A DNA stretch of 64,000 bases from assembly GCA_964017235.1 (NCBI GenBank), contig OZ024930.1:152954221-153018220 (forward strand). Reading direction: 5' to 3'. A program made the translations under genes and the position numbers. A model generated the notes under the pieces. That model saw only the letters and a list, made by a program, of their open reading frames with translations, had not been told where the DNA came from and did not search any database. Positions 1 to 64,000 of this stretch are shown piece after piece (within the stretch, counting starts at the first letter, position 1; each line of letters starts with the position of its first letter). The stretch comes from Sabellastarte sp. h YS-2021. Its lineage: Eukaryota; Annelida; Polychaeta; Sabellida; Sabellidae.

Positions 1-280
1 ACCAATAATAAGCGAGTTATAAGCACTTTTAAGTTTGGCTATCATTTGACCTTGAAGGAGGGGCCCAAGGTCAAATCTGATAACATCAGAAGATTTCCAG
101 CCCATGATTTCCTATAGGTTGGTTTCATGTTGCAAACCTCTAGGACCAATAATGAGCGAGTTACCAGCACTTTTAAGTTTGGCTATCTTCATTTGACCTT
201 GAAGGAGGGGTCCAAGGTCAAATCTGACCACTTCAGAAGATTCCTAGCCCATGATTTCCTGTAGGTTGGTTTCACACTTT
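1..280. repeat. Tandem repeat, about 144-bp unit, two copies
   Basis: Two diverged copies begin at 1 and 145. Each carries words such as AGCACTTTTAAGTTTGGCTA and TTTGACCTTGAAGGAGGGG. The reverse complement of the same unit occurs at about 56040-56310, so this is a dispersed tandem repeat family with copies at both ends of the window. No coding potential is seen. Confidence 0.85.
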
Positions 281-3182
281 CATATCAATACAATTTTTAC
301 AGAATGAAAATGGACAAGATATTCAAAGACAAATTAGCATATAAAAATTGTGTACTTTAGATACATTTTTCAGTGTAAATGTTTCACGGTTGCAAATACA
401 ATTGACAAAAGTTCCCATAAAATGTCAGAAAGATAAGTAAAAACAAAGTACTTATTTATTTCAGAGCTGTGTTTTGATTAAGGAAATCTATTTAGAATTA
501 TTTTCCTTTTTACAGAACTGAAATATATTAATTATTATATTACATATTTTTGCTGTCCAAAATGAACTTTATTTACTGAAAACGTCATCCTTATGTCACA
601 GAATGATGTAGTTGCAAAAGGTCAGTACAAGCAAAAAATTTAAAATAAAATAGTTGGAATGTCATAATAAAAACCCATATCTTACTTATGGTCACTCATA
701 TAAAATCAAAGGGTTTTTTTACAAGTAACACATGGAAATAACAGCCTTCAAAATCATACTATATCTTAGAAAAGAAAATGAAAAAAAAAATGTCCACAAA
801 ATATTGATACACACATTTAAGATACAATGACATACACACCATGTTTGCAATAATTTTGACAGTAATGTAATGAATGAAAATTTTCTTATTGTTACAAGTA
901 ATGTTTATTTAATTTTTAATAAATGATAACAGATTTTCAGATGTTATATAAAAATTAATACACAAATGTCTTTATGATAGTCAGTTCTAATATTATTCCA
1001 CTGTTCAACAACTCACTGTTACATTAAAATATCGCCTCACATAAAACAAGTCTAAAAATAATCTATCTCTCTTATATTCAATTTCTCATTCTATTCTCTA
1101 CTTCTCTTCCTATTCTCTCTCCTTTTTTTGAAACTAGTTTACCTCTCGTAAAGCAACTTATACCCAGAACTGATGACCATTTTAACATCTGGTGACACTA
1201 GTTGATGCATGTTTAAAACAGATCAATGTCATGTCTTAATTATTTATAACCACAATAAACCATTATTGGATATGACATCTTAACAGGGTGGTCAATGCTT
1301 GCCTAAGTGGGACACAAAGTCCCCTGCTCACAGTGAGACATCAAATGTACTCCTGTCAGAAATTATGGTGAGCTAGCTAACAGCTAGCATTAATTAGACT
1401 CCACAGAGTGTACATTTACAACACCTATAAATTATAAGTCACACTGACCACATGTCACCAACATTATTCTGAAGGTTTATAGAAACAAATAATTACGTCA
1501 CAAAGAATCACATGCCTTTATATCAAAGGTAAAAAGTTCATATTTTAATCCTTAGTAACCTACTTTAATAATTCACATTTAAACAACCTATAGACATTTG
1601 TATGTAGTTAAATTACTTATAAATTTCCGGTCCTGACAGTACTATAAATTGATCAGTTTAAGATCAGTACAGTACCCTTGCTTTGCCGGTTACCGTATCG
1701 ACATGCAGTTTAGCAAGAAGTGGGTTGAGGAAGGTGAAACACGTCATGCAGTACAGTAGACGTTGTTACCTAAAATACAGTAGAACCGAGGTAGCCACAC
1801 CTAGTCATTGAGTGGCAGGAAATTTCTCAATGCAACCAGCGTGTAATACCCCTACCTTACTATCTACATGTATACATACCAGTTGTCAAAGCTCTGAAAG
1901 AACTATTATACAAAAGTTTACAAAGTTGAAGATTTTGACAACTTACATTTCCGTGTGTACCTTGAAAATGACGTCATTAGAATCTGTGTTCTAGTCTTCC
2001 TCTGTAAAACGTAATCCTATTGGTTGTATTTCTAGCAGACACATTAATGGGAGGGGTTTAGTAGCAGCTAGTGTTATACATAACTGTTGTTAGAAACAAT
2101 TAAAAGGCCAGCTAGCCCCGAATTGGATTTCATCATATAGTCTTTCAGAGGACTAATCTCTTTTAAGGCATCTATGGTTATGGTGTGGCTTCCATTATTG
2201 AAGGGACAAATTAAAGGGAAGTTTTATTCAACCCTAATTTTATAGATCTAAATTTTATTGGTGATCTTTGGAAAAGAAATACATACATTGTTAAAATACA
2301 TTGTTAAAAACTACAGTGAAATTCAGTTCTTGAACAAGAAATATATCTTAATCTTATTACCTTCTTTGTTATTCCTTATACATAATGCATCATAATTTGA
2401 TAAATATTTGGATATTTAAAAATTTATGAACTTGTCTATTTACATAACAATATATTTTAAACAAAACATAAATATTACTTTTGTACAAGTTTTTAATCAC
2501 ATATCACATGCAAATGCTTTTGAAATTATAAAGTGATGTTAAATAGTTATCCCAGTGCTGAATTGTAAACAAGTATCAAACTTTAAATATGACAAAGCCA
2601 TTTAAAGTTTGAAATGACTGTTAATATGAAGAGTAGACCGATTAATCTGTCTCTCAGCCAATTTTTAAAAGATGGATCGGATGTATTGGCGAGAGACAGA
2701 TGGCATAAGTATGCAAAAAACATAAATGTCCTGAAGGGCAACAAATGGCACATATCCTGACATTAAACATGTACTAGGCTACCACCTTGAGTATCAAGGA
2801 TGTGCCCCGCATTAAAAGAAATAAACCTTTTGCATAGTTAATGGATATATTTACCAAAATTTATTTCACTTACAAAATTTCATCATTGTTTATACAAACA
2901 GGAAGTGCAGAAAAAGTGTCTCTATTACTGCAAACAAAGAAAATTGTCTTCTTGCATCTAAATGCTTTATACTGTTACTACATTTAAGTGGATATTTTAA
3001 AGTTTAAAGTGACAGTAATTTTCAAATATTGAAGTTTTTTGTGAAGCGAGGAACTCTGTCCCAAAATGCCATCCATCAGTGTTAAAAAGGCATATTTTGG
3101 GACAGAAAACTCAGTCTATATGAAGAGATATATAGCAGATAACACCTAACTATTTAAGATATAAAGTCTTCATGATGATTTT
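281..3182. other. AT-rich gene-free stretch
   Basis: No supported gene. The frames are short and full of stops. The stretch from 1620 to 2060 is less AT-rich than its surroundings and could be part of a promoter or a non-coding exon, but no ORF, splice or core-promoter pattern supports that. One hairpin lies at 2645-2701. Confidence 0.5.
2645..2701. repeat. Short inverted repeat (hairpin)
   Basis: The arm at 2645-2661 (ATCTGTCTCTC-A-GCCAA) pairs with 2686-2701 (TTGGCGAGAGACAGAT), with a single bulged A and a 24-nt loop. It could be a very short MITE or a transcribed hairpin. Nothing nearby decides between these. Confidence 0.6.
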
Positions 3183-3323
3183 AGTAAATACGCTTATTTA
3201 CTGGACCAAAAAACCAGTAAATACGTGTATTTACTGAAATTTTCAGGGAATACGCGTATTTACTGACCAAATCAGTAAATACGCATATTTACTGAAAATT
3301 TCAGTAAATACGTGTATTTACTG
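3183..3323. repeat. Tandem array of five 22-bp palindromes
   Basis: Five near-perfect palindromes of the form CAGTAAATACGYGTATTTACTG lie at about 3183-3202, 3215-3236, 3244-3265, 3273-3294 and 3302-3323, spaced about 29-32 bp apart by short non-palindromic linkers. The centres vary (CGCTTA, CGTGTA, CGCGTA, CGCATA) while the arms are kept. Confidence 0.85.
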
Positions 3324-3464
3324 ATTTCGCATATTTAGTGTAACATATATAAATCAAGAATATTGAGAGTTTTTGTTACAGTGTTATAATTAGAAGCATG
3401 ACAAATAATTTCATCAGTTTTCTAATAGAAAAACGTTTTAATGCATGATCTGGCTTTATAGAAT

Positions 3465-5507
3465 AGAAACATTTATATAGCGCAAAATTGATGCAACATC
3501 CTCTAATGCGCTTGAAATCAAAAAGGGAAAGTCGAGGGACGTTCGAGGTCATGATCCAAGGTTAGTGCCCGCCAGGGAGATGTACTATGGTGGAGGATAT
3601 GCTAATCTAAACAAGTAGGTCTTTAGCTGGCTACGGAAACCTGTTATTGTTTGTTGTGATCGTACTGATTGTGGGAGTCTGTTCCATTCTATGGGGGAAG
3701 CCACTACAAAACCTCTCCTACCGATGGCCTTTTTGTGAGAGGCTGAGGAAAGAGAAAGACGATTTCCACGTGTTAGACAACTGGTTTTGATCAAGGATGA
3801 TAGGTATATGGGTTGAGAGAAATTTATAGCCTTGAAAGTAATTAGATTATACTTAAACAATATACGGTAAGTGATAGGAAGCCAGTGTAGTTTTTGAAGA
3901 AAAGGAGTGACATGGCTAGTTCTATCAAGTCTAAAAACAATTCTACAAAGGGCATTTTGTATCTTTTGGAGTTTAGCAACATTGTACTTACTGATGCCAT
4001 AAAGTAGGGAATTGCAGTAGTCAAGTCGACTACTGATCATTGAGTTTGCAAGCAAGGCTGCAGTTTCCACACTGAGGAATTTACGAATACGTCTTAGGTC
4101 CTTAAGGTGGTAGTAGCAGGCTCGACACATATTAGTTATGTGGTTGGAAAAGGTGTTTCCAGAGTCAAAAATTACACCCAGGTTCTTGACTGTATCAGTA
4201 GGGGAAATAGAATTTCCGAGAAGTTGAGTAGGGAATTTATTTATGAGGGACTCTCTGGCTTGTCTATCACCTATTATAATAAATTCAGTTTTCTCGGGAT
4301 TGAGTTTCAATTTCACGCCAGCCATCCAGTTTTGGATACATGTGAGACACTCTGTAAGCTCAGCGAAACCGGAATCAAAATTCCTATTGTCCAATGCTAG
4401 ATATATTTGGGTGTCATCAGCATATAGATGGTGGGTGACATTGAAATTGGAAATGATATTACTGAGAGGGGTTGTGTAAAGGGTAAAAAGGAGGGGGCCC
4501 AGGACAGAACCCTGAGGCACACCATACGGAAGTGAGAACACATCTGAAAAGCTATTTCCTAATTTAACCTTCTGTTTCCGGTTTGAGAGATAGGATCTGA
4601 TCCACCTCAACACAGTGCCATCAACCCCAAACCAATCTCTTAGGGAATTAAAAAGAATGTCATGGTCGATAGTGTCGAATGCCGCTGAGAGGTCTAGCAG
4701 TGTGAGTGCAACAGCCTTACCAGAGTCCAACGAAGCAGCAATGTCATTCTGGATTTTCAACAGCGCTGTTTCTGTGGAATGGAGTCTCCTGTAAGCGGAC
4801 TGGTTGACATTGGAGAGCCCCTCGCTATCGATATAATTATTTAACTGTTTGGCAACTACTTTTTCGATCAGTTTGGATAAGAAACTAAGGTTGGATACCG
4901 GTCTATAGTTTTTTAGGAGATTTCTGTCTAGGTTTGGTTTCTTGAGAAGAGGGGTGACATATGCTGTTTTGAAACAGTTTGGGAAACTCCCTTCTTTGAG
5001 TGAATAGTTTATAATATTTGTGATTGGAGTGACCAAAATGTCCGCACACTCTTTGACTAGTGCGGTAGGGATTGGGTCCAGGTCGGATGATTTGGTGTTG
5101 GATGACCTTAGGATTTTGAGGATGTCATCCTCAGATACAGGCTCAAAAGAGGTCAGGGCACTGCTATTACTCTTCGGTATTGTGAGGGAAACAGGCACTG
5201 ATGACTCTAAAGCAACTCTGATTTTCACAATTTTGTCACTGAAAAAATGACCGAAAGTGTTAGCTAAATCAGTAGGACTAATATGATCGGGTAGGATGAT
5301 AGTTGAGGTTTTGTGCAAGATTTTCTTGAAAGTGTTCCACAGAGCCTTGGGGTTACCATTATTTTCAGCAATGACAGTGGAATAGTGCCTGCGTCTTGAT
5401 TGTTCCAGTAGGAAATTGTAGCGATTGACAGCAGCTCGATATCTTCTCCGGTTGATTGCAGAGTTATTACTGCGCCATACTCGCTCACACTTGCGCTTCA
5501 AGAGATA
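3465..5507 (-). mobile_element. 5'-truncated CR1/L2-type LINE
   Basis: Minus-strand non-LTR retrotransposon. It keeps the C-terminal part of ORF2 (reverse transcriptase and downstream region) and a short 3' UTR. The 3' UTR ends near 3465 in GCGCTATATAAATG followed by short A/T-rich words, as is usual for L2/CR1-type 3' ends. The AP endonuclease and the rest of the 5' part are missing, and the element stops abruptly near 5507 against a 59-bp tandem duplication. Related 3' fragments lie at 13690-14005 and 40971-41040. No clear target-site duplication was found. Confidence 0.85.
3585..5501 (-). CDS. LINE ORF2 fragment: reverse transcriptase (CR1/L2 clade)
   Basis: Open frame of 638 codons without internal stops. 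It encodes a target-primed reverse transcriptase that would copy LINE RNA into genomic DNA. Visible RT motifs are NYRPVSN near residue 199, LSAAFDTIDHDIL near 271-283 (catalytic Asp), PYGVPQGSVLGPLLF at 325-339 and the catalytic YADD at 360-363. The C-terminal tail ending in LKTYLFRLAYPPP is of the CR1/L2 kind. The N-terminal 65 residues are the basic linker that normally follows the endonuclease, which is absent. The frame opens at a TTG, not an ATG, so there is no native start: this is the body of a longer ORF cut by 5' truncation. The intact RT frame suggests a fairly recent insertion, but the copy cannot be autonomous. Confidence 0.88.
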   Translation of the reverse strand: MKRKCERVWRSNNSAINRRRYRAAVNRYNFLLEQSRRRHYSTVIAENNGNPKALWNTFKKILHKTSTIILPDHISPTDLANTFGHFFSDKIVKIRVALESSVPVSLTIPKSNSSALTSFEPVSEDDILKILRSSNTKSSDLDPIPTALVKECADILVTPITNIINYSLKEGSFPNCFKTAYVTPLLKKPNLDRNLLKNYRPVSNLSFLSKLIEKVVAKQLNNYIDSEGLSNVNQSAYRRLHSTETALLKIQNDIAASLDSGKAVALTLLDLSAAFDTIDHDILFNSLRDWFGVDGTVLRWIRSYLSNRKQKVKLGNSFSDVFSLPYGVPQGSVLGPLLFTLYTTPLSNIISNFNVTHHLYADDTQIYLALDNRNFDSGFAELTECLTCIQNWMAGVKLKLNPEKTEFIIIGDRQARESLINKFPTQLLGNSISPTDTVKNLGVIFDSGNTFSNHITNMCRACYYHLKDLRRIRKFLSVETAALLANSMISSRLDYCNSLLYGISKYNVAKLQKIQNALCRIVFRLDRTSHVTPFLQKLHWLPITYRILFKYNLITFKAINFSQPIYLSSLIKTSCLTRGNRLSLSSASHKKAIGRRGFVVASPIEWNRLPQSVRSQQTITGFRSQLKTYLFRLAYPPP

Positions 5508-5624
5508 AAAATTCCCAATTTGTTATAATATATGCAACTGTTACGTATGCAGTACCTATATTTTCCAAAATTCCCAATTTGTTATAATATATGCAACTGT
5601 TACGTATGCAGTACCTATATTTTC
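5508..5624. repeat. 59-bp perfect tandem duplication
   Basis: Two copies (5508-5566 and 5567-5625) of a unit beginning AAAATTCCCAATTTGTTATA, identical over about 58 bp. The first copy touches the truncated 5' end of the LINE, so it may have arisen at integration. Confidence 0.9.
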
Positions 5625-5654
5625 TGTAAATAATGGAAATTTGAAAAATGTTTT

Positions 5655-5866
5655 CCTGGGCCTGTATTCACAAAGATTATTATTGTTAGAATATTTCTTA
5701 GAATTGTCATTTTTCTAAGAAAAATTCTAAGATCGAATAAGAATTTTCCTATTCACAAAGATTCTTATTCTTAGAAGCATACTTATACTCTTTGAATTCT
5801 TCTAAGAATGGTTTTATTCTTAGAATTTTTCTAAGAATAAGAAATTGCTTTGCACAAAACTCTTAT
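5655..5866. mobile_element. MITE-like remnant rich in TTCTTAGAA words
   Basis: Starts with GGGCCTGTATTCACAAAGAT, repeats CTATTCACAAAGATTCTTA at about 5750, and is full of self-complementary words (TTCTTAGAA, TTTTTCTAAGAA). The layout suggests a MITE with subterminal repeats whose right end has been lost against the next element. Confidence 0.45.
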
Positions 5867-7111
5867 AAAGGGTGACTTTTATAAGTCCAAGCTTATCAAA
5901 TAACTAGTGGTTTTCTGTGTCATGTGTCCTTTTATATCTATTCAAAAAATACTTTTGGTGACATATATCCTTCATTTGATGCATTTTATTTTAGGATAAG
6001 TGATGTTTTGAAATGGAAAACCTTGTTACCACACATAAAGTTTCCTAAGACTTCTTTAGTGAGGTGTTCTGTATAATCCCAGATAGTATTCTGCCGTTGG
6101 ACCGATAACCACTGTGGTTATTTGATAAGCTTGGACTTAGCTAAGTCACCCATTGTGAAATCCATTTAATATTGGCTGTTGGTCGCATGGTCGGCAGATT
6201 TTCCCAATGTTGGCCCAACGTTGGCTATTGGTCACATAGTCAGAAGATTTTGCCACCGTCGGGACAACGTTGGCCCAACGGTGGCTTGCCAACCACTACT
6301 CAGGTTAGATATCTATATTTTGCCAATGGTGGATTTTTATTCAAGATGGTGGTGAGCAATAATAGAGGTTTTTGGGAAACTTTGTAAAAAATTATTTATT
6401 ATGGTATGTCTAAAAACCATATTTCAGTGAGCCCACAAATTTTAACTTACTATTTAACAATTTTAGACATAATAATATTCTCATTATAAATTAACACTAA
6501 AAAAGTTGTTTGTGAACATTGTAATTTTATCAAGGGATTATGGAGTATCACCGTATGACACTGTTCCACCATTGTTAATATTTGGTCATGTGACCTATCA
6601 GGGATTCCCTTAACTAAGATCCTCCCACAATCTGTCAAACACTTGCCTTCTATTAAACAATGGCCACATAACACCATGCTGCATTCTGATTGGCTAATGC
6701 TATACATTGAGTTATACCGGTGGCTTGCTGACGTTGGGCCAACATCGCCTCCGCCGGCCAAAAAGCCTTGGGCCAACGTCAGACTAACGGATGTGTTGAT
6801 TTTGGGCCAACATTGGCCCAACGTCAGAATGTTATCTGGGAATATACTTAATTTACAGCCATTTCATTTTTTGAATTGGAGAAAAGTTTATGGCGGCCAT
6901 ATTTAATTCCTCTTTACAAAATTTAAGCCCACTACTTACCAGACTTAAAGTTAAATCCACTGACTTAGCAATTTCATAGACTTAGCGGCTTTGTGAAATC
7001 CGCTACGTCTAAGACCATTAGCTTCCCATTCTGTTTCAAGACAAAATTTAAGACCAAAGTGTAAAATTTAAGTCTAAGTCTGGGCTTAAATCCCTTTGTG
7101 AAATCTGCCCC
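5867..7111 (-). mobile_element. MITE copy interrupted by a second MITE
   Basis: Outside 6078-6840 this is an inverted, diverged copy of the MITE at 7366-7856. Shared words include AAGTCCAAGCTTATCAAATAA at the left and CCCTTTGTGAAATCTGCCCC at the right end. The left terminal repeat is eroded. The middle is split by the element at 6078-6840. Confidence 0.75.
6078..6840. mobile_element. Nested MITE with CCCAGATA termini
   Basis: The terminal inverted repeats are CCCAGATAGTATTCTGCCGT at 6078 and the complement of CGTCAGAATGTTATCTGGG ending at 6840. It splits the surrounding MITE, with AAT on both sides as a possible 3-bp target duplication. Inside are several TTGGGCCAACGTTGGCCC-like words. At 6105-6170 it also contains a terminal piece of the outer MITE family in opposite orientation, so it is chimeric or was itself invaded. 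Confidence 0.75.
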
Positions 7112-7365
7112 TGTACTCCAAAAATAGCTATATGGGCTGGTATTCAGAAAAGGTTCAGCCATAGATTAATGAAGACATTGTGGTATTTTGACATGATGAC
7201 AAATGAAAATGCTTTTATTCAAAACTCTTTAATTTTATTAGGTCTTATCAGCTTGGTTTCAGTGCAGAGACTGATCTTTCTTTTGTTCACAGTCTCTGAT
7301 GTCATTACATTAATATTCAGCATGTGCTAAACAGTACATGTGATGATTCGATGAATACAAATACA

Positions 7366-7856
7366 GGGGCCGATTTCACAAAGGGACTTAAGTCCAGATT
7401 TAGACTTAATTTAAGACTTTGGTCTTAAATTTTGACAACAGAATGTTAAGTCTGTGGTCTTAGACTTAGCGGATTTCACAAAGCAGCTAAGTCCATGAAA
7501 TTGCTAAGTCAATGGTCTTAACTTTAAGTCTGGGAGGTAGTGGGCTTAAATTTTGTAAAGAGGACTTAAATATGGCTGCCATAAACTTTTCTCCACTTCA
7601 GAATTTGAAATGGCTGTAAATAAAGTATAATTATACAGAATACCTTACTGAAGTAGTCTTTGGGAAGTTTATATGATGTAACAAGGTTTTCTATTTCAAA
7701 ACTGCACTTATCCTTAGAAAAAAATGCATCAAATGAAGGATATAAAATATCATATGACACAGAAAACCACTGTCAGTGGTTATTTGATAAGCTTGGACTT
7801 AGGTAAGTCACCTTTGTGAAATCCATTTAAGGCCGTCCTTTTGTGAAATCAGCCCC
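7366..7856 (+). mobile_element. MITE with GGGGCYGATTTCACAAA terminal repeats
   Basis: A 491-bp element starting GGGGCCGATTTCACAAAGG and ending TTTTGTGAAATCAGCCCC. Subterminal copies of GGATTTCACAAAG and many TTAAGTC/GACTTAA words allow extensive self-pairing. It has no coding capacity. An inverted copy lies at 5867-7111. Confidence 0.8.
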
Positions 7857-8019
7857 AGATCTAATATGTACCAGTACAGATTTGTTACTTTTGAGGACAT
7901 TATGAAATAATATTATGAACACATGAACACTCGGAGAGACCAAACCTTTGCCAATGTATGTCATTATATTGCTTGATTATGCATGCAATGATAATAAAGC
8001 TTTAAAAAATTTCTGTATC

Positions 8020-8195
8020 CAGATTATTTGGATCACCACCAAAATCGCATTGCCTGTTAGTTCTCTGTGCCAATGTCAACATTTCCTGAAAATTTCTTCA
8101 AAATCTGACAAATTTTTTTCAAGATATTTTGCAAACAAACATACATGCAAACAAACATGCCAGCAATTACATAACCTCTTGGTGGAGGTAATTAG
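8020..8195 (-). repeat. Interspersed repeat, family shared with 16600 and 37605
   Basis: Read on the minus strand, it begins near TACCTCCACCAAGAGGTTAT and contains GAAATTTTCAGGAAATGTTG and TTTTGGTGGTGATCC. The same words occur in the same order at 16600-16920 and 37605-37770. No protein is encoded. It could be the untranslated end of a retroelement. Confidence 0.65.
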
Positions 8196-11100
8196 TTCAG
8201 GTATACAGCTCTTGAATCTGTACAAAATTTACTATAAGCTAATTTTTGCCTCATATCTTTCTATCCCTTTTGTGAATGTGGTCCCTGATATATTATTTGT
8301 CACCTTGTAAACTTACATACATATTGTTAAAAAGCAAAACACTGTGTTTGCAAGGGAAATTTCAACAAACATTTTTGAGCTTTATTATTCTACTGTAAAC
8401 AAAATTTGTTTTTCAGGTACCCTCTGTGGAAAATCATTTTTCTTCTGTTAAGTGTGCTGTGAGATCTACATTGGAAATCTTATGTGTAGCTTTTCCGCAT
8501 TGGAAACTCTGATTGTCTTTGGAGTTATTTACATTTAATGTTTCATTAAACATTTGTGTATAGACTCACAAATAAGACATATATTCACTATATAAATACA
8601 CAAGAAAACTACCAACAATATACAATTACATTGGGAAGTGACAGAGTCAGTTATGATTGTGGTACCTTAATATTTCTTGGGATTAACCCTGTAATATGTG
8701 AAATGATATATTTTCCTCTGACTGAAGAAGAAAAGGATCAAAATTTTTATAGCTTTCTATCAAAATTACTTTATATTCTTGACAGCAAACTGTTGATTTT
8801 ATGAACATGATCAACAAGACTAATAGCGTTTATTCACACTAAATATAAACTCTTGAAATCTGGTTCTGACCCAATAGCCCTCAGGCTGCATGGATTATTG
8901 TATGACAAAATCTCTTTTCTCAGTATATATTCAACATAAGTATGTATTAACTTATGTGTATACATTGAAACACAACCAGCACATACATATCAAAGTAGAA
9001 ACAGTAATTATTCACCACAAGTTTATATTTTCCTTGTCAAAAATCTTTTTTTGTTTTTATCCACAGATCAATATTATTTTACATCATATATGGCAAAGTA
9101 AAACTTAAATTATGATAAAAATATGTCTTTAAGGCTGACTTTGAAAGCCATTCAGGAATTGTGTGAATGTTTCTTGATCCTTGATCCTGATCTTATTTAC
9201 TGGGGGATTAAATAGCAGGCTCTATAATATTTCATATTTTGGAATGGAATGACTGCTTAATTTAATAATCATTGTGCAAAGATAAATCTCATGTATTTTC
9301 TCCCTGGTATTAAATTGTTTCCCCTATCAATTTATCAGATATATGTGAAAATGCCCTGCATTCAGGATTATAACTGTCATATATTTCTCCAACAGTGATT
9401 TATGAATAGTGAATACAACTATTGTAGCATTATATAAACATATTCATTTTTCATCACATTTTTCTTTTGTAATGTATGTTAATGGTATGACATATTGATA
9501 TCCATAACTGAATTGATAAATTGTGTCATAATTGTGCTTTCAAAAGACTAAGTAACTTTTTTACAAAAGTTTAATAAGTGCAAATGTTTATTTGACAGAA
9601 AGCTATATTATTTTAATGAAAACACTTGTCATTTGTTAAGATGGATTAAACTTGGTAATAAATTATGGTAAGTTAAGAATTTTCTTCAGTATTCTTTTTG
9701 CCATTAAATTTGCATGCATGAATTAAACTGTCATATTTTTTTATTTCCGCCGTAACTTGCCTTTTATGTTTTGCCATGTATTAAAGCGTGTTGTTATAAG
9801 TATATGTACCCATAAATTTTTAAAATTAGATGTAAATTAATACAAAGTTAACATGTTAATGAAGACAAATATGAACAAAATCACATATATAATATGACTG
9901 TAATACACACTGGAGGAAGTTATGCACACCTCAAGAAATTTTTTTTTTTTTTTTTTTTTTGTAAAATCAAAAAAAAAGAAAAATTATATTTTCACATTCT
10001 TATTCAGATTGCCCCCCCAAATTTAACCTTCCCCACTATATATACATCTGCTGAATATTTTTTTCACAGTTCTGTGTAATGTTACTACCAAACAGAAAAG
10101 CACTGGATAACACCTACCCACCTTGCTGACCTTAATTATTGCACACAGTAACTTCATTTAGCTAAACAATCTGATAATTAATTTGACAACTTTCTAAATT
10201 CACCCATTGGAGCTAAACTTGAAGGAAAAATTCTATTTGGTTCTTAGAATTCCATTTAAAGTCAATATCATGGCACCAAAAGTGTTGTATCACTGAAATT
10301 TACCCTATTATTTAATACACCTCACAGAGAAGAAATATATATTGACTATTAGCCTGTTTGAGACTTCACTCAAGAGGGTTTTTGCTATACCACACAGTTT
10401 ATTTATGTTTTGATGAAATTTCAAGGCCAGTTCATGGAACAACTATTACTGATATTATTTTTATCAAGCACCTGAATGAATTGTGATGATGTGACCTTGT
10501 CACGTTTACATCATATTTTTGAAGGTATGACTATTGCTACATAATAATATAAGGCCAAATCCATTCTTTCAAAAGTTATTACCAAGTTTTATTCCAAAAG
10601 ATCCATATATTTTCTTGTATAATGTGTAAGGACAATTGATTGTAGACTCGCTATTTAATGTGCTTTGCTTATTCAGTGACCATCCTTATTTATATACATG
10701 TAACTACTTTGGATTGAGCACCAGGAATCCTCATCATTTTTGGCTTATGCTTGGTACTATACAAGCACAAACTTTTTTGTCATAAGAAGAGTTCTTCATA
10801 GATCTATTAACATTGATTAATAAATCTGTTTATACTCTTAGTGCTCAAAGTCCTGTTTTATATTAATTAATCCCAAGCTTCACTTTGGCTTTTGGAGACA
10901 CTGTTGTAGGAGTCACACTTTGCCCGCGATAGGCCAACAGTATACATGTTGGAGTAACAGCTCTCATGTTATTGAATATTACAATTGCTTAATCACACAT
11001 TTTTCATAAATTGATGAGGATTTCTTTATCACAGTTTTTTTATTTCAAAATTGAAATTATTACAGAAAGAAGTCGTTATATAATAATATTCTTTTATATA

Positions 11101-11749
11101 AGTGAAATACACAGGACCATTGTGAAGGATATACTTTTAAACTTTTGGGATGATTTGCTGAAATATTCTGCAATGTCTTCAAAAATAAGAAGAGTCAGCA
11201 CTGGATGTGTATCAAGGAGGGTAATAATTAGAGCTGAACCTGATTACAAATTTTCAGTGAAACTTGGAATTCTAAGTATAAATGCCTAAGTACGCAACAA
11301 CTCTTTCATAGAATATGGTAACAAACAAAATGATTTTGCTTGAAGTTAGTTATTTGTTGCTTAGTATATTTAAATTGTGTGATAGTTCTGTCATTCCAAA
11401 TCTCTATTAGGCATTTCTTTTTTATCTCTCTGGATGTTTCCACATCACTGATTACAAAGTCTAATTTTTTACCCCTTAATTGTTTTTTTGGCAGTGTTTC
11501 AATACACCCAACCATGGCTTTAAATTACCCGTCCTGGTTATCCTTCTGCATAGCAAAAAAATCTGTTAACATTAACAGTTACAAATTAAATAATAAACAA
11601 CTATCCAAAGAGTTATATACTTAAATATTATAGCAAATTTAGTTCCAAAATCTTTGTCTTTTTGTTCTGAGAATACCAACAAACAAATCATCCATATCAA
11701 CTGGGAAATAAGAAAGTTGAGACACAAAAAATGTTGAAGTAAGGCATTT
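8196..11749. other. AT-rich gene-free stretch
   Basis: Nothing supported here. There is a poly-T run near 9940-9960. The small ORFs are AT-rich and lack recognizable domains or matching splice sites. It presumably lies upstream of, or within, an undetected 5' intron of the LRRC74-like gene. Confidence 0.5.
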
Positions 11750-13438
11750 TACCCCACATTGTCGGGGTATTGTTTTTACCCATGGTGTCCGGATGGGCGG
11801 TCGGGTGGGCGGCGGGAAAAAGTTTGCCTGGCCTGTATCTCAAAAACTGTAAGGTGTAGGAAGATGATACTTGGTAGAGACATTGGTTAGGGGGGGTAGG
11901 TGTGCAACGTCATGGTATGACCTTGATATGACTTTGATCTTGCCGCAGTGACCTTGACCTATAAAATCTTGTCCAGGATATATCTTGGAAACCATAAGGT
12001 GTAGGAAGTTGATACTTGGTAGAGACATTGGGCAAAGTCATGGTGTGACCTTGATTTCGCCTTGCCGTTGTGACCTTGATCTTTAAAGTCTTCAGGCTAT
12101 ATCTCAGAAAACGATAAGGTGTAAAAAGTACACACTCGGTAGGAACATTGATTGGGGGTTGTAGGTGTGCAACATCATGGTGTGACCTTGATTTGACCTT
12201 GCCGCAGTGACCTTGACTTATAAAATCTTGTCCAGGCTATATCTCGGAAACCGTAAGGTGTAGGAAGTTGATACTTGGTAGGGACATTGGTAAGGGGTTG
12301 TAGGTGTGCAACGTCATGATATGACTGTGATTTTACCTTTGACCTTGCCATAGTGACTTTGACCTATAAAATCTTGCCTGGGCTATATCTCGGAAACCAT
12401 AAAGAGTAGGAAATTCATACATGGTAGGGACAATGATTGGGGGTTGTAGGTATGGAATGTCATGGTGTGACCTTGATTTGACCTTTAACCTTGCCGTAGT
12501 GACCTTGGCCTATAAAATCTTGTCTGGGCTATATCCCGGAAACCGTAAGGTGTAGGAAGTTGATACTTGGTAGGGACATTGGTAAGGGGTTGTAGGTGTG
12601 CAACGTCATGATATGACTGTGATTTTACCTTTGACCTTGCCATAGTGACTTTGACCTATAAAATCTTGCCTGGGCTATATCTCGGAAACCATAAAGAGTA
12701 GGAAATTGATACATGGTAGGGACATTGATTGGGGGTTGTAGGTATGGAATGTCATGGTGTGACCTTGATTTGACCTTTAACCTTGCCGTAGTGACCTTGG
12801 CCTATAAAATCTTGTCTGGGCTATATCCCGGAAACCATGAAGTGTAGGAAGATGATACTTGGTAGGGACATTGGTTACCGGTTGTAGGTGTGCACCGTCG
12901 TGGTGTGACTTTGATTTGACCTTTGACCTTTTCATAATGACCATGAGTTTTAAAATCTTGTCTGGGCCATTTCTTGGATTCCATAAGGTGTAGAAGGTTG
13001 ACATTTGGTTAGAGGTGGAGGTGTGCAACATCATGGTGTGACCTTAAACTTTGGCTCTGCAAATGCCTTTTCACCTGCTATATTTGAGACATCTTTCTCT
13101 CATGACAAAGATATATGGATTGCTGCAACTGATTATTATATGCACTTTTATATAATCAAGCTATTTCCATTGACAGCTCTTCTCCAATTAATAAATTTTA
13201 CAACTTCATAATTTTTAGTTTATTGATTAATGCTGTCATCTTGCTATTAAATTGTCTTGTTTTAATACTTTATTTTTCCATACATTCTTTCTCTTATGTG
13301 TTATTTTCTCTACTTAAACATTATTTGGAGCTTTATATAACTGACACTGCTCTAAAAGTATCCCGATCTTTGTACTATTTCACTACTTCTGTATCTCATG
13401 GTGTTGAAAACTGTTTCCCCAGGCTATGGGGAAATTTT
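11750..13438 (+). mobile_element. Pearl/Helentron-like element, copy 1
   Basis: Three-part element. The head begins with a hairpin (TACCCC..GGGGTA) and GTATTGTTTTTACCCATGG. The core is a tandem array of about 145-bp units. The unique tail of about 400 bp ends in a hairpin at 13414-13434 (TTTCCCCA-GGCTA-TGGGGAAA). Further copies with the same order of parts lie at 36360-36960 and 40336-41250. The design resembles the non-autonomous pearl elements of bivalves, which have been linked to Helentrons. That family assignment is inference, since no Rep/helicase is present. Confidence 0.65.
11835..13000 (+). repeat. 145-bp tandem array with 290-bp higher-order unit
   Basis: About nine units, marked by (G)TGTAGGAAGTTGATACTTGG at about 11854, 11999, 12119, 12259, 12404, 12550, 12695, 12842 and 12988. 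Most spacings are 145-147 bp. The segment 12260-12549 is almost identical to 12550-12839, a two-unit higher-order repeat. This array is the core of the element at 11750-13438. Confidence 0.9.
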
Positions 13439-13531
13439 TGCATAACACTGTATCACATTTGCATAACTATAACTTGAGTGTAATAATCAACATCATTATT
13501 GACTAAAACATTGAAAACTTTGTCCTTGTAG

Positions 13532-13635
13532 GATGTGAATTTTGATGGGCGGGCCAGTACGGCCAATGGTCGTGTCCGGCCAATGAGCTCAAGTTCTTCT
13601 ATTGATGACAGATGGAAGAAATCAGACAGAGCAAG
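13532..13635 (+). CDS. LRRC74-like: LRRC74-like gene, exon 1 of those seen
   Basis: Acceptor TTGTCCTTGTAG, donor AAG|GTAATA. It reads in phase 0 as a hydrophilic peptide (DVNFDGRASTANGR...DDRWKKSDRA) and ends with two bases of a codon. The internal Met in RPMSSSS is not a likely start because a good acceptor precedes the exon. An upstream exon ending in phase 0 is therefore required and was not recognized. Confidence 0.68.
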
Positions 13636-13689
13636 GTAATACAGTATTTGTACAGTTGTGACTAAACACCTGTTATCAGACCATGCCAG

Positions 13690-14005
13690 GAGAATAGTAT
13701 TGTTGTTGATACTTTACAGTTCCTCCTTTCCACTCTTCACTCCACAAGTCAGTCAAAATCTTTGGCAATAGTTTTGCCTTCACTGCCCCCTAGGATTTGG
13801 AATGAACTTCCCAACAATGTACACAATGCAACATGCCTCCTCCAGGAAAAAGCTCAAAACTTACATGTTTACAAAAGCCTTTCTACCATAGCCATCCTGT
13901 AACACCAGTGACTTCTCCAGCTATATCAGTGGTCCACAACTATTCAATTCCTTTATGCTGAACTGCGCCGTAGAGATTAAGCACTATGAAAGTCCACATT
14001 AGATT
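13690..14005 (+). pseudogene. 3' fragment of a CR1/L2-type LINE
   Basis: Encodes a frameshifted remnant of the ORF2 C-terminus (LPPRIWNELPNNVHNAT, then in another frame SRKKLKTYMFTKAFLP and stop). A 3' UTR follows, ending in CTGCGCCGTAGAGATTAAGC and ACTATGAAAG, like the LINE at 3465-5507. It is dead. Confidence 0.75.
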
Positions 14006-14029
14006 AGATAGGATACTATAGATTTCGCT

Positions 14030-15200
14030 TCCTTAAGCCTATGCTGCCGCTGCAGTGTGTTGAGAGATTTCACTGTTACCACTCTAATGAAAAAAGTATT
14101 ATAGCAAGACTTCTCAATTTGCTGGACATATTCATCACTACAAAATCTGGTCTCGGAATATTTTTGGTCTCACTTTGATAAACAAGATGGCCGCCACAGG
14201 CATTTTTTCAACTTTCAGCAAGGAGTTTTATGACCCCTCTACAGCAAAAGGTATTGGTAGACATCTCAAATTCGCAGGATATGTTCATCATTTACAAAAT
14301 CTTGTCTGGAAATATTTTTGGCCTCATTTTGAAAAAGAAGATGGCTGCCATGGCTTTTCTTTGTCAGCCATGAAGCAATGTGTAGAGATTTTCCTGTTAT
14401 CCCCTGTAGAGCAAAAGGTATTATAGGGAGACTGCTGAAATTTGCAGTATATGTTCATCATTACAAAAGCTTGCCTGGGAGTATTTTTGGCCTCATTTTG
14501 AAAAATAAGATGGCCACCACAGGGTTTTCTTTGACGGTCATCCAGGAGTTTTATACATTCTGAGGCATTTTCTCATCTATGGAAAGTTGAATGTCTTATG
14601 GTTGTTATTTTTAATAAATGTATAGTCTCTATAGCCTACAGATATTTGACCTTGAACCTTGCCTCATTTTCAGAAACAACATGGCCACCACTGGCATTTT
14701 TTTGGACAGTAGGCAAGGACCTTTACATATTTTAAGGCCCCAGAGGAAACGGTATTAGAGGTAAAGTTCTAAAATTTGTAGGATATGTTCATCATTACAA
14801 AAGCTTGCCTAGGAATATTTTTGGCCTCATTTTGAAAAACAAGATAACCACCACAGGCTTCTCTTTGTTGGTCATCAAGGAGTTTTGCACATTCTGAGGT
14901 TTTTCCTCATCAATAGAAAGTTGAATCTCTTTATGATTGGCTTTGTTATTTATGTGTCCTCTATAGCTATAGACATTTGACCTTGAAGTTTGTCGTTCAA
15001 GGTCAGCCCTTGACTCCTAAAATGCCTCACAGAAACAATTTTTTGGCAACTCAGTACTCAGTAAATTATGTATAAGTAAAAAACTTGCGCTAACAGGGTA
15101 TTTTCCTTTTATAGTTTCTCATGTCCTTAATATTTTCCCTGGTATAGCAGATTTAGGTCCATAGCTAAGTGAGTAATAGTGATAGTAACTACTTTAAGTA
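14030..15200 (+). repeat. Diverged tandem array, about 165-bp unit
   Basis: Units are marked by AAACAAGATGGCCGCCAC-like words at about 14187, 14340, 14509, 14679 and 14844, each preceded by GAATATTTTTGGCCTCATTT and GGATATGTTCATCATTACAA. The same modules, beginning with the same border, recur at 55010-56040. The spliceless ORFs inside (for example 14175-14426) are by-products of the repeat. Confidence 0.85.
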
Positions 15201-15359
15201 AATTCCTTTTAACTTTCTCTGAACCTACAAGATGGTACCTGTTTATGAGGTCTGACTCAATAGGTAAGAAACCAATAGCTATTTTCTGTGTTTAAAAGTC
15301 AAGGAAATGAGTAAATGGCTTTTTTCTTTGTAACTGTGAATGTTTTTGTTAAATAATTG

Positions 15360-16600
15360 ATAAGAATTTTTGCTGGAGTCCCTCTAGGTTCTGTTTTGGG
15401 CCAGCTTCTGTTTCTAGTCTATATCAATGACATAACATCAGTGGTAAACTATTGCAACATACGTTGATACACTTGCCTATTTGTCTCAACCAATAACCAC
15501 ACTGAAGCGGCAATGTTTATTAATCAAGACTTAAATCATATTGAAGAATGGGCTAAACAATGAATTGTAAAATTTAGTCCTTCAAAAACTGAGTCCATGG
15601 TACTCTCACTGAAAACCAAATCTAATCAACTTTTTTGAAGACTGTTACTTACTGATACACTAATAGCAAATATGCAATCCCACAAATACATTGGACTAGG
15701 GATCTTGAATAACTACAAATGGGATACTCACATCAATAGTTTGGTTGACAAGTGTTCATGATGTCTGGGAATTCTCAAAACACTAAAGTATAAACTGCAT
15801 AGAAAAAGACTTGAAACAATCTTTATTTTGTATATAAGGCCAATTGTGGAATATGCAGATATTATCTGGTCAGGGGCACCTCGATACCTTCTTTCTAAGC
15901 TAGATTATATAACAAACGAGACAATGAGAGTTGTAACTGGTGCTCCTGCGAGATCAAGTATTTCAGATTTATTTATCTAAACCAAGAAAAATACATGTTT
16001 TAAAGATGATGTTTAATGTTGCAAATAACTTAAATCCTTCATATTTATCAAATATTGTGTCTCCAATTATAATAGAACTTCCTGAACAAATAGGTAGGTT
16101 GAGGCAGAGTATCAACTTAAGGACAAATTGTGGGGACTTCCCTACTATAAGAACACGTCTGAAGCTTCTTGATAATCTCTTTCCAGCAATTGGCACAAAG
16201 CTGCAGAATGCTCTCCCTCCAAAAATCTAATCACTGAACTCAATAAGCTCATTTAAACAAAAAGTATATAAATTCTATTACCCTGACACTTTAAAACACA
16301 AATTTCATGAGAAGTTATTTAGTCATGGGAATAGGTCAATGAATATTTTTCAGTCTTGTTTAAGAGGGATGTAGCAAACTTAATGCACACCTAAAAAAAC
16401 AACCTCCATGTAATTGACCACGAATCTTGCAGATGTGGGTACCCAACAGAGGATATACAGCATTTCTTTTTCTCTTGCCCATCGTATGACACTATACATA
16501 CAAGCTTAATAAATACTGTTCAGGCTGTAATTAATGTAGAGGTATCAGCTGAATTGTTATTATTTGGCAATTACAACTTAAGTGTAGAACAAAACCTGAT
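15360..16600 (+). pseudogene. Degenerate non-LTR retrotransposon (RT to C-terminal region)
   Basis: Plus-strand LINE pseudogene broken by many stops and frameshifts. Recognizable pieces in order are GVPLGSVLGQLLFLVYINDI (RT) near 15375, a region matching the RT thumb with PIVEYADIIWSGAP near 15840, and a C-terminal CRCGYPTEDIQHFFFSCPSYD-like Cys/His segment near 16425-16490. The YxDD catalytic motif is destroyed. The C-terminal Cys/His motif differs from the LINE at 3585, so this is another clade (Jockey-like is a guess). It lies in the intron after exon 1. Confidence 0.75.
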
Positions 16601-16925
16601 TATTAGGTTTGTGGGTTTGTGAGTTTGTTTGTGAACAAGATAACTCCAAAATTTATGGACGAATTTTGATGAAATTTTCAGGATATGTCTGAAAAGGTAA
16701 AAGGAAGAAATGATTTAATTTTGGGAGTGATCCAGATCACTATCTGGATCTTCTGGATCCATGAAATGTAATTTTTAAAGACAGATAACTCAAGAAGTTA
16801 GGGATGGATTTTGATGAAATTTTCAGGAAATGTTCTAAATGGGACAAGGAACAAGTGATTAGATTTTGGGAGTGATCTGGATCCAGGTTTTTTTAAAGGA
16901 AGTTATAGCCAGATAATTTTAGGTG
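16600..16925 (+). repeat. Interspersed/tandem repeat with GATGAAATTTTCAGG words
   Basis: Two partial units of about 145 bp (AGATAACTC..GGATTTTGATGAAATTTTC..GGGAGTGATC). Same family as 8020-8195 (inverted) and 37605-37770. Confidence 0.75.
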
Positions 16926-16989
16926 GGATTTTGATGAGAGTCCAGGAATTGAGCTCCGTTGGCTGAGGTCTGCGCTCTCTGAGTGCTCT

Positions 16990-17690
16990 TGTTAAATATG
17001 TTATCCTTAGGGTACTAAGAACTACTCCTCTAGGACCTCTGAAACATTTAGACTTGTCCAAAATTCAGTTGCCATCTTGAATTTTGGCAGAAATGGAAAA
17101 TTTCATTTGTCTCGAAAACCATAAGAGATAGAGCAATTTTTGGCAAATTTTGGACCCCCAGGGTACACAGGACTACTGCTCTGGCACCTCTGAAAATTTT
17201 TTACTTTTCCAATTTTTGGCCGCCATCTTGAATTGAAAATGTCAGTTATCTTGAAAACCATAAGAGATAGGGCAATTTGGGTCAAATTCCCACCCAACCC
17301 CCCCCAACCCCCAACCCCCCCCCCACCCCCACCCGCACCCCCCACCCCCACCCACCCCGGTACTAAGGACTACTCCTCTGGGAACTCTGAAATTTTTTTA
17401 CTTTTCTGAGTTTTAGCCATCATCTTGAATTTTAGTGGAAGTAGAAAATGTTGTATATTTCGAAAACCATAAGAGATAGAGCAATTTGGTGTAAATTTTT
17501 GGCCCCAGGGTATTAAGGACTACTCTTCTGGGACCTCGGAACACTTTATACTTTTCTGTATTTCAGCCGCCATCTTGAATTTTTGTGGCAATGGAAAATG
17601 TCATTTAATTCAAAAACCATCAGAGATAGAGTGATTTTGGGCAAATTTGGGACCCCCGGGTACCTAGGGCTACTCCCCTAGGACCTATGC
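16990..17690 (+). repeat. Tandem array, about 175-bp unit, plus C-rich tract
   Basis: Four diverged units share AAAACCATAAGAGATAGAGC, GCCGCCATCTTGAATT and GGACTACTCCTCTGGGACCT. The C-rich simple tract at 17288-17360 lies in the second or third unit, and minus-strand Gly-rich ORFs over it are artefacts. Confidence 0.85.
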
Positions 17691-17699
17691 AGCTAACCA

Positions 17700-18694
17700 A
17701 GTAATAGCTATTTTGCTAATGAGAAAATTACATGTAGCTTCAAAAGTATATAAATTAGTGGTTTTCGGTGAAATATGTTGTTCATCTACTGTGTGATGTT
17801 CCATGTCATGGCAAATTTCTTGAGCTGCAGCTGCCGGTGGATGCATCTTGCATCTGGCCACAGATGTGTCCTCAGTCTAGTTTTATTAATAGAAGAGGTA
17901 TTGTGGTATAAAATAACAGCAAAATACAATTTTAAGAGAGTAGAAATAAAATATTAAAATTGAATATTGACATTATAGAAGGACTGATGATCTAGGTTTT
18001 ACTGTATACATTATAATATAACTATTCCTTCCGATCAGAATTTACACAATTACATCACCATTTTCATTTAAATGCAATATACTACACTGAAGAATTGTAA
18101 TTTTAAACAAAAAAATAGTGTGCTTTTACTACTGGATATGAAATCAACATACATGTATATGTGTGCTTATAAATAATGTCTTCACTAAACTATTAATTGG
18201 TGTTGTCTTTAAAAAGGTATTAATAAGAGACAATACCAGATCTGATAAACAGTGCTGTGTGCTTAAGTTAAACCACTTTTTTCTCACAGAACATAAGATT
18301 CAGATGGGATCAAGACTTTATTTCATTTCAATTGAGGGCACTCTGAGAGCACAGACCTCAAGCTGGGGTCAACAATGTCTCCACCAATACGTGTTATTTT
18401 TATTTAAGAAAAAAGTATGTCTATGATATACACACATTGTATGGGATTATTTGTGCATATTCCAGCTGAGAGATATTCAATCAAAATAAACAAATAATTT
18501 AACAAGTGGCCACTGAATTTAACCCTTTAGGCTCCACATCTTCTTTATGTACCTAATAAATTTCAGGACAGTTAACATATTGTCCAAATATTATTAGTTA
18601 TCATTTAGATAAATGTATTGAAATGTATTGACGTTCCCTTAAAATTATAGATTAATTCAAAACATGACTGACATCTGGTTGTTTTATATAGACC
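17700..18694. other. Intron DNA without recognizable features
   Basis: AT-rich. No exon or repeat was recognized between the 175-bp array and exon 2. Confidence 0.5.
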
Positions 18695-18816
18695 AAAGAC
18701 CAGTGGTAGTAGTCATGGATCCAGGGAAAATATCAACAGTAGACCCTCATCCAGACCTCCATCCAGACAGGGCTCTAGAGGTGCAGCAGATTTAGATAAT
18801 GCCAGGAGCAATACAG
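18695..18816 (+). CDS. LRRC74-like: LRRC74-like gene, exon 2
   Basis: Acceptor TTTTATATAG, donor ACAG|GTGTGT. It completes the split Arg codon from exon 1 and encodes a basic, Ser/Pro/Arg-rich disordered stretch (SRENINSRPSSRPPSRQGSR). It ends after the first base of a codon. The donor is followed by a GTGTGTG run. Coding status rests on phase continuity, composition and splice sites. Confidence 0.7.
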
Positions 18817-19818
18817 GTGTGTGTGACTATGTGATTCAAGCATTGATTGATAACTCACAGTGAATTTACAGGCACAAGTTTCCACATAAGTGTGTGGTTA
18901 GCCTTGCTGAAGGCTCACATTTCTTTGCAGTTAGGGAAAGTTTTCAGTTCAGATAATGGAGTTTCAGTTTCTATAACGTACTCGTGCACATACTATACAG
19001 CTAAGAAAAATCTCTGTCTGACACAGTTCTTTCTCTTGACATGTACGAGTGCTTTATGACTACCAAATATCTGTGTGCATGTTTGAAAAGATATCATGCA
19101 AATTTGAGCCTTAAGCAAGGCTAGGGTGTGGTGTAATGTGTGCTACAAATGTATGTATAACAAAAAAGTCAAAAGTTATCTATTCATATGCTTTTGTAAA
19201 TAATCTTTGTTAATTTTGCCCGAGTGCTTCAACAAAATACTGTTTACCAAAAAAAGTCAAAAGTTGCAATATAGTTTTGTGGATTGGTTCATTGAATTTA
19301 CAGTAAAACACTCAGAGGTCACAATAGCTCTGTCAAGCAGTGGTGAGCTTTTGCAAAGGGTGTGTTCAGTACACCTAGGATGTCATTCCAAGATGGCATA
19401 TCTCTGTACATATAACAAAACAAGTAGATCAGATAATAGAACGGTCGGAATAGAAAGGCTGATAGGCTTAAATTGAGTTGTGAGAGTAGGGTTGAGGTCG
19501 AATGATTGAATTTCAGATATTAGAGGTTCTACTATGTTTGTATACTTGTATACAACATCTTTCTTCTGACAAATTAAATTATAAGCAAGTTATGTCCTCA
19601 GCTTAGGTTTGTTTTACTCAGAAGTGTTATCAGTTTTACCTCTTTTTGTAGTCATTATAGACATGTATTCATGATAGAAAGTCCTTTCTATTAAATCTCA
19701 TTAACATTTCACCATTGGATGCAATTATGTACACCCCCTAAAACACCAAATGATACTTATATTTTTACGAAAATATGATTATTCTGTATAATTGGGATTT
19801 TGTACTGTTGAAAATAGT
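18817..19818. other. Intron DNA without recognizable features
   Basis: No gene or clear repeat is seen up to the foldback element. Confidence 0.5.
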
Positions 19819-19827
19819 AGAAGAAAA

Positions 19828-20784
19828 GGTACACAGACAATTGGTCAGTGGACAGTTGGCCAGTGGACAACTGGCCAGCGGACAACTGGCCGGTGGACAA
19901 CTGGCCGGTGACTTTTTTTGGGGAGTAGGACAATTGGCCGGTGACTTTTTAAAAGTTGTTTTAGAATTTGTTTTTTTCAATTTTATTGACTCAAAACATA
20001 GAGAATTGAACTCATCAAAGTGTTTCACAAGCACTGTTATTGGTATACAGGGTAAAACAAGGTTATAACAATTCATCAAAACATATTAAGCACTATCATT
20101 GGTATAAACAAATGAAACATAAAATAGCAATACATCAAAACATTACATTATCATTAGCACTGCCATTGATAAAAACACTAAAATTGGCACAAAGAGCCTT
20201 TACTTCTTTATTGTAGCAATCCTGAGTAGTTATCAAAGTGCCTTCACTTCTTTATTCTAGCAATCCTGAGTAGTTATCAAAGAGCCTTCACTTCTTTGTT
20301 GTAGCAATCCTGAGTAGTTATCAAAGAGCCTTCACGTCTTTGTTGTAGCAATCACGAGTAGTTATCAAAGACAAACTCTTGCAGCAATCCTAATTATAAA
20401 TTCTGATTAGGGAAAAAAGGCTTTTGGTTCTTTCATGATCTTCACAATAAATGGAAGCAGGTAATGAAAAATAAATTTATAAGCATATCATTATTATAAG
20501 ATTTCCTAACTATGAGCAGCTAAACAAAAGAAAATTTTAAGGCAATCTGAGTAGGAATCAAGGGACCTTTAGTGTGTGCAACCTAGCAAAAAGACATACT
20601 ATGACTCTATTTGCAATATGAAGACAACTTGTAAAATTTAAAACAATATTAAAACAACTTTTAAAAAGTCACCGGCCAATTGTCCTACACCCCAAAAAGT
20701 CACCGGCCAATTGTCCCACCGGCCAGTTGTCCACCAGCCAGTTGTCTACCGGCCAATTGTCCACCGGCCAATTGTCCCGGATTC
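19828..20784. mobile_element. Foldback element A (GGACAAYTGGCCGGT phrases)
   Basis: 129-bp inverted arms at 19835-19963 and 20650-20778 consist of repeated variants of GGACAACTGGCCGGT, followed by GTGACTTTTT and GTAGGACAATTGGCCGGTG. The right terminus is CCCGGATTC. The 9-bp direct repeat AGAAGAAAA flanks the element (19819-19827 and 20785-20793), a convincing target-site duplication. The AT-rich core contains four tandem units of about 58 bp (20195-20395). There is no transposase, so it is non-autonomous. Confidence 0.88.
20195..20395 (+). repeat. 58-bp tandem repeat inside foldback element A
   Basis: About four copies of AGCAATCCTGAGTAGTTATC plus CAAAGAGCCTTCACTTCTTT. A similar CTGAGTAGTTA word lies in the core of foldback element B near 51700. 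Confidence 0.85.
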
Positions 20785-21109
20785 AGAAGAAAACTAGGGA
20801 AATATGCACTTGTCATATTGCCATGCTGAAATCTTCTTAAATTCTTCACATGCCTATAGTAACTTGTCATAATCAGAGCTTCTTAAAATCCCAGATACTC
20901 GCATACCTAAGAACTTGTTGTAATGAAAGCTTCTTAACTACATTGATATCACAGGACAAGCCACACATTAATACTAAAATGTGACAAGGAATATTTGTTA
21001 TTTAAAGATTTTGATTTTTTAAGGTTTTAATAGTAATGATATAATAATGATATAATATTTGATATGATGTATAAATAGCATCATCATCATGCATGCTGAT
21101 TTGTTTCAG
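20785..21109. other. Intron DNA without recognizable features
   Basis: AT-rich sequence ending in the polypyrimidine tract of exon 3 (TTTGTTTCAG). Confidence 0.5.
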
Positions 21110-21223
21110 TTCATGGTCTTGGTCCTATTGAAGCTTTCACAAAAAATGTCCGTGAAACAAAACAAAGACCAGCAACACACAATGAAGGATGGGCTATCAC
21201 CCAATTGAATGGTGACCATGATG
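21110..21223 (+). CDS. LRRC74-like: LRRC74-like gene, exon 3
   Basis: Acceptor TTTGTTTCAG, donor GATG|GTAAGG, both strong. It reads VHGLGPIEAFTKNVRETKQR followed by PATHNEGWAITQLNGDHD and ends with one codon base, matching exon 4. No domain is recognized. Followed by a 14.2-kb intron that contains the alternative first exon. Confidence 0.75.
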
Positions 21224-22319
21224 GTAAGGATTTTTTCTGTATTTAATCAGATTGTTTCTCAAGTTATATTTCATAAGCCAATAAAAATATATAAATATCT
21301 ATATTCTTGACTCTTGTTTAAAATATTTTTAGTCTACATATTGATACTTGCTTATTAAACTAATATCATAAGTTATTTAAAACTGTTTATCAAATTAATT
21401 TTGAAATAATGTAGTATATTAATAAACTTTTACAGAAATTTTAAATTTTTTGTTGACATTGTTATTTATTCCAAGAAATCTGCATACATTTGAATCTTAT
21501 TGAAATGTTAATTATTAAATGTAAGAGCTGTAAATTATCTCGACCATATCATGAAATAGTTTACCAAATTTCAGTTGACATGTAATTATTGTTTTTGCTT
21601 GAAATTTTCAAGCTAATTTCACACCAAATTTTATTATTTTTTTTTTCGGTGATACTAGTTGCATGTAATAGTACATTATGCATTCAAGCATGATCTTTGT
21701 ATGTGTACCTTATGATATTGGTCACTGTTACTAGGTGATTTTGAAAAATAACATTTTCATATAAACACTTGATTTCTTATATAATTATATATTCAAATAT
21801 ATTATTAATATACATGTATTTCAGAAATGTCTGTGTTTTTAAACTCAGGTTCATCTTATTATATGTGTCCAATCTATTCATTTTGAAATTATATATTCAT
21901 TTCTGTTTTGTGATAAATTTATGTTCAATATTTAATGATAAAAAATCTATTAGCAAAAATCTATTAGCATTTCCTCACTAAGAAATAATTTGTCAGAGTT
22001 ATGATAGCTTACTCTTTTGTTTGTGCAATAAACTTAAATGATGTGTATGGTAATATAAAAGCAAATATTTCAAGCCACAGTTGTAAGACACAAGTGATGA
22101 TTATTCATACAAAAACAAGACTTGCTGAAGGACTGTTGTGTAGTTTATTCTTCCTCTGTCTCATTCTTTCAATCAAGATTTAGAATAAAATAATTGCACC
22201 ATCTAAGTTTTCATTACAAAACAGAAGTAACAAAAAACATTTTTTTTATCATTAAATATTGAACATTTGGGGTTTCTCATACATTGTTTAAATTGTAAAA
22301 GCTAATACACAGCAATAAA
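21224..22319. other. Intron DNA without recognizable features
   Basis: Very AT-rich. No supported feature. Confidence 0.5.
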
Positions 22320-22480
22320 CAGTTCTGTTCCATGGCGTTATGAACATCAATCTTAAATTGATGGTTTTGGGGAATGTCTCTGTGCACTTCTCTCCTTCCT
22401 TCGCTCAAACAGATGTCACGATGTAACATATGCAATGTGTTGAAGGCCATGTTAAACCCAAATCAATCAATAAATTCATG
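22320..22480 (+). mobile_element. SINE-like 3' tail
   Basis: GTTGAAGGCCATGTTAAACC followed by CAAATCAATCAATAAAT resembles the 3' end of tRNA-derived SINEs common in molluscs. A 5' tRNA-like part with A and B boxes is not clear, so this is probably a truncated copy. Confidence 0.4.
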
Positions 22481-22762
22481 ACATCCCGCTTCCCCTGAAG
22501 CATTAGTTGTTGCCTTGCTGGTGGTATTGTTTTAAAACTAGAATTCTTTAAAAGCCTGGAATCACCATCCAAACAAATTCAAAATTGGAAATATATATAG
22601 TATTTGAATTTTTGAGAATGTATTTGGAATCCCAAATGTTATGCATCACATTTGGATGACAGTTTCAGGCTTTTGTGGGATCCTTTTTTTCTTTGCAATA
22701 GAATGATATTAAATGGTTACTTGTGCTATTGCCATATTTCATTTATATCCTAACTTCAGGTA

Positions 22763-23135
22763 CAGTAGACTCTATATAAGTATCAAATGTCTGCATTGAA
22801 GATCAAGATAAAAGTATTTAATTTATTCCTTCCACTCAAAGCCCTGTGTTACTTTACGTCAACATAAAACTTATACTGAAATATATTTTGAGCTCAAATT
22901 CATCCTTAATCTTAATGTTTTGATGTTCAGTCATTAAAGAATTCTAACAAAAAGTTAACAACACTAAGCTCTTGAGAGGCTTATTTTAGTTTATTCCGAT
23001 TACCATATGCTGCTGTAAAATATTCAATCTTTAAATCTATATGTCATTTTATTTTGGTACACCTTGATATATTCGGTCGAAGTTAAAATTTTTAGTTCTA
23101 TACATTGGAAACATCTACTTATATATAGTCTACTG
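22763..23135. mobile_element. pogo/Tc1-mariner-type MITE
   Basis: 373 bp, flanked by TA on both sides. The 19-bp terminal inverted repeats are CAGTAGACTCTATATAAGT (left) and the complement of ACTTATATATAGTCTACTG (right), with one mismatch. It has no coding capacity. Confidence 0.8.
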
Positions 23136-24589
23136 TATTTGCCTGATAGGTATGGAAAGCAAGAGGCGTAGAAAACCCAAGCAGAAGAACAAGTCAGGCA
23201 CCATGTTGTATAAACCATCAAATACTTGTAAACAGTTTGGGGAAACCCATAACAAATAATGTCGGGACTTACGACAATATAGTATTGCACTGAACTAAAT
23301 ACCACTTCGGATTTCTCTATTGTTGTCTATAAAAGTACTTGTTGATTTTAGTAAAATACTCATACAATGTTTAATCTATGACTTTAGAGATTAGAAGATT
23401 TATAACTGGACTCACAACATACCAATATCTGCTACCTTTGTGAAAAATTTGTTTGAAGTCTGTGTTACCTTGTTGAATATTATAAGAAATGACAGAAATA
23501 ATGTGCTATTCATGCAGTTCTCATTCTATGTACACTTGGACCCGTTTAGGTGGAAGTTTGTAAATTGGAATTGCCTTTAAGTAGAAGTAAATATCAGGTC
23601 CATGGATTACTTCTGCTGTTAAACTTAAAGTGGGGGTTCCGTAGTTCCAACTTTAGCCCCCTACTCTTCACAATTTTGAAGTCAGGAGCATTTTTTGCAA
23701 AGTCCTATAGGTCAGGAAGCTAAATTTGGAAGTCTGGGAAAGAGATGTAACATGTTTAGTATTTTTGGAAGTCGGCAACTTTGATTCCCGTACCCCAATA
23801 TTATTAGAGGCTGGTTGAATAGGTCGGGAAGCACACCAGATTGAGCTTATTACCAATATCACAGATTGGATTGGTGTTGCAACCAGTCGGATAAAAATCT
23901 CATAGATCAGGAAGTTTTTGACCCAGGATTTGGCCCCAAAAATGAAATAATGGCTACAAGCTTTTATCCCTCAAAAATGTCATCTGCATTTCCATCTGGT
24001 TGGATTAAATTTGGATAGGGCGGCGTCAAGGTTGGGAAAGGATAGGTTGTCAGACCAGTCTAGGAGGTCCCACACTGATCGGGATGTATTTGAATATCCC
24101 GCCTTTTTTGGCACTTCTTTGGCACCTTTCTGAATATCTATATCCCAATCCCAGGCCTCTGTCTTGGCAGTCCCTGAATATGGAAACCAAGCCTTGACCC
24201 TGTTGTACAGAATTTCAAGTTAAGTTGAACTATATAATATTAAATCACTCGACATTTGTCTGTACCTGCATGGTTTTAATATGCAGTTTAACCCTTTTAA
24301 GTCATGATTTTCTATTAACAGAGTAAATGTAACAGAAAAGGCATTGTGAGGACTCAATATCTGCTTCTATATATCATGATTTCTACTTAACTCAGTTCCA
24401 CTTAGAGAGATTTTAACTATTTTCCTTATTGAGTATTCATAATGTTATATAGTATATAACTTTGATGTAATCCTACTAGATAATGTTTGCATTTGGAATG
24501 AAGCGTACATAATAGTAAACAGTGAAATAAAGCTCAGATTACATTCAGATGTGTGACTTATTTGTGTAAAATAAAATTAATAATTACAT
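23136..24589. other. Intron DNA with an unassigned repeat-like patch
   Basis: From 23620 to 24200, variants of AGGTCAGGAAGTTTTTGACC and GGAAGTCTGGGA recur without a clean period, suggesting an old decayed mobile element. The rest shows nothing. Confidence 0.4.
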
Positions 24590-26370
24590 TAGCATTCTTA
24601 AAACTTATTTTGTATCAGTGACTTGTTTGTATTATCTAACTAATTTTGTATCAGTTGTTGAATTATTTTGTTTCACCGACTTGTTTTGCAGTAAAGATTG
24701 GCTTGTTAGTGTTGCTAGTCTGTTAATAAGGTCTAATCAAAAGTATACATTTGCTTACACCAACCCTCTAAGGTATTTCAAATATTTTAAAATAGCAGTC
24801 TCAAAAACAAAATGTTTTCTGACTTGTGTTAAATACCAAAAGAAGATGTCCAACTCAAATGCAAGTCCCAAGGAAGACATGCTTTACAAATACAAAGCGA
24901 AGTGAACCAAAAACCACAACCAAGTAGACCAGCCTGTTTAGTTGTAGGTTTTGACTCCAGTAAGGAAAGGTATGAACAAGGTGTTAGTACTTACAATAGG
25001 AAAACTTCCCAAATGTAGGAAAGATATATCGTCAATAAAGATAACAATATTATACGAGTGCGTAGCAAGAGTATTATATTGTTAATCTTCTTGAGTGATA
25101 TATTTTTTCTGTATATGTATAATGTGGGATGTTTTACTTTTATATCCACCATTTTACTATTATCCTCCATTTTGTATGATTTGTGAGTTAAATAAATCCA
25201 TATCTAAGGAGAATGTGAAAATGGCCGACATATTTACAGGGGCACCAGTGAATATAAAAACCTCAATATTTAACTTAAGATTTCTCGGCCATCTCTGTAT
25301 AGATTTTTATGCAACAAAATGAACAGAAGCACTGTTAAAATACCTTTCTAATGATATGTAATACCTATTTGTAGGTTACATAGTTTCCGAGATATAAGTG
25401 AGAAGCCGGATGTTACTGACACTACCGTAATTATCTATGGTCAGGTATGCCCTTGTATACAAAAAAATATGTCCCGCTCCGTATATCCCCCTATCCCCCA
25501 AATACGGCATACAGCGGATAATAAAATATGTATTTAAATTCTTTCCCTAGAACTCTGTTAGAAGGATAATACTGAGGGTTCAGTTGAGATTACTGTAGAA
25601 TCAAAATAGTAGAGGGAGCCCAAGTCAGCTGGGTCCTGCCTGAAAATCCCTGACTACAGGAATCCTAACTATATTTGGATACATTAGGAGAATGGAGATA
25701 AGTTCAGTGGGTTAATATATTGATAAGACTCGTTACATCAGAATGTTATATCTCATAAACACAAATCTTAATGAGCCAAACCATTCTAAGGAGACCTCTC
25801 TAAAGTTGGATAATGGCTAAAGGGATCCAGCTCAGTAAAGAAAAACGAAAGGATTTTAGCTTGCAAAATGTCTTATAACCCTGTCTAGAGATAAAGTGAA
25901 AGGGTTGAAGGACAAAATTTAGCTTTGTGATAAGGGAGGTTGGTGGCTGTCAGAAGTTGTAAGTGTATTTGCAAAGGCTGCCTGAATCAATGAGACCCCT
26001 TCTTACTGATAAAGTCAGCCAAGTAATACAAAATAAAACAATTTTACTTCTAGCCATAATTAAAAATTAATTGAATAGTTGATACAGCATAAGTTAGTTA
26101 ATGCAAAGCAAGTTGTTAATTAAAAAAAGTTAGATAATAAGTTATGAAATATCAACTTGTTTTGAATCATCTTGATAATAGGTCAGAACTTGGCACACCA
26201 TTTTGTAAAATAATAAGTGAATTTCTGTTTCAAAATAAGTTATCGGTGTAATACAAAATAAGCATATTTTTATCACAAAAAGTCAGTGATACAAAATAAG
26301 TCAAAAGTTGATAAAATGTAAGTCGGCTGATACAGAACAAGCTAATGATACAAAATAAGTTGTAACAAGC
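24590..26370. mobile_element. Foldback-like element E (CTTATTTTGTATCAGT phrases)
   Basis: The left arm (about 24590-24705) repeats ACTTATTTTGTATCAGTGAC and CTAATTTTGTATCAGTTG. The right arm (about 26000-26370) repeats the complement, GATACAAAATAAGT, at least six times with variation. The core contains the dispersed repeat of 25000-25520. The ends and target duplication could not be fixed. Confidence 0.6.
25000..25520 (+). repeat. Dispersed repeat of about 500 bp, copy 1
   Basis: Matches 30190-30690 in direct orientation. Shared words include AGTATTATATTGTTAATCTT, AAATAAATCCATAT, AATACCTTTCTAATGATAT and the closing TCCGTATAT..CCCC. No ORF is conserved between the copies. Confidence 0.75.
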
Positions 26371-29300
26371 CTTGAAAACTGCAAAGCTTCTTGTCATTGG
26401 TAATACCTGACTTAGCAGCAAATGTTTGTATTCTCAGGTGTGCTTAAATTAGTAGTGTTCTACAGTGCTTGTAGTTCCAAAAACCATGTATACTATACAG
26501 ATTTCCAACGTGATGGTTTCACAGGCAGTAAAAACCTTCCCTTTCGCCGGATGCCTTTAAATACTGGTGCCAGAAACACTGGGTGCAATATGATCAGTAC
26601 AATCAGGACATAAATAGTTCAGTTAAAGTTAATGCCTATTTAGTTGGGTGCAGCATTTTTTTGACTTATTGGTTTGATAAAGAATAGCCATGGGGTATTA
26701 AAAGACGTAGGGAATATTGACTTAACCTATTTTCACATAAAGTAAGAGATAAACAACAGTATTATAATAAGAAGATAAAGTTGTGCAATTTATTGGATTA
26801 GTTTGAAATAATGTCAAATGAATGTTGTTATGCAAATGGCAATAAAAAGAAAACAATTCTCACAGTTTTCACAGCACCTGTATTATGACTGGTTTATTAC
26901 ATATAACTTGAGTAGTCATAAAACACATGTGTAAAGCAATTTTGAAAATCAGACCATAAATAATAACCAAGTTATGGTGATCTTAGTTGAAGGCACTCTA
27001 TTACATATGCTGATGATAACCACTCTCACTGTATGAAGACAGGAGAATTTTTAAGTTAAAAATTATTTGGTAATTAAGTTTTAACAACATTTTTAGATCC
27101 TTAATCATGTGTAGAAATAAATTAACTGCAAAAGTTACTGTAAATAATATTTGTCCACATATTTATATTTTCTCTATAATGACTATGTAATGACATAGTT
27201 GAGGCCTTGTACTGGTAAGAATGAATGAAAATTATTCCCTTACAATGAATAGCGTGAATGCTATGCCATAACAACTTGATGTAACCTCTTCTTTATAGTT
27301 CAACCCCATTAGAACTACCTTTTAAATTATTATAAACATCAACTCATTTCCATGCACATTTACCTCTCTATCTGAGATTCCAGGCTAAATGAAAAAAAAT
27401 TTCTGGTTCCTGTTTATTCATCTCAGAAACAAGACTTAGTATAATTTTTACTGACATTTTACCAAGTCTTAAGAATCCCATCCCCTTGTCAATATGCAAA
27501 GATTTTTTTTTTGATTCTTTGTGAGTAAAGATCAGCACCATGACAAGTAATAATACACAAACTTACTTCTTTAAATTACCATGATACATTGACATAAAAT
27601 CAAAAAAACAAATTACTGTCACACTTTTTGCCATCGTAATTGATCAGTAATGGCAGCTGAAAAGAATCGGGTAAAACTCTGATAAAAAACGGGAGAAACA
27701 AGAGACATTTCATTGTGGAATGCACACCAAATTGTGGGCGCTTTACCCTGAAGCAAACACCAATGTTCCTTTATTATGTGAGAGCTGGAAATTGTATGTG
27801 TAACTGGTACACAACAATACAGGAGCAGTCAACACAGCCAGGCATTTAGAGTGTAGCAAATATTTAACCCTGGGGAATAAGCAAATTCTTTATTTATTAG
27901 TGTATTTACATGTATTTCTTGTTGGCAAACTGTCCTAATATTATCTTTGCAAAGCTCCTGAACCCGAAGGACAATTTCTTATGCAAATAAGACTGTACAA
28001 ATATACCTTACATCTTTTCATCTGTATACAAGTCAACATATTTAAGGCAATAAAAGCACTCCGGCTATATGCATTTTTCTGAAAGGCCCCTTATTAAGAA
28101 AAGTTACATTATGTTAATTGGTGAAAGTCATGATATAAGGATAAAACCACAATTTAACTAAAAGAACACTATTATTCAGACATTCTTTTAATAAAACCTT
28201 ATAGCTGCTATTATTATTAGTGACAAATGTTTTAAAGAAGAAAGCTGATAATTTAAGTACTGCTTAAATGAAAACTTATTTTGAATAGACAGAATTACAC
28301 ATCTCACAATATAAGAAGTTATAGTCAGGTTTAACATGTTAGGGGTTTCAATTTTACATTCCATTAAAATGGCAAAACCTGTTGACTATACAGGTCTACT
28401 TCACAACTGAACTGGCTTTTCACCTGAAAGGTCTGGGGTTTTAATTCTTTAGGATGTCTCAAGTCACAAAAAGCGATATCTGTCAGGTTTTACCATGCTA
28501 TAAGTGACTGGTTTACAGTACAATGACCATGGTTTCCTCCAGCACTAAAACCTGACAACTGTAACACGATCCAAACTATAGACCAGTAATCACAGAAAAC
28601 ATTGTATTTGTCATTAGTGGGTGTACTAGAATGACACCTGAGTACATACAGTTTGTGACTTCTCTTTAATTTTCTCAGGAATCTATTGATCTACTTTTGT
28701 GCTAGTGATGCATTGTTGTCTTCTGGTGGTCAATATTGATAACCATTTACTCGACAAAATGCTCCAGTTTTTTTTGTCGTTTTTCATTGATACAGGGTCA
28801 CTTCTCAAGTAACATCCAAATGAAGTAAAGCATGAAAAATAAATAACGTAATATAATTGATTGTAGTAAGCCATTTAAGCCCGTGCAAATATATTTATTG
28901 AATTGCCTCAAATTTATCCAAAATACAAAACTGAATTTAATTGTATTGTGAGATGCTAATGTCATAGTATTTGAAGACACTCCTAATATGAATTTTTAAA
29001 ACCGCAAATATTTTTTAATTCAAAGAAATATCACAGGACTGTAACTTTTTTCCAAAGTACAGTCTACTTAAACTGGCAATAATAGATTATTCAGAAATGA
29101 AATAATTGATCTATTGTGTATAATTGAATATAATTTGCGCCACAGCATGAAACATACCAGAAATAAAAATATCTTAGGTATTTTTTCAAATGTTTTTTTT
29201 TTTTGTATTTTTGGGATATTTTGGATCCTTTTGACCTTTGAAATATGACAGGTATGAGATTAGGTTTAATGTGAGACATTGTCAGACAATATACAGGATT

Positions 29301-30189
29301 TTGAAGGACATTCCAAATTGACTGTAACCATGTATTTATAGTAACTGATGTTCCGACACTATTGACAGCCTCTGCTGTAGTGTGTTGGTACGTGGTACTA
29401 GTGTTTATCATTTGTTTATAATTTACTTGTTTGAGAGGAACAATTTATGCTTCAGTTGTTCATATTTTTGGGGGCTTGTGTATATCAGCTTTGACCAAAT
29501 TTTTCTTGGAGGAAAAATATATATATTAGAATCATATTTTGTCTTATCTTGCGAACTAAAATATTGGATATATGTATTATTAAGATATCCTTCCACCAAT
29601 TTTATAAATCCATACTTAAAAATTAAGACTACGCATGACTGTAAATCATTTCTATTGAAAGTTTCTTTCTGGATATTTTGATGCCACTGAACAGATCTAT
29701 GGTAAAGTTATTGGCCAAATGGTGTCTCAATCAATCGTCTATTTTGACACATAAACAACAAAATGATTGTGGATAGCAAAGATATATGGCAGATTGATTT
29801 TATTATGGAAAATCTCAGAAAATTTGGTTAAATTTAAGAAAGATACACAGCAATATCACTCTAAGTCCAGGCTATGAATGGATAATGTACCGGCCTGCAA
29901 TAACCATTAGATATTTTTTGGAGTACAAAGATATCACTTGAACTTTTTTACATGAAAAATTAAGGAAATTAAATTGTTAAAATATTAAAGGTAAATAATA
30001 TTTATGCTAAAAATTCAAGGTACCTATATAATCGAGGTTCCAGAAATGATATACAGAAATCATGAGGTGTAGCCTATGTGAACTTTTTATTCAGAGATAG
30101 AATAAGTAAGATATACGACACAGTGTAGATTCAGCAAATGTGAAATTCATCACGGTACAGTGTATCTGAAATTTAATAGGAAAATTTCT
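26371..30189. other. Intron DNA without recognizable features
   Basis: AT-rich. No ORF with recognizable domains, no clear repeat and no paired splice sites were found. Confidence 0.45.
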
Positions 30190-30690
30190 CGAATTACATT
30201 TACAGGAAAACATTATCACGAATAAAAATAGCAATATTATATGAGTGTGTAAGACGAGTATTATATTGTTAATCTTCATGAGTAATATTTTTCTGTACAT
30301 GTCTAATGAGGGATGCTTTATTATTCATCATTTTGTATGTTTTTGACTTAAATAAATCCATATTTAAAAAGGGAATTAGAAAAAGGATCTCATATGTGTC
30401 AGGAACATCAGTGAATATGAAACTTTAATCTTTAACTTGCGATTTCTCAGCCACTTCTACACAGATTTTTATGCTAGAAAATGGGCAAAAGTGCTGTAAA
30501 AATACCTTTCTAATGATATATAATAAATTGTTGTAGGTTCCGAGATATTAGCGAAAAAGTAAAAGTTATAGATACTAATTATCCATGGTTCAGAGGTGCC
30601 ATTGTATACAAAAAATATATATATCCTGTTCCGTATATATATCCCCCCAATTAGTGTAAAAAATGACTTGCGGTAGATATTAAAACCTAA
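30190..30690 (+). repeat. Dispersed repeat of about 500 bp, copy 2
   Basis: Direct-orientation partner of 25000-25520, with moderate divergence. Confidence 0.75.
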
Positions 30691-33600
30691 GTCAAATTAA
30701 TAACAATTGTGCAAGGGAGGGACATCAGAGGCCTGATGTAGTCATTAAAAATTTAAAATCATTAAAATATAGTTCCCACGTGTTGAGGAAATATAGAAGG
30801 TAGTTTCCTCACTGGTGTATTTTAATATAATGTGGTGAATTTCTTATCTCATACTCTAAATAACCTCAACATTGAGAATTTGTTGAGCTGACCTTTGTAT
30901 GTTTTACTGGTTTAATGGGGTTTACTTGTAGTGATTAACAATCTTTATTCTTCCTATAATGCATTGCCTTGGGCACAGCAAACCAGGGTCCCTTTCAAAA
31001 AATGAACTTCAAATCAAAGTTCTGCGTTTTTGTTATATGAAAGTCTTTGTTTATAGAAATAACTGAAGCACTGGACCATTTAGTTTTAATGCATGTTTCA
31101 GTAACATTTAAATTTATTGCTTAATATCAAGATTTGCATCAAAGTACTAAATACACTAAACTAAATTATAAAATATTCATTTATTCTTTTTAAAAAAAAG
31201 GTGAGTACAAGTTAAAAATAAGGAAAATGTTTACACATGAAGATGTAAACTTAGATCATTTAAGATGAAAAAAAAAGAATAAATACCATAAATTCTGTAA
31301 TGAAGGTCCTCTCTTATTACGCCCCCCCCCCCCCCCCCCCTCCCCCTTCCAAACACTTTTAATAAATATTTTCCGTGATCAAGGGTCAGAAATTAAACAA
31401 ATGGTACTCAGTGGTGAGAGGGCTTAGTGAATTTTACAATTTTCAGCCTGAATCTTATCTTATCAATAAATAATTATTAAAATAAGCTTAATAAATAAAA
31501 TGTAAATAAATATTATCATTTCTGTTTTTTTTTTTGCAGTAGCTGTACACAGTTAAATGTATGCAATAAAATACTTTGCAATGTTAATTTTTGTCCGCCA
31601 TATTTATTAACTGTTACTCTTACAGAAAGTAAGTCCAAAACATGCAAAATGAAACATTTAAAGGTAGTTGTATAACTTATTGTTATGAGGATCCTTCTGT
31701 TGTAAAAACTCATGGCCCCAGGGCATTTATTACGAAAAATTATGGTATGTAATTTTGTAGTATTAAGGATGTGTATTATAAAAATTCCTCTTTTGACAAG
31801 ACAGCTGGGTTGATTTATGACAGGATTCCTATGTCAGGGTCAACTATGTTAGGAAATATATACAAGGTGTCAACCTTCCAGGAGTCTTCATAAAAATCCA
31901 TTTTAAATGTTCATCCATGAGAATTTTTCCAAAATTTACAAACAAATTGTATAGCTTTAAATAATTCAAACTAGTGTTTTTAAGAAATATGTCTGTGGTA
32001 TAATATTAATCCGCTCAAAGAGACAAACAGTGGAGTGAGTTTAAGCATGTACGAAATGTGCTATAAAGATAGTTTGTTGATTAAATATGGCTCCATGCTA
32101 TAATGACAAGGATTTAGAAAATCTGACATAGTAACATTAGCAGACTAATCCACTTGAGACTTAGTCTTGTAGATAATAGCACCTTCTATTTGTGCACAAA
32201 TATGACATTATGTATGTCTAGGATCACCGTTTGTCAACATAATTAAGATTATAAATACATGAAAAATACATTCATAACAAGAATACAATCTAGAATAACA
32301 CTTAAATGAGATAAGTATGATCTTAGAGTATGTCTGAGTAATCAAGTTTCAACTTGAGAATGAGTTTAACAATACTAATACCAGTCCTTATTTGGTAGAA
32401 CATTTAACATAAAACAATGTCAGAAGCCTTTTTGTCATTCTATAAACCATAATAATATCAATTTAAAATAATGTGGATATGCAGTAATTTTTAAGTGTTG
32501 AGAGTATCAGCTTAAGACCGGACATTTCTGTTAAAACTGGAGAAATTTTGATCCCAAGAGCCAGAAATCAGGACAAAGTAGTATACACACACAAAACACA
32601 AAGTGTTTGCCATTTGTTATATTGAAGTGAGCAATTTATGATTGACAGAACATAGTTTAGATAGACAATAACATACCATTATATTTCTATGCCTTTAGTT
32701 TAAATGGATAGAGCGTAAATCAGTTTAAAATGTATCTATGTGAGGACTTACGTTTTTCAATGCTTCGACATATTAAAGTTGTATAGAATATGTAATGATT
32801 TATACAAACATATTTGCTTTTAATTTGTGTTTGAAAAAGTTTGGAATTTAGCTTTATACAGGAATACTGCAGGTTGATTAGAAAGCCCAAAAATACGGAC
32901 TTTTGAAAAGATATGGATAATGATAAACGCAATCTTTTAACTGAATGTGTTTAATTACTACTGAGAAGCTATAGTTCATTCTTCTGTGTTTTTCTATTTT
33001 AATCAGACATCAATTAAACTCTTTTGTGGGTTATATTGTTGTCAGAGACAAATGTATTGATAATTAGAGCATATTTAACAGGATGCATTTTTAAACTGAC
33101 AAGTTATTGAAGCAGTATACAATGTCTAACAATTACAAATGACTCATCAGGGTTCTTAGAGATTATACATTATACGGTTGCTCTCACAAATACAGTAGCT
33201 TGTAAAAGATTTTATTTAGAGCATGTTTTGCAAAGCTGTAAGTGTGTAACTAATAGCAGCCTCAGTATTTATCTGTGAAGATGAGCAAAAAATGGTATCG
33301 ATAATTTTTTAAATTCTGAAAACGTTCCTGCGAAATCTTTTGTCTCTGACTGTTTTCTGGGATTTTTTATAATAAAAATATAAAAGTTAAAGTATATTTA
33401 TGAAATGAGGAAATAATGATTTCAGTTAATTAGTTTGTGGCTCACACAACCCTTTATTCACATTATTTAATTTACAGTTTTTCTTGGGTGTGAAAAAGTA
33501 AAGCAGAAATCTTCGTCATTTCAACGGAGGAACTATTGTGTGTTTCTTTGATATCTGGGTTTTGTGAGACTTATTGGATTCCTATAAAACTAAGAGCATT

Positions 33601-34199
33601 TTGTCAATGGAAATAAAAGTAGCTTTTTCATGAACATGTGCAATTCTTTGACTGAAAGACCTGTTTGTTAGAATCTTCTAGTATGTTTTTGAGTTAAGAG
33701 GCAGTGTTTGGGACACAAGTTTTATGTGTGGAAGTGACAAACATCTATTGTTGTCTGGGAGAATCTTTTTGTCTCTTGTTACCAGAAAATCAGTAAATGA
33801 ATATAATGAGGTCAAGAAAGGAAAATAGATTTATCTATGGATCTCTGTGTCCCCAGTGCTTGTATATTTTCCAACTATAATATACATGTATCTATTCTTG
33901 AGTCATATATATTACTTATATATTTATATATTATAAATGTAGGAAATTCATTAAAAAAAAAATTACATATCGCATTGATTAAATTGTAGGAAAATGAAAG
34001 AATGATTGAACTATGAATGTATGATGTTTTATGTTGAATTATTAGAAATTATATGGATCCAGATTTCAATACTTCTTAAAAACAATAAAAATTCTTTTAT
34101 GCAATAAAAAACAGTGTTTTATAATCAGTGAGATGATAGGAGAGTGTTGGATGCTATTAATCAGTATGTAATATCTATCTGCCAAAGTGAACCACCAAA
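30691..34199. other. Intron DNA; poly-C tract
   Basis: Nothing supported except a C-homopolymer with its T-interrupted continuation at 31322-31348. Very AT-rich elsewhere. Confidence 0.45.
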
Positions 34200-34206
34200 C
34201 TGGATA

Positions 34207-34217
34207 ACATATAAAAT
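34207..34217 (+). promoter_or_regulatory. TATA-like element before the alternative first exon
   Basis: ATATAAAATAAG lies about 50 bp upstream of the ATG at 34261, a distance that would place a transcription start near 34240. This is inference from a consensus only. Confidence 0.35.
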
Positions 34218-34260
34218 AAGTACATCTGAATAAAAACAGAGGAAATCAAAGTAAATCAAA

Positions 34261-34506
34261 ATGTCGTCTAAAAGTGGGAGGACTATGCCAGGACTGAGCG
34301 GTGAAGTGTTTCTCACTCGGAGTAAATCGCAGCAGCCAGCAGAGTTTGAGCCGCATTTAAGAGGGTCGAGATGTACATCCACGGACTTGAGTATAGACAC
34401 TGCTGTGGCTGAGGAAGAGGAGGAGGTAAAAGAACAGACACAGGATGAACCAGTAGAGCAAGAGTCCTCACTGAGGCAACGACTGCGTGCCAAAACCCTC
34501 GCCCAA
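34261..34506 (+). CDS. LRRC74-like: Alternative first coding exon of the LRRC74-like gene
   Basis: ATG-led frame of 82 codons ending at a strong donor (CAA|GTAAGT) in phase 0. An in-frame TAA lies 9 bases upstream of the ATG and no acceptor precedes it, so it is a first exon. The product is a hydrophilic leader (MSSKSGRTMPGLSGEVFLTR...) with an acidic run EEEEEVKEQTQDEPVEQE and a basic RQRLRAKTLAQ end, similar in character to the N-terminal part encoded by exons 1-4. It can splice in phase to exon 5 at 37262. It does not match the acceptor of exon 4 unless an inner AG at 35435 is used. It could also start an unrelated gene, but no other downstream exons were seen. Confidence 0.68.
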
Positions 34507-34544
34507 GTAAGTAACACAGTTCCAGGATCTAGGTTCTAACCTTT

Positions 34545-35035
34545 GTATTTTAGGAAGATTGTGTGAACAAAATGACCCCCATCATGCCAAAATCCTCCTC
34601 AACCTAACTGACCAAAATTGAAATAATGTGCTTTTTTCCCTTTATTACAGGAACATTGTGGGAATAAAATGACATTATGCCAAAATCCTTCTTTAATAAG
34701 CAGGTGACACAATCTGAAATGGTGTTCTTTTCTTCAACTTTTTCAGGAAGATTGTGTGAACATTATTTCTTCATGCCAAAAACATTTTGCAAGAAGTTGA
34801 TACATTTCAAATATATTCTGTTTTTTAATTTATTTCAGGAAAGATTGTGTAAACATAATCAGAATATTCCATAATCCTCCCTCAAATAGGTGAGGTAAAT
34901 TCCAATAGAATGTACTTTTGTATAAACATTATGCTTTTGTGTAAAAACCCTCCCTCAACTTGGCTACAAGAAGGTGATGCTCAAAAATCATTAGTGATCC
35001 TTTATTTCAGGAAAATTATATGACTCTTGTGTTAA
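34545..35035 (+). repeat. Tandem repeat, about 94-bp unit, with acceptor-like ends
   Basis: Diverged units carry TTTATTTCAGGAAGATTGTG or a close variant at about 34549, 34641, 34735, 34828 and 35000. Each looks like a polypyrimidine tract plus AG followed by GAAGATTGTGTGAAC. It sits just downstream of the alternative exon's donor. The frames after each AG stop quickly, so these are not tandem coding exons. Confidence 0.75.
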
Positions 35036-35421
35036 ATTTTGCAGATGGCCAAATGACCTTTTTCTTCTGTCTTATCTTTTGCTTATCTTTTACTGAAGAT
35101 GCCTCTAAACCTGTGTTGTGTTGTCTCCTAAATTCTGCAACTTTTTCAAGTTCAGTTCTAGTTTCTTGGCTCAAAGAAGTTATTTTACGATTCAAAACTA
35201 TTTCTTTTGCTATGATCTAAATATGATCCTTATTTCAAAGATTACAATGAAAGAAAGTTTATATTATCCCGAAATTATTTTTAATAGACTTATTTGCCAA
35301 AAGCTTATTTGAGGTCAAGAAATTAGAAAGTCCAGCCATAGTTCCATGGTCAGTGTGTATATTAAGTGATTTGCATTCAGTCATTAAGCATTTCTCACCC
35401 TTTAATGTTCAATCTATAAAG
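35036..35421. other. Intron DNA without recognizable features
   Basis: Leads to the acceptor of exon 4; nothing else is seen. Confidence 0.5.
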
Positions 35422-35477
35422 AAGAAGATGAAGAGGATCTAAATAATCTCACTGAAGCCAGGAAACCTAGAATTCCG
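35422..35477 (+). CDS. LRRC74-like: LRRC74-like gene, exon 4
   Basis: Acceptor CAATCTATAAAG, donor CCG|GTATGT. With the last base of exon 3 it reads EEDEEDLNNLTEARKPRIP, an acidic then basic linker. The acceptor is weak and other AGs follow within the GAAGAAGATGAAG run, so use of the exact site is less certain than exon existence. Ends in phase 0 and joins exon 5. Confidence 0.65.
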
Positions 35478-36359
35478 GTATGTGATTGATGAAAGCCTTC
35501 TTTTATGCCAAAATGTGGTACTGCAGCTATAACAATAAATGCTGACACATCAAAATCTTGTATATGCATAGGGCAAGAAATATGAAATCCATGACAGAAT
35601 CTGAAATTTACCATTGGGGTCAGACTTTCTAATAAAAAATCTCCACCAGTTTTACAATAAGGAGATCGGAGACCTCATGTAGCCACTAAAACTTTAGATC
35701 TATTTACAAGTTATCTTGGAAGGAATTAACTAACGGTTTAACTCTCACAATACCAAATTGATCCAGTGCCATTCACTTCCCGTTAGAGTTTCAGTTAAAT
35801 GAAATATTTGAAACAGAATTTTAAATCTGCTTAAATCCATAAAATTGTCCATTTCATGAAATAGGCAAGAATTTTGCCCATTTTGTGAAGTAGGCAACTA
35901 ACTTGTCCATTTTTTTTAAAATTGGCAATGTATCCAGTATTTGCTTGCCCATTTCATAAGATGTTCAATACCATGTATCAAAAATAAAGTTTCGTTTATA
36001 ACGTTATTTCATTGCTTTAATGTTACTGTTAACATAAGTTCGCAATTTCTTTCAGTTTTTATACAAAGCAACATATTTTACCACAGTATTGATAATCAGA
36101 GTGCTAGAACTTATAAATATATACATATGTCTCCTTTATTCAACTCTAAGATCAGCTAGACATTAAAGCATGCATCTATTGTCTGTAATATTAACAAAAT
36201 AAAACTGTATCTTCTGTGTGATTTTTTTTATTTTGTACAACATATGTATTTTAAAGTTGTACCCTGAAAATAGTGAACTATTCAAAAGTAGATATTTTAA
36301 TATCTTTACCTAGATTGTTGAATATTTTAATTGCATTAATATACATTCAACAAAGATAA
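35478..36359. other. Intron DNA without recognizable features
   Basis: AT-rich. From 35850 to 35950, ATTTTGCCCATTTTGTGAAGTAG-like words recur (again near 37040), probably repeat debris. Confidence 0.45.
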
Positions 36360-36960
36360 AATATATTCCTTGTCCAGGCTATATCTTGGACACTGTAAGT
36401 GTAGGAAATAATACTTTGTTGGGATTGTAGGTGTGCAACATCATGGTTTGACCTTGATTTGCCCTTTAACTTTGCTGTAGTGACCCTGATCTTTAAAATA
36501 TTGTCTTGGCTATACCTCAGAAACTGTATGGTATGGGAAGTTACAACTTTTTAGGATCATTGGTTGGGGTTGTAGGTGTGCCACGTCATGGTATGACCTT
36601 GATTTGAACTTTGACCTTGCTGTATGTATGGCTTGCTGCAGCTGCTAATTATAAATAATTACTTTGTACTTTTACCTTATTGTTCTTGCTGTTTCCATTG
36701 ACAGCTATACTTCAATTAATAATTGTTATAGCTTCATAACTTTTAATTTACTTATTCATACTATCAGTTTGTTCTTAAATGGTCTTGTTTTTGATACTTT
36801 GTCTTTATATACATTTTCTCTCTCTTAAGTGTTATTGCTCTTGTACCTTATTTACACTGTAAGTTCTTTATGGAATGGTGCCTAGTGCACTTTGCTAGGA
36901 CTATGGTGTACAGGCATCTTTAATGCTACTTTTTACAGGTGTTGTCAAAGTTTTTCCTGT
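36360..36960 (+). mobile_element. Pearl/Helentron-like element, copy 2 (short)
   Basis: About two tandem units related to the array at 11835-13000 (GGCTATATCTTGGACACTGT, CAACATCATGG), then the same unique tail (TTTCCATTGACAGCTATACT ... TACATTTTCTCTC). The head and the end hairpin are not clear. Confidence 0.65.
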
Positions 36961-37261
36961 ATTTGTGCATATAAAATACTTCTGTGCAAAAGATTGCTAG
37001 TTTCATGCAACGGGCTAGTCACAAATGAATAAATTGCCCATTTCACAAAATAGGCAGGTCAGACTGGGCAAAGTATACATATATTTTTCATTTTACTGTG
37101 TACGAGTATGCACAATATATATTTATTATATATTGTTGACATAATAATGCTAAATGCAGAAAATAAAAATTTGACTAAAACATGTGGTACCATGCTTCTT
37201 GTATTGAGAAGAACTGAAAGTCAATAAATAATGATTTTAATTTTTTCTTTTCAAAACTCAG

Positions 37262-37400
37262 TTGGAGACTATGCCTGTCCAAGGTCGACGCCTAGCCAAA
37301 AGTGAAAAATCTAAGCAGGATTCTCTGAAGGCATGGATTGTTGGACCAGAACATGACTCAGATGAGTATGACACTGACCTGGAGGATGACTTTCCACCAG
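37262..37400 (+). CDS. LRRC74-like: LRRC74-like gene, exon 5
   Basis: Acceptor TTTTCAAAACTCAG, donor CCAG|GTGAGA. Phase 0 at the start, so both exon 4 and the alternative first exon can precede it. It encodes LETMPVQGRRLAKSEKSKQD and SLKAWIVGPEHDSDEYDTDL, followed by EDDFPP. The acidic Asp/Glu cluster resembles N-terminal regions of LRRC74-type proteins in character only. The following intron of 11 kb holds the DIRS element. Confidence 0.82.
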
Positions 37401-37604
37401 GTGAGATGTTTGGATTTTTATTTTGGTTTTATAACTAGAGTTTTGCTCTTTTTTCTAGAATAAGAAATTTGATATTTACCATAGTGTGTACAATTCTGAC
37501 TGCTGGACACACCCCATAAGATTAAAAATAGGAAGAAACACTTACAGGTATTTTTGAACAGATTAGATAAATGACCAAAGATTGTCACAAAAATCAATAA
37601 TTAA

Positions 37605-37770
37605 CCACCGACAAGGAGGTATGTGTAAAAGGCAACATTTATTTATTTGTCTGCAAAATAACTCGAAAAATTGTGGACAGCCTTTGATGAAATTCTTAGG
37701 AAATGTTGGCTGTGGCCCAAGAGAGAGATGATTAAATTTTGATGGTGATCTAAATGACAGTCTAGATTCA
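37605..37770 (+). repeat. Interspersed repeat, family of 8020 and 16600
   Basis: Contains ACAAGGAGGTATGTG, TTTGATGAAATTCTTAGGAA and GATTAAATTTTGATGGTGAT in the family's order. Confidence 0.7.
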
Positions 37771-37914
37771 GGAATTTTTTATCATTGTACTCATAAACCC
37801 TGTTTAGCCTTGTAGAAGCTCTGTTCTCTCCATGTGCTATTCTTGTTGGATATTACAGTACCAAACAATGAAAAGTAATATACAGGATTTTTCAGCAGCA
37901 AATTTTACAAAATG

Positions 37915-38215
37915 TATGATGAATTTAATAAACTGTGGTGAATCTCACATACTCAGTGATCAATATCACATATTGTATGGTGAATTTAACCTATTATATA
38001 GTGAATTTTACACACTGTATGGTAAATTCCGTTAACTATATTTTGAATTTCACAAACTGTATAGTGAATTCCACATACTGAAGGATAAATTTCATATACT
38101 ATATGATGAATATAACAAACTGTATAATGAATTGCATATACTGTATTATGAATTTCACATACTGTATGGTAAATTTCACATACTCTGCAGCTAATTTCAT
38201 GTACTGTATGATTTT
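37915..38215. repeat. 21-bp minisatellite
   Basis: About 13 diverged units of GTGAATTTCACATACTGTATG. Because 21 is a multiple of 3, the minus strand stays open for 85 codons (37986-38243) and gives a heptad-like CEIHYTV repeat. There is no sign that it is a gene. Confidence 0.85.
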
Positions 38216-40335
38216 GTGCAGTTAAGGTTAGGGAATAATTCAAAATGTACCTAATAAAATGTAAATGGATGTTTGTTGGTATTTCTGCTCTGTGGTAAAT
38301 ACAATGCTATTTGTCAAAATTTATATCCAGTGTTAAAGGTCAAATAAAAATTATAATAAATTGATTATGTGTGATTATACATGTGTGGAAACATGGGAAT
38401 ATTTCTTTACTTTTGTCTTATATTTACCAAAAAAATGTAAACGAAGTCAAATTAGCTTTTGCCTGTCAAATTTGAATACAAACAGTGATATTTGTGACAA
38501 ATATTTTTCACAGAGAAAATAATTCGCACACGTGAGTCAGTTACAGCAGAATTTTGTTTCCTATAAATATAGTAATATTACATTTCCTTCAATTCCTAGT
38601 AACTCTTAATTAGCTGTAACAATTAAGTTAAGCAGAAGTTGGCATTAGGATATTTTCATTGATATGTCTTCAAACAAAGCTTCACTAACTTCCTCTACTT
38701 TCAAATTCTAGCAATATATATTTTCTTCAAACATGGGAGTATCGCACCTTTGAATCTTTGTTGAAGATTCAGTGGCTAATTTTAGTCAGACTGGGCAAAA
38801 AAGTTTAACAAGGTTTGTGTGGCCACAAACATAAATGTATAAAACCCAACATTAAATGCTGATCTGTGCAATAGAACTTCAAAGTCCATGTTAGCATAAC
38901 ATTAGTCAGCTTGCATTTGATTCAATGAGTATCTGTTAAGTCTTCAATGGCACTCTTGTCAAATGTGGTAGACAATCATTTTACTTTCTCTTGTATGACT
39001 AGAAACTCATGTGTACAAGGCTATACACTGAATATTAAATGGATGAAATGCAACTTCAAAGTATATCTAGGTGTCATACAGGCTCAAGTGTTCACACCCT
39101 TGGCCACCAGCAAGTTTGTAATCGCTAATACAAGCTTAGCACCTCTAAGCAACAAGCCACCAGCAACTCATCACCAGTAGCTCTTTCATACCACATCTTC
39201 AGATTCCTCATCACAAATTTCTGTGACTTATGTAATTTCCAAACTGAGAGGAAGAAGACATAGAAGTAGTCTGTGTATCTGTTTTTTTATTGACAATAAC
39301 AATAGAAATTATGGAAGAATATTTTGCCATTGAATAATTTGTATACTTATATTTGAGTATAAAATGATATATTCTTAAGTTTTTGTGCCAACAAAGAATA
39401 ATAAAAATCCATGTAGACAAGTTTGACCTTTGAAAATGTTGGTGCTGAGTTGTTGATAATGGTGATGACTTGGTTGTTGATCAATATTCTTGATGATGAC
39501 TTAACTCATGTTCAGATGTAACACAGTCATAATACTATGCCTTGAATGTTTTATAATATAAACCATCGACCTTTTACCACAATTTTAAAGTTTTAACAAT
39601 TTATTTGGAATTAATTATTTAAAATTTAATGCTTAACATGTTTTCTTTTTTTCATGCTTTGTGATAATTTGCAAACTACTTTGATACTTATGATGTCATT
39701 CTTGAGCTATACATAATGCCTTTATTTCTGAAATAAAGAGTCACCATTTTGCAATTGAGTTCAAACTGTATATATTTATATTGATATTAAGCAGGAGTAT
39801 AAATACTTTATAGTTTACATTATATTACTTATTAAGTTATTACATTGACATTCAAGTTATAGTAAATACAAACATTTACAATAAAGCCCATCTCTGTCAG
39901 GCTTGTATGCCACTGGAAATGGTTGCTGATATAAAAATTACGGTACAGGCCAAAGGTTTTCTTTGTATTAGTTATCAATTGCAGTGGGTTGTAGTGTAAA
40001 AATACAGACTGATACAAAATATATTTGAAAGAGTTTTGTCAACTATGTGTACATATTGGAATATTACACAAATTAATCAAACCTAATCAGTTTTTTCTAT
40101 TTGTTTATCTTAAATTTGACATGATGTTCCAACTCTAAACGTCCATAATTCACATACCAATGGGTGAGTATTGAGCAATGGCATGAAAACATATATTTTA
40201 TAACTGTACATGACAATAGAGTAATATATTCTTCTTAGTCCATTTTACATAATTTCAGTTATTGTATTTTTTGTTGGCACAACATGTCCTTGTATTTCTA
40301 GATATCTCTAATGAATTTCTGGTATATATTTCAGA
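38216..40335. other. Intron DNA without recognizable features
   Basis: AT-rich. No supported feature. Confidence 0.45.
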
Positions 40336-41250
40336 CTTTCCCATTTTGACCCCACAGCCTTTAAGGGCTGTGTGGGTATTGTTTTCACCCATGGTTTCCA
40401 GATGGGTGGTCGTTTGGGTAGGTGGGAAAAAGCTTGTCCGGGCTGTATCTCAGAAACTGTAAGGCGTAGGAAGTTGGTACTTAGTAGGGACATTGGTTGG
40501 GGGATGTAGGTGTTCAATATCATGGTGTGACCTTCATTTGACCTTTGAGCTTGCCATAGTGACCTTGACCTTTAAAATCTTGTCTGGGCTATATCTTGGA
40601 AACCATATGGTATAGGAAGTTGATACTTTGTAGGGACATTGCTTAGGGAGTGCAGGTGTGCAACATTATGGTGTGACCTGGACCTTTTAAATCTTGTTAG
40701 CTGTATCTTAGAAACTGTAAGGTGTAGAAAGTTGATTCTTGGATGGATCATATGTTAGGGAGTGTTGGTATGCTAAGTCGTGGTATGACCTTTAACTTTG
40801 TCTCTGCCAAAGTGTGTTCACTTGACATATTTGAGATATATTTCTCTTAGCACAAAGCTATATGGATTGCTGTTACTGATTATTAAATGTACTTTTTTAT
40901 TTAATTGTGCTCTTTCCAATGACAGCTATACTTAAATTAATAAATTTTACAGCTACCTTATTTTTAGTTTTGGTGTTGCGCCTTGGAGTCTGCCTAGCAG
41001 ATATTAAGCGCTATAAAAGTATAGAATAGAATAGAATAGTTTACTGGTTAATACTGTCATCTTCGTATTGAATTGCCTTGTTTTAACACTTTATCTTTAC
41101 ATACATTTTCTCTACTTAAACATTACTTGAATCTTTATATAACTGACACTACTCTGAAAGTATCCTGATCTTTTTGTATTTCACTTCTATATCTCATAGT
41201 GCCAAAAATATTTTCCCCAGGCTGTAGGATACGGGTATCTCCAATGCAAT
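40336..41250 (+). mobile_element. Pearl/Helentron-like element, copy 3, with SINE/LINE-tail insertion
   Basis: The head is GGGTATTGTTTTCACCCATGG, preceded by a CCCCACAGCC..GGGCTGTGTGG hairpin. About three 145-bp-type units follow, then the same tail as copy 1, ending near TTTTCCCCAGGCTGTAGG. The tail is split at 40971-41040 by a short foreign insertion. The DIRS element begins 48 bp downstream. Confidence 0.7.
40971..41040 (+). mobile_element. Short L2-type 3' end insertion with (TAGAA)n tail
   Basis: GTTGCGCCTTGGAGTCTGCC ... GCGCTATAAAAGTATAGAAT, ending in repeats of TAGAA. It interrupts a tail sequence that is continuous in the pearl-like copy at 11750-13438. It is either a very short LINE 3' fragment or a SINE using the same 3' end. 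Confidence 0.65.
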
Positions 41251-41317
41251 TTTTATGATTTGTTTTATTTTTTTAAGGATTTTCTTTAAAAATAGGGATT
41301 TTATTGCGTTAATACAT

Positions 41318-41490
41318 CCTATCCAATGGACAATTGCTTTACCGGTCGGCGCGACCGGTCCCGCCAAACGACAGAAAAAGTCATTCTGTATAAAATACCG
41401 GCAGGACCGGTCTCAGAGTGTACATTCGCCAGGTGTCGCCTCGTGCATACTTCCTGTCTAGTCAGAATGACGTCATCGCGTCTTTTTTCG
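41318..41490 (+). repeat. DIRS left inverted terminal repeat
   Basis: 173 bp from CCTATCCAATGG to GCGTCTTTTTTCG, identical by eye to the reverse complement of 47315-47487. The outermost 20 bp (41298-41317, ATTTTATTGCGTTAATACAT) differ from the right end and are instead copied in the internal complementary region. It contains a TATAAAAT-like word and several ACCGGT sites, and probably holds the promoter. Confidence 0.93.
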
Positions 41491-41613
41491 TTTGGCGCGT
41501 GAGTGTACAGACGTGTTTTTCTACTGTGGTGAAACGTTTGAATTTTGTAAAGACTACCTTTTATATTGAACTTTATTTTAATTTCATCTATTCTACCTTA
41601 CTTCTGGAGTATT

Positions 41614-43587
41614 ATGGCGTCCCCTGGACAAAGAAGAGGGACTTGTGGCCACGCTATGGCATTATTTGACTCCCACACCAAGTGTGCGCGTTGCCGTGAT
41701 AAGGGGCTGGGCCAAGACGCATGTGTTGAGAAGAAGGACTGCTCCATTTGCAATAATTTCACAGCTGAGCAGAAGTTACAGTTGGCCACCCCCACCTATA
41801 GGGCCCGAAAAGATAAAGAACTCCAGAAGAAAACTGCCTCTCCCTCCCTTGTTGATCCGTCTTCAGTAACTGTTGTTGGGAAGGTTGAGAGTGGCAAGGG
41901 TGATTCTAGTGATAGAGGCGAAACCCCTTCTAAGAAGAAAAAGACCTCTCACAAATCCCCTAAGAAGACATCCAAGCCTCCGAAAGTGCCAGATTTTCAA
42001 GCTGACCTGAAATCCCTGGATGAGAAGTGGGCAGATCGCTTTACGCGTCTGGAGGCTCTCTTTTTGTCAAAGACTTTCCAGCTCCCGGTGGAACCGGTTC
42101 AGAGCTCCAATGTGGTGGTATCTGAGAAGCCCTTTATTCCACCAGCTCAGCAATCTACTAGCCAGAGTCCTGCTACCGGTTTGACCGGTAAGAAGAAGAA
42201 GACAGCCACCCAGCCTGTTGAGGCTCCCGGTGTGAAGAAGTCAGCCACCCAGCCTGTTGAGGCTCCCGGTGCTGAGACAGAGCTTCCACCAACCGACCAA
42301 ACTACAGTTTCCTCTGCTGGTGCCCCTGTTAGTGGTCGACCCGAGGTCCAGCCCCCAGGTCCCACTACTGCTGATCAACCGGAAGATTTTGCTTCAGAAG
42401 ATGATCAGTTTAGTGACCAGCCTGACCTCAGTTTAGATGAGGGTGAACTGTCTGAAGTGTTGTCAGCAGGTCCGGATCATGAAGAACCCATAGAAACGGA
42501 CCAGGAGTTAAGTGCAGAACAGACCTACAGAGAGACTCTACGTGGTGTTAGGTCGTTTATGGGCTGGGAGCAAGTGCCAGAGTTTGACTCTTCTTCTTCT
42601 GCACAAGACGACAACCCCTTTGCTGGCACCAGACCTCAGTTGCCCGGTAAAGTTTCTGTGAAGGTTCCGGTGGATGACAGGCTATGCCGGAAATTTGAAA
42701 AACTTAATATTACTGTACAGGAAGGATACCCATCCCGGGCTTCAGAAACTGCTGGCTTAGTCAAAGATCAGTTTGTCAAACCACCAAGAACTCTTAAATG
42801 GTATGACATGCATACAGACAAGAAGGATTTCTCCAGATCCAAAGTGTCTTCCTGGACTAACCAACCGGCACGCCTCAACAGTAGCTTTCCTCGAATTGCT
42901 AACCGGTCACTTCCTTCTGCTCCAGCCTCAAGACCTGTGTCACAGGATACGTTAAGGAAGTGGGAGAGAGCAGCCAGAGACCAAACTTATATGTGTAACC
43001 AGGCTGCCGCGTTTTCCCGTTGCCTCACCAAAGTGCAGGACTCTATGGCTTCTCAGTTGAAAGTGTTACAGAACGACAAGGGCAAGGGAAAATCTACCGG
43101 TAAATCTCATCAGGCTATTGAAGAACTGGACTTTCTAGTGACCTTTAACAAGAGCATCACACAGGCAATGGCCAGAACGATGCAAGATTTATCAGATGGT
43201 GTCTTCATTAATGTGGCCAACCTTACGCTAGCTAGAAGGGACAGCTACCTAGATTATTTGAAAGCCGGAATCAAACAGGACACTTTGAACGCTCTTAGGT
43301 CTGCCCCTCTGCATATGAGTGCCTTGTTTCCGGATCATCTCATCAGCAAAGCTGAGGAAGAAATAAGACACCATGAGGATAAACGTTCTGCCGGTTCTTC
43401 ACACAAGGGTCCCCAGCGTTTCCACCCTTACCACCAGTCCAGTAAACAACAGCAACTAGATCAGGACAGGAAACCCGGTCTACCTGCCTGGAAACAACTG
43501 GGTAGAAGGCGTGGACAAAGATCTCACCGGGGTCGTACTGCTTCATTTTCTCAGCGACCTGCCAAGACACAGAAGCAGTATAAATGA
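41614..43587 (+). CDS. DIRS ORF1, gag-like protein
   Basis: 657 codons from the ATG at 41614; the frame is open from 41566 but the first 16 codons lack coding character. Near the N-terminus is a Cys/His cluster (C11, C24, C27, C37, C43, C46) that may bind metal. Next come a Lys-rich segment (SKKKKTSHKSPKKTSKPPK), Pro/Thr-rich and acidic low-complexity regions with a 36-bp duplication (ATQPVEAPG twice, near 42200-42265), a more ordered C-terminal part and a basic Gln-rich tail. By analogy with other DIRS elements this is the structural protein that would package element RNA; sequence gives no stronger assignment. It ends in TGA followed by C, and the same frame stays open from there to 46809. 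The RT frame overlaps its last 77 bases. Confidence 0.85.
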   Translation: MASPGQRRGTCGHAMALFDSHTKCARCRDKGLGQDACVEKKDCSICNNFTAEQKLQLATPTYRARKDKELQKKTASPSLVDPSSVTVVGKVESGKGDSSDRGETPSKKKKTSHKSPKKTSKPPKVPDFQADLKSLDEKWADRFTRLEALFLSKTFQLPVEPVQSSNVVVSEKPFIPPAQQSTSQSPATGLTGKKKKTATQPVEAPGVKKSATQPVEAPGAETELPPTDQTTVSSAGAPVSGRPEVQPPGPTTADQPEDFASEDDQFSDQPDLSLDEGELSEVLSAGPDHEEPIETDQELSAEQTYRETLRGVRSFMGWEQVPEFDSSSSAQDDNPFAGTRPQLPGKVSVKVPVDDRLCRKFEKLNITVQEGYPSRASETAGLVKDQFVKPPRTLKWYDMHTDKKDFSRSKVSSWTNQPARLNSSFPRIANRSLPSAPASRPVSQDTLRKWERAARDQTYMCNQAAAFSRCLTKVQDSMASQLKVLQNDKGKGKSTGKSHQAIEELDFLVTFNKSITQAMARTMQDLSDGVFINVANLTLARRDSYLDYLKAGIKQDTLNALRSAPLHMSALFPDHLISKAEEEIRHHEDKRSAGSSHKGPQRFHPYHQSSKQQQLDQDRKPGLPAWKQLGRRRGQRSHRGRTASFSQRPAKTQKQYK

Positions 43588-45898
43588 CAATCACTGTGTT
43601 CAGTTTGTGACAGGGCACTTGTCTCCTGTAAGTGTGACCGGTCAGAAGGACTTTTGTGTGACCGGAAAATTACAGACAGAAACTCAATTACCTGTATATT
43701 GTCATGTTGCTTCTCATGTACCTTTTGCAGGAGGGTCGCCGCAAAAGAAAGGCGTAATTCCCGAACATCTAATGTCAATAAAATCTGTGAAAGGTGTTTC
43801 CTGTGTAAATCAATTGAGTTCTGTACAAAATGTCACAAATGTCCCACTTGTTGTACCAAATCCTCCTGTAGGTTCAAGATTGCACGAGTTCTGGGAAAAA
43901 TGGGCAGCCTTGGGTGTCAACCCCAAGGTCATATCAGTCCTCAGGGAGGGGTACATCCTACCCTTCCGGACCAGACCTTACTTGACCAGAAAACCCATAG
44001 TAACAAGCTGCTATGCAGATCCTCACAGGAACAGCTACCTGTTAGAGGCATTGCATCAGCTATTAGACAAAAAGGCTGTAGAAGTGGTTCAAAATCCTCA
44101 ATCCCTGGGCTTTTACAACCGGTTATTCCTGGTCCCCAAACCCAACAACCGGTGGCGACCCATCTTGGATCTGAGCAAACTAAACAATTATTTGAAAACA
44201 CAGTCGTTCAAAATGGAGACACCAGAGACAATACGTACCTCCCTCCAGACAGGGGAGTGGGTGACTTCCATAGATTTCAAAGACGCATACTTCCACATAC
44301 CTATAAACAGCCAGTCCAGGAAGTATATGCGTTTTCACCTTCAAGACAAGACTTACCAATTCAAAGCACTACCCTTTGGTCTGTCCACAGCCCCCATGGA
44401 ATTCACTGTGGTAGCCAAAGAGGTGAAATGGCTTGCAATGAGACAGGGTATAAGGATCCACCAGTACCTAGACGACTGGTTGGTCAGAGCCACATCCCAC
44501 CGGGTTTGTCTTCAACAGACGAAAGATCTGGTGTTACTCTGCAGGGAGTTGGGGTGGCTGGTAAACGAGGACAAATCAGAGCTGGAACCCAAACAAGTTT
44601 TCAACTTCGTAGGCTACCAGTTCGACTTGAAGGAAGGCAGGGTCAGACCCACCATAGAACGTTGGCAGACCCTACAAAGCAAAATACTGGAGATCTTATC
44701 AAACCCAATCTGTCCGGTCCGGAAACTAATGTCCCTGATCGGTCTGTTAACTGCGACAGAGAAGCAGGTACATTTGGGCAGACTACACATGAGACCCATA
44801 CAGTGGCATCTCAAGAACAATTGGAGGGTTCCAGAATCCCTGGAGAAGATAATTCCCATTCCAAAGTCACTCCACCCACATCTGAAATGGTGGCTGGAGG
44901 AAGACAATGTTGTTACAGGTCAACCTTTACACCCACTAGAGCATGCTCTGCAAATTTTTACAGACGCATCAAGAGAAGGGTGGGGTGCACACTTAAACGA
45001 GCATATAGCAAGGGGAAGCTGGTCACTCCCGGAAAGCAAGCTGCACATAAACTACCTAGAGTTAAAGGCAGTTCTTTTGGCACTACAAGAGTTCCAAGCT
45101 CTCTGCATGAACAAGGTAGTTCTCGTAGCTACCGACAATACCACTGTGGTAGCTTACATAAACAAAGAAGGGGGAATGAAGTCGGGCCCCCTGTGTGCCT
45201 TACTTTGGAGGATCCTCACTTGGTGCACAAGAAATCAAGTGACCCTCAAAGCTCGACATATTCCCGGCCGTCTCAATGTGATAGCAGACAAATTGTCCAG
45301 ACTGGGTCAGACCATCCAAACAGAATGGTCCCTCAATCCAGAGATTTTTCAAGCAATATGCAACCGGTGGCACACCCCTCAAGTGGACCTGTTTGCCACA
45401 AGGTTCAACAACAAGCTCCCACAGTTTGTCTCACCGGTCCCAGACCCCCAGGCCTGGGCAGTGGATGCTCTCAGCCTGTCTTGGGAGGGACTGGATCCAT
45501 ACGCCTTCCCACCAGCAGCCATCTTGGGCAAAGTGGTGGAGAAGTTACAGGACTACCCCTGCAACAGAATAATTCTGATTGCTCCAGGGTGGCCCAACAT
45601 GCCATGGTTTTGGGACCTGGTGGCAATGTCAAGCCAGATCCCACTGTGTCTGCCCAGCATACCCAACCTAGTGTCTCAACCATTCAACCAGGTCCTTCAC
45701 AGGAACCTGTCGAATCTGAACCTGCATGCCTGGCTCCTAGAGCCTCAGCAATCAAAGAGCACGGCTTCTCTGAGGCAGTGGCAGCACGAATTGAGGCTCC
45801 TCAAAGAAGATCAACCAGATCTGTCTATGAGGCAAAGTGGACCATTTTTACAAAGTGGTGCCTCAGTAATCAGGTGGACTTCAGGGCACCACCTCTGA
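43511..45898 (+). CDS. DIRS RT-RNase H (with putative methyltransferase-like domain)
   Basis: 795-codon frame. Residues 160-400 are the reverse transcriptase: SIDFKDAYFHIPI at 253-265, LPFGLSTAP at 287-295 and catalytic YLDD at 319-322. RNase H follows, with FTDAS at 483-487, LELKA near 516-520, ATDN at 540-543 and IADKLSR at 591-597, giving the D-E-D-D set. Residues 625-710 (VDLFATRFNNKLPQFVSP ... LIAPGWPNMPWFWDL) lie where DIRS elements carry an adenine-methyltransferase-like domain; this label is tentative. The frame begins at a GTG inside ORF1 and the first in-frame ATG is near 43770, so expression may use a frameshift, readthrough or internal initiation. The C-terminus overlaps the recombinase domain in another frame. 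Confidence 0.92.
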   Translation: MDKDLTGVVLLHFLSDLPRHRSSINDNHCVQFVTGHLSPVSVTGQKDFCVTGKLQTETQLPVYCHVASHVPFAGGSPQKKGVIPEHLMSIKSVKGVSCVNQLSSVQNVTNVPLVVPNPPVGSRLHEFWEKWAALGVNPKVISVLREGYILPFRTRPYLTRKPIVTSCYADPHRNSYLLEALHQLLDKKAVEVVQNPQSLGFYNRLFLVPKPNNRWRPILDLSKLNNYLKTQSFKMETPETIRTSLQTGEWVTSIDFKDAYFHIPINSQSRKYMRFHLQDKTYQFKALPFGLSTAPMEFTVVAKEVKWLAMRQGIRIHQYLDDWLVRATSHRVCLQQTKDLVLLCRELGWLVNEDKSELEPKQVFNFVGYQFDLKEGRVRPTIERWQTLQSKILEILSNPICPVRKLMSLIGLLTATEKQVHLGRLHMRPIQWHLKNNWRVPESLEKIIPIPKSLHPHLKWWLEEDNVVTGQPLHPLEHALQIFTDASREGWGAHLNEHIARGSWSLPESKLHINYLELKAVLLALQEFQALCMNKVVLVATDNTTVVAYINKEGGMKSGPLCALLWRILTWCTRNQVTLKARHIPGRLNVIADKLSRLGQTIQTEWSLNPEIFQAICNRWHTPQVDLFATRFNNKLPQFVSPVPDPQAWAVDALSLSWEGLDPYAFPPAAILGKVVEKLQDYPCNRIILIAPGWPNMPWFWDLVAMSSQIPLCLPSIPNLVSQPFNQVLHRNLSNLNLHAWLLEPQQSKSTASLRQWQHELRLLKEDQPDLSMRQSGPFLQSGASVIRWTSGHHL

Positions 45899-46809
45899 AA
45901 GCCATTGCTGACTTCCTCCTACATTTGTTTCAGGATAGGAAGTTACAGCCAGGTACTATTGATGGCTACAGATCAGCCATTGCTGACAAACTGGGCAACT
46001 CCACCATTAATGTCAGCAAAGATGAGAATCTTACTCGTCTCCTGGATAGTTTCCATAGAGACAGACCCAAGGGCAGGAGGGGCATCCCCTCCTGGAACCT
46101 TTCGCTGGTACTACACCAGCTGACTAAGGCTCCCTTTGAACCCCTTAAAGAGGCCTCCTTGAAACACCTGACCTTCAAGACAGTTTTCTTATTGGCTTTA
46201 GGTTCTGGTAAACGCAGGAGTGAGATCCATGCTTGGCTTCATAAGAACATCAGACACCAATCAGACTGGTCCAAGGTGTCCTTATATCCCTCACCCAGCT
46301 TTCTGTCCAAGAACCAGCTGGCAAAGGAGGGTCCAGACAGTGTGGCCCCGGTGGTTATCCCAGCTCTGGCCCACACGCTAGATAGATCACTCAAGGGTGA
46401 CAGGTCACTGTGTCCAGTTAGGGCACTACGTTATTATCTGGACAGGACCTCTGACCTCAGGCGGAACAAGGAGTTGGTCTTTGTCTCCTTCAAAAAAGGT
46501 TTTGACAAGGATATCTCCTCTGCCACTGTCTCCTCATGGATCAAACAGACAGTCATCCTATGTTATGAGCTCTCTGACCAGCAGGCCCTTAACTTACATC
46601 AGGTGAAAGCCCATGATGTGAGGGCCTTTGCTGCCTCTAAGGCCTTCCAAGCTGGAAGTTCCTTAGAACAAATCCTATCAGCCTGCCACTGGAAATCCCA
46701 TAATACCTTCACACAATTCTATCTGAAGGATGTGGCTTGGGCTGATTCAGAGCTTTTCCATCTAGGGCCGGTCGTGGCTGCTCAGCAGATCCACCACCAA
46801 GCCCAATAG
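43654..46809 (+). CDS. DIRS tyrosine recombinase ORF (domain at about 45757-46809)
   Basis: The frame is open for 1051 codons from a GTG at 43654, and continuously back to the ORF1 stop at 43585. The recombinase proper is its last 350 codons. It has an N-terminal SAM-like DNA-binding part (RSTRSVYEAKWTIFTKWC ... TIDGYRSAIAD). The catalytic fold carries Arg in GSGKRRSEI (46201-46227), HxxR in AHDVRAF (46612-46623), His/Trp in ACHWKSH (46687-46692) and the nucleophile Tyr in TQFYLK (46720-46722). It would integrate circular cDNA. Upstream of 45757 the frame overlaps the RT ORF. The first part (43588-43870) is Cys-rich, with several CxxC pairs. The true start is unknown. Confidence 0.9.
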   Translation: MCDRKITDRNSITCILSCCFSCTFCRRVAAKERRNSRTSNVNKICERCFLCKSIEFCTKCHKCPTCCTKSSCRFKIARVLGKMGSLGCQPQGHISPQGGVHPTLPDQTLLDQKTHSNKLLCRSSQEQLPVRGIASAIRQKGCRSGSKSSIPGLLQPVIPGPQTQQPVATHLGSEQTKQLFENTVVQNGDTRDNTYLPPDRGVGDFHRFQRRILPHTYKQPVQEVYAFSPSRQDLPIQSTTLWSVHSPHGIHCGSQRGEMACNETGYKDPPVPRRLVGQSHIPPGLSSTDERSGVTLQGVGVAGKRGQIRAGTQTSFQLRRLPVRLEGRQGQTHHRTLADPTKQNTGDLIKPNLSGPETNVPDRSVNCDREAGTFGQTTHETHTVASQEQLEGSRIPGEDNSHSKVTPPTSEMVAGGRQCCYRSTFTPTRACSANFYRRIKRRVGCTLKRAYSKGKLVTPGKQAAHKLPRVKGSSFGTTRVPSSLHEQGSSRSYRQYHCGSLHKQRRGNEVGPPVCLTLEDPHLVHKKSSDPQSSTYSRPSQCDSRQIVQTGSDHPNRMVPQSRDFSSNMQPVAHPSSGPVCHKVQQQAPTVCLTGPRPPGLGSGCSQPVLGGTGSIRLPTSSHLGQSGGEVTGLPLQQNNSDCSRVAQHAMVLGPGGNVKPDPTVSAQHTQPSVSTIQPGPSQEPVESEPACLAPRASAIKEHGFSEAVAARIEAPQRRSTRSVYEAKWTIFTKWCLSNQVDFRAPPLKAIADFLLHLFQDRKLQPGTIDGYRSAIADKLGNSTINVSKDENLTRLLDSFHRDRPKGRRGIPSWNLSLVLHQLTKAPFEPLKEASLKHLTFKTVFLLALGSGKRRSEIHAWLHKNIRHQSDWSKVSLYPSPSFLSKNQLAKEGPDSVAPVVIPALAHTLDRSLKGDRSLCPVRALRYYLDRTSDLRRNKELVFVSFKKGFDKDISSATVSSWIKQTVILCYELSDQQALNLHQVKAHDVRAFAASKAFQAGSSLEQILSACHWKSHNTFTQFYLKDVAWADSELFHLGPVVAAQQIHHQAQ

Positions 46810-46867
46810 GGAGGAGACATTCCTGTAAATATGTACATAATGTATATACTTAGATAAGTATAAATCA

Positions 46868-46995
46868 AAAAAAAAAAAAAAAAAAAAAAAAACTGTGACA
46901 TGCTTCCTTTGGGAGGTTTATTATTTCTTGGGACTGAACTCATCCCTCTCTTCCCCCACTCAGAGCAGAAATGCTTGGAAATAAAAAAAGGGGGG
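46868..46995 (+). other. A-homopolymer, DIRS 3' non-coding part
   Basis: An A run of about 24 bases after the recombinase stop, then AT-rich sequence and an A7-G9 tract at 46983-46999. No AATAAA with a clear cleavage context could be assigned. Confidence 0.5.
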
Positions 46996-47156
46996 GGGAG
47001 CAATGTCGGTTAAACTACCCGGTGAACTGGGTTCTGGTTACCGACTTAGGCCATTAGTGAGTAGCCTTCTTCAGGTCTACCTAGGCCAGAAAATTGTTAG
47101 TTTTGAGTTCACTCAAGTCTCTAGTAACTTACCCGCCAACCAAGCGGTAGTTATTC

Positions 47157-47250
47157 AGCAATTGTCCATTGGATAGGATGTATTAACGCAATAAAATTGC
47201 AAATTTAATAAGTAAATTAAATTTTTATAAGTTAATACCCTATCCAATGG
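47157..47250 (+). repeat. DIRS internal complementary region
   Basis: The first half (CCATTGGATAGGATGTATTA then ACGCAATAAAAT) is the reverse complement of the element's left end (41298-41330). The second half (GCAAATTTAATAAGTAAATT to CCCTATCCAATGG) is the reverse complement of the right end (47475-47533). It thus represents the joined ends, as expected for the template used to restore termini in DIRS replication. Confidence 0.92.
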
Positions 47251-47314
47251 ACGGACAAGACCCTCCCAACCGACCCCGCTATCAGCTTACTAGGGGTCTA
47301 ATAGGTTTAGACAG

Positions 47315-47487
47315 CGAAAAAAGACGCGATGACGTCATTCTGACTAGACAGGAAGTATGCACGAGGCGACACCTGGCGAATGTACACTCTGAGACCGGTC
47401 CTGCCGGTATTTTATACAGAATGACTTTTTCTGTCGTTTGGCGGGACCGGTCGCGCCGACCGGTAAAGCAATTGTCCATTGGATAGG
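47315..47487 (-). repeat. DIRS right inverted terminal repeat
   Basis: Reverse complement of 41318-41490 with no difference seen. It continues outward to 47533 with the right-specific end TTAACTTATAAAAATTTAAT ... TTTGCAATTTT. Confidence 0.93.
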
Positions 47488-47533
47488 GTATTAACTTATA
47501 AAAATTTAATTTACTTATTAAATTTGCAATTTT

Positions 47534-48377
47534 GTCAGAAAAAATTCTCAAGTATCAGAATAATTTCTAAGAATAACATATTTCAAAATTGCCACAAAAG
47601 TCTATTTTCTGTGCAGTTTTTCCGTTATAATTTTTTTCTAGAATTTTACAGTTTCTTAGTCTTAGAAATTTCTTTTACTATGAGGATTTTTTTCTCAGAA
47701 GAATAACATATAAGACATTAGTTTAGAAGATGAAGAATATCTTGTTTTCATAGTTGCTATTTTATAAATATTCTTGTGACATTATTTTCATTCTTTGTAG
47801 TGTAGCTGATGAAATATACTTAAAGAAATAGACTTTTAACAAACAAGACTCTATATAAATACCATGCTTGTACAAAAATGATGAAAAAACAACCTTTTTA
47901 GTCAGATTAAGTTCTTCTTTCCTGTGCTGTATACTTCTTGCTTTTTCTATAGATGGAAATGACTGATAAGTAAGAACCTGAAATTACTTATTGATTGAAA
48001 ATATTTTCTTGAAATTTAGAATCCATGAAAACTATGACATCTGACTGATTCAAGCAATGTGTTGTATCTAGTATCTCATAAAATTATTAGATGTTTGGCC
48101 AATTATAATAAGCATAAGAAGGAGGTCACCAGAAATCAAATAAAGATGCTACAGATTAATTATACATAGATATATTTTATTCTCTGTGTGTACTTTTAAT
48201 GTGAATGTGTATTGTTTATAACGTTTGAAAGCCTATATCTACTGATGCATGTCAATGATTATGTATTACAACATACAATTTTTGTATAAAATGTTGCAGT
48301 CTAGTTGGTTGTATCAGTAACTTGCTGCTTAATACAATAATATAATTTTCAACGTTATTGCATATATATGGTTTCAG
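47534..48377. other. Intron DNA without recognizable features
   Basis: TTCTAAGAAT-like words near 47560-47700 recall the MITE remnant at 5655, but no ends are visible. Confidence 0.4.
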
Positions 48378-48440
48378 AAGCAGAACCACCAATTGACAGT
48401 ACTGGAAAGTATATCTATGAAAAACAGTGCTTAAAACAAG
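48378..48440 (+). CDS. LRRC74-like: LRRC74-like gene, exon 6
   Basis: Acceptor ATATGGTTTCAG, donor CAAG|GTATGT. It reads EAEPPIDSTGKYIYEKQCLK Q and ends with one base of Gly. The GKxIYxxxC..G pattern matches the start of the conserved LRRC74 region. Confidence 0.88.
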
Positions 48441-48838
48441 GTATGTCGATAACTCTGTTAGATTTTCTAATTGTTTTCACATACAACACTCAATTTTAAT
48501 GTTATTATTTTAGAAAAAACAAATCTTCTTATGATAATTAAAGGAGCTTGTCTTTTGCAAAGTTTCAGTTCTGTAAAGGACAAGTTTCAAGTTATTTTAT
48601 CTCATCTATCACTAATGGTTAACCCTTTTAAAGCGACAATAAAACTTTATCCTGAACCCTGATGAAATTCACCAGTCCCTAGTGACTGTTGTTATTTACC
48701 CACCTAACTCCTAATCCCCAACAAATAACACTGTGACTTTATAAATATTATATTTGTATGTATTTTTTTCAAATAAATCAACTGCTTAGCTTTGTAAACA
48801 TCCTGGTGAAATGTGGTGTGTTACATCATGTGTTGTAG

Positions 48839-48948
48839 GCATAGTTCCAGTGAGCTACTTGCTCAGAAATATGGGAGAGAGTAATTTAAGGATGAGACAT
48901 CATTATCTTGGTGGTCATGGAACCAGACCTCTCGCACAGGCCCTCAGG
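48839..48948 (+). CDS. LRRC74-like: LRRC74-like gene, exon 7
   Basis: Acceptor GTGTTGTAG, donor AGG|GTAAGA. It encodes GIVPVSYLLRNMGESNLRMR followed by HHYLGGHGTRPLAQALR, the family's signature segment before the first LRR (VPVSYF-I-RHM and HHGLGP in vertebrate LRRC74A). Ends in phase 0. Confidence 0.92.
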
Positions 48949-50076
48949 GTAAGACACTTCCAGTATAGTCTGACCTCTGTTTTCTGGTATACGAGCATCT
49001 CGTGACCATGGCAGCCCGTGACAAACAACTCGTACCCACAGCTCGTTCCCAAGATTTTTTTTAAATATAGCAGGGAGAATCCACGGACTTCTGTCTCCTC
49101 ACGTTTTTTCCTAATTTGCATAATGTATTTTATAATAGTTCTAAGAAGCCCTCTTGGAATTCCATGACCTCACGTTTTCTAATTTGCATATTTTATTTCA
49201 TAATATTGCTAGGCAACCCCCACAAAAGTACGAGAATTTGAAGTATTTGATCTGTAACTGAACAAACGTTCTTACTTAAATGCTATGTACAAATCTATTT
49301 ATTAAATATAAAATACGATATTGTTAGAAATCCCCACATAATTGGGTGATCTCATATTTCTTCATAAATATTATGAGCTGCATATACAAGTACTACTTAT
49401 TTCATAATTATTCAAGCAGAATTAACGTTTATTCTTATAAAATGTCTGTGTACGAGTTGTGGGTACGAGTTGTTGGTCGCGAGATGCCGTGGTCACGAGT
49501 TGCATGTAAATCTGTTTTCTGTGTACCTTGTGTATCTAAATTTCAGAGGACCCGGAGGTTAAGTGATTTTCAGTTCTTATTGTTTTATTGTTATATGGCG
49601 CTGGACAATGAGCTACATTGGTAAATAATTAATATATCTAGAAATCTTACAAAGATTTAGTATTATAGCAAGAAATCTTTTCTCTCTATTTGCATAAAAT
49701 TTTATGAGCCATGTCACACGTTCTTAAATGACTGACTAAGTGTATACTGAGGATTTATACACACAACTGAACCCCTTAAAGGTCAAAAGTTAATGCTTAT
49801 TAAGTTATTTCTTGTAGCCAAAGAGTGTGCATACACACTCAAGGAGATATTAAAAGAAGACAACACTGTGGAACTGGCAGCCAGAAAACCAGACCCCCAA
49901 ACCATTAAATGCCGCTTTCAAGAACAATTTGTCATATCTTCTGTTTTTTAAGCCTCCTATTATCACCATGGATAGTAGGAGGCTTAAACAACAAAAATTG
50001 TGACAAAGTGAACTGTGTCAGCTCCCCTTCTTAGTGATTTCCGAGCCAACTATATTGTTGTGACCTTGAATTGTAG
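48949..50076. other. Intron with pseudo-exon candidate and small hairpin
   Basis: TGTGGGTACGAGTTG words recur near 49020-49080 (complement) and 49450-49490. A possible exon at 49816-49950 has a good acceptor but the wrong phase. A 12-bp stem hairpin (TTAAGCCTCCTA / TAGGAGGCTTAA) lies at 49948-49987. Confidence 0.5.
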
Positions 50077-50184
50077 GATAACACTATAACAGAAGAAATA
50101 GACTTAAGTGACAACTATATAGAAGGTGACGGGGCAAAATACTTGGCTCAGGTGCTGAAAGAAAACATGTTTATTGTAAATTTG
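50077..50184 (+). CDS. LRRC74-like: LRRC74-like gene, exon 8 (LRR)
   Basis: Acceptor GAATTGTAG, donor TTG|GTGAGT, phase 0 at both ends. It encodes a full LRR unit, DNTITEEIDLSDNYIEGDGA KYLAQVLKENMFIVNL. Confidence 0.93.
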
Positions 50185-50554
50185 GTGAGTAGATTGGTAG
50201 CTTTTTGTCATGTTTTAAATCAATAAAGGATTAAAAACATGTATATTATCAAAAGTAGATTGTATGTCATGAATAACTGAATGCTGCTTTTAATTATAAA
50301 TTCAGACAAAAGAAAATTAGTTAAAATTAGTTAATTCTTACTTAACCTGTTGTGGTTGTCACAATAGGGATCAGCCAAACCTTAGTCATGTCTTTGCTCA
50401 ATAATTATTTTTTGTTAATAGTGTCTTTGCTCAATAATTATTTTTTGTTAATAGTGCACCAAGTACATAAATTTAATACATAGGTGAATTCTGAAAAAGG
50501 CAAGGGTAACACTGTTTTACATCTCATACCTATATATACTGATGTATGTTTCAG

Positions 50555-50648
50555 AATGTCTCCAACAATTTCATGCGTACTAAAGGTGCTGAAGCTGTCT
50601 GTGATATGCTTGAAAACAATACTACCCTCAAAACTCTCTCAGTCAAAG
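50555..50648 (+). CDS. LRRC74-like: LRRC74-like gene, exon 9 (LRR)
   Basis: Acceptor TGTATGTTTCAG, donor AAAG|GTATGA. It encodes NVSNNFMRTKGAEAVCDMLE NNTTLKTLSVK and ends with one base of Gly. It continues the LRR of exon 8 (NLNVSNN). Confidence 0.92.
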
Positions 50649-51067
50649 GTATGACATCTCAACAAGGACAAGCAATATTCATATTTAAATAAATAGAATA
50701 ACTGCTTTTGACAGCAATGTACAATTATATGCTGAAAGTTGAAAGTGAAGAAGTTTTAATATTGTCATAAAGTATGAGTGAGGAATTTCACTGGAGTGAT
50801 GAACTGCAGCTGAGTTGTATGGTTCTTAACTATTGTGTGCAGAAACTATCAACAGTCATGCTATAGTTATGTGAAAGCTGTCAGCAGAGTTTACAGCTTG
50901 CAACTTAATGTGCGTTCATTCAGTTTCAATACATTGGTAATTGTTTTCAGTGATCTGTGTTATTTGAAATTAAAATGTTGATATATTATCCCTTCCCCAG
51001 TGACTCGTTTGAATAGATTTGCCCCTTACATCCACGAGGGCCAGAAGCTGTAGCTTGATGGTAAACT
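50649..51067. other. Intron DNA without recognizable features
   Basis: No supported feature before foldback element B. Confidence 0.5.
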
Positions 51068-51075
51068 GTAAACAG

Positions 51076-51924
51076 ACAAAACCCCACTGGGCATAACCCC
51101 ACTCAGACCAAACCCCATCGGGCAAAACCCCACTCAGACACAACCCCACTCAGATAAATAAGAATGAGGACAAAACCCCACTCTTCATGACAAAAACAAA
51201 ATATTTATTATGTACAGAGTTTTAATTGATACAAATACAAAGTCATGACAAAAATAGACATTGATAGACATTTGTATGAAGAACATAATGCAAAACCACA
51301 TTATCTTTAAGCACTAATATTTAAGCACATTACATTAAGCAAAATACATAATTGCTTTAGTAAGTTATATTAATAAAAATAAAAAGGAAAATATCACAAA
51401 GTTTGTAAGCACTTTGCATGCACTTTCTAATATCCTAATGTCTCACAAGTATCACCAAATATCACAAAATTTCTAAGCACTTTATATCCTAATATCCCAC
51501 ATTTGTCATAAGATATCACAGAATTTGTCAGCAATATAATGAAATCTAGAAGACAATGATTCATTACCATAGCTGCCCACATTTATATACACAGACTGAT
51601 CTAACAAGATTAACTGTCGATTGCAACTGAGTAGCTACTACCACTGAACACAAAGCCCACTTCAAACACTACAAGATTTAACTGTTCCTTTTATCATAAA
51701 AGCCTGAGTAGTTAGCATCACTGAACCAATTCAAACTTAAGATTTAACTTAACATTTAAAAAAACATCCCCATTAACATCTTCAAATTTTTAAAATAATT
51801 TTAAAAGTGGGGTTTTGTCTATAAATTAGTATAAGTGAGTGGGGTTGTGTCTGAGTGGGGTTTTGCCTGATGGGGTTTGGTCTGAGTGGGGTTTTGCCCA
51901 GTGGGGGTTTGCCCTGGATTCATG
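51076..51924. mobile_element. Foldback element B (CAAAACCCCACTCAGAC phrases)
   Basis: The arms at about 51076-51185 and 51800-51915 are inverted copies made of repeated CAAAACCCCACTCAGAC / CAAACCCCATCGGG variants. The right terminus is CCCTGGATTCATG. The direct repeat GTAAACAG (51068-51075 and 51925-51932, extendable to 13 bp) is a likely target duplication. The AT-rich core has loosely repeated AAATATCACAAAATTTCTAA words and AGCCTGAGTAGTTAGCATCA. No transposase is present. Confidence 0.85.
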
Positions 51925-51932
51925 GTAAACAG

Positions 51933-52718
51933 ACAAATATTGATTTTGATATTTGATCCAAGTTTTCATGCAGACACTATAGCTTACCTGTATACTGGCA
52001 AATGCCTCAGTGGAGATCCCTCTTCTTTCAAAGGTATAAATATGATGGGTGCTTATGTCACATAGATGAATGTGACTGAATTGAACTGTAACAATAAATT
52101 GCTTTTACTCAGTGAGCCATCCAACTATACTCACATATAAGCTGTGGTTATTTTCCTGTAAACATGAGTGATATGTTTTATTTGAATGTTTATTTGTCAC
52201 ATGTAACATGTATTTTTGAAATATTATGATGGATTGTTTTACTCAGTGACTCCAACAACTAGATCAAAGAAGATCAGTTTTTGTTTTCTGAAACATGTCA
52301 CACCATAATATTTTGACAGTTTATTCTTTAAAGTGGCAAAGATTGCTTTATGGTATTGGTGATTATTTTCCCAGATGAAAGTCAAGCATATACTAGTTTC
52401 ACATCCTTCGCGCCGCCACCGCAGTACGCTGTGACTTGTGTGCCAATAATTCAAAAATGCTTTCACGGAATTCATTCAGACTTGGCACACACATGCATTT
52501 GGGTCAGGAGAAGAACCCTATTTTAATGTGACATTAAAATCACAATAATAAATAAGTTATTTTTACACATATTTTGCCCTGTAATCTGAAAATAGTAAGT
52601 CTGTCAAGTCTCAAACTGTCTAGCTTCTATATATAATCTTTGAGGAAAATTTGAATCTGTAGCTTTAATTTTAAGGTCACCTTGTATAATTTTGTGAAAT
52701 ATTATTTTGTGACTGCAG
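51933..52718. other. Intron DNA without recognizable features
   Basis: Leads to the acceptor of exon 10; nothing else is supported. Confidence 0.5.
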
Positions 52719-52849
52719 GTAACCAGTTGTCAGACAAAGATGCTCAAAGGATTGGGGAAGCTTTGAAAAACAACCTATCTCTGAACACACTGGACTTGAG
52801 TTACAACAACTTTGGAGAGGATGGTGGAATCCATTTAGCAGCTGGAATG
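52719..52849 (+). CDS. LRRC74-like: LRRC74-like gene, exon 10 (LRR)
   Basis: Acceptor TTTGTGACTGCAG, donor ATG|GTAGCC. It reads GNQLSDKDAQRIGEALKNNL then SLNTLDLSYNNFGEDGGIHL AAGM, about one and a half LRRs. Ends in phase 0. The frame continues a little past the donor into a stop, so retention of the intron would truncate the protein. Confidence 0.93.
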
Positions 52850-53876
52850 GTAGCCATTTATAGATTTTTTTCTGCCCAGTTTTATAGTATATAAAGTTAG
52901 GAATTAGGAATCAAGCCCCCAGTAGTGAAACTTGATGCTAACTCGGTATCTGATTTATGAGATATTGTTTGTTCTACTGGTGAATTTGGAACTTTGAATT
53001 AAACATTTTTAAAAGCTACAATAGATAAAATATTGTTAAAATTTTCAACTATATACACTATATCACATCAACTAAATATAATGGATTTAATGAAAAATTG
53101 CAACCATAGTTTCAGTTTAACTAAAACAAAAAATATTACTGACAACCTGGGGTTGTACCAAAACTGTTAATAAACTCTGTATACATGCAAGCTGTTACTT
53201 ATATTCCATGACCCGTTGCAACATTTCAAGGATTGTTTGCCCTAAGTTCTAATGGTAGATGGTTATCCATTAAAGAATACTACAAGAAGAACTCATATAA
53301 ACAGTATCTTGATATATGATATTTCTTGATACTGCATGTATACCTTGATCCCTTCCCCAGTGTCCCCATGGTACACTGCTACTTGCAACTAACTTCCAAT
53401 TACACCAAACAAGAAGCAGTAACATTAAGTACATTAAAATGTACCTACTTCTTAAGTATTTTGACTTTGTATAGATGGATTTGCTTTAACAGCTTTGAGT
53501 GATGCAGTTTTAATGTCGTCACTCTCCGGCGTACGCATGAACAACTTCTCTTCCTAAACTACAATACCCAGAGACATGCTGCTTTTTTTAAAAGATACCT
53601 TAACTATCGAGGATGAAAATTTGTTCAAGCCATGCAGATCTGTTTGTTTGTCTGTTCCCTAGAGTCATTACAAATCAGGTACCCCCACCCAAAATGTGAA
53701 AATTTCAACCCTTTATCGCAATTTTCTCATCCACTATTGCAGGGATTTTTCTCATATCTTGCATATATGTACTAGGCCACTAGTACATTAACTTGTGTGA
53801 GAATTAGACCTGGATCTGTCTTAATTTTTTTTTATTAATTTTTGAAATAATTTTAATGCAATAAAATTCATGAAAT
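52850..53876. other. Intron DNA without recognizable features
   Basis: No exon or clear repeat. The next part of the intron is satellite-rich. Confidence 0.5.
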
Positions 53877-55010
53877 CATGCACTAAAACACTTATAACTT
53901 GAAAAGTATTGCAGTTAGAGCATTTTGTTAAAATATGTTATTCAACTACTTTTTACATAGCTACAACATGGTGACTAACTTGAGTGTCTATCCCAATAGC
54001 TAAGTGAGTAATAGCTACTTTCTGATTTTTCAGTACCTCCCATAATGAGTAAAATCACCTATAACTTGAGAACTATTGCATATACAGAATTTTGTATAAA
54101 TATGTTATTCAGCTACTTTTGGGTCAGCTACAGCATAGTAAAGTTTCAGACCTGTAGCTCAGTGCATAGCTGAGTAATAGCTACTTTGAGGTTATCACTG
54201 TTGAGTAAATCAGTTCTAACTTGAAAAATATTCCATTTACAGTATTTTGTTTAAATATGTTGTTCACCTACTTTTGGGTTAGCTATAATATAGTGAAATT
54301 ACAGACCTGTAGCTCATGGCACAGCTGAGCAATAACTATTTTCAGGTACTGACTGTTGAGTAAATCAGTTGTAACTTGAAAAATATTGCATTTGGAGTAT
54401 TTTGTCAAAATATGTTGTTCACCTACTTTTGGCTCAGCTATAACATAGTGAAATTACAGACCTATAGCTCATGGCATAGCTGAGCAATAGCTATTTTCAG
54501 GTTCTCACTATTGAGTAAATCAGTTGTAACTTGAAAACTACTACATTAAAAGTATTTTGCTTAAATATGTTGTTCACCTACTTTTGGGTCAGCTATAACA
54601 TAGTAAAAATTCGGGGTACGGACATTTCGTACCCGGACAATTCGTACCGGGACATTTCGTACCGGTACATTTCGTACTGAGACATTTTGTACCCAGCCTA
54701 GGACATTTCGTACCCAAATATTTTAAAAGGCAAACAACACATCCAGATAACATTTTATTAAAACATATATAGTGAAATTACATATATTAAAACATATATG
54801 TAACATAAAGATTGAAAACATATATGTTGAGTAAATCAGTTGTAACTTGAAAACTGTTGCATTCAGAGTATTTTGTTTAAATATGTTATTCACGTAATTT
54901 TTGGTCCGCTATAACATAGTGAAATTGCAAACCTGTATGTTATGGCATAGCTGAGCAATAGCTACTGTCAGGTTCTCACTGTTGAGTAAATCATTGTATC
55001 CACTGGATAG
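53877..55010 (+). repeat. 155-bp satellite array interrupted by foldback arm C
   Basis: Units of TAACTTGAAAAATATTGCAT ... AAATATGTTGTTCACCTACT ... TAGCTCATGGCATAGCTGAG. Markers at 53943, 54110, 54265, 54420 and 54575 give spacings of 155 bp after the first. The array is broken at about 54605-54830 and resumes until 55010. A related fragment occurs at 58146-58235. Confidence 0.88.
54609..54830. mobile_element. Foldback element C, single arm (GGACATTTCGTACC phrases)
   Basis: The arm at 54609-54718 repeats GGACATTTCGTACCGG with variants five to six times, beginning ATTCGGGGTACGGACATT. It is followed by about 110 bp of AT-rich core (AACATTTTATTAAAACATAT). The opposite arm is missing. It is inserted in the 155-bp satellite. 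Confidence 0.75.
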
Positions 55011-56040
55011 CCACAGTGTGTAGAGAGATTTCACCATTACCGCTCTAACGAACAAAAATATTATAGCTAGCCTTCTCAAGTTTGCAGGATATATTGATCA
55101 AAGTGACTTGGCTACCGACAATGACGGTTTCACAGTATACAGCTTTCGGTTACCGTCTTTGATTTCCGATGACTATCATACATATCTACTGTCATAGACA
55201 TATCAGTACTTTATTCAATTTTAAATAGTTTACACAAAGAAACACACAAACAAACATCTTAAATGCAACTGTCAATCAAATAAGTGAATTTATTTACGTG
55301 ATGTGTGATATGTATCCCTTACTTACAATAACTGAATGTTAATGCAGCCATCGGAATTGCAATCAGCTAATAAGGCATGAAGATTTGGATTTGGGTTGTC
55401 AGTTACAATAACTGAGTGTTAATTAATGCATTGGGGTGTGTACATAAATTCCGACATTTAGACGTTGAGTACCCTTGTATGCATATCTGTCAGTTTTTCA
55501 TTTTTTTTCATTATGTACACATATATGTATGTAGATTTTATATTGCCGGATGCAGAAGTAAAAGTTCAGTTATCTTTATCAGACACTGGCTATATGAACT
55601 AGTAAAATTAATTTGTGTGTACTTATATGACTTTTAGTTATTTTGATAAATAAACTAGTTGTAAACTAGTTTTATTGCCTTCCAGCATATTTTACTGACA
55701 TCGGCATATTTTACCGACATCAGCATATTTTACCAACATCGGTCACGCAAAGTAAAGGTTTCTGTAACCGTTGGCGGTTACACAGTCGCAGCCTATATTA
55801 ATAACCATAAAATGTTGCCTGGGAATATTTTTGGCCTCATTTTGAAAAACATGATGGCCGCCAGGGACGTTTATTCGACTTAAAGGAAGGACTTTTGTTG
55901 GCCGCCTAGAGCAAAGAGGTATAGATCTCAAATTGGCAGGATATGTTCGTCATTAAAAAATCTTGACTGGGAATATTTTTGAACTCATTTTGAAAAACAA
56001 GATGGCTACCACTGGTGTTTCTTTGTTAGTCATGAAAAGT
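55010..56040 (+). repeat. Modules related to the 14030-15200 array
   Basis: Border words AGAGATTTCACCATTACCGC and modules GAATATTTTTGGCCTCATTT / AACATGATGGCCGCCA (55830-56010) match 14030-15200. The segment 55100-55800 between them holds ACAGTATACAGCTTTCGGTTACC-like words and no ORF of note. Confidence 0.7.
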
Positions 56041-56310
56041 GCTTATATTTCACTTATTATTGGTCCTAGAGGTTTGGGATGGTAAACCAACCTATAGGAC
56101 ATCATGGGCTGGGAATCTTTTGGTGTGGTCAGATTTGATCTTTGGACCCCTCCTTCAAGGTCAGATGAGGACAGCCAAACTTAAAAGTGCTTATAACTCG
56201 CTTATTATTGGTCCTAGAGGTTTGGGATGGTAAACCAACCTATAGGAAATCATGGGCTGGGAATCTTTTTGTATGGCCGGATTGGACCCCTCCTTCAAGG
56301 TCAAACGAGG
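56040..56310 (-). repeat. Tandem repeat, inverted relative to 1-280
   Basis: Two units with AAGTGCTTATAACTCGCTTA and TTGGTCCTAGAGGTTTGGGA, period about 143 bp. This is the reverse complement of the family at the start of the window. Confidence 0.85.
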
Positions 56311-57170
56311 ATATTGCATTTGCAGTATTTCTTTAAATATGTTTTAACCTACTTTTTACATTTAAACAGTTACCTTGTTACTTTCCTTCATAATACCATT
56401 TGCAGGGCACAACTTTTGTGTCCTTTTCTTCTGTCACTTCTAGTATATATATAGTGGAGTACTAGTAGATTCTCTTGTGTGAGTATCAGACCCACATCTA
56501 TCTTAATTTATTTTAAATATTTTTTTTTGTGTTGAAAAACATGAAATTACACACTTAGTCGCCATTTTCTCAGTCACTATGATAGGGATTTATCTGAAAT
56601 CTTACATTTTTATAGCGAAATACTCCTACCATTTCCTAAAAGTAGCTATTATGTTGGAGCCATCCAACCCAATGGCCAACGCCAAAAAGCGTTTTTAAGG
56701 TAACGTTATATAACAACCTTAATCAGCCAAAGGGCTACATAGTAGTCCGTCCTCCCGCCACTAGGTCACCTGACCACTCTTTGTTTACCATATTTTGTTG
56801 GCCATCTTAGTAGTCAAGATATATTTTTGAAAGCTCTGATTGTGGACATTTTCTTTACAAAATATCTTACAATACAGATTCTTATGACATATCAACAAGA
56901 AATAATCTTCATTTGGACACGTTATACAAGTAAATACCTTACAATTCTGTGGATTTTTGGGTATCATGCGATCCATGTGCAGTTTGGAGACAGATTTGTG
57001 TCATGGTTTTGCTAGGAACTGGACTTCTACAGATACATTGAATGAAGGTTACTCAAGTTCTACAAATATATGCCTACCTTTTGCTGCTACTGTGGAAAAG
57101 ATGGTTATTTTAGCAAAATCCTTGCATTACACCGCTACGGTGGTGAATGGAGGTAAAAAGTCTTAGGCAT
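56311..57170. other. Intron DNA without recognizable features
   Basis: No supported gene. Small ORFs at 56785-57166 lack recognizable domains. Confidence 0.45.
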
Positions 57171-58139
57171 AGGACAAAAAGTATTTCATATATATTTTAT
57201 TTATGCATGCGTATTATATGAATGTGTACATATATGAACTTCAATTTACTTATTTTTATAGATTTTTTGTACATTGCAAAACAGTGTTTGGGATTTACAT
57301 GGTCCTTTAAATTTCAATAATTTTTGGGATTAACATTATCACAAATGGCTTCATTGCTTTTGTTTTGCCTGATGCACACTATTATGGTGTGAAATCTTTT
57401 GAAGTATATTAGATGTGGCTTCACAGCATTCTATCCTTTAAAATCAAAGAAAAACTCTGATGAAGTGAAATTGTATGAAGTATATTAGATGGCTTCACAA
57501 CTTTCCCTCTTTCCAATCAAAGAAATACTATTATGAAGTGAAACCCTTTGAATTATAATACCTGTGGCTTCACTGCCTTTTAATCTTGTATCCTTTGCAA
57601 TCAAAGAAAATCTATAATCTTTTGTATTATATTAGATATAGCTTCACTGTCTTTGAACTTTCCTTTTCAATTGAAGAACAGTTATTGTTTTTACAACACA
57701 AAAGCATGAATGTATGAAAAGAATAATGTAATTGTAATTAATTCCATCTTTGATATGGGAACACTTGACAATGCAATTGGGATAAAAACTACAAGACACA
57801 TTATTAAGTGTTCCTTTTCAAGTGTACTCTGGTAGGTTTGAGTAACAAATGATCATAATAAAGATTTCAAAAGCCTAAGCATAGATTAATGGTATGAAGC
57901 TGCTCAGGGGGGGATTAAGTTGTTAAAATACAAAAAAGTGTCAGCGACAAATATACAAATAACAAATACTTCTTTGTGCTGTAAATGTGCAGTGACTTAC
58001 ATATGTTTTATACAACACTAAATGTAAAATAAAAAAAATTAATACTTTTTGTCCGGATATGCAATACTTTTTGTCCAGATACTTTTTGTCCTACTCATTT
58101 TAAGGTCAATACTTTTTGTCCAGATACTTTTTGTCCTAC
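57171..58139. mobile_element. Foldback element D (GGACAAAAAGTATT phrases)
   Basis: The left end is AGGACAAAAAGTATTT at 57171. The right arm (58041-58139) has five copies of the complement, AATACTTTTTGTCC(AGAT/TAC). The core contains tandem units of about 80 bp at 57395-57680 (GAAGTATATTAGATGTGGCT, TTTCCAATCAAAGAAA). No transposase is present. The flanks belong to the same satellite-rich intron. Confidence 0.8.
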
Positions 58140-58466
58140 AATCACTTTTTTCATGGCCACAACATGGTCAATAACTTGGAGGTGTATCTCCATAGGTAAG
58201 TCAGTAATAACTATTTTCAGCTTTCAGCACTTACTTAATGAGTGGGTGGCTCATATCTTTAAAATTCTTGCAGCTTCGGAATTTCTTTCGAACATACTGT
58301 TCAATTACCATTTACTGTACTTCTGTACAGCACTTTCCCTGATAATTATGCTTTCCTCTCATTATCACCTTTACAACTCAAAAACACTCAGTCAGCTGAC
58401 ACAGTGCCCGTTCACGGGCACTCTACTCTTGTTAGTGATGCAGATTGTGTTGTTGTCTATCTTTAG
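58140..58466. other. Intron DNA with a satellite fragment
   Basis: 58146-58235 matches the 155-bp satellite (CCACAACATGGTCAATAACT, TAAGTCAGTAATAACTA). The ORF over 58153-58515 is an artefact that runs into exon 11 in another frame. Confidence 0.6.
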
Positions 58467-58553
58467 TCTGCCAATATTGCTCTGGCTGATTTGGATCTTA
58501 GCTGGAACTGCATAACCAGGAAAGGAGGTGTGGGAATAGCTAAAGCATTACTG
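58467..58553 (+). CDS. LRRC74-like: LRRC74-like gene, exon 11 (LRR)
   Basis: Acceptor GTCTATCTTTAG, donor CTG|GTAGGT, phase 0 at both ends. It encodes one 29-residue LRR, SANIALADLDLSWNCITRKG GVGIAKALL. Alignment with the family's order shows no LRR missing between exons 10 and 11 despite the 5.6-kb intron. Confidence 0.93.
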
Positions 58554-58905
58554 GTAGGTTCTTTTTATGTCCTTCATATGTTTAAAGGATATGGTCAAAT
58601 ACCTCTCAAAGATGTTAAAAGTAATGTAATTATTGTTTTCCCCTACGGATAAAACCTGGCTGTTGTATTGTGCCTCAATGAATATAAAATAGAGGAAATA
58701 GGAAAAAATGTTAGATTTGCAGTTTTATATATTGATTTCTTAAATTGGCGCATACAGATTTAATACCAAAATAACCAAAGTTTTAACTAAATAACTAATG
58801 TCAAGTCAATCTCTTGGCAATCAGAAAGAAAGTAACCTTCTTTTTGATGTTACGACTTTGAATTACTTTCTCACTTGATCAGTTTATGGTTATTTTTGTT
58901 TTCAG

Positions 58906-59021
58906 AAAAACCAGTCATTAGAAATTTTGGATCTTTCATGGAATGGAATATCAAATTCTGGCTGTGCCGCCTTTGGCAACACCCTAAAGTCCAACAAGTC
59001 TCTGAGAGTTCTCGATATTAG
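58906..59021 (+). CDS. LRRC74-like: LRRC74-like gene, exon 12 (LRR)
   Basis: Acceptor TTTGTTTTCAG, donor TTAG|GTAAGA. It encodes KNQSLEILDLSWNGISNSGC AAFGNTLKSNKSLRVLDI and two bases of Ser. The DLSWN pattern repeats that of exon 11. Confidence 0.93.
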
Positions 59022-59530
59022 GTAAGATGAAATTTAGATGTCACTGTAGTGTTGTGGTTTATTGCATATGTTAGAACCAGTTCCTCAAAGTGAACATTCT
59101 ACGAAAAAGGGATATGATTAATTTAGCAAAAGCCACAACATAAATTATGAGAATGTATACATGAAATATAATTTCACGGATGAAAGTGAACCACAATCTG
59201 CTTTTTGAAGAGGTTTTGTTCAACAAAATGGCTAACATATAACTCAGTAGGATATCATAAAATACTGCTGAAATATTTTCTGTTGTAAAATATTTTGGTA
59301 AAAATACATATGTATGTTGAGATAGTTAATACGTGACGAAAACAGTAATGGTAACATACAAATGGAAGGTAGCCAGATCAGTGTGTTTCTGTCAGTAAAA
59401 AGGTTTCCATTTTACCGTCCTATAGACTGTTAAGTGTGTTGTGCTTTGTGTTTACAGTGTGCCACAGAAAGACATTATATGTATTTGCATGTTCCCAGTT
59501 GACTCTCTATAAGTAGAACTTTAGGCTAGC
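59022..59530. other. Intron DNA without recognizable features
   Basis: No supported feature. Confidence 0.5.
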
Positions 59531-59740
59531 TTTTACTTTACCGGTACGAGATTTGGGCGATAATACAATTCAACGTTTTTAGCAATTCCATCCTTTTGTT
59601 TTTTATTGTAATACACAGGAATACTATTCATGGGGGTTGGGGGCTTGCCCCCATTTATAACTTTGTTAATTTTATTTCATATTTCCTTGACAATTTCTGC
59701 AATTATCAAATATGGCGGATCCCGTACCGGTAAAGTAAAA
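59531..59740. mobile_element. 210-bp MITE with 22-bp terminal repeats
   Basis: Left TTTTACTTTACCGGTACGAG (AT), right the complement of (AT) CCCGTACCGGTAAAGTAAAA, with one mismatch. The interior is a GGGGGTTGGGGGCTTGCCCC stretch and AT-rich sequence. Confidence 0.8.
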
Positions 59741-60336
59741 TCACCCACACTTCAATATTTACAGTACTCACTTCTAGTTATGGCTAACCTTGTACTTAAT
59801 TTTCCAAAAGCTACAGCAGTTTGAGATAATTTTTAAGATTTGTTCCACTTATGTATAAACCAGACATATTCTGGTTCTGCTTATGTAAGTTTTACAATAT
59901 AAGTATTCATGGTAATGTCTGCAGTATGGAAAATCCTGTTCTTTTCATTATAAGTATTCTCATAAGAGCTCACCCCCTAATTTCTTTACATATAAGTTTC
60001 TGTCCCTGACTTTGGCTTAAATCAAGTTTAAATCAGTGGGTATAATGCACACCTTGTTGTAAAAGGGATTAATATTAAAAAATTGTTGGATTTTCGAAAA
60101 AAATAGTTTAACCTACTGTTAACCTACTGACCTTCCAGTTGACGATTGGCCAGATTTTAATAAATTTCTCATGTAAGTACATGTAAAATTGGTTGATGAT
60201 TATTACATTGGAGATATACAGCTAACAGTCAGCAAAATATCACCGGATGCATTAAACCTATTATTTTTATTCAAAAGTAATTAACTAACAGAAGTCACTG
60301 CAATATGTTGAGGTATGGCTCTGCTTTCTATTTCAG
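59741..60336. other. Intron DNA without recognizable features
   Basis: No supported feature. Confidence 0.5.
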
Positions 60337-60415
60337 CAATAATCGAATTGGTGAAGAAGGTGCAAAGGTTCTTGGACAAGGACTGGGTAAAAACCAAGGA
60401 CTGGAAACACTGTTG
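60337..60415 (+). CDS. LRRC74-like: LRRC74-like gene, exon 13 (LRR)
   Basis: Acceptor TTCTATTTCAG, donor TTG|GTATGT. It completes Ser from exon 12 and reads NNRIGEEGAKVLGQGLGKNQ GLETLL, an LRR unit ending in phase 0. Confidence 0.92.
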
Positions 60416-61903
60416 GTATGTTGTTGGTAAAGTGAAATATAGGTAACCCCTTCTGCACTATTTGTGACTTAGATAATAACTACAGGGACGTGTCGGTGGT
60501 GCCAGTATACCCATGACAAGATAGTTTTAGTACAATTCCCAAGTAAAACATAATAACTAGAGTGGTATCTTGAGCAAATAAAATGGTGGGAAAACTTAGA
60601 CTACAAGCTGAAAATTAATTTGAAGGCATTATAACGTTTACGTTATGCTTTTGCAGATCTCTTAGTCATATATAGCAATTTGATTAGTCATGTTTTCACT
60701 TGCACTGTTAAAATTCATTTCCAGTAAAATTATGAATTTGACAATGTATTAATCTTTCAAAAATTAATTTTAATTCTAGGCCAGTTAAATCCCTGAGTCA
60801 ATCTTCATTTCTATCATGACTAATTAAGTCCAGAAGACTTACCTGTGGAAATTGCTTTTCACTCATCCAGGTCAAACTGAGTGCCCATTGAATGGAATAG
60901 GTTCCCAAAGTTTTCAGGTCATAATACACAATATCTTGTTTCAAATCATCATCTGATGACCTACTTCTTCAGGAAAGCCTATCCCCAAAACTTGCCACTG
61001 CTCGGCTATTTTAAATTGTTTATGATCTAGTTTTGGAAATATAGAATTTCCCTTCTGGAATATTAACATTTTAAGGGATGTTCATCAAGTAGTTACTTTT
61101 CCATAAATGTTTCTATTATAATTATTATTGTCCCTTACTTCTGCCAAAGGGGAACATTAATTCTCCTTCATCAGCTTGTCCATCCATCTGTCCATCACTT
61201 TAACCTGACCCATAGCTTCCAAACCACTTTACCAATTTTCACCAAGTTTGGTTGTAATCTGGTATGAATGTAATATAAAACATATACTGCCTCCCGCCGT
61301 AACTTGGCACAACCTGGACACAAAAACCTTATTTTTGCTTGTTTTAAGTGTAGTTTTGTGGATTTCTTTTTATTAAAATATGAATTGACACAAGCGCAAG
61401 TTATTAAACTATTTTACTAACATCAAATCAAAACCATAAACCTATTAGAATCATTTTTAAGGGGCGATAATATAATTTCTACATGAAATCAGCACCTCAA
61501 ATTGGCATAATTTGCATACAGAAATTGCCGAAGATATTTAAATTATTTCTGTCGTCACTTCCACTTCCTTAGTTGTTAAGCGGAAATGCGCGAGTGTGGG
61601 CGATAAAGAACCATTGTTATTTAACTTCCGTTTTGTGCCAATTTGAGGCTTGTGCCATTATATGGCGCCAAGCAGTACAGAAATGTAAACAATTTGAATA
61701 ACATTGACAATAGTGGATATAGTTTTTAACCAGATGAAGGAACCAGTTGTATTTGATCCCAAATTCTCAGAAGGGACAGGTCTCTAATTAAAAAACAGAA
61801 TCCTTGTAACTGCATTCAGCTTTTGTATGAAAGGAAACTGTGACTAATTCATACTGTGAAATATTTTCTGTGTGAAGTTAGTTGCATTATTTTTATTTCT
61901 CAG
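60416..61903. other. Intron DNA without recognizable features
   Basis: No exon recognized. The sequence around 61560-61680 is less AT-rich, with palindromic words (TATGGCGCCA), but no element ends were found. Confidence 0.45.
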
Positions 61904-61993
61904 ATGGGAATGAATCCCATTGGTGAAAGGGGTGCAGAGGCAGTGCTGAAAGGTGTAGCTCTGAACAAAACACTCAAACTTGTGGGACTTGAG
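61904..61993 (+). CDS. LRRC74-like: LRRC74-like gene, exon 14 (last seen)
   Basis: Acceptor TTTATTTCTCAG, donor GAG|GTAAAG, phase 0 at both ends. It encodes MGMNPIGERGAEAVLKGVAL NKTLKLVGLE. Vertebrate relatives continue for some 50-70 residues, so at least one more exon is expected; none was recognized up to 64000. Confidence 0.9.
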
Positions 61994-63560
61994 GTAAAGT
62001 ATTACACATTTACAAGACAATTTAACAATAAATATCTATTTTTACACTTAAAGAAGCTTTGCTGATTTCTATTCATTTATTTAATTAATTTGCCATTATT
62101 GTTTTATCTAGTATGTAATCTTAAACTTGAAAGTGTACATAGTATTATGCTGTTGATTTACCAATAATGTGTTTATTATTAAAATGACTTTTGCACATCT
62201 CTCAAAATATGAATCTAACACAGTGTAAATGTGGCATATGCATAATTACTGTTGTAGTCTTTATCAATTACATGTATTAATATGAAAAATTAATACTAAA
62301 TCATGTGTGTTATGTAAAGTGCTTTTAAGTTTGCTTGTTGCATTTTTTTATTGATTTTGTACAGAAACTTTAGCAAAGGTTTTCTTTTTAACTATTATTA
62401 TTACTTACTAAAATATAACAAAACATTGACAAAAATGTGCACAATTTTACCATCTAAATGTAATGTTTTCGTAAATTTTACATTCAATTTGACATTCAAA
62501 ATTTGGGTTTTATACTAAAATTTGAGTTTTTGACTCAAGTGTTAGATGATGCACCTTGCACGGATGTATAAACATTGCCTCATTGTATGTCAATTTGCTG
62601 AAATCTCTGTCTCATGTCACCTGATTTTAGTATATTGCACAAAACTATCGTTTTGTTTTTATTTATTTGTTATAATATTTGTATATACAATATGCTGTGA
62701 AAGAACACATCAGTACAATTGCTTAAAGTGAAATTTTTATTATTGTCATTTCTCGCATTTTATATGTAAATTGATGTTAAGGTGTAACTATGTAGTACAT
62801 AATAGTAAAATTTACTAAACTTAGTTATATCTGATATTAAGATTAATGTAAATACATTAACTTTAATGCGTAGTTACTAAGCACACGATTTAGATGATTG
62901 CTTTATGAAGTATTATTTGAAGTAGTAAGTGGGGTGTACATGGTACTTTTTGCTGTTTTGCAGTTCCTGGTTATTTACCTCTGAAGATTCTAAAATCTTA
63001 TGCTACTCAAAGAATTTTGTAACACAGGCCAAATCAGTGATACACAGTGCTTCACTTTTTTTTTCCTCCACCACCTAATGTGATATTAGGCAGCAACTTC
63101 AGTTCTTGTATATGAGAAACTGAACCTAAATTCTAAATGTGTTAACGAATTCTATTTAAAATGTTCAATAATGTACACGCTCCCAAATTCTGAATTATCA
63201 AGGTCCAATTTAATGCATGGTTTAAATATATGCCTGGTAAAACACATAAAATTCACACTTTTTATTGCCATTTTCCATGTCAGAAAACACAACTGAGTCG
63301 AAAAAAAAATAATAAAAAAATAAAATAAAACACCTGACCTAGCAGTGTTTGTAAATAATTAACATCAAGGGCATTTTTTTTTACAAAAATACATAACTGA
63401 GTGATATTTAGACTGAAAAATGTTAAGTTCACTAAAGTAAATAAAATTCACCACTAGGAGGGGCAGCCTTCACAAGTAAGACAAAATTATCCAAGTTTGT
63501 GCTAATTTTGCATAAGGAGAGGTCAAAGGTGTAATTTAGTCACACAACACACAAATGTCT
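61994..63560. other. Probable intron DNA without recognizable features
   Basis: AT-rich. The acceptor-like site TTTTGCTGTTTTGCAG at 62950-62963 would add only FLVIYL before a stop, so it is not accepted as the last exon. Confidence 0.4.
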
Positions 63561-63569
63561 AAAGAACTG

Positions 63570-63720
63570 CCAGGTCCTCAGTGACCTAGCGGTTAGCAAG
63601 TTTGGCATCTAATCACAGGATGTCACCTCTGTGTCGTTTGAGTCCCACAAGTGACAATGCTGAAGACCTGTCCAAATATGACCCTGGCTGTTGCACAGGA
63701 CGTAAAACTCCAACGCTGAC
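63570..63720 (+). mobile_element. tRNA-derived SINE
   Basis: A-box-like GACCTAGCGGTTAGCAAG and B-box-like GTTTGAGTCCCAC stand at tRNA spacing. A body follows with GACCCTGGCTGTTGCACAGG and ACGTAAAACTCC, typical of mollusc tRNA-SINE 3' parts. The 5' part does not fold as an intact tRNA, so it is a SINE and not a tRNA gene. Confidence 0.75.
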
Positions 63721-63841
63721 CTTTGACCAAAGAGTTGCCCACAAGTCAAGGAAATACAAGGGGTTACCTCATGAGTGAATTTCACAGTCTATGGTGAATT
63801 TTACATTTCTTCACTGTACACTTCATATTATATAGAATACA

Positions 63842-64000
63842 CCAGAACCTCTATTATCTGACCCTAAGTTAGCCCAATTTTTAATTGTCCAACCCCAAAA
63901 CCCTCTCTTCCAACTCTATTTAAGCCTGTTATCTTAGCTATTCTCTTAGCCGACCCTTCTATTATCTGACTCGATTGTTAATCATTTAAGAGGATCGGAT
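63842..64000 (+). mobile_element. Terminus of a pogo/Tigger-like element, cut by the window end
   Basis: ACCAGAACCTCTATTATCTG and repeated CTATTATCTGACTC-like words match the CAGTAGAACCTCTATTATCC style of pogo-type terminal repeats. The other end lies outside the window. Confidence 0.35.

Follow-up and report, generated by a model that had tools for sequence, protein, structure and literature searches.

Elements A, B, and C, three of the five structures with phrase-built arms in the window (the whole stretch of 64,000 nucleotides that was analyzed), are genuine foldback transposons of one kind. In our judgment, they are very probably non-autonomous cut-and-paste transposons of the Mutator/Foldback kind, laid out like the Tm1 elements of root-knot nematodes, and moved by a MULE transposase that longer relatives would supply. 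To the initial annotation, all five structures had looked like one transposon family. One plan is indeed shared by A, B, and C. D, however, lies within a Helitron-like element, and in E both the GGACA core and a target duplication are missing. What was proposed as one family is one plan used by several families, probably with two transposase branches, and D and E leave the set.

RESULTS

Ends and arms of elements A, B, and C

The features of the window are collected in Table 1, and the genome that was searched comprises 1,785,957,881 bases in 647 contigs. Inverted phrase arms, which had been reported at five places, are present at A, B, D, and E, but C has one arm only. The borders first proposed for A (19828–20784) are exact, with AGAAGAAAA flanking each side; B is a real element, but it spans 51067–51921, between two copies of ATGGTAAAC, rather than 51076–51924; and the end of C is present, but it starts at 54613 instead of 54609. 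Tandem units of 58–80 bp had also been described in the cores. Such units occur in D (73 bp × 2.6) only, whereas those of A and B measure 44 bp (× 4.1) and 54 bp (× 1.9), respectively. The C copy in the window lacks its right arm and sits within a 155-bp tandem array, and the inverted arm is present in six of the seven C copies examined elsewhere. The array adjoins C at 54046–54608, and similar units were noticed by eye in the cores of a 3.4-kb copy of A (L076) and of a 5.8-kb element of family F (see below).

Table 1. Positions of the foldback elements and associated features in the window
Feature	Position	Strand	Description
A, left target duplication	19819..19827		9 bp, AGAAGAAAA
Element A	19828..20784	+	7-nt end, phrases GGACAACTGGCCRGT, spacer, inner phrase, core, inverted arm, end GGATTC
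A, right target duplication	20785..20793		9 bp, AGAAGAAAA
E	24595..26368	+	degenerate 18–19-nt phrase arms, no duplication found
B, left target duplication	51058..51066		9 bp, ATGGTAAAC
Element B	51067..51921	+	phrases GGRCAAAACCCCACT in each arm; ends TGTAAAC (family GGTAAAC) / GAATCCA
B, right target duplication	51922..51930		9 bp, ATGGTAAAC
Element C, truncated	54613..54829	+	left end GGGGTAC, five phrases GGACATTTCGTACCC, spacer, inner phrase, core start
Helitron-like carrier with D inside	55788..58433	+	left border approximate; right-end hairpin GTGCCCGTTCACGGGCAC + TCTACTCTTGTT
D, single left phrase	57170..57184	+	
D, right arm	58040..58143	-	end GATTGTA, phrases GGACAAAAAGTATCT with one degenerate slot, spacer, inner phrase (by eye)

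The 7-nt ends differ at the two sides of each element, being GGTGCGC and GAATCCG in A, GGTAAAC and GAATCCA in B, and GGGGTAC and GGGTGTA in C. Exact A ends were found 94 + 103 times in the genome, versus 0 + 0 with a reversed control pattern, and exact B ends 122 + 127 times, versus 2 + 0; because these counts are far above the reversed controls, the end patterns of A and B are not due to chance. Facing pairs, as judged by eye, consisted of one end of each type in 17/17 cases for A (100 places listed of 197) and 25/25 cases for B (100 places listed of 249).

With fixed borders, a script recovered an exact 9-bp duplication at seven of nine A loci; the other two are the copy in the window (L001), which was exact upon a separate check, and L002, which is one base off by eye. 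At 18 of the 30 B loci the script likewise found an exact 9-bp duplication, two more had partial ones (7 and 8 bp), and ten gave no result, where one or both ends were not located or there was no match of ≥6 bp. Duplications of C were 8–9 bp long in five of seven copies, 7 bp in one, and absent from one. The comparison of termini and duplications that had been recommended across the sets bore out the likeness of A, B, and C, which agree in asymmetric 7-nt ends and have duplications of 9 bp (A and B) or 7–9 bp (C). All three show the duplication length of MULEs, which is 8–11 bp according to the portions consulted of PMC6446971.

Reading inward, an arm consists of the 7-nt end, commonly five phrases of ~15 nt, a spacer of 6–18 nt, one further phrase, and an A/T-rich stretch, and this plan is constant in A, B, and C while the phrase sequence changes from family to family. 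Phrases were counted from the ends inward in distinct arms only, and duplicate arms were dropped for a C copy that is present as both L002 and L070. Arms most often have five outer phrases (A, 10/18 arms; B, 45/53; F, 5/7; G, 1/2; and C, 16/20, where the 20 still include unreal or cut arms, namely a 61-base fragment, L084, and two that lie within A arms, at 1593 of L007 and on the minus strand at position 43309 of the window). The number ranges from 1 to 7 in A, and the second G arm has six. An inner phrase follows the spacer in 15/18 arms of A, 52/53 of B, 17/20 of C, 6/7 of F, and 1/2 of G, so that 91 of the 100 distinct arms pooled over these families, with units of 15–16 nt, have both spacer and inner phrase. 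Spacers measure 16–18 nt in A, 16 in B, 6 in C (one was scored as 14), 15–16 in F, and 11 in G. Because copies inside one family are related, it is the number of families that provides independent evidence for the plan.

The trinucleotide GGA lies immediately inside both 7-nt ends of A, C, and F, is found in G, and occurs at one end of B (with GGG at the other); in J, one end has AGA instead. The motif AAGCAC(T) in the cores, which was picked out visually on a single strand of A, B, C, and G, was dropped, being absent from F, I, J, and H; each F copy has one reverse-strand match. A scan of viral contigs with the C phrase gave 0 matches.

Other phrase families in the genome

Loci L001–L079 and the window were scanned for tandem units having an inverted partner, which yielded five more phrase families: F (GGAAAAAATGCCTCCT), G (GGAATAGTGCCCTCCT), H (TTGAAAATCCCCAGA), I (GGACAAAAAGAAACC), and J (GACAAAAGCCCCCCCT). 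In one F element, the ends are GAATCCG and GGTGCGC, exactly those of A, and they come with a 9-bp duplication (GTAAATTAC) and a phrase that differs from A's. The F end pattern occurs 137 + 137 times in the genome, versus 0 + 0 for the control; 100 listed ends, read by eye, comprise 64 GATGCGC, 29 GAATCCG, and 7 GGTGCGC, and the facing F pairs seen by eye among the places listed join opposite ends in 5/5 cases. Family I is inserted in a C copy that is found uninterrupted elsewhere, with the duplication reading as TTCATAAT or CTTCATAAT. Its arm at L072 has five phrases plus one and is the sole valid I arm in the phrase counting, the remaining I entries in the table of counts being mostly D arms (one D row is, in turn, L072). 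J has the duplication ACTTTTGCC, as judged by eye. The coexistence of many phrase families in a single genome, with ends reused with another phrase, adds to what is known of such elements.

At L022 (1229–2934), a B element whose left side is shortened seems, judging by eye, to be nested in a G-type foldback.

A MULE transposase between the arms of C

A search of the genome with the PF10551 (MULE) profile gave 633 first-look candidates, of which 150 were scored. An autonomous-type partner, for which a search had been recommended, was found for C and is likely for F, but none was found for A or B. At L077 (~4.36 kb), a MULE gene lies between C arms that are bounded by an 8-bp duplication (TATTTTCT), and pieces of its product match ZSWIM3_N, FAR1, the ZSWIM1-3 RNaseH-like domain, and MULE; FAR1 and ZSWIM3_N are matched instead of the FLYWCH N-terminal domain, for which these pieces gave no match. 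A second copy, at C6:48019805–48021223, is 98% identical to the L077 transposase and has an open frame of 783 aa. The C right arm is present at the right end predicted from L077, and the C left arm lies ~10.6 kb from it, with CTTCAAGT adjoining both; the intervening stretch was read in part. A ZSWIM3/FAR1-type transposase with such arms is likewise an addition to what is known. On the same contig (C6), a G-type foldback end starts ~0.1 kb past the point where the 10.6-kb C element ends on the right (L083, reverse complement 364–480).

No transposase was found between the arms of A or B in the listed pairs (100 of 197 A places and 100 of 249 B places), nor in the longest A and F copies examined. 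L076 was tried as an autonomous partner of A and proved to be repeat-type sequence with no long transposase-like frame; this A copy (L076:50–3433) has a 9-bp duplication around it and a core with a Helitron-like hairpin and satellite-type repeats. The 5.8-kb F element was tried in the same way, and the 2.7 kb read mid-element is also repeat-type, with no long transposase-like frame. Two A copies near MULE genes were ruled out as partners, since neither flanks the gene; that in L008 is complete with its own duplication, and that in L078 is truncated. Because both were just neighbors, mere closeness to a MULE gene is weak evidence. The end windows of three more MULE copies (C18, C8, and C11) contained no arms.

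Three of 100 listed F ends fall within 3.5 kb of the 150 scored MULE places, versus 0.06 expected with uniform placement. At the one such locus examined, a single F arm was seen, which terminates in GGATTC; an open MULE fragment, with the arm ~0.9 kb downstream of it, is the likely partner of F. The fragment has no meaningful similarity to the C transposase, and on this comparison the F protein would probably belong to a different branch from that of C, making two transposase branches in all.

Three ZSWIM3-type transposases, one of which has known arms, are 64–68% alike in their FAR1/ZSWIM3-type N-terminal part and 46–49% alike in the rest; the higher conservation of the N-terminal part does not favor its changing together with the phrase. 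Upstream of three ZSWIM3-type frames (L077:271–1120, L078:3399–4100, and L008/L079, with a frame of 803 aa), CCGTC/GACGG-like sites, a motif picked by eye, form clusters of 5, 4, and 3 (shuffled means of 0.65, 0.54, and 0.52), with 1 each in two coding parts.

Structures D and E

The borders initially given for D (57171–58139) are not mobile ends, as similarity extends past D to 58391–58440 in 24 of the 29 other copies examined. Read by eye, the right arm of D has two pairs of phrases with a degenerate slot between them, and then an 8-nt spacer and a single phrase; the script scored two outer phrases in 26/29 rows. The carrier in which D lies terminates at its 3′ side in a constant hairpin plus TCTACTCTTGTT, followed by unrelated flanks (20 copies), while its left borders vary. 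By eye, no target duplication was apparent in these 20 copies, and the carrier thus combines a 3′ hairpin with lack of target duplication, as Helitrons/Helentrons do. It contains ~147-bp tandem units, and its flanks gave 1613 first-look candidates. A duplication scan at the arm ends of D itself returned one 8-bp candidate with a mismatch. We read D as a worn remnant of an arm with this plan, lodged in a Helitron-like element. Just to the left of this carrier, at 55685–55742, a 19-bp unit (GCATATTTTACCGACATCG) is present three times.

The phrases of E are 18 nt long and lack GGACA. In its entirety, E is single-copy among 40 scored places; a segment of a highly abundant repeat lies in its interior (7349 first-look candidates with the whole of E as query), and its right arm has 39 other scored relatives, with 78–82% identity. 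A scan for 8–10-bp duplications at its arm ends gave one 8-bp candidate with a mismatch, which gives no ground for placing E among the Mutator/Foldback elements, and we assign E to no family.

DISCUSSION

Movement of the elements and alternative explanations

We envisage that a MULE transposase encoded in longer relatives would bind the phrase arrays at several sites per arm, pair both ends, and then cut at the 7-nt ends, with insertion by an 8–9-bp staggered cut; A and B would presumably depend on such a protein as well, and each phrase family would presumably have a transposase of its own. By analogy with Galileo, whose unrelated transposase binds repeats in this way (PMC3688188), the phrases are most likely repeated transposase binding sites. 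They could drift or be exchanged while the plan stays fixed, and ends could be reused with a different phrase, A and F being candidates. We also entertain, tentatively and with more doubt than conviction, the idea that the phrase is an exchangeable address that can be swapped whole, in which case the catalytic machinery would dictate the 7-nt ends, the five-plus-one spacing, and the length of the duplication, and a separate part of the transposase would read the phrase. If true, one genome would hold many MULE lineages distinguished mainly by phrase, and the pair A and F, which differ in phrase but not in ends, would represent a natural swap.

It is improbable, in our estimation, that all five structures belong to one recent family with one transposase, in which the arm was rewritten by slippage or gene conversion. 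The plan common to the elements, the GAATCC end in A, B, and F, and the two ends common to A and F would fit such a history, but the MULE proteins that adjoin the C and F arms lack meaningful similarity, and their placement on different branches (probable for F) argues against a single family moved together; in addition, the C ends are unlike those of A and B, D sits in another element, and E has neither the core nor a duplication. We would give even less credence to the arms being those of a Galileo/P-type (THAP) foldback rather than Mutator, for while P-type transposases too go with repeat-bearing foldback arms in the parts consulted of PMC3688188, the gene between the C arms is a MULE, and the duplications are 8–9 bp long.

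With respect to D, an explanation that we regard as unlikely, though a serious competitor, is that it is an integral piece of its Helitron-like carrier, with a likeness to the plan that is convergent and not a relic. All 40 scored copies contain D at 92–100% identity, the same right flank continues in most copies examined, D shows no duplication of its own, and no D-less carrier copy (that is, no continuous match across an empty site) was found in the 40 scored of 1613 candidates; these searches, however, favor D-bearing copies. Moreover, the right arm of D reads by eye as the same plan, and family I, whose phrase is near-identical to D's, is a true insertion in a C copy. We retain the reading of D as a worn arm of the plan. 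The many families, two of which have both ends in common, offer a way of testing which parts of a MULE transposase recognize the ends and the phrases, respectively, and whether transposon lineages are set apart by a change of phrase.

Comparison with known systems

The TU elements of sea urchins have foldback arms with 15-bp tandem repeats and mixed cores, and, on this general description, resemble the present elements in arms, repeats, and cores, but differ in having 8-bp duplications. The main text of a paper on the hard clam (PMC8905726) contains no instance of "foldback" and a single mention of MULE, in a table; among the titles and opening lines of abstracts covered, all of open-access papers, none described foldbacks of bivalves or tandem-repeat-bearing Mutator elements of mollusks. 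The published systems that follow are compared as described in the portions consulted of each paper. Galileo has repeated arms that hold several transposase binding sites, and is similar in that respect, but its transposase is P-type with a THAP domain, in contrast to the MULE between the C arms (PMC3688188). Phantom and other animal MULEs share the MULE domain, 8–11-bp duplications, and subterminal repeats (short subterminal tandem repeats occur in 10/12 long-TIR Muta families; PMC5225508), but differ from the C transposase in the N-terminal domain; the portions examined of PMC6446971 and PMC5225508 hold no description of the arm plan.

The nearest counterpart is Tm1, a Mutator/Foldback element of root-knot nematodes, with 9-bp duplications, asymmetric 7-bp ends, GGA, and 13–15-bp units (1–9 in number), followed by a spacer motif and one more unit, and with a Phantom-type MULE transposase (PMC3169594). 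A, B, C, and F are like it in having asymmetric 7-nt ends, adjacent GGA (at one end only in B), units, and a spacer plus one unit; 9-bp duplications are shared by A, B, and F, and a MULE transposase by C. Since the same plan has been published for Tm1, their kind is already known. The elements described here differ from Tm1 in the sequences of ends and units, in having five units most commonly, and in the FAR1/ZSWIM3_N of the C transposase, which takes the place of FLYWCH in the Tm1/Phantom protein. Furthermore, Tm1 has one unit type per species, whereas at least A, B, C, F, G, I, and J exist here side by side. That the nematode element matches so closely suggests an old and constrained arm layout (7-nt ends, GGA, run of units, spacer, and one unit), with a unit sequence that is free to change.
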